DNA of 22,178 bases, from positions 1 through 22,178 of IMG/VR virus record IMGVR_UViG_3300031977_002166; one strand, given 5' to 3'. This document shows, in pieces, positions 1 to 22,178 of the stretch. The DNA is from a virus. The notes below the pieces were generated by a model. It searched no databases. It saw only the letters and a program-made list of their open reading frames with translations, and was not told the origin of the DNA. The translations under genes and the position numbers were made by a program. Every line of letters starts with the position of its first letter. Position 1 is the first letter of the stretch.

Positions 1-201
1 ATGATCGACGCACTGTATTTCGTGTTCTGGGTGCTCATCGTCCCATGCGCTGTCTTGGGCTGGGTCGACTTCCTTTGGTCTGTGTACCGTGATTCACGGC
101 CCACGGTTCGTGGTGCAACGCGCTTGACTCCCCATGCGTGGTCCATGAAGTGGCAACGTGCTGAGTGGGAGCGGCGCAAGAGGGAGAGACAGGCACTGTG
201 A
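1..201 (+). CDS. small membrane protein, possibly 5' truncated
   Basis: A 66-residue protein whose first 25 or so residues are strongly hydrophobic (one membrane segment or signal anchor). A basic, Arg- and Trp-rich tail follows (residues 45-66) and would lie in the cytoplasm. The ATG is the first base of the window, so no ribosome binding site can be seen and the true start could lie upstream. No family is recognised. The last codons overlap the first copy of the CTGTGACA repeat at 196. A role at the membrane is inference from hydrophobicity only. Confidence 0.6.
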   Translation: MIDALYFVFWVLIVPCAVLGWVDFLWSVYRDSRPTVRGATRLTPHAWSMKWQRAEWERRKRERQAL

Positions 202-483
202 CAAGACATCAAAACTGTGACAAGACATTTTTGCGATGTCACAGTTTTTTAAGTGCTTGTTTTTCTTATACATTTTCTAAAACTGTGACAAGACATGCCA
301 CTGTGACACCACTTTCTGACTGTTTTTAAAAAGCTACATGCCTTTTTTAACTTTTATTTCTAGCTAAGTTAGTCAGTTTTTGGTGTCACAGCTGTCACAG
401 TCCTTACAAATCAATGACTTACAGCCGATTTTGGTGTCACAGGTGTTGTCACAGGTCTTGTCACAGTCCATGTGATGTCACAG
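196..483. repeat. cluster of 11 CTGTGACA/TGTCACAG repeats with AT-rich core; candidate origin or control region
   Basis: The 8-mer CTGTGACA occurs at 196, 215, 283 and 301. Its reverse complement TGTCACAG occurs at 237, 384, 393, 435, 447, 459 and 476. Left copies are mostly direct and all right copies are inverted, so the block is roughly symmetrical about an AT-rich stretch (about 245-380, with several T/A runs). Three left copies extend to ACTGTGACAAGACAT (195, 214, 282). The stretch 202-521 has no gene with a credible ribosome binding site. Iterons flanking an AT-rich unwinding region are typical of replication origins. Operator arrays and partition sites can look the same, so function is inferred. 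Confidence 0.8.
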
Positions 484-521
484 TTTCGGCCCACGAACCA
501 CGGTCCACGGAGGACAAATCA

Positions 522-692
522 ATGATCAAGTTCATCTTATTCATCTTTGCTGGTCTTTGCGCAATGGTTGCTTCTTTACACACACTTAGCTTCCTGTTCG
601 CTGGCCAATATCTACTGGCTGCTGCTACGTCAGTTTTCTTATTTGCATCGCTCCACATGGTTGTCGATGTACTCAGATTGGGGAGGGCTTAA
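522..692 (+). CDS. small hydrophobic membrane protein
   Basis: A 56-residue protein almost entirely hydrophobic, with two likely membrane segments (about residues 3-20 and 24-48) and a short basic end. The start at 522 is chosen because GGAGGA (509-514) sits 7 bases upstream. A longer in-frame start at 414 would read through the repeat cluster and has no ribosome binding site. The stop is followed two bases later by the next start, so the two are probably co-translated. No family recognised; small two-helix phage membrane proteins can be holin-like or superinfection-related, but nothing here decides. Confidence 0.65.
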   Translation: MIKFILFIFAGLCAMVASLHTLSFLFAGQYLLAAATSVFLFASLHMVVDVLRLGRA

Positions 693-694
693 CC

Positions 695-964
695 ATGAAC
701 CACATCTACGAAGAAGAGTACACGTACGTGTATTTCGAAGGCTTGCAGAACCCAGACCGTTGCTGGATCAACAGCGACCGAGATGTCTGGTACCGCAACC
801 CACATTACTCTGGCCCTGAGCAACCTCATCCAGAGTTCGGTGAGCTTGTTCAACCACCTGCGGGCTACAAGTGGATAGAGCCAATGCCTTTCCAAGCACC
901 ACCGCTCAACACCGACGTCAGCAACAGCAACAGCGCTGACTATCCAGATTGCATCCCGTTCTAA
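695..964 (+). CDS. hypothetical acidic, aromatic-rich protein
   Basis: An 89-residue soluble protein rich in Tyr, Trp, Pro, Glu and Asp, with no membrane segment or Cys motif. The start is supported by GGGGAGGG about 8 bases upstream. The gene abuts its neighbours on both sides (2 and 12 bases), so it belongs to the same transcript. The Pro/Asn-rich C-terminal third (residues 50-85) looks poorly structured. I do not recognise a family. Confidence 0.7.
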   Translation: MNHIYEEEYTYVYFEGLQNPDRCWINSDRDVWYRNPHYSGPEQPHPEFGELVQPPAGYKWIEPMPFQAPPLNTDVSNSNSADYPDCIPF

Positions 965-976
965 GGAGGACGAGTC

Positions 977-1189
977 ATGAACATCAAACAATACGTCGAG
1001 CTTCTTCGACCCATGAAAGACGGTGCAGTTACTGACTTCTACACCCAAATGGCAAGCGCAGCCTTGCCCCCTCACAACCTACGCATGTGTCTTGCTGCAA
1101 GGCACGTGCTTCAACAACGGGGCTACATCGTCCCGTGGATTAACCAACCCCTATTCAAAGAGAACGAGCTTTATGACACATCTCCCTGA
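977..1189 (+). CDS. hypothetical protein
   Basis: A 70-residue, mostly helical-looking protein preceded by a near-perfect Shine-Dalgarno (AAGGAGGA). Its last 17 bases overlap the start of the next gene in another frame, consistent with translational coupling. No family or motif recognised. Confidence 0.7.
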   Translation: MNIKQYVELLRPMKDGAVTDFYTQMASAALPPHNLRMCLAARHVLQQRGYIVPWINQPLFKENELYDTSP

Positions 1190-1481
1190 AACTAACCCCA
1201 TGTGCATGTGGCACAAGTTCTTTGACTGGGTGGACTACTACCGCAGCTTCAAGCATTGCAACCACGAAGACCTTGCCAAAGAGTTCGACCCTAGCTCAAA
1301 GGTCTGGTTCGAACAGCACGGTGATGACTCGTTCTATCACAACTACACGTGCGTCACGTTCTCTGACAACTCGTACGTCATGTTCAATTACAAAGGCGAG
1401 GTTGAAGAGAGTGACGACGGGCCAACGACTCCTCGTTCCTCGTCGTCGCGCAGTCAATTAAGTGAGCATGTCGCTCTATAA
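1173..1481 (+). CDS. hypothetical protein
   Basis: A 102-residue acidic, aromatic protein with a Ser/Arg-rich C-terminal tail (residues 87-97). The start at 1173 overlaps the end of the upstream gene and has only a weak GAG-type ribosome binding site, suggesting coupling to the upstream frame. A second in-frame ATG at 1200 is an alternative. A longer in-frame reading from 1023 would lie wholly inside the upstream gene and is not supported. Middle strands (about residues 50-75) look like a small beta-rich fold. No family recognised. Confidence 0.65.
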   Translation: MTHLPETNPMCMWHKFFDWVDYYRSFKHCNHEDLAKEFDPSSKVWFEQHGDDSFYHNYTCVTFSDNSYVMFNYKGEVEESDDGPTTPRSSSSRSQLSEHVAL

Positions 1482-1494
1482 ACACGAGGTTTGT

Positions 1495-1671
1495 ATGGAA
1501 AAACAATCTTACGACGAGCTTGTACATCGCTTTTGTGACCTGCAAGAAGCGTTTGCAACTCTAAAGAAAGAACTCGAATACACGTACGACCGCATCGACT
1601 TAGCGTTGACTGCATTCGAAAAAGAAAAGTTCGAGACAGCACGTCGCTTGCTCGACGAAACAATTAACTGA
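1495..1671 (+). CDS. small helical (coiled-coil) protein
   Basis: A 58-residue charged protein, nearly all helix-forming, with heptad-like hydrophobic spacing from residue 5 to 50; a two-helix hairpin is likely. The start is taken at the ATG with GAGG (1486-1489) 5 bases upstream. An ATG at 1468 and a GTG at 1462 are in frame but lack this site. Function unknown. Confidence 0.6.
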   Translation: MEKQSYDELVHRFCDLQEAFATLKKELEYTYDRIDLALTAFEKEKFETARRLLDETIN

Positions 1672-1683
1672 GGAAACCCAGCC

Positions 1684-1920
1684 ATGAACCAGCAAGACTT
1701 TGATTTCGACCTTGAAACACCCAGACACAAAACCGTCTGGTCCAGCCTCAAAACTGGCTTCAACAACACTTGCACGTGGGCAATGGAGAACCCCGGCGAG
1801 CTTATCTTGTTTGCTGTTGGTGTGATGATGCTCGACATCGACAACACACTTGAGACAATCGAGGAGTATGAAGAGATTCAGACTGCTATCGATGTTTATG
1901 AATTTAATGGAGGTGCCTAA
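1684..1920 (+). CDS. hypothetical protein with one hydrophobic segment
   Basis: A 78-residue protein with an acidic N-terminus (alternating Asp/Phe near residues 5-10), one hydrophobic stretch at about residues 38-51 that could be a single membrane helix, and a Glu-rich helical tail. GAGGAAA precedes the start. The stop codon shares its last base with the next start (TAATG), a tight coupling. No family recognised. Confidence 0.65.
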   Translation: MNQQDFDFDLETPRHKTVWSSLKTGFNNTCTWAMENPGELILFAVGVMMLDIDNTLETIEEYEEIQTAIDVYEFNGGA

Positions 1921-2093
1921 TGAACTCTATTCGTCCTTTGAACTTTGAGTCAGAACATTGGGACTGGCTCGTAAACCACGAATCACAACTCGTGGAACAT
2001 GAGTCTTCATCGCAAGACTTCTTTGCTGTACTTGACAATATTAGCGCTGCTAATGATATAAACGAAAACCTAGAGGGATCTAACAATGACTAA
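1920..2093 (+). CDS. small acidic protein
   Basis: A 57-residue, very acidic protein (many Glu, Asp, Asn) without Cys or membrane segments. It has a strong ribosome binding site (GGAGGT, 6 bases before ATG) and overlaps both neighbours (1 base upstream, 8 bases downstream). Its 3' third also carries the promoter-like element and palindrome at 2032-2062, so the same DNA seems to encode protein and regulate the next gene. Acidic phage mini-proteins sometimes mimic DNA, but that is only an idea here. Confidence 0.65.
   Translation: MNSIRPLNFESEHWDWLVNHESQLVEHESSSQDFFAVLDNISAANDINENLEGSNND
2032..2062 (+). promoter_or_regulatory. promoter with embedded ATTAG-N5-CTAAT operator, copy 1
   Basis: TTGACA at 2032-2037 is a perfect -35 hexamer, followed by a TATA-rich -10 region (2055-2062; GATATA at a 17-base spacer or TATAAA at 19). 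The palindrome ATTAG CGCTG CTAAT (2040-2054) fills the spacer, the classic place for a repressor to block RNA polymerase. It lies inside the 3' end of the upstream coding region and just before the 2086 gene. Confidence 0.65.
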
Positions 2094-2700
2094 CCAAACT
2101 TTCATCAACCAAGCTTTCTACGCCCTGACCGAATACAACAACTTCAAGGGCAAGACAGCCAGCTACGTTGCTAACCAAGAAGGTGCAACAATCATCGACC
2201 AGTACGTAGAGGGTTTCCTCGCTGCTGTCGAGAACGAAGACGCAGTGGTTCACCGCTTGTCAGTGCTTGGCTCGCTTCAAGACCTCATGAACAAGTGCTC
2301 TTGGAACGCTCGTAAGTTGTTCAAAGCCAACGTCGCTAACCTCGACATGGACAACAACGGCGCACCTTGGGGCCTCGAGGCTACCGAGCGTGTACGTCAA
2401 TTGGTTGACGTCGAGGCTGACAACGAAATCATTCCCAAGATCCTCGAGTCTGACTTCGAACAGCTGCAGTTGGTTCACACCATCCTCAGCCAAACCACCG
2501 GCATCGATACTCCGCTCTACTACTTTGTAGAGACTGAGCGTCAGCCAAACGATGACTGGGTCGACGTGGTCAACGCTACGACGTTCGACGATGCCATGAC
2601 TGCTATGGACAACATCGTGGACAAGCTCAACGAGAAGGCTCGTGAAGACGTACGTGGTTCCGTACGCGACGCATTGGCTGCACTAAAGCAAGCAGCCTAA
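2086..2700 (+). CDS. hypothetical early protein, well expressed by its signals
   Basis: A 204-residue, acidic, largely helical protein without recognisable catalytic motif, Cys cluster or membrane segment. Asn, Asp and Glu are abundant throughout, and the C-terminal 40 residues form a charged helix ending in Lys/Ala. It starts with GAGGG about 8 bases upstream and has the best promoter-like sequence in the window just before it. A strong intrinsic terminator follows immediately, so it can be transcribed as a single-gene unit. Such isolated strong signals often mark an abundant phage protein. I do not recognise the family. Confidence 0.75.
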   Translation: MTNQTFINQAFYALTEYNNFKGKTASYVANQEGATIIDQYVEGFLAAVENEDAVVHRLSVLGSLQDLMNKCSWNARKLFKANVANLDMDNNGAPWGLEATERVRQLVDVEADNEIIPKILESDFEQLQLVHTILSQTTGIDTPLYYFVETERQPNDDWVDVVNATTFDDAMTAMDNIVDKLNEKAREDVRGSVRDALAALKQAA

Positions 2701-2705
2701 CTTCA

Positions 2706-2739
2706 AACCCCGCTGTTCTCTGAGCAGTGGGGTTTTTTT
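2706..2739 (+). terminator. intrinsic terminator
   Basis: A 10-bp stem, AACCCCGCTG (2706-2715) against CAGTGGGGTT (2725-2734) with one G-U pair, a 9-base loop and a run of seven T (2733-2739). It closes the transcript of the 2086-2700 gene. Confidence 0.9.
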
Positions 2740-2762
2740 CTACTAACCACACAGGAGGTGTC

Positions 2763-3065
2763 ATGTTCTTAACTGGTCTTATCGCAGCGTTAGCCATCAT
2801 ATTCCTGCTGCTCAAGTTCAACTTTCGGCGCGTACTTCAGCACGACATCTCGATCGACATCGGGGTGACCATCGTGCTGTGCATGCTGTTTGCCGGTACT
2901 TTCGCGGGCATGATGACCGGCCTCGTGGCTGGCTGCATCATCTCCATCTTTCTCTTTGTATCCAAGAAGCTGTTCGGCTACGAGCGTTTCGGCATCATCA
3001 AGACCGACACGTTTCCGTACCGCAAGTTCGGGTGGATCAGCGTGCCGCCTGGAGGTAAGTCATGA
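2763..3065 (+). CDS. multi-pass inner-membrane protein
   Basis: A 100-residue protein with three likely membrane helices (about residues 2-20, 32-48 and 52-70), then a basic cytoplasmic tail. The ATG at 2763 follows a near-perfect AGGAGGTG site. A longer in-frame start at 2727 lies within the terminator T-run and is rejected. It is the first gene after the terminator and overlaps the next by ATGA. No family recognised; a role in membrane or exclusion functions is possible but not shown. Confidence 0.75.
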   Translation: MFLTGLIAALAIIFLLLKFNFRRVLQHDISIDIGVTIVLCMLFAGTFAGMMTGLVAGCIISIFLFVSKKLFGYERFGIIKTDTFPYRKFGWISVPPGGKS

Positions 3066-3259
3066 TCAAACTATCTGAGCTTGACTGCTACGAAGTCATC
3101 ACACCACGAAGCAAGTACCTAGACCAAGAAACCTACTGCTTTATCTCGGGCGATGCAGAAGACCCGTGTGCCCGTGTCATCGAAGTTACCTTCTATGAAG
3201 AGTCAGGGACCGTGGAGTTCGCCGACGTTACCGACTTGCACAAGGAGAAGTACAGATGA
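3062..3259 (+). CDS. hypothetical small protein
   Basis: A 65-residue soluble, acidic protein with a beta-rich pattern, no motif recognised. GGAGGT precedes the start, and it is joined to both neighbours by 4-base ATGA overlaps, indicating coupled translation. Confidence 0.7.
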   Translation: MIKLSELDCYEVITPRSKYLDQETYCFISGDAEDPCARVIEVTFYEESGTVEFADVTDLHKEKYR

Positions 3260-3432
3260 CCGATTTCATTATTGACCCATGCATCTTCTGTGGCCGATCC
3301 ACTGCGTTCGGCTCAGGACGATACGTGAACCGTATTCCAGGCGACACGGACGATGGCTACGGCGGCGTCTATCGAACTGGGTTTGCGTGCGAGGAGTGCA
3401 TGCTCGAAGACGAAGATGAGGACTACTCATGA
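3256..3432 (+). CDS. zinc-ribbon mini-protein
   Basis: A 58-residue protein starting in an ATGA overlap. It has CIFC (residues 9-12) and CEEC (residues 45-48), a CxxC...CxxC pair spaced like a zinc ribbon or knuckle, and a very acidic C-terminus. A structural zinc site is likely by motif. The partner (nucleic acid or protein) is unknown. A second, unrelated CxxC...CxxC mini-protein follows directly. Confidence 0.65.
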   Translation: MTDFIIDPCIFCGRSTAFGSGRYVNRIPGDTDDGYGGVYRTGFACEECMLEDEDEDYS

Positions 3433-3554
3433 TGCCTTACCCCTTTGATTGCCCCAAGTGCGGCCAGCGCTACTGGGAAGAGCAATCGGTGGTCTACAAC
3501 GAAGACTACGACGACACCATCTGCTGGCAGTGCGATGAGGAGGACGAATCATGA
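3429..3554 (+). CDS. zinc-ribbon mini-protein
   Basis: A 41-residue protein with CPKC (residues 8-11) and CWQC (residues 32-35), a clear CxxC...CxxC zinc-ribbon pattern like those in small phage and transcription-associated proteins. The second half is highly acidic. GAGGA lies 7 bases upstream of the start, and both ends overlap neighbours by ATGA. Two adjacent ATG codons (3429 and 3432) are both possible starts. Confidence 0.65.
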   Translation: MMPYPFDCPKCGQRYWEEQSVVYNEDYDDTICWQCDEEDES

Positions 3555-3745
3555 ACCACGAATCACGATCCATCAAAACTGAGCACGATGTCTTGCTGAC
3601 CCTGATTAAGTACATCCAGTACCACTACCTCAAGGTCAGTGAAACAGGGGACGCCAACGTGGTCGTGCCCGTTGATCCTGTCGAGCTGACCCAATGCATC
3701 GCGGTCCTGGCTCGTGCTCAAACCATGCGAGGAATACAACCATGA
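3551..3745 (+). CDS. hypothetical small protein
   Basis: A 64-residue helical protein without recognised family. GAGGAGGA precedes the start, and both ends overlap neighbouring genes by ATGA. The first residues (MNHES) repeat a peptide seen elsewhere in this region, because the DNA word CCACGAATCAC recurs near 1976 and 3555. Confidence 0.7.
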   Translation: MNHESRSIKTEHDVLLTLIKYIQYHYLKVSETGDANVVVPVDPVELTQCIAVLARAQTMRGIQP

Positions 3746-3960
3746 GTAACGGAGATATTGTCGTAAACCTTTTGTTATCACCCACCGAGATTAACTTCTT
3801 GCAAGTAGCAGTTGATGGCCTCATCGACGTACAACGCGACGTCATTCATGACTGCGCTATCTCGTCTGACCGTGACGTCGTCGAGTCAGGTAAAGACGCA
3901 ATCGAACGGCTGCAAGCTGGCCTCGGTCTTAAGCACACACTCGAGGTTTACAACCTATGA
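3742..3960 (+). CDS. hypothetical small protein
   Basis: A 72-residue protein with a predicted helix-turn-helix-like arrangement of helices but no recognised DNA-binding signature. The start at 3742 is supported by GAGGAA and by the ATGA overlap with the upstream stop. The in-frame ATG at 3694 lies inside the upstream gene and lacks a site. ATGA overlap downstream. Confidence 0.7.
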   Translation: MSNGDIVVNLLLSPTEINFLQVAVDGLIDVQRDVIHDCAISSDRDVVESGKDAIERLQAGLGLKHTLEVYNL

Positions 3961-4151
3961 AGATCGACCTCAGCGAGCGTGACATAGACAACCTCATCTA
4001 CATCTGTCTCTGGGTGGCTCGCGAGGCAGAGGAAGGCACCATCAAACCGGAGGAGGCTACCGACAACCTCGGTTACTTAAACACGTCCAGCGCTATTAGC
4101 CGGACTAATGAATTACTTGAAACCCTGTGGAGGAACCAAACCCATGAGTAG
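3957..4151 (+). CDS. hypothetical small helical protein
   Basis: A 64-residue acidic, helical protein that starts in an ATGA overlap with only a distant GAGG as ribosome binding site, so it probably depends on coupling. Its 3' end contains operator copy 2 (4095-4109) and overlaps the next start by 8 bases. No family recognised. Confidence 0.65.
   Translation: MKIDLSERDIDNLIYICLWVAREAEEGTIKPEEATDNLGYLNTSSAISRTNELLETLWRNQTHE
4095..4109. promoter_or_regulatory. ATTAG-N5-CTAAT operator, copy 2
   Basis: ATTAG CCGGA CTAAT, an exact copy of the repeated palindrome, lies inside coding sequence 35 bases before the 4144 gene and about 230 bases before the AAA+ ATPase gene. No convincing -35/-10 pair is seen around it. 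It may act on a weak internal promoter or as an accessory site. Confidence 0.5.
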
Positions 4152-4353
4152 AGAACCATGCTCCATCACCGACGACCCCTACAACGACTACTCAGATTAC
4201 GTGGAAGGGAAGGGCGTGTACGCGTCTCGCTACGAAGACGAGGACAGAGCCTATGAGGAGGAGCGTCAGAAAGAAATCGACAACGCATCACCACTTGAAC
4301 TGTACGCACGATTCATCAATTCACTAACCGAGAACATCAACAATGCAAAATAG
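4144..4353 (+). CDS. hypothetical acidic protein
   Basis: A 69-residue protein, very rich in Asp, Glu and Tyr in its first half, with a helical C-terminus. GGAGG lies a suitable distance upstream of the ATG. It overlaps the AAA+ ATPase gene by 11 bases, so it could be translated with it. No family recognised. Confidence 0.65.
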   Translation: MSREPCSITDDPYNDYSDYVEGKGVYASRYEDEDRAYEEERQKEIDNASPLELYARFINSLTENINNAK

Positions 4354-5347
4354 AGCAATCAGCCCATCCGACCTAGTCAAAGAGTTGCGTGCAAACGCAC
4401 TCGCTGACATCCCATCTATGATCTGGGGTCCGCCTGGCATTGGTAAGTCAGACATCGCCTACCAGTTCGCATCGTCAATGAACGCAAAGCTGTTCGAGCT
4501 GCGCGCCAACCTGTTCGATCCCGTCGACGTACGCGGTGGACTCAAGGTTGTCGAACAAGAAGACGGTACGTATCGCACACGGTACGGCGTTCCCGAAGAT
4601 TACCCAGACACTAACTACCACGGCAATGTGGTTCTCTTCATTGACGAGCTACCCAACGCACCCAAAGCAACACAGAACGCGCTGCTGCAGCTGTTGCTTA
4701 ACAAGCGCATCGGTACCTACGAGCTACCTGCCAACACCATCATCATTGCCGCAGGTAACCGGGCCCAGGACCGTGCAGCTGTACACGAGATGCCGACACC
4801 AGTCCGCAACCGTTTCGCACACTACACACTCGAGCCAACCGTTGACGACTGGGTCAAGTGGGCCATGAACCACGGAGTAGATGACAGCATCACGAGCTTC
4901 ATTCGTATGCGCCCATCACTGCTGCACAGCACCGACGGTTCAGACTACGCGTTCCCGTCACCTCGTACGTGGACCATGCTCGATCGCAAGCTGCCTCATA
5001 TGTCTGACGACTTCTACGGTTGTGCATCGATGATCGGTGATGGCCCTGCTGGTGAGTACCTCAGCTACCGTGCCATCTACAAAGATATGCCTGACATCGA
5101 TCAGATCATCGAGAAGCCCAGCACATCGACAGTACCCACTGACACATCAGTGCTGTTCGCTGTATCGGGTGCGCTTGCATCACGTGCCAGCAAAGACAAC
5201 TTCGACAGCATCATGCGGTTCGTTCGACGCATGCCTGCCGAGTACCAGGTAATCACGGTACGCGACTCAATCGCCAAGCAACAAGACCTGGTCACGCTTG
5301 ATTGCTTCACCTCTTGGACCACAGACAACGCAGCAGTATTGCTGTAA
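4343..5347 (+). CDS. MoxR-type AAA+ ATPase
   Basis: A 334-residue AAA+ ATPase of the MoxR/RavA/CbbQ kind. Visible motifs are Walker A GPPGIGKS (29-36), Walker B VVLFIDEL (96-103), sensor-1 Asn at 139 in IIAAGN, and Arg residues at 155-157 (VRNRF) in the arginine-finger position. The size fits the family. MoxR ATPases act as chaperones on a partner with a von Willebrand A (VWA) domain, inserting cofactors or remodelling complexes by ATP hydrolysis. Here a metallopeptidase/VWA protein is encoded two genes downstream (6055-7152), so the pair likely works together. The ribosome binding site is weak, and the gene overlaps the previous one. The target in phage infection is unknown. Confidence 0.88.
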   Translation: MQNRAISPSDLVKELRANALADIPSMIWGPPGIGKSDIAYQFASSMNAKLFELRANLFDPVDVRGGLKVVEQEDGTYRTRYGVPEDYPDTNYHGNVVLFIDELPNAPKATQNALLQLLLNKRIGTYELPANTIIIAAGNRAQDRAAVHEMPTPVRNRFAHYTLEPTVDDWVKWAMNHGVDDSITSFIRMRPSLLHSTDGSDYAFPSPRTWTMLDRKLPHMSDDFYGCASMIGDGPAGEYLSYRAIYKDMPDIDQIIEKPSTSTVPTDTSVLFAVSGALASRASKDNFDSIMRFVRRMPAEYQVITVRDSIAKQQDLVTLDCFTSWTTDNAAVLL

Positions 5348-5357
5348 GGAGAATCAC

Positions 5358-6053
5358 ATGGCTTCAGTACGCATGAGTCGAGAGCTTCGTCGCGAAATTG
5401 CACACAACGCACGGCATGCATTTATTAAGACCAACCCCGAGCCAGAAATGGCAACAACAGACATCGACTGGTTCGTTGACAAGGTTCGCAACTGTGACGC
5501 GCAATCAACACTAGCTCGCATCCGAGGGCTTGCCGATGACTTTCCACGGATGCACACCCGCTACTACGGCAGAGACACAGACAACTGTTTCGAAGCTAGA
5601 TTTCCACACATCAAACGCATTACTAGCTTTTACATTGATGACCGACACCTGGTTGATAACCAATGTATCTCTTTTCGTCTCAACGCGCCTGTGTCGTTGT
5701 ACAGCTACGACAGTGATGACACGCTGCACTTCAGCACTAGCTGTTTCTCCGATGCTGATCGCATTGAAGCAGCCAGTCGCATCAACGCATTCATCGAACG
5801 TCAGCGCGAACACAAAAACAAACAGGTTAATTACAACAACCAGATCGACAATCTTCTGGATCACTACTCAACGCTCAAGTCATTGCTGACCGCATGGCCA
5901 GCAGGCGAAGCGTTTGTGCCTGGGCATTACTTGCAGAAGATGCACGAGAAGGTCACGCGCAAACAAGCTGCTGTTCGCATCAAAGAAGATCTTCAGTTCG
6001 ATGAAGCAACTATCAATCAGGTCGTTCTAACCAGCAAAATGATGGGAGTCTAA
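5358..6053 (+). CDS. hypothetical protein in the MoxR/VWA module, possibly Nmad5-like
   Basis: A 231-residue protein between the MoxR ATPase and the VWA protein, with AAGGAGA just before the ATG at 5358. The N-terminus (MSRELRREI) and the C-terminal LLTAWPAGEAFVP stretch (about residues 177-192) resemble the ends of proteins I recall under Nmad5 (nucleotide modification associated domain 5), a phage family of unclear activity. The similarity is from memory and weak. The centre is beta-rich, then a basic helical segment. Its fixed place between ATPase and VWA genes suggests it is the client or a third subunit. That is inference. Confidence 0.5.
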   Translation: MASVRMSRELRREIAHNARHAFIKTNPEPEMATTDIDWFVDKVRNCDAQSTLARIRGLADDFPRMHTRYYGRDTDNCFEARFPHIKRITSFYIDDRHLVDNQCISFRLNAPVSLYSYDSDDTLHFSTSCFSDADRIEAASRINAFIERQREHKNKQVNYNNQIDNLLDHYSTLKSLLTAWPAGEAFVPGHYLQKMHEKVTRKQAAVRIKEDLQFDEATINQVVLTSKMMGV

Positions 6054-6054
6054 T

Positions 6055-7152
6055 ATGTCTGCAGAGAGCCTACTGCTCAAATCACGCACCGCACTGCTCA
6101 TGGAGCAGCCGTTCTTCGGCACGTTAGCTGTACGGCTCAAACCTGTAGCAGACGACTCAATTAAGACTGCGGCCACGGATGGCCAACGTCTTATCTACTC
6201 ACCCAAGTACATCGAGAAGCTCAGCCCGCACCAGCTCAAAGGTCTCATTGCACACGAAGTAATGCACTGCGTGTTCAACCACATGACACGTAGACAGGAC
6301 CGTGACCCAGAAATATGGAACTCGGCGTGCGACTACGCCATCAACAGCCACCTCATTGACTGTGGCTTCATCCTTCCGGATGGCGGACTAGTCGACAAAC
6401 AGTTCAGCGCTCTTACCGCTGAAGAGATCTACAACCGCATAGCTAACGAGCCACCCAAACCCTGTGCGTGGGGCAAGGTGCTCGATGCAGGTGTCGGCAC
6501 CGTCAATGGTAAGTCCAACGCAGCGCTCGAGTCTGATTGGCAAGTGGCTGTCACCGAAGCCGCCGAGGTTGCAAAGGGGCGCGGTAAGCTGCCGGGTAAG
6601 CTTGCTTCATTCATCAGTGAAATCATCAACCCCAAGGTTGACTGGCGTACGGTGCTTTGGCCGTTCTTCACCAATCTCATCAATGACGACTACTCCTGGC
6701 GCAAGCCTAACCGCGCATACATCAGCGAAGACGAGTACTTGCCAAGCATGCACAGCGAAGGTTGCGGACCTGTTGCTGTCGTAATTGACGCAAGTGGTAG
6801 CACCGCCGATTACTACCAACAGTTCGCATCAGAACTCGACGCTGTACTCGGAGACGTGAACCCCGAGTCAGTGCAAGTTGTCATGGGTGACACAAAGGTC
6901 ACTGACTCGTTCACGCTAGACCAAGGATCACGACTCACGGAGCTAGAAATCAAGGGTGGTGGGGGCACAGTCCTCGCTCCGCTGTTTCAGCAAATTGACG
7001 ATCCCAACAACGCAGCAGTTATCTGCCTCACCGATCTTGAGATGCATGACTGCGACTGGGAAGACATCGTCAAGCTGGACCTGCCACCTACATTATGGGT
7101 CTCAACTAACCGCACATTGGAGGCACCAATCGGTTCTACTATTTACATTTAA
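6055..7152 (+). CDS. DUF2201-type metallopeptidase / VWA domain protein
   Basis: A 365-residue two-domain protein. The N-terminal part has a zinc-peptidase signature HEVMH (67-71) followed by FNH (76) and the conserved ACDYAIN segment (91-97), as in the putative metallopeptidase domain of DUF2201 proteins. The C-terminal part is VWA-like, with a MIDAS set of DASGS (245-249), Thr305 after four Gly, and Asp327 (LTDLEM). Length and order match the DUF2201 family, which often pairs with MoxR ATPases, as here two genes upstream. GGGAG precedes the start. Whether it cleaves peptides or only uses the fold for binding cannot be told, though the HExxH motif is intact. Confidence 0.85.
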   Translation: MSAESLLLKSRTALLMEQPFFGTLAVRLKPVADDSIKTAATDGQRLIYSPKYIEKLSPHQLKGLIAHEVMHCVFNHMTRRQDRDPEIWNSACDYAINSHLIDCGFILPDGGLVDKQFSALTAEEIYNRIANEPPKPCAWGKVLDAGVGTVNGKSNAALESDWQVAVTEAAEVAKGRGKLPGKLASFISEIINPKVDWRTVLWPFFTNLINDDYSWRKPNRAYISEDEYLPSMHSEGCGPVAVVIDASGSTADYYQQFASELDAVLGDVNPESVQVVMGDTKVTDSFTLDQGSRLTELEIKGGGGTVLAPLFQQIDDPNNAAVICLTDLEMHDCDWEDIVKLDLPPTLWVSTNRTLEAPIGSTIYI

Positions 7153-7170
7153 TATTAGCTGGGCTAATTT
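7142..7170 (+). promoter_or_regulatory. ATTAG-N5-CTAAT operator, copy 3, with weak promoter
   Basis: ATTAG CTGGG CTAAT (7154-7168) starts two bases after the stop of the VWA gene. The inner bases also pair (ATTAGC TGG GCTAAT). TTTACA (7142-7147) and TAATTT (7165-7170) are a plausible -35/-10 pair with 17-base spacing that the palindrome would cover. It stands before the small genes leading into the DNA polymerase. Confidence 0.6.
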
Positions 7171-7181
7171 CGGAGATCGAT

Positions 7182-7397
7182 ATGCAGGACGCAGAAGAGT
7201 ATTGGGAGTTGTCAAAGACCACCCCCACTGATTTCGAGATGGATCGCTTTGTTCGAGTTTGGGTTGAATCACGATGCCCGGACATGTTCAACGAACTGAA
7301 GTCTCGATATAGACATCTCGAAGGAGACATCTATGCCATCGTCGAGGCTGATAGTAAGAGGCGTCAGCTAGAGGATGGACCTGACATTCCTTTCTAG
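7182..7397 (+). CDS. hypothetical acidic protein
   Basis: A 71-residue acidic, helical protein, first gene after operator copy 3, with GGAGA upstream of the start. No Cys motif or membrane segment. No family recognised. Confidence 0.7.
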   Translation: MQDAEEYWELSKTTPTDFEMDRFVRVWVESRCPDMFNELKSRYRHLEGDIYAIVEADSKRRQLEDGPDIPF

Positions 7398-7408
7398 CGA
7401 GGTAGCCC

Positions 7409-7630
7409 ATGAGCATTGGTTTGCTTTCAGAGCGCCAACTTCGTGATCAGCTCCGAAAAGAGCTTGATCAGCATATCCAAGACTACTTAGACAAAGGCGG
7501 CAAGATCGAAGTGCATAGCACACAAGACGCCCGCTTCTGGCACTACGAAAGCAATGGTGCCGAAGCTTATCGAAAGGGTCTAACCATTAACAAAGATCGA
7601 ATGAAGGGGGCAATGGATGCCGAAGAGTGA
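7409..7630 (+). CDS. small protein with GGKI motif, possible SutA-like regulator
   Basis: A 73-residue protein with GAGGT upstream. A helix (residues 10-28) is followed by YLDKGGKIEV (26-35), a pattern resembling the short helix plus GGKI element seen in SutA-type RNA-polymerase-binding proteins and many small phage proteins. The assignment is weak and from memory. It overlaps the next gene by 14 bases. Confidence 0.5.
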   Translation: MSIGLLSERQLRDQLRKELDQHIQDYLDKGGKIEVHSTQDARFWHYESNGAEAYRKGLTINKDRMKGAMDAEE

Positions 7631-7802
7631 CATACAAATTGATGACTTCATCATCGCCATCGAAGCAGCAGAAGTAATGGCTGAACGCTTTGGCGAGCCA
7701 ACCTGTGTCCTCGATGACGGACGCGTCGTGTTGCTGCGGCTGAACAACGAACCACCTCTCGAGATCATCCGACCACGGAATCCAAGACCAACCATGTACT
7801 AG
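7617..7802 (+). CDS. hypothetical small protein
   Basis: A 61-residue protein starting inside the previous gene with an AAGGGGG site about 7 bases upstream. A helix precedes two short strands (DDGRVVLLRL) and a Pro/Arg-rich end. No family recognised. Confidence 0.65.
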   Translation: MPKSDIQIDDFIIAIEAAEVMAERFGEPTCVLDDGRVVLLRLNNEPPLEIIRPRNPRPTMY

Positions 7803-7812
7803 GAGGTACACC

Positions 7813-8055
7813 ATGCAGGAAGCAACCAACAATCTCTACGTCGTAGAGAAGAACATCCCGATGCCCGACACTAACAGCTACACCAAGTGGTCGTTTGTTA
7901 GTGATTTAAGTGTAGGTGACAGCTTTGTGCTTACCGCCAAAGACTACACCAGCGTTGCCGCTACATTTAACAAGCATGGCTTTGAATATCGATCTCGTAA
8001 GATCGAGGACAAGCCATTCGATGTAGCGCTTCGTCGCATCTGGAGGACCGCTTGA
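7813..8055 (+). CDS. hypothetical small protein
   Basis: An 80-residue protein with a near-perfect AGGAGGT ribosome binding site. The pattern (strand, GDSFVL, helix, short strand, basic VALRRIW near the C-terminus) is common in small phage proteins of unknown role. Its stop overlaps the polymerase TTG start as TTGA, so it is translationally coupled to the polymerase. Confidence 0.7.
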   Translation: MQEATNNLYVVEKNIPMPDTNSYTKWSFVSDLSVGDSFVLTAKDYTSVAATFNKHGFEYRSRKIEDKPFDVALRRIWRTA

Positions 8056-9863
8056 TTGATGTGGTTCTCGACTTTGAGACTTACTTTGACACCAAGGTAA
8101 GTCTCACCAAGCTCACCACCATGGAATACATCAAGCACCCCATGTTCAAAGTGTGGGGTGTGGGCATCAAATACGACGATGCCGAGACCATGTGGTTTTC
8201 CGAAGATGAGGTAGAGGACGAGCTGGCATCTATCGACTGGGGTGACGTGCGTCTTATTTGTCACAACACCCCTTTCGATGCCTACGTGTTAACGCAGTAT
8301 TACGGTTATATGCCCGCATACTTTGCTGACACAGCAGCTATGGCGCGAGGCCGATACCCCGGCCAATCCGCACGCCTTGCAGATGTAGCTGTGCGCTTGT
8401 TTCCAAACGATGAAACTATGCGGAAGGGGGGAGAACTGGCGGAAGCTAAAGGTACCTACGACCTCTCCCCCGAACAGGACGAAATGCTCGGACGCTACTG
8501 TGTCCAGGATGTTGACCTGACGTATGCAATCTGGCGACGACTGTTGCTGGATTACCCCAAGTCTGAATTAGACTTGATCAATCTGACTACGCAGATGTTC
8601 GTAGACCCAATCATTGAAATAGACAAAGACACATTAACCAAATATCACGAATCACAAGTCAAGAATCGAGAAACACTAATAGAAAATGCAGGTATAGACG
8701 CCAAAGTACTTAGCTCCAACGATAAGTTCGCTGACTATCTACGCACTATTGACATCGAGCCACCCGTCAAACGCAGTACGAACACAGGTAACTTGATACC
8801 AGCCTTTGGTAAGAACGATGCGGGTTGGAAGCAGATGTGTGCAATGTATCCAGAGCACGACAATCTGTGGAAAGCAAGAGAAGCCGTGAAGTCACGCATC
8901 AGTGAGACGCGTGCGCAACGCTTCCTCGATGCTGCATTAGACGACAACAGAATCCCAGTACCGTTGCGCTATTACGCAGCACACACCGGACGCTTTGGTG
9001 GTACTGAAAAACTAAACATGCAAAACCTTCCCAGGGGAGGGGAGCTTCGTCGCTGCTTAGTCGCACCAAAGGGCCACCTGGTTTACGTTGCTGATTTAAG
9101 CAACATCGAAGCCAGGATGCTCGCGTATGTTGCACGGCAAGACGACCTCATTGAGCAGTTCGCACGCGGTGACGACATCTATTCAAACTTCGCCAGCGTC
9201 ATTTACGAAAAACCAATTAACAAACGTGACAATCCCACCGAACGCTTTGTTGGTAAAACCGCGATCCTTGGTCTCGGTTACGGTATGGGGGCACGTAAGT
9301 TCCAAGCCACTTTGAAGTCGGGGGCTATGGGACCACCTCAAGAATTTACCCTTGAGGCCGCAATGGACATCGTTGGTAAGTACAGGACCACTTACAACAA
9401 CATTGCGCTGCTGTGGAACCGGCTTCAAGACATGCTCCAGATGACCTTGCATCACGAAAATTGGGGCATGAACTACGGTCCGTTCTTCACGGTTGAAAGA
9501 AACGGATTCCGGCTGCCAAATGGTATGTCTCTTTCGTATGAAGCACTGTCGCCAGAAGCGACAGGTGGCTTCTCTTACATGTCACGTGGCAAGAAAGAGT
9601 ACACCTACGGTGGCCGCATAACAGAAAATCTCATCCAAGCACTGTCTCGCATTGTTATCACGGACAGCATGCTTCGGTTACAAAAGAAGATTAACGGACG
9701 GGTCGCACTCACCGTCCACGACGAAGTAATTATTATTGCAGCTAATACTAATCCAGATGCTACAATGAATACGATCATTGACGATCTATGCATTGCCCCA
9801 GAGTGGGCACCGGATCTTCCATTAGCTGCCGAAGGCGGATACGACACGGTTTACAGTAAGTAG
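8052..9863 (+). CDS. family A DNA polymerase with 3'-5' exonuclease
   Basis: A 603-residue replicative polymerase. The exonuclease domain has DFE (7-9), the HNTPFD segment (71-76) and YCVQD (149-153), the DEDDy catalytic set. The polymerase domain has motif A YVADLSNIEAR (345-355, Asp348), motif B with Lys402 and YG (410-411) and motif C HDE (556-558). No 5'-3' exonuclease domain, as in T7-type phage enzymes; the length is slightly short for the class. The start is TTG at 8052, supported by GGAGG 5-6 bases upstream and a TTGA overlap with the previous stop. There is no ATG before the essential DFE motif. With the primase-helicase at 10090 it forms the phage's own replication core. Confidence 0.95.
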   Translation: MIDVVLDFETYFDTKVSLTKLTTMEYIKHPMFKVWGVGIKYDDAETMWFSEDEVEDELASIDWGDVRLICHNTPFDAYVLTQYYGYMPAYFADTAAMARGRYPGQSARLADVAVRLFPNDETMRKGGELAEAKGTYDLSPEQDEMLGRYCVQDVDLTYAIWRRLLLDYPKSELDLINLTTQMFVDPIIEIDKDTLTKYHESQVKNRETLIENAGIDAKVLSSNDKFADYLRTIDIEPPVKRSTNTGNLIPAFGKNDAGWKQMCAMYPEHDNLWKAREAVKSRISETRAQRFLDAALDDNRIPVPLRYYAAHTGRFGGTEKLNMQNLPRGGELRRCLVAPKGHLVYVADLSNIEARMLAYVARQDDLIEQFARGDDIYSNFASVIYEKPINKRDNPTERFVGKTAILGLGYGMGARKFQATLKSGAMGPPQEFTLEAAMDIVGKYRTTYNNIALLWNRLQDMLQMTLHHENWGMNYGPFFTVERNGFRLPNGMSLSYEALSPEATGGFSYMSRGKKEYTYGGRITENLIQALSRIVITDSMLRLQKKINGRVALTVHDEVIIIAANTNPDATMNTIIDDLCIAPEWAPDLPLAAEGGYDTVYSK

Positions 9864-9865
9864 TC

Positions 9866-10063
9866 ATGCCAAGACTTGTTCTGTCAAGAAAGACCAAACA
9901 AGGCGTTACAATCCACCGTAACGGCCAGGTCTTGGCTAGTCTGGAAGTCCACAAAGTTGATCGCAATGCGGTCACTTTAGCGTTTGTCGCAGACGCTGAC
10001 ATAAAAATAGACCGCGACGAGATATATAGCAAAACCAAGGATACTGATACCTCAGAGTATTAG
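9866..10063 (+). CDS. csrA: CsrA-like RNA-binding regulator
   Basis: A 65-residue protein aligning over its length with bacterial CsrA/RsmA (about 61 residues). The LVLSRK start (4-9) matches LILTRR, and IDRDEIYSK (48-56) matches VHREEIYQR, keeping Arg8 and Arg50 that correspond to the RNA-binding Arg6 and Arg44. CsrA dimers bind GGA motifs in mRNA leaders and block or stabilise translation. The gene lies 2 bases after the polymerase stop with only a weak ribosome binding site, so it is probably coupled. A copy inside a replication operon suggests control of phage mRNAs or interference with host Csr regulation. That role is inference; the family call is strong. Confidence 0.85.
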   Translation: MPRLVLSRKTKQGVTIHRNGQVLASLEVHKVDRNAVTLAFVADADIKIDRDEIYSKTKDTDTSEY

Positions 10064-10073
10064 TAGCGCTATT
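10059..10073. promoter_or_regulatory. ATTAG-N5-CTAAT operator, near copy (7th)
   Basis: ATTAG TAGCG CTATT differs from the consensus at one base of the right arm. It overlaps the csrA stop and lies 17 bases before the primase-helicase start, the same kind of position as the exact copies. No clear -35 hexamer. Confidence 0.4.
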
Positions 10074-10089
10074 AATAACGGAGGGATCT

Positions 10090-12597
10090 ATGCGCGTGAC
10101 GTTTCTGGAGGCTGCCAACGGCCTTCGTCTGACAAAGCACTACGCCAAAAATCAAGTTACTGCTTATCCATACGTTAAAGAAGTTACAAGTCACGAACAT
10201 ACGATTACTCTCGATGACGCCGGTATCTCATCACTTTATAACCTGATCAACGCACATGGCAGCACAGGCCATTGCATGTTGAAAGGCGGACTCAAACGTC
10301 AGCTTGTACAAGAAAGCCGCAAAGGACAAAGCGAACGCAACGCACTTAACGGACTCTTAGTCCTTGACGTTGACGGATTACAATTGCAACGCACGCTACC
10401 TGGCAGCGGTTTGACTGCAGACGTAGTCCAGGCGCTTTCCGAACAAATTATTTCAGCACTTCCTGCAGCCTTTCACGACGTTTCTTACATCTCCCAAGCT
10501 TCGAGTAGCCTCGGGCGCAAAGGAGACAAAGTGTCGCTGCACATCTTTATGCTTCTTTCGGTACCGATCCCACCGAAAGCGATTAAGTATTGGCTGCAAC
10601 ACATCAACTTAACAACCGAGCTGTTTCGATCACAAATCGACCTCAGTTCAAACGGACAGTCGCTCAAGTACCCACTCGACGTGTCCCTAGCTGACAACTC
10701 AAAACTTATCTTTATCTCAACACCGACTTTTGCTGATGCAACTGACAACCCTTTCGTCGATGATGCAGACAGACTCATCTTAGTAAAACGCGGTAACGCA
10801 ACAATCGATCTCGCAGCGGAAATGCACAACATCAACCCAGAGATCACGCATCAGCTATCGCTCAAGTTAAAAGATGAGTTACGTGTCGACGCAGGCATGA
10901 AGCGTAAAACCGGTAAGCTGCAGACAATGACTGTCGATAATCAGATCCAAGAGGTTCTCACCAACCCTGACCGCATGAACATCACAGTCGTCGACAGCCA
11001 AAGCTTCCCGTTCGTACGATGCAACATAAACAACGGAGACAGCGCCGCGTACTACTTCAACGCTGAACGCCCCGTGTATATGTACAACTTCAAAGACGAG
11101 CCAATCTTCGAAATTGAAAAAGCTGACCCTGACTTCTACAAAAGTATCTTCGACTTGTTCGAGGAAGAGCTAAAGAAAGTAGGAAAGACCTGCTACCCAG
11201 TTGTGCTTCGTGACTACCACACAGATATGTACTTCAACGGTGTGTTCGATCCAAACCTCAACCAATTCACCGATGACTACCCGCTCACGCAAACAAGCAG
11301 AGCAAGTGTCGAGTCGTTCATGTTGAGCCACGGACGTGCAGCACCAGACTTCATTCCTGACGCACGTATCGTTTTCGATCCAACTAAAAACGATGTTGCA
11401 GTAAATTTGAAAGAGGTGCCGTACTACGTCAACACGTTTACGCGCAGCAAGTACATGCTCGAACACGAGCCGCCCGAAACACCCTTTGAGTTCGGACACG
11501 CAAGAAACCTTCGCGATGTAACTCCAAACATCTATCTTTTGCTAGATCACATACTGGGTAACGGGCAAGAAGAACTAGAGCGGTTTATAAACTGGCTCGC
11601 ATATATTTATCAGACACGTAAAAAGACAAAGACCAGTTGGGTGCTTAGCGGTACGCAAGGCACAGGTAAAGGTTTGTTCTACAACACAGTTATCAAACCA
11701 CTATTTACCGAACAACAAGCGCCAATGCGATCGTTAGAATCGATCGAAGAGCAGTTCAACCTGTTCATGCGCAACGCGTTGTTCCTGGTGGTCGACGAGT
11801 TTCATATGGGATCAGCCAAAACTGGTTCCAACAAAATGGCAGATAAGCTCAAGAACTGGATCGCCGAGAAAAACATCTCGATCCGAGCTATGCGAAGCAA
11901 CAGCGTCCAGATCGAAAGCTACTGCAACTTTCTGTTCTTCACGAACAGACCAGATGCAGTCAAAATCGACACTGGGGATCGACGTTACAACATCGCCCCC
12001 AGGCAAGAGGTAAAGCTTCTTGAAGCGCACCCCGAGCTGCCGGACAAGTTGTACAACATGGACCACGAATTACGAATCTTTGCTGGTGTACTCAGCACCT
12101 TCAAATACGAAGAGCGATTCATACATGTGCCGATCGACAACCGCGCCAAAGAACAAATGCGCACTGTCGGTATGTCTATATTCGAAGAGTTCTGCCAAGC
12201 CATACACAAAGGCAACCTCGAGTTCTTTACAGACATACTCGACATCAATGTCGGAAACGTCACATTTGCAAACGAGATAATGACAGCCCAGCGGCTAGTC
12301 AAACACTGGATATCGGAAGCCAATGATCCGTACGTGATCCTACCTACAGAACACTTACGGACCATCTTCCATATCCAAACAGAACAGAACCCACGGCTTA
12401 GCCAGCGTGAGTTCGTAAAACGGCTTGCGAAATTTGGCCACGAGCCAGTGCGCAAGCGACCATTTGCTAGGAAGGGCGACCCTAATCAGTCCGTTGTTCG
12501 TGGTATCCAGACCAAGTGGCACATCGAACCTAACGAATTAGACATGCTAATAGAAACCTACTATGCACCCGAAGATCATAAGCTCTTGCGTGCCTAA
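10090..12597 (+). CDS. primase-polymerase / SF3 helicase fusion
   Basis: An 835-residue replication protein. The N-terminal part shows archaeo-eukaryotic primase traits: VLDVDG (91-96) supplying the DxD acidic pair, and SLGRKGDKVSLHIF (140-153) with the conserved His. The C-terminal part is a superfamily 3 (D5/DUF5906-type) helicase with Walker A GTQGTGKG (521-528), Walker B FLVVDE (565-570) and the sensor Asn and GDRRY segment (619-633). It would unwind the fork and make primers for the polymerase encoded just upstream. GGAGGG precedes the ATG. Operator near copy 7 sits directly upstream. The middle region (about 270-480) is unassigned. Confidence 0.88.
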   Translation: MRVTFLEAANGLRLTKHYAKNQVTAYPYVKEVTSHEHTITLDDAGISSLYNLINAHGSTGHCMLKGGLKRQLVQESRKGQSERNALNGLLVLDVDGLQLQRTLPGSGLTADVVQALSEQIISALPAAFHDVSYISQASSSLGRKGDKVSLHIFMLLSVPIPPKAIKYWLQHINLTTELFRSQIDLSSNGQSLKYPLDVSLADNSKLIFISTPTFADATDNPFVDDADRLILVKRGNATIDLAAEMHNINPEITHQLSLKLKDELRVDAGMKRKTGKLQTMTVDNQIQEVLTNPDRMNITVVDSQSFPFVRCNINNGDSAAYYFNAERPVYMYNFKDEPIFEIEKADPDFYKSIFDLFEEELKKVGKTCYPVVLRDYHTDMYFNGVFDPNLNQFTDDYPLTQTSRASVESFMLSHGRAAPDFIPDARIVFDPTKNDVAVNLKEVPYYVNTFTRSKYMLEHEPPETPFEFGHARNLRDVTPNIYLLLDHILGNGQEELERFINWLAYIYQTRKKTKTSWVLSGTQGTGKGLFYNTVIKPLFTEQQAPMRSLESIEEQFNLFMRNALFLVVDEFHMGSAKTGSNKMADKLKNWIAEKNISIRAMRSNSVQIESYCNFLFFTNRPDAVKIDTGDRRYNIAPRQEVKLLEAHPELPDKLYNMDHELRIFAGVLSTFKYEERFIHVPIDNRAKEQMRTVGMSIFEEFCQAIHKGNLEFFTDILDINVGNVTFANEIMTAQRLVKHWISEANDPYVILPTEHLRTIFHIQTEQNPRLSQREFVKRLAKFGHEPVRKRPFARKGDPNQSVVRGIQTKWHIEPNELDMLIETYYAPEDHKLLRA

Positions 12598-12616
12598 GAC
12601 TATTAGTTATACTAAT
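12586..12616 (+). promoter_or_regulatory. promoter with ATTAG-N5-CTAAT operator, copy 4
   Basis: ATTAG TTATA CTAAT (12602-12616) lies between the helicase stop and the nuclease start. TATACT (12608-12613) inside it is a good -10 box, with TTGCGT (12586-12591) 16 bases upstream as a -35 candidate. A protein bound to the palindrome would cover the -10 box. The leader that follows has two GGA motifs (12629 and 12633) near the nuclease ribosome binding site. Confidence 0.6.
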
Positions 12617-12641
12617 TATCGTTGACTAGGATGGATCAGCT

Positions 12642-13397
12642 ATGAAGATGACTCAAGACGAGCGTCCCGACCTCGATAAGACTTTTAACACTCCTACAGA
12701 ACTCGGCCCCGTCAAAGCGTGGTCGTACTCTGCTCTCAAAGTATTTGAGGAATGCCCATACCGCACCTACATCTCTCGCGTGCGACGGGTCCAAGAACCA
12801 TCAAGCCCAGCAGCAGCTCGTGGTACAGAAATCCACGACCAAGCTGAGTGCTATGTAAACGGCACACTCGGTGAGCTGCCTGCCACGCTCAAAAAATTTG
12901 AATCTGAGTTTGAAGAACTGCGTCAGCTTTATATCGACGCCAAGGTCGAACTCGAGGGGGAGTGGGGTTTCAACCTCGAGTGGGCTCCTGTTGGTTGGAT
13001 GGAACCTAAGACCTGGGCACGCATCAAGCTTGACGCACTTGTTCACCAAGACGAAACAAGCGCACGTGTCATTGACTACAAGACGGGTAAAAAGTTTGGT
13101 AACGAGATCTCGCATTCGCAACAGTGCTTACTCTATGCGATTGCGACGTTCTTCCGTTACCCACATCTCGAGTTTGTACAAACAGAGTTGTGGTATCTCG
13201 ACAAAGGTGAAACCACAACCAAAAGCTATACACGCGCAGAAGCGATGCAATTTGCACCTGGCTTCCATAGCCGTGCAATTGCAATGACTACATGCGAAGA
13301 CTTTGCGCCCACGCCCAGCAAACAAGCGTGTCGTTGGTGCAGCTTCAAAGAGCCGAACGGCGAAGAGCCCGCTGAATGTCAGTGGGGCGTTAGTTAA
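12642..13397 (+). CDS. RecB/Cas4-like PD-(D/E)XK nuclease with probable Fe-S cluster
   Basis: A 251-residue nuclease of the PDDEXK_1/Cas4 type. The conserved set is His65 in GTEIH (61-65), Asp131 in IKLDAL, and Asp145-Tyr-Lys147 in VIDYKTGK (143-150). Cys38 near the N-terminus with Cys230, Cys233 and Cys246 near the C-terminus match the four-Cys Fe-S arrangement of Cas4/AddB nucleases. Phage relatives process DNA ends in replication and recombination. The start is ATG 12642 with AGGATGG upstream; a second in-frame ATG two codons on is possible. It stands alone between a promoter-operator and a strong terminator. Seen motifs make the fold sure; the exact substrate is not known. Confidence 0.88.
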   Translation: MKMTQDERPDLDKTFNTPTELGPVKAWSYSALKVFEECPYRTYISRVRRVQEPSSPAAARGTEIHDQAECYVNGTLGELPATLKKFESEFEELRQLYIDAKVELEGEWGFNLEWAPVGWMEPKTWARIKLDALVHQDETSARVIDYKTGKKFGNEISHSQQCLLYAIATFFRYPHLEFVQTELWYLDKGETTTKSYTRAEAMQFAPGFHSRAIAMTTCEDFAPTPSKQACRWCSFKEPNGEEPAECQWGVS

Positions 13398-13431
13398 TCC
13401 CTCTAAGTTGGACTCCTTCCGCTTAGTGTTT

Positions 13432-13466
13432 GCCCCGGTAGGTGAGTGGTCTACCGGGGCTTTTTT
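13432..13466 (+). terminator. intrinsic terminator
   Basis: A perfect 10-bp stem, GCCCCGGTAG (13432-13441) with CTACCGGGGC (13451-13460), 9-base loop, then six T. It ends the nuclease transcript and isolates the structured region that follows. Confidence 0.93.
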
Positions 13467-13483
13467 GTCCCCATAAACCCAGC

Positions 13484-13651
13484 GGCAAGCGGCGGTGTCG
13501 TTGCCAAAGATCTGATGAAGTGTAGAGGGGACAGGGTCTTTTAAAACCCGACATAGGCTGCCAATCAGATCATCCGGCTTTAGTAGTGGGTTTTAGACGT
13601 TTTTCCCCACGCGATTAGCGTTTCCAGGTAGGTAATCGCAACTACTAAAGC
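13484..13651 (+). ncRNA. candidate structured RNA with several perfect stems
   Basis: No gene lies between 13398 and 13678. Perfect inverted repeats follow one another. GGCAA/TTGCC pairs 13484-13488 with 13501-13505. GATCTGAT/ATCAGATC pairs 13509-13516 with 13564-13571 and encloses GGGT/ACCC at 13534 and 13546. GCTTTAGTAGT/ACTACTAAAGC pairs 13577-13587 with 13641-13651 over 11 bp. That stem encloses a GGG/CCC hairpin (13588-13608) and GCGATTA/TAATCGC (13611-13617 with 13633-13639). The nested set forms a plausible multibranched fold ending 17 bases before the ribosome binding site at 13669. It could be a small RNA, a leader regulating the 13679 gene, or a DNA site such as an origin. I recognise no known RNA family. 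Confidence 0.5.
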
Positions 13652-13678
13652 TTCCGCACTTATTCACTGGAGGTGCTT

Positions 13679-13870
13679 ATGAACCACGAACAAGAACAAC
13701 GGGCCACAAGCCTTTTACTTGGCGGCATTACCGAGGATGTCGTCTTCGACGTGTTAGCAATGGAAGCTGACGCTAACGGCAAACCGTTCGACGAGTTTCA
13801 GCTTGAAGACCTGCCTGTGCAGATCAAGCGGCTCAATGAACAAATTAAATCACAGGGGGAGATTCCATGA
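13679..13870 (+). CDS. hypothetical small acidic protein
   Basis: A 63-residue helical, acidic protein. The ATG at 13679 has GGAGG 5 bases upstream; a GTG two codons earlier is in frame but overlaps that site. It follows the structured region, so its translation may be controlled by it. ATGA overlap with the next gene. No family recognised. Confidence 0.7.
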   Translation: MNHEQEQRATSLLLGGITEDVVFDVLAMEADANGKPFDEFQLEDLPVQIKRLNEQIKSQGEIP

Positions 13871-14046
13871 GTTTTTTCTTTCGACTGCTTACCGTAGTCG
13901 AACTCATTCTTTGGCTAAAACGACTTAAGGAGACAGACAATGCAGATGTGGCACAGGCGGAAAGACGGAACGATAGTCGAGTTCCTGATTCGGACAGACC
14001 CACCGGAAGCACTGTACTGGATGACATACAAACTAAAAGTCAGTGA
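13867..14046 (+). CDS. small protein with hydrophobic N-terminus, overlaps next gene
   Basis: A 59-residue reading frame starting in an ATGA overlap with GGGGGAGA about 6 bases upstream. Residues 3-17 are hydrophobic and aromatic (one membrane or amphipathic helix), and the rest is charged and polar. Its last 107 bases overlap the 13940 gene in another frame, which has its own good ribosome binding site. Either the two genes truly overlap or this frame is a short translated leader that feeds ribosomes to the next start. Confidence 0.45.
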   Translation: MSFFFRLLTVVELILWLKRLKETDNADVAQAERRNDSRVPDSDRPTGSTVLDDIQTKSQ

Positions 14047-14221
14047 CATCATCCTTGTCAGCAAAGTAGCCGCAGGAGAAAAAACCAAACTCAGGAGAGA
14101 AATTTATGACGAGCTTGTTGAAAAAGAACGCAACTCCCACCCGAACACGGTATCTAAAGAGCGTAAAACTACCAAGCGCGACGATGCTAAAGCCCGGCGG
14201 AAACAACAAGAAGCTGGGTAA
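13940..14221 (+). CDS. hypothetical basic protein
   Basis: A 93-residue protein with a beta-rich N-terminal half and a long, strongly basic helical tail (about residues 50-93, many Lys and Arg), suggesting nucleic-acid or ribosome contact. AAGGAGA lies 7-8 bases before the ATG. The tail shares DNA with the GP88-like frame. No family recognised. Confidence 0.65.
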   Translation: MQMWHRRKDGTIVEFLIRTDPPEALYWMTYKLKVSDIILVSKVAAGEKTKLRREIYDELVEKERNSHPNTVSKERKTTKRDDAKARRKQQEAG

Positions 14222-14786
14222 TAAAATTACTACGGGTGCTTGGAAAGGCGCTGCAATCTACAGCTTAACTCTTGAAGAACGAAACTCTTGCCCAACCGAC
14301 TGTGAGCAGTGGTACAACTGTTACGGTAACAACATGCCGTTTGCTGCGCGTTACGATCATACACACCCCACGTTCTTATCGTGTCTTGAGCAGAACCTAA
14401 GTGACCTCATCAACAAACACATTTGGCGCAAGGACCAACCCCTGGCTATTCGGCTCCATGTACTTGGCGACTTCTACAGCGTTAGTTACGTAGAGTGGTG
14501 GAAAGCATGGCTGCTTGATTGGCACTCAATCAAAGTATGGGGGTACACGCACCACGATCCACAATCCGAGATTGGTATAGCTATCGCCGAGCTTAACAAA
14601 CTAGACAACTGCCACATCCGATTCTCAGACGACAAAACAGTCGAAGACACATACCAGGCTAATGTTGTTGCAACGGACAACGAACCAGGTATCACGTGCC
14701 CCGAACAAACAAACGCAACAGCCAGCTGCAGTACTTGTGCGTTGTGCTGGAGCACTCAAAAACCAATCAATTTTTTGAAGCATTAA
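14106..14786 (+). CDS. GP88-like phage protein with Cys clusters
   Basis: A 226-residue protein resembling the phage GP88 family. It has a conserved opening (KLGNKITTGAWKG), then SCPTDCEQWYNCYG with three Cys, then a Cys-rich C-terminus (CPEQ..., CSTCALCW), together a likely metal or Fe-S site. The function of the family is not known to me. The 14106 start has AGGAGA 7 bases upstream, but the family-like sequence begins at ATG 14184 (200 residues), which has no ribosome binding site. The extra 26 residues overlap the previous gene in another frame. Operator copy 5 comes right after the stop. Confidence 0.7.
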   Translation: MTSLLKKNATPTRTRYLKSVKLPSATMLKPGGNNKKLGNKITTGAWKGAAIYSLTLEERNSCPTDCEQWYNCYGNNMPFAARYDHTHPTFLSCLEQNLSDLINKHIWRKDQPLAIRLHVLGDFYSVSYVEWWKAWLLDWHSIKVWGYTHHDPQSEIGIAIAELNKLDNCHIRFSDDKTVEDTYQANVVATDNEPGITCPEQTNATASCSTCALCWSTQKPINFLKH

Positions 14787-14789
14787 AGT

Positions 14790-14804
14790 ATTAGCTGTGC
14801 TAAT
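14790..14804. promoter_or_regulatory. ATTAG-N5-CTAAT operator, copy 5
   Basis: ATTAG CTGTG CTAAT, with inner pairing to ATTAGC TGT GCTAAT, lies in the gap between the GP88-like gene and the helicase. TAATAT at 14801 overlaps the right arm and could be a -10 box. The nearest -35-like TTGAAG (14775) is 20 bases away, longer than ideal. Confidence 0.55.
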
Positions 14805-14816
14805 ATTATGGACCAA

Positions 14817-14834
14817 GGATAGGTGACATTAGGA
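14817..14834 (+). promoter_or_regulatory. paired GGA motifs in helicase leader, candidate CsrA site
   Basis: GGA occurs at 14817-14819 in ACCAAGGATAGG, close to the known CsrA consensus (ACARGGAUG), and at 14832-14834 in TTAGGATTATG, which overlaps the apparent ribosome binding site. The 15-base gap suits one CsrA dimer bridging two sites. The AGGA is only 2 bases from the ATG, an unusually short spacing. Confidence 0.35.
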
Positions 14835-14836
14835 TT

Positions 14837-16183
14837 ATGAAACCGTTCGAGCATCAAACCAAAACCACCGACTTCATACTTCAGAAGCCCGGTGTTCTCA
14901 TTACTTCTGACCCAGGCACAGGTAAAACGCGCAGTGTTATTGATGCGTATTCAAAGCGTCGTTCGGGCCGCATGCTGGTTCTGGCTCCTCTTTCTATCCT
15001 TGAAGCTAGCTGGGCAGATGATATTCGAAAGTTCCAACCCGGCCTCACTTGTTCGGTGGCCTACGCCAAAAATCGACTCGCGGCGTTTAACGATGACACA
15101 GACATCGTCGTCACTAATCACGATGCCGTTAAATGGCTTGCCAAAATGCCCAGCCTACTCGAGTCCTTCGACACGCTCTGCATCGACGAGTTCACGGCGT
15201 TCAAGAACAAAGACAGTCAACGCTCGAAAGCGATGGCGAAAGTTGCAAAGCACTTTGAGTACCGCATTGCTATGTCAGGTACCCCAAACAGCAACACGAT
15301 ACTGGACATCTGGCACCCAGCGTTTCTTGTAGACGACGGCGAACGTCTCGGTGTTCGGTTCCACAGTTTCCGTGGTGCAGTCTGTCAGCCACAGTTCAAC
15401 GGCTTCGCCAACGTGTGGGTTGATCGACCCGACGCACAAGAAATCGTTGCGGCTGCACTCTTCGATATCAACATCCGCTTCGCACTAGAAGAGTGCATCG
15501 ACATGCCTGAGCAGGTTGTGTCAACGCGGCTTGTTGATCTCGACAAAAAGACAATGGCTGCTTACCAGATGCTTGCTGATGACAGTGTCCTGTACACACC
15601 CAAAGGCACAGTCAACGCAATACACGCTGGAGCCAAAGTAAAGAAGCTACTGCAGCTATGCACCGGTGCGGTCTACGACGAGCAGGGTGTAGCACAAGGC
15701 ATACACAAAGAACGCTACGACCTTGTGATGCAGCTGGTGCAGGAGCGCAAGCACTCATTGGTTGCGTTCAACTGGCAGCACGAGCGAGATCACCTTACTG
15801 AACTCGCCGACAAACTATCTATCAAGTACGGCGTTATCGACGGATCAACGCCTGCTAACAAACGCAAAGACATTGTTGATCGCATGCAAGCAGGGCAACT
15901 GCAGGTGGTGTTTGCCCACCCACAATCTGCTGGTCATGGCCTAACCATGACAAAAGCGACATCAGTTATCTGGGCGTCACCCACTTACAACGCTGAGCAC
16001 TACCAGCAGTTCAACCGACGCATCTACCGCGCAGGACAAACCCAGCGCACGGAAGTTATTCGGATTGCAGCAAACAACACCTGGGAGCCAGCAGTGTTCG
16101 ACAAGCTCGAAAGCAAGCTCAGTCGAATGGAAGAGTTACTTGGAATATTGAATCAATCAACGTCACTACGAGAAACAGCATGA
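14837..16183 (+). CDS. SNF2-type superfamily 2 helicase
   Basis: A 448-residue DEAD/SNF2-like ATPase. Motifs are HQ near the start (6-7), Walker A DPGTGKT (25-31), LAPLSIL motif Ia (49-55), DEFT (117-120) as Walker B, SGTP (147-150) as motif III, and a C-terminal helicase domain with SAGHGLTMTKA and FNRRIYRAGQ (motifs V and VI, about residues 355-402). Such phage proteins translocate on duplex DNA and serve replication, recombination or DNA remodelling. The start fits the family; its ribosome binding site is odd (AGGA 2 bases away). The stop overlaps the next start by ATGA. Confidence 0.92.
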   Translation: MKPFEHQTKTTDFILQKPGVLITSDPGTGKTRSVIDAYSKRRSGRMLVLAPLSILEASWADDIRKFQPGLTCSVAYAKNRLAAFNDDTDIVVTNHDAVKWLAKMPSLLESFDTLCIDEFTAFKNKDSQRSKAMAKVAKHFEYRIAMSGTPNSNTILDIWHPAFLVDDGERLGVRFHSFRGAVCQPQFNGFANVWVDRPDAQEIVAAALFDINIRFALEECIDMPEQVVSTRLVDLDKKTMAAYQMLADDSVLYTPKGTVNAIHAGAKVKKLLQLCTGAVYDEQGVAQGIHKERYDLVMQLVQERKHSLVAFNWQHERDHLTELADKLSIKYGVIDGSTPANKRKDIVDRMQAGQLQVVFAHPQSAGHGLTMTKATSVIWASPTYNAEHYQQFNRRIYRAGQTQRTEVIRIAANNTWEPAVFDKLESKLSRMEELLGILNQSTSLRETA

Positions 16184-16545
16184 ATATCAATGAACTAATC
16201 GAACAGCGCGTAAACCTTCAAACACAGATAGATGAACTCAATGCGCAGTTAAAAGAACTCAACAAGCAAAAGGAAGCAAACCAAATCCTTTTGTTTGACG
16301 AGATGGGTAAGCAGGGCGTTACTCGCACCGCAAACGCGATGGCCTCTGTTTCCATAAACGAAACTGTTAAACCAGAAATCGAGTCGTACGACGAGTACAT
16401 CGCCTACGTCCAAGAAACTGGTGATTTCAGTTTATTCACCACGGCACTTAAGCAAGCTCCGTTCCAGGAACTACTTGCTGCAGGTATACAAGTTCCCGGC
16501 CTCAAACCTAGAACATACCGCCGCCTCAACATGCGCAAACTCTAA
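16180..16545 (+). CDS. coiled-coil protein of replication module
   Basis: A 121-residue protein. Residues 1-40 form a strong coiled coil (heptads of Leu/Ile with Glu, Gln, Lys). The C-terminal half (about 65-121) has a conserved-looking block, SYDEYIAYVQETGDFSLF, then VPGLKPRTYRRLNMRKL, a pattern I recall from small proteins beside phage helicases and nucleases. It overlaps the helicase gene by ATGA, so it may be its partner. Function not known. Confidence 0.7.
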   Translation: MNINELIEQRVNLQTQIDELNAQLKELNKQKEANQILLFDEMGKQGVTRTANAMASVSINETVKPEIESYDEYIAYVQETGDFSLFTTALKQAPFQELLAAGIQVPGLKPRTYRRLNMRKL

Positions 16546-16558
16546 GGAATCATTAGAT

Positions 16559-17227
16559 ATGGCAAAAGCACAAGCAATCGCTCTAGTAGCAAACGAAGTA
16601 CCAGCACACGTAATCAATGCAGGCATTGGTCGCGGCAACGAAGACGTCGGTAACGCCCTGGCAATACCGCGCATCAAGCTGCTGCAAAAGATGTCTCCCG
16701 AAGTCGACAAGTACAGCCCCAAGTACGTCGAGGGTGCAGAGCCCGGTGCGTTCATCAACAGTATCACCGGCGAGGTGTACGGTGACGAACTCTACGCTCT
16801 CAACCTCAAGTTCAAAATCGAGTATGTCGTATGGCGTAACCTCGATATCGGTGGCGGCTTGCTTGGTAACTTCACGTCGCAAGCAGAAGCTGAAGCAGCT
16901 GTCGCGGCACAAGAAAAGCCGTCGGACTATGAGATCAAAGACACTCATACACACGTCCTGCTGCTCAAGAACCCGACCACCGGCGAAGTCTCTTCACCCG
17001 TGTTGATGGATTTCACTGTATCCAAACTGCGCACATCACGTGCTTGGAATACACAAATCGCAACCAAGGGTGGCGATCGATTCGCTAGTCTGTGGAAGCT
17101 CAAGTCAATCCCCGTTGAATCACGTACTGGACAACAGTTCATGAACCTCGACGTTGAGTGCCTTGGCTGGACAACAGAAGAGGACTACAAGGTTGCAGAA
17201 GAGTTGTACGAACAGTTCTCTGCATAA
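16559..17227 (+). CDS. hypothetical replication-module protein, possibly ssDNA-binding
   Basis: A 222-residue soluble protein with an ordered beta-rich core, an acidic C-terminus (EEDYKVAEELYEQF) and the opening IPRIKLLQKMSPEV (about residues 36-49), seen in phage proteins beside helicases and nucleases. An acidic tail and this position are typical of ssDNA-binding proteins, but no OB-fold signature can be confirmed by eye. The ATG at 16559 has AAGGA upstream. The next gene starts within 4 bases. Confidence 0.65.
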   Translation: MAKAQAIALVANEVPAHVINAGIGRGNEDVGNALAIPRIKLLQKMSPEVDKYSPKYVEGAEPGAFINSITGEVYGDELYALNLKFKIEYVVWRNLDIGGGLLGNFTSQAEAEAAVAAQEKPSDYEIKDTHTHVLLLKNPTTGEVSSPVLMDFTVSKLRTSRAWNTQIATKGGDRFASLWKLKSIPVESRTGQQFMNLDVECLGWTTEEDYKVAEELYEQFSA

Positions 17228-17230
17228 TGA

Positions 17231-17662
17231 ATGAACGAGCACAGCTTTATACGAGCTGTGCATCGTCGTTTGCCTGCCGATATTCTGCGGTGGAAGATAA
17301 ACGACTCATATGCGGGCGGAGTACCGGATGCGTTTTACGCCGGTGCGGCCCGCTGCCTTTTTGTCGAATACAAGTTTGTAAAAATCCCGGTTCGTGACTC
17401 CACGAATCTAAGAATAGGCTTATCTGAACAGCAAAAGCTGTGGCTCAACAAAATGCACGATCTAGACCAGTTTGTTGGCGTCGTGGTAGGCTCGCAGGAA
17501 AACGCGATTATTTTACTAAATGGCGCGTGGAATCAGTCCATCACCAAAACTACGTTTATGCAGCATTCATCAACTGTTGCTAACGTCGCCGACTGGATTC
17601 ACAGCCATTGCTGGAAACAAGATCATGACCACGAAGAAGGAATCTTCTGTGGCAGCGAATAA
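17231..17662 (+). CDS. VRR-NUC-type PD-(D/E)XK endonuclease
   Basis: A 143-residue nuclease resembling phage VRR-NUC proteins. It shows GGVPD (29-33), FVEYK (44-48) supplying Glu46 and Lys48, and a conserved SEQQ (65-68), in the usual order and spacing of the PD-(D/E)XK core. VRR-NUC enzymes cut branched or flap DNA and may act in Holliday-junction or replication-end processing with the SNF2-type helicase upstream. The ribosome binding site is weak, so translation may be coupled to the preceding gene, 3 bases away. Its 3' end overlaps the XRE regulator gene. Confidence 0.8.
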   Translation: MNEHSFIRAVHRRLPADILRWKINDSYAGGVPDAFYAGAARCLFVEYKFVKIPVRDSTNLRIGLSEQQKLWLNKMHDLDQFVGVVVGSQENAIILLNGAWNQSITKTTFMQHSSTVANVADWIHSHCWKQDHDHEEGIFCGSE

Positions 17663-17981
17663 CCTGCGAAGAATCTGGGATGCTAAAAAAGCCGAGATCG
17701 GAGTCACGCAATCAGAAGCTGCCAAGGAGCTGGGCTGGACCCAGGGTGCTGTTGCGCAATACCTCAACAACATTACTGAGCTTAACGCCTCAGCAACAAT
17801 CAAACTCGCTAACTTTCTGGGTGTAGACCCAAGAGACATCAACCCTGACGCGACAGATGAGTTTCCGTTGTACATCGCCTTCCCCCGCGAAGGAGACGTG
17901 CCGCTAACAATCGACCTATCGCAAAAATACACCGCGCATAAAGAGCGCGATGGCAGCGTCGTACTGACTCCAAAGAAGTGA
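17625..17981 (+). CDS. XRE-family regulator (Cro/CI-like)
   Basis: A 118-residue protein with a helix-turn-helix of the XRE type: VTQSEAAKELGWTQGAVAQYLNN (about residues 27-49) followed by the LANFLGVDP helix (64-72). The C-terminal part is short and lacks a LexA-like peptidase, so it is not a self-cleaving repressor. A GTG at 17649 has GAAGAAGGA 7 bases upstream and is the alternative start; the ATG has no clear site. Its place before attP and int, and overlap with the nuclease gene, suggest the lysogeny switch. It is a natural candidate to bind ATTAG-N5-CTAAT. Confidence 0.85.
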   Translation: MTTKKESSVAANNLRRIWDAKKAEIGVTQSEAAKELGWTQGAVAQYLNNITELNASATIKLANFLGVDPRDINPDATDEFPLYIAFPREGDVPLTIDLSQKYTAHKERDGSVVLTPKK

Positions 17982-18083
17982 CACTTTGTGACAGTTCAAT
18001 ACTAAACAAAGTGAAATAACAGTAACTTACGACCCATCAAAAGTGGCTGAAAGTGTTGGAATTACTAACATCGTGCCAGCCGA

Positions 18084-18115
18084 CGGAGAAAATCCCTCCT
18101 TCTCCGCCAATTTTT
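18084..18115. other. probable attP core: tRNA-Ser 3' end sequence, also a hairpin
   Basis: AATCCCTCCTTCTCCGCCA (18091-18109) is the T-arm, acceptor and CCA end expected for a tRNA-Ser gene, without the rest of a tRNA. It lies 69 bases before the integrase gene. Tyrosine integrases commonly recombine at tRNA 3' ends, and the phage copy restores the gene after insertion. The same bases form a 7-bp hairpin, CGGAGAA with TTCTCCG (18084-18106), followed by a T run (18111-18115), so it may also terminate the XRE gene. Confidence 0.65.
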
Positions 18116-18158
18116 AAACCCCTTGCTATATAAGGCTTTCCGGCGATATCCTCGTCAG

Positions 18159-18172
18159 CTGTGACACAGGAG
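18159..18172 (+). promoter_or_regulatory. integrase leader with CTGTGACA motif and ribosome binding site
   Basis: CTGTGACA at 18159-18166 is an exact copy of the left-end repeat, followed by AGGAG (18168-18172) 6 bases from the TTG start of int. A 7-base match TGTGACA also occurs at 17987, on the other side of the att core. The sites could be regulator operators or integrase arm sites. Confidence 0.5.
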
Positions 18173-18178
18173 TGACAG

Positions 18179-19210
18179 TTGGCTACGATAGTTAATAGAA
18201 ACGGCAAGTTCGTCGTGCGCATCAGGAAGGCAAATTTCAAGCCCGAAAACCGCACCTTTTCAACCCGCACAGCAGCAAAACAATGGGCGCTGCAGACCGA
18301 AGCTGCAATGGACAACGGTTCCTGGGTCTCGGTAAGTGAAGCACGAATCACGGACCTGGACTCGTTGTTCACGCGTTATATCAAAGAAATCCATAGCGTT
18401 AAGCCATTCGGCAAAAGCAAACTCGCAACCGTAAGAAGCACAGCACGAAGAGTCGGGCACTTGCGTCTTGCAGACCTGTCTCCTGACTTTGTTTTGATGT
18501 ATGCAAAACAGCGTGCCAGGGAAGTACGACCGTCGACGCTCAACCAGGAGCTCACTTACTTCGCACAAGCTATCGATGTAGCACGGACCCTGTGGAACGC
18601 ACCACTCAAAGACAACCCTGTTCGCGCAGCCATGGGTGTTATGTCTCAGCTCAATATGATTCAAGGAAGCAGGAAACGTGAACGACGACCCACGGATGAC
18701 GAACTAGAACTGTTGTTCGAGCTAGCAGGTGACAGCTGGATCGGGCCTATGATCAAGATTGCTGTGGAAACTGGGCTACGTCAGAGCGAAATCCATCGCC
18801 TGGAATGGAGCGACATAGACTTTGACCGTGGTACGTTGCTCATCAGGGACCGAAAAGACCCGAAGAAAAAAGAGGGTAATCATCAGCTATTACCCCTACT
18901 TCCGGTCACGAGAGAGACGCTCCTACGTGAAAAGCAGCAGAGTAAGCAGACCGGTAGGGTGTTCGAGGACGTTCAGCTCGCGGCCTCTATCAGTGATAAG
19001 TTCGCCAAGCTCACCAAAAAAGGCGGAATCATCGACTTACGCTTCCATGACCTACGTCACGAAGCGATAAGCCGAATGTTCGAGCGGGGGATGAGTATCG
19101 AACAGGTCGCTGCAATAAGTGGGCACAAAACATGGACTAACTTGCGACGCTATACTCAATTAAGTCATCAGTCGCTATCGCTTGCTTACGAAAAGCCCCT
19201 TCAACAATAG
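18179..19210 (+). CDS. int: tyrosine-type integrase
   Basis: A 343-residue site-specific recombinase. Catalytic residues in order are Arg201 (GLRQSE), Lys226, His290 and Arg293 (HDLRHE), His316 (GHKT) and the nucleophile Tyr325 (RRYTQL). The N-terminal arm domain (1-50) and core-binding domain (54-150) have the usual size. It inserts the phage genome at a host site, here probably a tRNA-Ser gene, given the attP just upstream. The start is TTG at 18179 with AGGAG 6 bases upstream and no ATG nearby. The 3' end overlaps a minus-strand gene by 74 bases. Confidence 0.96.
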   Translation: MATIVNRNGKFVVRIRKANFKPENRTFSTRTAAKQWALQTEAAMDNGSWVSVSEARITDLDSLFTRYIKEIHSVKPFGKSKLATVRSTARRVGHLRLADLSPDFVLMYAKQRAREVRPSTLNQELTYFAQAIDVARTLWNAPLKDNPVRAAMGVMSQLNMIQGSRKRERRPTDDELELLFELAGDSWIGPMIKIAVETGLRQSEIHRLEWSDIDFDRGTLLIRDRKDPKKKEGNHQLLPLLPVTRETLLREKQQSKQTGRVFEDVQLAASISDKFAKLTKKGGIIDLRFHDLRHEAISRMFERGMSIEQVAAISGHKTWTNLRRYTQLSHQSLSLAYEKPLQQ

Positions 19211-19382
19211 CTGCGACTTGTGTGGTTGGAAACAGATACTTCTTACCGCGTTTAACGTACGGAATATCCAACTTATTCGCGTACAGTTGGTTGTAGAGAG
19301 TGGAGCGCTGAACCTTCAACACCTCCGCAAGCTCTGATAAGTCCATAAACGGACCGTACTTATCAAGCATCCACTCAGCCAT
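19137..19382 (-). CDS. small HTH protein, excisionase-like
   Basis: An 81-residue protein whose residues 12-50 match the MerR/AlpA-type helix-turn-helix used by excisionases and small phage regulators (SELAEVLKVQRSTLYNQLY, then YVKRGKKYLFP). Such proteins bend DNA and act as integrase directionality factors or transcription regulators. It starts with AGGAGGT upstream on the minus strand and overlaps the DUF3310 gene. Its 3' end runs 74 bases into int on the other strand. The Xis role is inferred from fold and position. Confidence 0.75.
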   Translation of the reverse strand: MAEWMLDKYGPFMDLSELAEVLKVQRSTLYNQLYANKLDIPYVKRGKKYLFPTTQVAAIVEGAFRKQAIATDDLIEYSVAS

Positions 19383-19596
19383 TCTCGTTTACCTCCTGTA
19401 TCAATCTATCTAGGTACCACCTCGCCTTTCGCAGATCTTCAATGGGCGCATTTTTGTAGCGCCAACGGTGTAAGTATTTTTTGATGTTCCCGTCTAAGTA
19501 GTACTGGAAACCGTCGCCCAAGTTGTCTTTCAAGTACTCAATGCACTCAATCGAACCTTGGTTGTAGTGGGGTGGCTTATTTACTGCGTCCTGCAT
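19375..19596 (-). CDS. DUF3310 family protein
   Basis: A 73-residue protein with the DUF3310 pattern: PPHYNQGSIECIEYL at the start, GNIKKYLHRWRYKN in the middle, and a helix DLRKARWYLDRLI. Common in phages of many hosts; proposed nucleotide-related roles are unproven. First gene of a two-gene minus-strand unit preceded by operator copy 6, with AAGGA about 10 bases upstream of the ATG. The length is the usual one for the domain alone. Confidence 0.88.
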   Translation of the reverse strand: MQDAVNKPPHYNQGSIECIEYLKDNLGDGFQYYLDGNIKKYLHRWRYKNAPIEDLRKARWYLDRLIQEVNENG

Positions 19597-19621
19597 AATC
19601 CGTAATCCTTACGCATCAATT

Positions 19622-19636
19622 ATTAGCAGAACTAAT
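19622..19636. promoter_or_regulatory. ATTAG-N5-CTAAT operator, copy 6 (minus-strand unit)
   Basis: ATTAG CAGAA CTAAT lies 26 bases upstream of the DUF3310 start, on the minus-strand transcript. On that strand TATATT overlaps the palindrome as a possible -10 box, with a weak TTTAGT 17 bases before it. It places the minus-strand HTH/DUF3310 unit under the same control as the plus-strand genes. Confidence 0.55.
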
Positions 19637-19709
19637 ATACTCCTTATTGGATAGAAACTAAAACAAAAGTAAGTAAAAACCAAACTAGCTGTAGGATTTG
19701 TCAGAATTA

Positions 19710-19728
19710 GTGTCGCAATAAGCGACAC
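19710..19728. other. perfect 7-bp hairpin in intergenic gap
   Basis: GTGTCGC (19710-19716), loop AATAA, GCGACAC (19722-19728). It sits just after the stop of the tail chaperone gene on the minus strand. There is no T-run on either side, so it may be a weak or Rho-assisted transcript end, an RNA stabiliser or a protein site. Confidence 0.5.
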
Positions 19729-19734
19729 GTGTAA

Positions 19735-20115
19735 TTATTGTGGCATTTCGGGTAGAAGGGCTATGACTTCGTCTTCAGACGTACAGTCACCAACAACCGA
19801 TGGGAAGTCACGAAGCGCCTGTCTGTAAGTACGCCACGCTTCTTTTTGGGGGTCTGTAAGTGGTGAATCAGGAACCTGGGTCCAGTCGCTTGCTTCAAGC
19901 TTCAAATTGCGTGTTATTCGTGCGGTGACTTGTGGGTCAAAAACAACCTCGGATGCAGTTGGTACACCGTCGATAATCTTATCGTAGATGAATGTATCAA
20001 CTTCCCCTTCGTAGGCAGCTTCGCCTGCCTCTAAGACAAGGGAAAGGGACTCTGGATTAATAGAGGTGACCTGTTTGATGATGCCGGTCGCAACGTCATA
20101 AACGGTATAAATCAT
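19735..20115 (-). CDS. phage tail assembly chaperone (tail_APC type)
   Basis: A 126-residue protein whose C-terminal half has the typical SDWTQVPDSPLTDPQKEAW segment and RTYRQALRDFP helix (about residues 75-105) of phage tail assembly chaperones of the APC/Gp38-like family. Members sit next to tail-fibre or tail-tip genes and help them fold. The gene starts in an ATGA overlap with the tail-tip gene upstream on the minus strand, with a weak ribosome binding site, so it is coupled. It is the last gene of the tail module seen here. Confidence 0.85.
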   Translation of the reverse strand: MIYTVYDVATGIIKQVTSINPESLSLVLEAGEAAYEGEVDTFIYDKIIDGVPTASEVVFDPQVTARITRNLKLEASDWTQVPDSPLTDPQKEAWRTYRQALRDFPSVVGDCTSEDEVIALLPEMPQ

Positions 20116-22178
20116 GCTGACGCCTTAGCGATACGGAACAAGCGTATTCGTCGACTAGAGAAGCCAGTTGTCGCGTTGTTTTCGGCAACACCCTTACTGT
20201 AGCCGTAAAGCTTAATCTGATAATCATAGGACTTACTGAGGCTGACTTTCACCATATGGTGAATCGGAACTAAAGGCAGTGCTCCGTTTCTAGTGCTATG
20301 AGTACCAAACGATTGGTAGTGGCTGTAGTTGCCACTACTCGACGCTGAACGACGCGTTACCACCAGCACCAAACCACTTTGACTTGTTGAGCTGCTATTC
20401 GAGGCTGACCCGACAATAGCGGCTGCAAAGTCAATGTAGTAGTCCGAACTAGATTCCTTCAGGTCGTCATTAAGAGGATTTGCGTTACCGTTCGAAAGTG
20501 TCATCGACAAAATCTCCGGCAACGTGGCTGTACCTGACTCAAAAATCTGATCAATTGGATTGTAGTAAGACCAATCGTACTCGTTAAAAGGCGTCGCAGA
20601 TGTGAAGTTCTCGTAGGTGTATTGCTGCATGCTGGTAGAGACCAGGCTGTTGTTTAACGCAAACTTCACAACACCTACGGAGTCAATCGATAGGTTGTCT
20701 ACAAAAACACCGTTATCACGAAGGATTAGAGACTGTACGCCGTTAATCACCGCAGTATCTAAACCGATGTTGTCGATTGATAGCCGATCTGCGGACATCG
20801 TGCCAGCGGTAATGTCGTCGGCGTCTAAAGAAGCGATTTTGCCTTTATCAATTGTCGCGTCTGCGATTTGTGCGTTAACGATAGAGCCGTTCTTTATAAA
20901 CGCTTGGTCTATGTAAACTCCGGCGGGCACTGTGACGCCGTTTAGCGTAGTAGGGGAGGACTGTACGACAAAGGGGAGAGCTTGAGGCGTGGTGCTCCAG
21001 GCGCTGCCAGTGTAGTACTTGGTTACGTCCTCACTGCCGCTGGTATCTACCCAAACCTTACCGGCGAATAGATTGGTCGTAGGTGCTGAGTTTGATGCGA
21101 TCGCAGGTGGCGCGATCCAGAACTGATCTGCTCTAACACCAAACTCTGAGGTAGGTGTGCCATCTACTGCGGTGCTAGCTAAGCCATAACCGGATACGTG
21201 CCCAGCGTTGTCGATCTTTACTGTGTACTGTGCTTCAAGTCCGTTGATCGAAGTGGCTTGCTGGCTAATGCTGGTAGTGTGCCCTGCAACCGTTGTGTTC
21301 AACGTATTTGTAGCTACAGCGATGGCAGAAGTAGAGGTCGCGTCGATAAAGTTGATCTGGGTGATGTCAGCATGCGCCGCTGCAAGCCCCGTCGTTGAGT
21401 CGTTTACTGTCGCCTGCAATGAGGCAAGCGTAGATGCGGTGGCCGACGTAGATGTAACACTTACATTGTTAAGCTGCGTAATGTCAGCGTGCGCCGCCGC
21501 AAGCCCCGTCGTTGAGTCGTTTACTGTCGCCTGCAGCGTAGCAAGCGCAGACGCATTGGCTGACGTAGATGTGCTACTAACAGTATTAAGTTGTGTAATG
21601 TCAGCGTGCGCCGCTGATAACCCTGTATTAGGGTCTTCTACGTTGGTTTTAAGAGACGAAAACTGTGACGCAATAGCTGATGTCGAGGTGGCGTCGATAA
21701 AGTTGATCTGCGTAATATCTGAGGTGTTGCCCGCTACCGCTGCAGACAAGCTCGAGTATGTACCAACAAACTCCCAGTACGTTGTGTCTGATGTATTACC
21801 AGATGGCTGGTTGCCTACGTTACTGTTTACCTTCGACCGGTAGAGGTTACCGTTATAGGTAACCAGGTCGTCGAGTGCATACGTAGTTCCTGACGCCCAA
21901 GACGCAACGGTGCTCAGTGTGTTTATCTGACCCTGCAGGCTATTTATCTCAGTTTGGGTATCGGCAGGTAGGTTGCCAATCGGCGTCGCCAAAGATGCCG
22001 CTAGCTGATCGCTCGTGATCGAGTCAGCCAGCTCATCAAGCAATAAGTCTACGTTTGCAGATGTTTGAGCTAGTTCTCCGTTAACAGAGTGAAAAAACCC
22101 CGTAAATCCCAGGCTGTTTACGTGTCTTATCCAATAGTAAAAGGTGGCGCTTTCGCCTACTGAGTCAACAAACGTAGT
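20112..22178 (-). CDS. tail-tip / host-specificity protein J-like, C-terminal part (truncated by window)
   Basis: The frame runs off the right edge, so only the C-terminal 688 residues are visible. At the edge there is the end of a fibronectin III-like domain (FYYWIRHVNSLGF, about 22107-22145). Next comes a CBM5/12-like module (about 21763-21900: SWASGTTYALDDLVTYNG, NQPSG, YWEFVG), then four 39-residue repeats (21249-21716), then a DUF1983-type segment (VKIDNAGHVSGYG...RADQFWI) and a receptor-binding C-terminus. This order matches lambda J-like tail-tip proteins, which bind the host surface. A TTG at 22043 is internal, not a start. Repeats and a sugar-binding module suggest an adaptable adhesin. 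Confidence 0.88.
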   Translation of the reverse strand, partial: TTFVDSVGESATFYYWIRHVNSLGFTGFFHSVNGELAQTSANVDLLLDELADSITSDQLAASLATPIGNLPADTQTEINSLQGQINTLSTVASWASGTTYALDDLVTYNGNLYRSKVNSNVGNQPSGNTSDTTYWEFVGTYSSLSAAVAGNTSDITQINFIDATSTSAIASQFSSLKTNVEDPNTGLSAAHADITQLNTVSSTSTSANASALATLQATVNDSTTGLAAAHADITQLNNVSVTSTSATASTLASLQATVNDSTTGLAAAHADITQINFIDATSTSAIAVATNTLNTTVAGHTTSISQQATSINGLEAQYTVKIDNAGHVSGYGLASTAVDGTPTSEFGVRADQFWIAPPAIASNSAPTTNLFAGKVWVDTSGSEDVTKYYTGSAWSTTPQALPFVVQSSPTTLNGVTVPAGVYIDQAFIKNGSIVNAQIADATIDKGKIASLDADDITAGTMSADRLSIDNIGLDTAVINGVQSLILRDNGVFVDNLSIDSVGVVKFALNNSLVSTSMQQYTYENFTSATPFNEYDWSYYNPIDQIFESGTATLPEILSMTLSNGNANPLNDDLKESSSDYYIDFAAAIVGSASNSSSTSQSGLVLVVTRRSASSSGNYSHYQSFGTHSTRNGALPLVPIHHMVKVSLSKSYDYQIKLYGYSKGVAENNATTGFSSRRIRLFRIAKASA
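21249..21716 (-). repeat. four tandem 117-bp (39-residue) repeats in tail-tip gene
   Basis: Four units of exactly 39 residues begin with ITQ(I/L)N and run through TSTSA. The first three end in TGL(S/A)AAHAD; the two middle units are the most alike and the last is diverged. DNA identity is high between the middle units, so slippage or recombination could change the copy number and the length of a helical stalk. Confidence 0.8.

Follow-up and report, generated by a model that had tools for sequence, protein, structure and literature searches.

The window analysed here is a whole stretch of 22,178 nucleotides of viral DNA, positions 1 to 22,178 of IMG/VR record IMGVR_UViG_3300031977_002166. A two-fold motif, ATTAG-N5-CTAAT, recurs through it, mostly a short distance ahead of operons (Table 1). 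Downstream of the 14790 copy, an apparent single operon runs in the order SNF2 helicase, DUF7307-like ORF, ORF 16556-17227, VRR-NUC-like ORF 17231-17662 and, last, an XRE/HTH_3 protein that we propose as repressor. A tyrosine integrase follows, and on the minus strand a DUF3310 protein leads an operator-headed unit with an excisionase-like HTH_17 protein. The resemblance of cggagaaaatccctccttctccgcca to the end of a tRNA gene makes it the likely attP core; ARAGORN found no complete tRNA there.

Table 1. Coordinates of the motif copies and of the XRE gene and its neighbours in the window
Feature	Position	Strand	Context or support
Predicted operator copy 1, ATTAGCGCTGCTAAT	2040..2054	+	31 nt upstream of ATG at 2086
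Predicted operator copy 2, ATTAGCCGGACTAAT	4095..4109	+	within end of ORF 3957-4151
Predicted operator copy 3, ATTAGCTGGGCTAAT	7154..7168	+	13 nt upstream of ORF at 7182
Near copy	9732..9746	+	TATTA-N7-TAATA exact as 17-mer at 9731-9747
Near copy, ATTAGTAGCGCTATT	10059..10073	+	upstream of primase-helicase start (10090)
Predicted operator copy 4, ATTAGACATGCTAAT	12537..12551	+	within 3' end of primase-helicase ORF
Predicted operator copy 5, ATTAGTTATACTAAT	12602..12616	+	25 nt upstream of PD-(D/E)XK nuclease start
Predicted operator copy 6, ATTAGCTGTGCTAAT	14790..14804	+	32 nt upstream of SNF2-type helicase
Apparent single operon	14837..17981	+	predicted from gene layout
XRE/HTH_3 protein, 118 aa, proposed repressor	17625..17981	+	PF01381, E 2.2e-9
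cggagaaaatccctccttctccgcca, candidate attP core	18084..18109	+	resembles 3' end of tRNA-Ser gene; directly upstream of integrase
Tyrosine integrase	18179..19210	+	PF00589, E 2.7e-22
HTH_17, excisionase-like protein	19137..19382	-	
DUF3310 protein	19375..19596	-	leads operator-headed minus-strand unit
Predicted operator copy 7	19622..19636	-	25 nt upstream of DUF3310-excisionase pair

Computed directly from the window, exact copies of the motif number seven against 0.01 expected from dinucleotide-preserving shuffles, none of which reached seven or held more than one; two near copies (9732 and 10059) come in addition. When all 5-bp dyads with gaps of 0-15 were ranked, the motif was unrivalled (log10 Poisson about -15.3, runner-up -5.8). 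With its flanks it extends to 17 bp, TATTAG-N5-CTAATA, and it is found 13-34 nt upstream of the start of most operons in the window. A preliminary description of this DNA had listed six exact copies (2040, 4095, 7154, 12602, 14790 and 19622) and a one-mismatch copy at 10059. All of these are in the sequence, but the list was incomplete, missing the exact copy at 12537 and the near copy at 9732. The motif is confirmed as real and is stronger than had been reported.

The individual copies differ in their setting. Copy 1 lies, as had been noted, within a likely -35/-10 region, between TTGACA (2032-2037) and GATATA (2055-2060), 17 bp apart, and has a counterpart in relative G002 at 19331, upstream of the homologous gene. 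The earlier gene assignments are right for the nuclease (12602), the SNF2-type helicase (14790) and the minus-strand unit (19622) and need correction for two other sites. Copy 2, formerly assigned to the polymerase operon, precedes small ORFs and then a MoxR-like AAA gene (4343), and its counterpart was not seen in G002. Copy 3, formerly assigned to the primase-helicase, precedes a 71-aa ORF that heads the polymerase operon (polymerase itself at 8052) and is kept in relatives G001 and G002; it is the near copy at 10059 that belongs to the primase-helicase. A site occurs at most 140 nt upstream of the primase-helicase start in 23 of the 56 relatives with that start in view, at the nuclease position in 36/58 genomes and at the SNF2-type helicase position in 38/60. 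Copy 5 includes a -10-like TATACT. Counterparts of copy 7 head the DUF3310-excisionase operon under other gene orders too (G025:17096, L042:15085). The copy at 12537 may be accidental, since outside the window it was found only in a close relative, L103. The near copy at 9732 sits in the DNA polymerase ORF right behind the codons of the HDE motif, about 130 nt upstream of a CsrA-like ORF, and many XRE-positive relatives keep a dyad at that position.

Around the sites, TTG is enriched at the right -35 offset (20/104 against 1.8 expected). Most of this enrichment comes from the SNF2 sites, where TTG also falls in conserved coding sequence, so the -35 elements convince only in part and the TTG signal is suggestive. 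A promoter signature from an oriented logo is likewise no more than suggestive: flanking AT was symmetric (50 vs 51 of 104) and its TTG at -12 came largely from SNF2 sites, within that coding sequence. At the SNF2 site of the window, TTG is present at an offset other than -12.

The relatives of this phage are known to us from metagenomes. A megablast search with the window found no match among isolated phages, searches with the primase and SNF2 proteins got no nearer to isolates than KPP25-like phages and Aeromonas phiA008, distant at 32-38% identity, and our literature search found no paper on the regulation of this phage group. The preliminary description had named a lack of conservation upstream of the same genes as the result that would speak against a shared operator; instead, uncultivated relatives with as little as about 50% protein identity carry the motif ahead of homologous genes. 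It lies at homologous places in the relatives retrieved with the primase, with a reversed-pattern control of zero for ATTAG-N5-CTAAT, and in most loci fetched by XRE alignment alone it is the top enriched dyad. Copies of one predicted operator, each genome with that of its own class, number 10 in G002 (59 kb), 12 in G018 and 13 in G025. The sites lie mostly 13-45 nt upstream of start codons, and for the nuclease and SNF2 genes the median distance from site centre to start is 38 nt.

Spacing is equally constrained. Across 50 dereplicated XRE-positive genomes (979 kb) 173 exact copies have the N5 spacing, and no other spacing exceeds 12. Conserved positions and exact spacing support the earlier proposal of a single regulator at many promoters. 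The rigidity also bears on whether the dyad is instead an RNA hairpin in 5' leaders, serving as an attenuator or as the target of the phage CsrA-like protein. The CsrA-like gene adjoins the polymerase in most relatives, and in some the dyad encloses a Shine-Dalgarno sequence (G025:1026, G025:6959). A hairpin loop would, however, allow lengths other than five, the stem is five A-T-rich pairs, GGA occurs in merely 8/173 loops, and XRE-negative phages without the motif keep the CsrA-like gene. Rigid spacing and the scarcity of GGA loops rule out this reading for practical purposes, and we give it almost no weight.

The motif follows the XRE gene. Nine dereplicated relatives without an intact XRE contain 6 exact copies in 299 kb, five of them in a single genome, G004; seven of the nine are without any site and an eighth has just one. 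In G004 the recognition helix is lost to a deletion within the XRE gene, and the integrase is truncated. A few XRE-positive genomes (L131, L053, L012) contain no exact copy, and some such genomes have degenerate sites in place. On the tree the XRE-negative lineages are nested within positive ones and the XRE state changes only some five times, and an independent-pairs test found three pairs (p not below 0.25) and is underpowered.

In one clade both the protein and the site have changed. The recognition helix in the window is TQGAVAQYLN; a sister clade with the helix [KG]QSNFSHYIAN has TAGTA-N7-TACTA in place of TATTA-N7-TAATA at the same genes, with up to 13 copies per contig; G025, whose XRE has 179 aa, is of this class. 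In lambda, Gln44 contacts A2 of the half-site. Its equivalent here, Q40, is invariant among the relatives, and the second half-site base, A, is the same in the T, A and G half-site classes. Site sequence does not depend on the helix alone, because L166 and L135 share the helix of the ATTAG group while their sites have drifted.

These observations strengthen the earlier choice of the XRE protein at 17625 as the candidate regulator, with sites that co-occur and vanish with it and a motif altered where its helix is altered. The preliminary description also offered a host regulator. An SOS or growth regulator would be an example, and host regulons too typically show dispersed palindromes at promoters. 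That alternative is very unlikely because the motif tracks the phage's own XRE gene. Equally poor are the chances of the HTH_17 protein, a DNA-binding protein usually encoded near XRE: L021 has XRE and sites with no detectable excisionase, L009 has an excisionase with neither XRE nor sites, and a rigid two-fold operator is more in keeping with a CI-type dimer than with an excisionase.

The XRE protein itself resembles CI. Its nearest relative of solved structure is the N-terminal, DNA-binding domain of lambda CI (E 7e-8), 3kz3 and 1lmb being the best PDB sequence matches, and the modelled XRE of relative L149 scores Z 12.5 and 11.8. Fold matches of the whole-length protein include lambda repressor, though at high rmsd. 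In PHROG the matches are to transcriptional repressors or regulators, and among annotated phage relatives CI or prophage repressors predominate. Most XRE relatives have a beta-rich second domain behind the HTH; none of 48 matched the S24 peptidase (PF00717).

We consider it very probable, on the strength of these comparisons, that XRE is a lysogeny repressor of the lambda CI type acting through one operator per promoter. ATTAG-N5-CTAAT, 17 bp with its flanks, would serve as operator for the XRE that the phage itself encodes, and we infer that an XRE dimer binds a single operator at each of several promoters genome-wide. The predicted targets include the replication operons, as the preliminary description had it, and form a wider regulon that takes in the excisionase operon as well as virion genes in relatives. 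The operator would overlap or adjoin the promoter, its centre typically 30-40 nt upstream of the start codon, so that repressor sitting on it would obstruct RNA polymerase; lytic genes and excision would be shut off together in the prophage. Because XRE lies last in the operon behind the 14790 operator, it is probably autoregulated, keeping its own synthesis in check.

XRE could also bind these sites as a Cro-like timer or damper of early genes in the lytic phase, and not as the keeper of lysogeny. Its position within an early operon headed by one of its own predicted operators would suit such a role. We identified no dedicated constitutive promoter for it, and L021 and L012 have a short XRE (85-86 aa) with no integrase in view. 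We nevertheless regard this role as unlikely: most genomes with the region in view have integrase and excisionase alongside XRE, 8/9 XRE-negative genomes also have no detectable integrase, both genes are broken in G004, the excisionase operon itself bears an operator, and the family matches are to repressors. Our search of genomes for an integrated copy found none; the XRE scan yielded two hits, a gammaproteobacterial MAG contig of 10.5 kb and a weak Psychromonas match, which do not suffice to name a host.

We thus propose a lysogeny repressor and its regulon for a phage family that our data show only in metagenomes. A single repressor could probably switch off replication and excision along with some virion genes. 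Half-site base and recognition helix would give, to a first approximation, a code for immunity groups, that is, for which phages cross-repress. Related phages have an altered switch sequence, and lineages without the repressor are nearly all without switches. Their operators appear to have decayed, and G004 looks like a lineage sampled shortly after the loss, so that the step from temperate to virulent may be readable in wild phages.

A broader reading, which we hold only tentatively and as a whole, is that the family takes CI-type control beyond the compact lambda switch. It would combine dispersed single operators with no divergent cro and no self-cleaving domain, hence perhaps a route of induction other than SOS; drift at half-site position 3 (TATTA, TAATA, TAGTA) would have split wild phages into several immunity groups; and an operator within the DNA polymerase coding sequence would alter the residues after the HDE motif, a binding site seeming to shape the sequence of a conserved enzyme.

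Comparison with known systems places the predicted switch between several of them. The lambda operator is likewise two-fold and 17 bp, TAtCACCGCcaGTGaTA (PMC10742460), and the half-sites TATTA here and TATCA in lambda are one base apart; an XRE/HTH_3 domain related to that of CI and a predicted operator of about 17 bp with fixed spacing are both CI-type traits. Lambda has two clusters of operators, between divergent repressor and cro in the lambda-type switch, whereas the sites here are single and dispersed over many promoters, none adjoins XRE in the window, no divergent cro was seen, none of the 48 relatives examined has an S24 match, and the window XRE has only 118 aa. In operator layout the closer likeness is to P1 C1, one repressor with 22 operators spread over the genome (PMC8546580), although the 17-bp P1 operator, ATTGCTCTAATAAATTT, is asymmetric and P1 is a plasmid prophage. 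The master repressor MrpR of Bacillus subtilis SPbeta similarly serves about ten dispersed promoter regions through the 15-bp SPBRE, an element first spotted in silico, and is related to tyrosine recombinases (PMC10516654); the protein here is of XRE/CI type. Many copies at promoters across the genome place our sites with these two systems, with repressor action as the prediction. In L5 and the Cluster A phages, repressor and site consensus vary between subgroups and define immunity groups (PMC6550527). Their stoperators are also many and dispersed, but are asymmetric, lie mostly off promoters and block elongation, unlike the two-fold sites found here, mostly shortly upstream of operons.

ATTAG-N5-CTAAT occurs as seven exact copies in the whole window, compared to 0.01 expected from shuffles of the window, and is the sole outlier among all 5-bp dyads with gaps of 0-15. 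The preliminary description, which proposed a phage-wide operator with XRE as its candidate regulator, correctly placed six exact copies and the near copy at 10059, but missed the exact copy at 12537 and a second near copy at 9732, an exact TATTA-N7-TAATA. Most window copies lie 13-34 nt upstream of a start codon. The half-site spacing is rigid (in 50 XRE-positive genomes, 173 copies at N5 versus at most 12 at any other gap), as would be expected if a dimeric protein binds the DNA. The median distance from site centre to the start downstream is 38 nt for the nuclease and SNF2 and 32 nt for primase, so the leader past the operator is short and the operator is predicted to overlap or adjoin the promoter. 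Copy 1 lies exactly within the 17-bp spacer of a -35/-10 pair; at the other sites the -35 is suggestive only.

Proposed operator copies and associated genes in the window
Feature	Position	Strand	Remark
Exact ATTAG-N5-CTAAT	2040, 4095, 7154, 12537, 12602, 14790, 19622		
Near copy	9731-9747		directly after HDE motif codons of the polymerase gene
ORF, function not assigned	starts 2086		site-led
Small ORFs, then MoxR-like AAA ATPase and VWA/DUF2201 protein			site-led
Small ORF, then DNA polymerase			site-led
PD-(D/E)XK nuclease			site-led
SNF2-type helicase			site-led
DUF3310 and excisionase-like HTH_17 protein		minus	site-led
XRE gene	17625-17981	plus	last gene of apparent SNF2 operon
Integrase			next after XRE gene; preceded by apparent tRNA-Ser 3' end
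MoxR-like AAA ATPase and DUF2201 metallopeptidase/VWA pair	4343-7152		inside replication region; kept in about 30 relatives
CsrA-like protein (PF02599, E 7e-8)	9866-10063		between polymerase and primase genes; shared by 49 contigs of this set, whether or not they carry XRE

A primase-helicase search returned 64 uncultivated loci. The expectation that sites stand before the same genes in related phages was borne out: the motif is at homologous places in about half of these loci, in genomes with primase-helicase identity as low as about 51%. Whole-contig searches of relatives found up to 10 copies each and zero copies of a reversed-pattern control. One clade carries TAGTA-N7-TACTA instead, at the same genes (12 copies in contig G018, 13 in G025); some further relatives lack both versions. 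Most contigs are fragments, and gene absence was therefore scored only where the region was in view. Virion genes are also site-led in relatives, namely the phrog_511 internal virion protein family in one (G012) and a conserved 124-aa protein gene in five genomes, as is the integrase gene in a few.

At three TAGTA-N7-TACTA sites (contig coordinates G025:1026, G025:6959 and L067:877) the dyad encloses the Shine-Dalgarno sequence AGGAGG, with an ATG 0-2 nt past its end, which fuses the two elements into one. Separately, ATTGC-N7-GCAAT (16 copies; L167, L168) is apparently a repeat array with no relation to the operator, and L012:13869-14640 is a repeat array spaced in multiples of 126 bp with a TTACC...GGTAA dyad.

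The best solved relatives of XRE are lambda CI N-terminal domains. In the AlphaFold model of a homologue (L149; 193 aa, pLDDT 93), the N-terminal domain is CI-like, matching 3kz3 at Z 12.5 and the operator complex 1lmb at Z 11.8, and the C-terminal domain is beta-rich; the window protein, shorter at 118 aa, was modelled at pLDDT 80. No S24 peptidase match was found among 48 XRE proteins. Lambda operators have a 17-bp consensus, TAtCACCGCcaGTGaTA (PMC10742460), whose half-site TATCA is one base from TATTA. XRE proteins of the ATTAG group have a recognition helix like TQGAFSQYLN in common; in the TAGTA clade the helix reads KQSNFSHYIAN or GQSNFSHYIAN; L053 combines NQSLFSHYIAN with apparent TAGTAC-N5-GTAC-like sites. 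Half-site position 3 is T in most, G in G018/G025 and A in L166 and L167. The L166 helix is that of the ATTAG group, thus residues outside the helix must contribute to specificity.

The motif is missing from contigs in which XRE or integrase is absent. An XRE-alignment scan gave 80 loci, most again with ATTAG-N5-CTAAT as top dyad; they belong to the one phage lineage, so the agreement is not independent of shared descent. In the dereplicated set, two or more exact ATTAG sites occur in 37 of 50 XRE-positive genomes, and two or more sites of some TAnTA-N7-TAnTA class in 42, compared to one of nine XRE-negative genomes reaching two. In the window's sister clade, a TATTA-N7-TAATA inside the ORF preceding XRE (G002:34114, equal to L070:14114), about 126 nt upstream of its start, is possibly autoregulatory; the window has no such site. 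Six contigs (L020, L021, L058, L062, L063, L012) encode a short XRE of 85-86 aa, in which a CxxC-like cysteine pair replaces the usual C-terminal domain; integrase was not found alongside it in L021 (30.7 kb) or L012 (22.6 kb). A genome scan for XRE gave one 10.5-kb gammaproteobacterial MAG contig and one weak Psychromonas match, from which neither a host nor a prophage was identified.

Near copy 9732 lies inside the DNA polymerase gene, where the residues after the HDE codons are not the same in phages that carry XRE as in those that lack it. XRE-negative phages have HDEIVIVASDQNPDATM or similar and no dyad, whereas many XRE-positive phages have HDEIVLISQANNPDATM or HDEIIIIAANTHPDATM at the homologous place, and the changes fall on the residues whose codons spell ATTAG-N5-CTAAT or TATTA-N7-TAATA, with two registers offset by a single codon.

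In an SNF2-based tree, the lineages lacking XRE are nested within positive ones and five changes of XRE state are required; a pairs test was too small to reach significance. The nuclease promoters of G007 and G014 keep a TATACT-like -10 with the dyad gone (ATTAGCTATACTGAC, ATTGGTTATACTGCG). The exception among XRE-negative genomes, G004, keeps five sites; its XRE similarity is limited to ~28 codons at the start and ~36 at the end, the recognition helix is gone and the integrase is a 99-aa fragment, which reads as a probable recent loss of lysogeny.

The scheme of one repressor acting on dispersed operators is already known from the 22 C1 operators of P1 (PMC8546580), MrpR at the SPBRE elements of SPbeta (PMC10516654) and the many stoperators of Cluster A mycobacteriophages (PMC6550527). 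Judged from sequence, the present system would share this scheme, and its CI-type domain with two-fold single operators, unlike those three systems, would be a variation on it.
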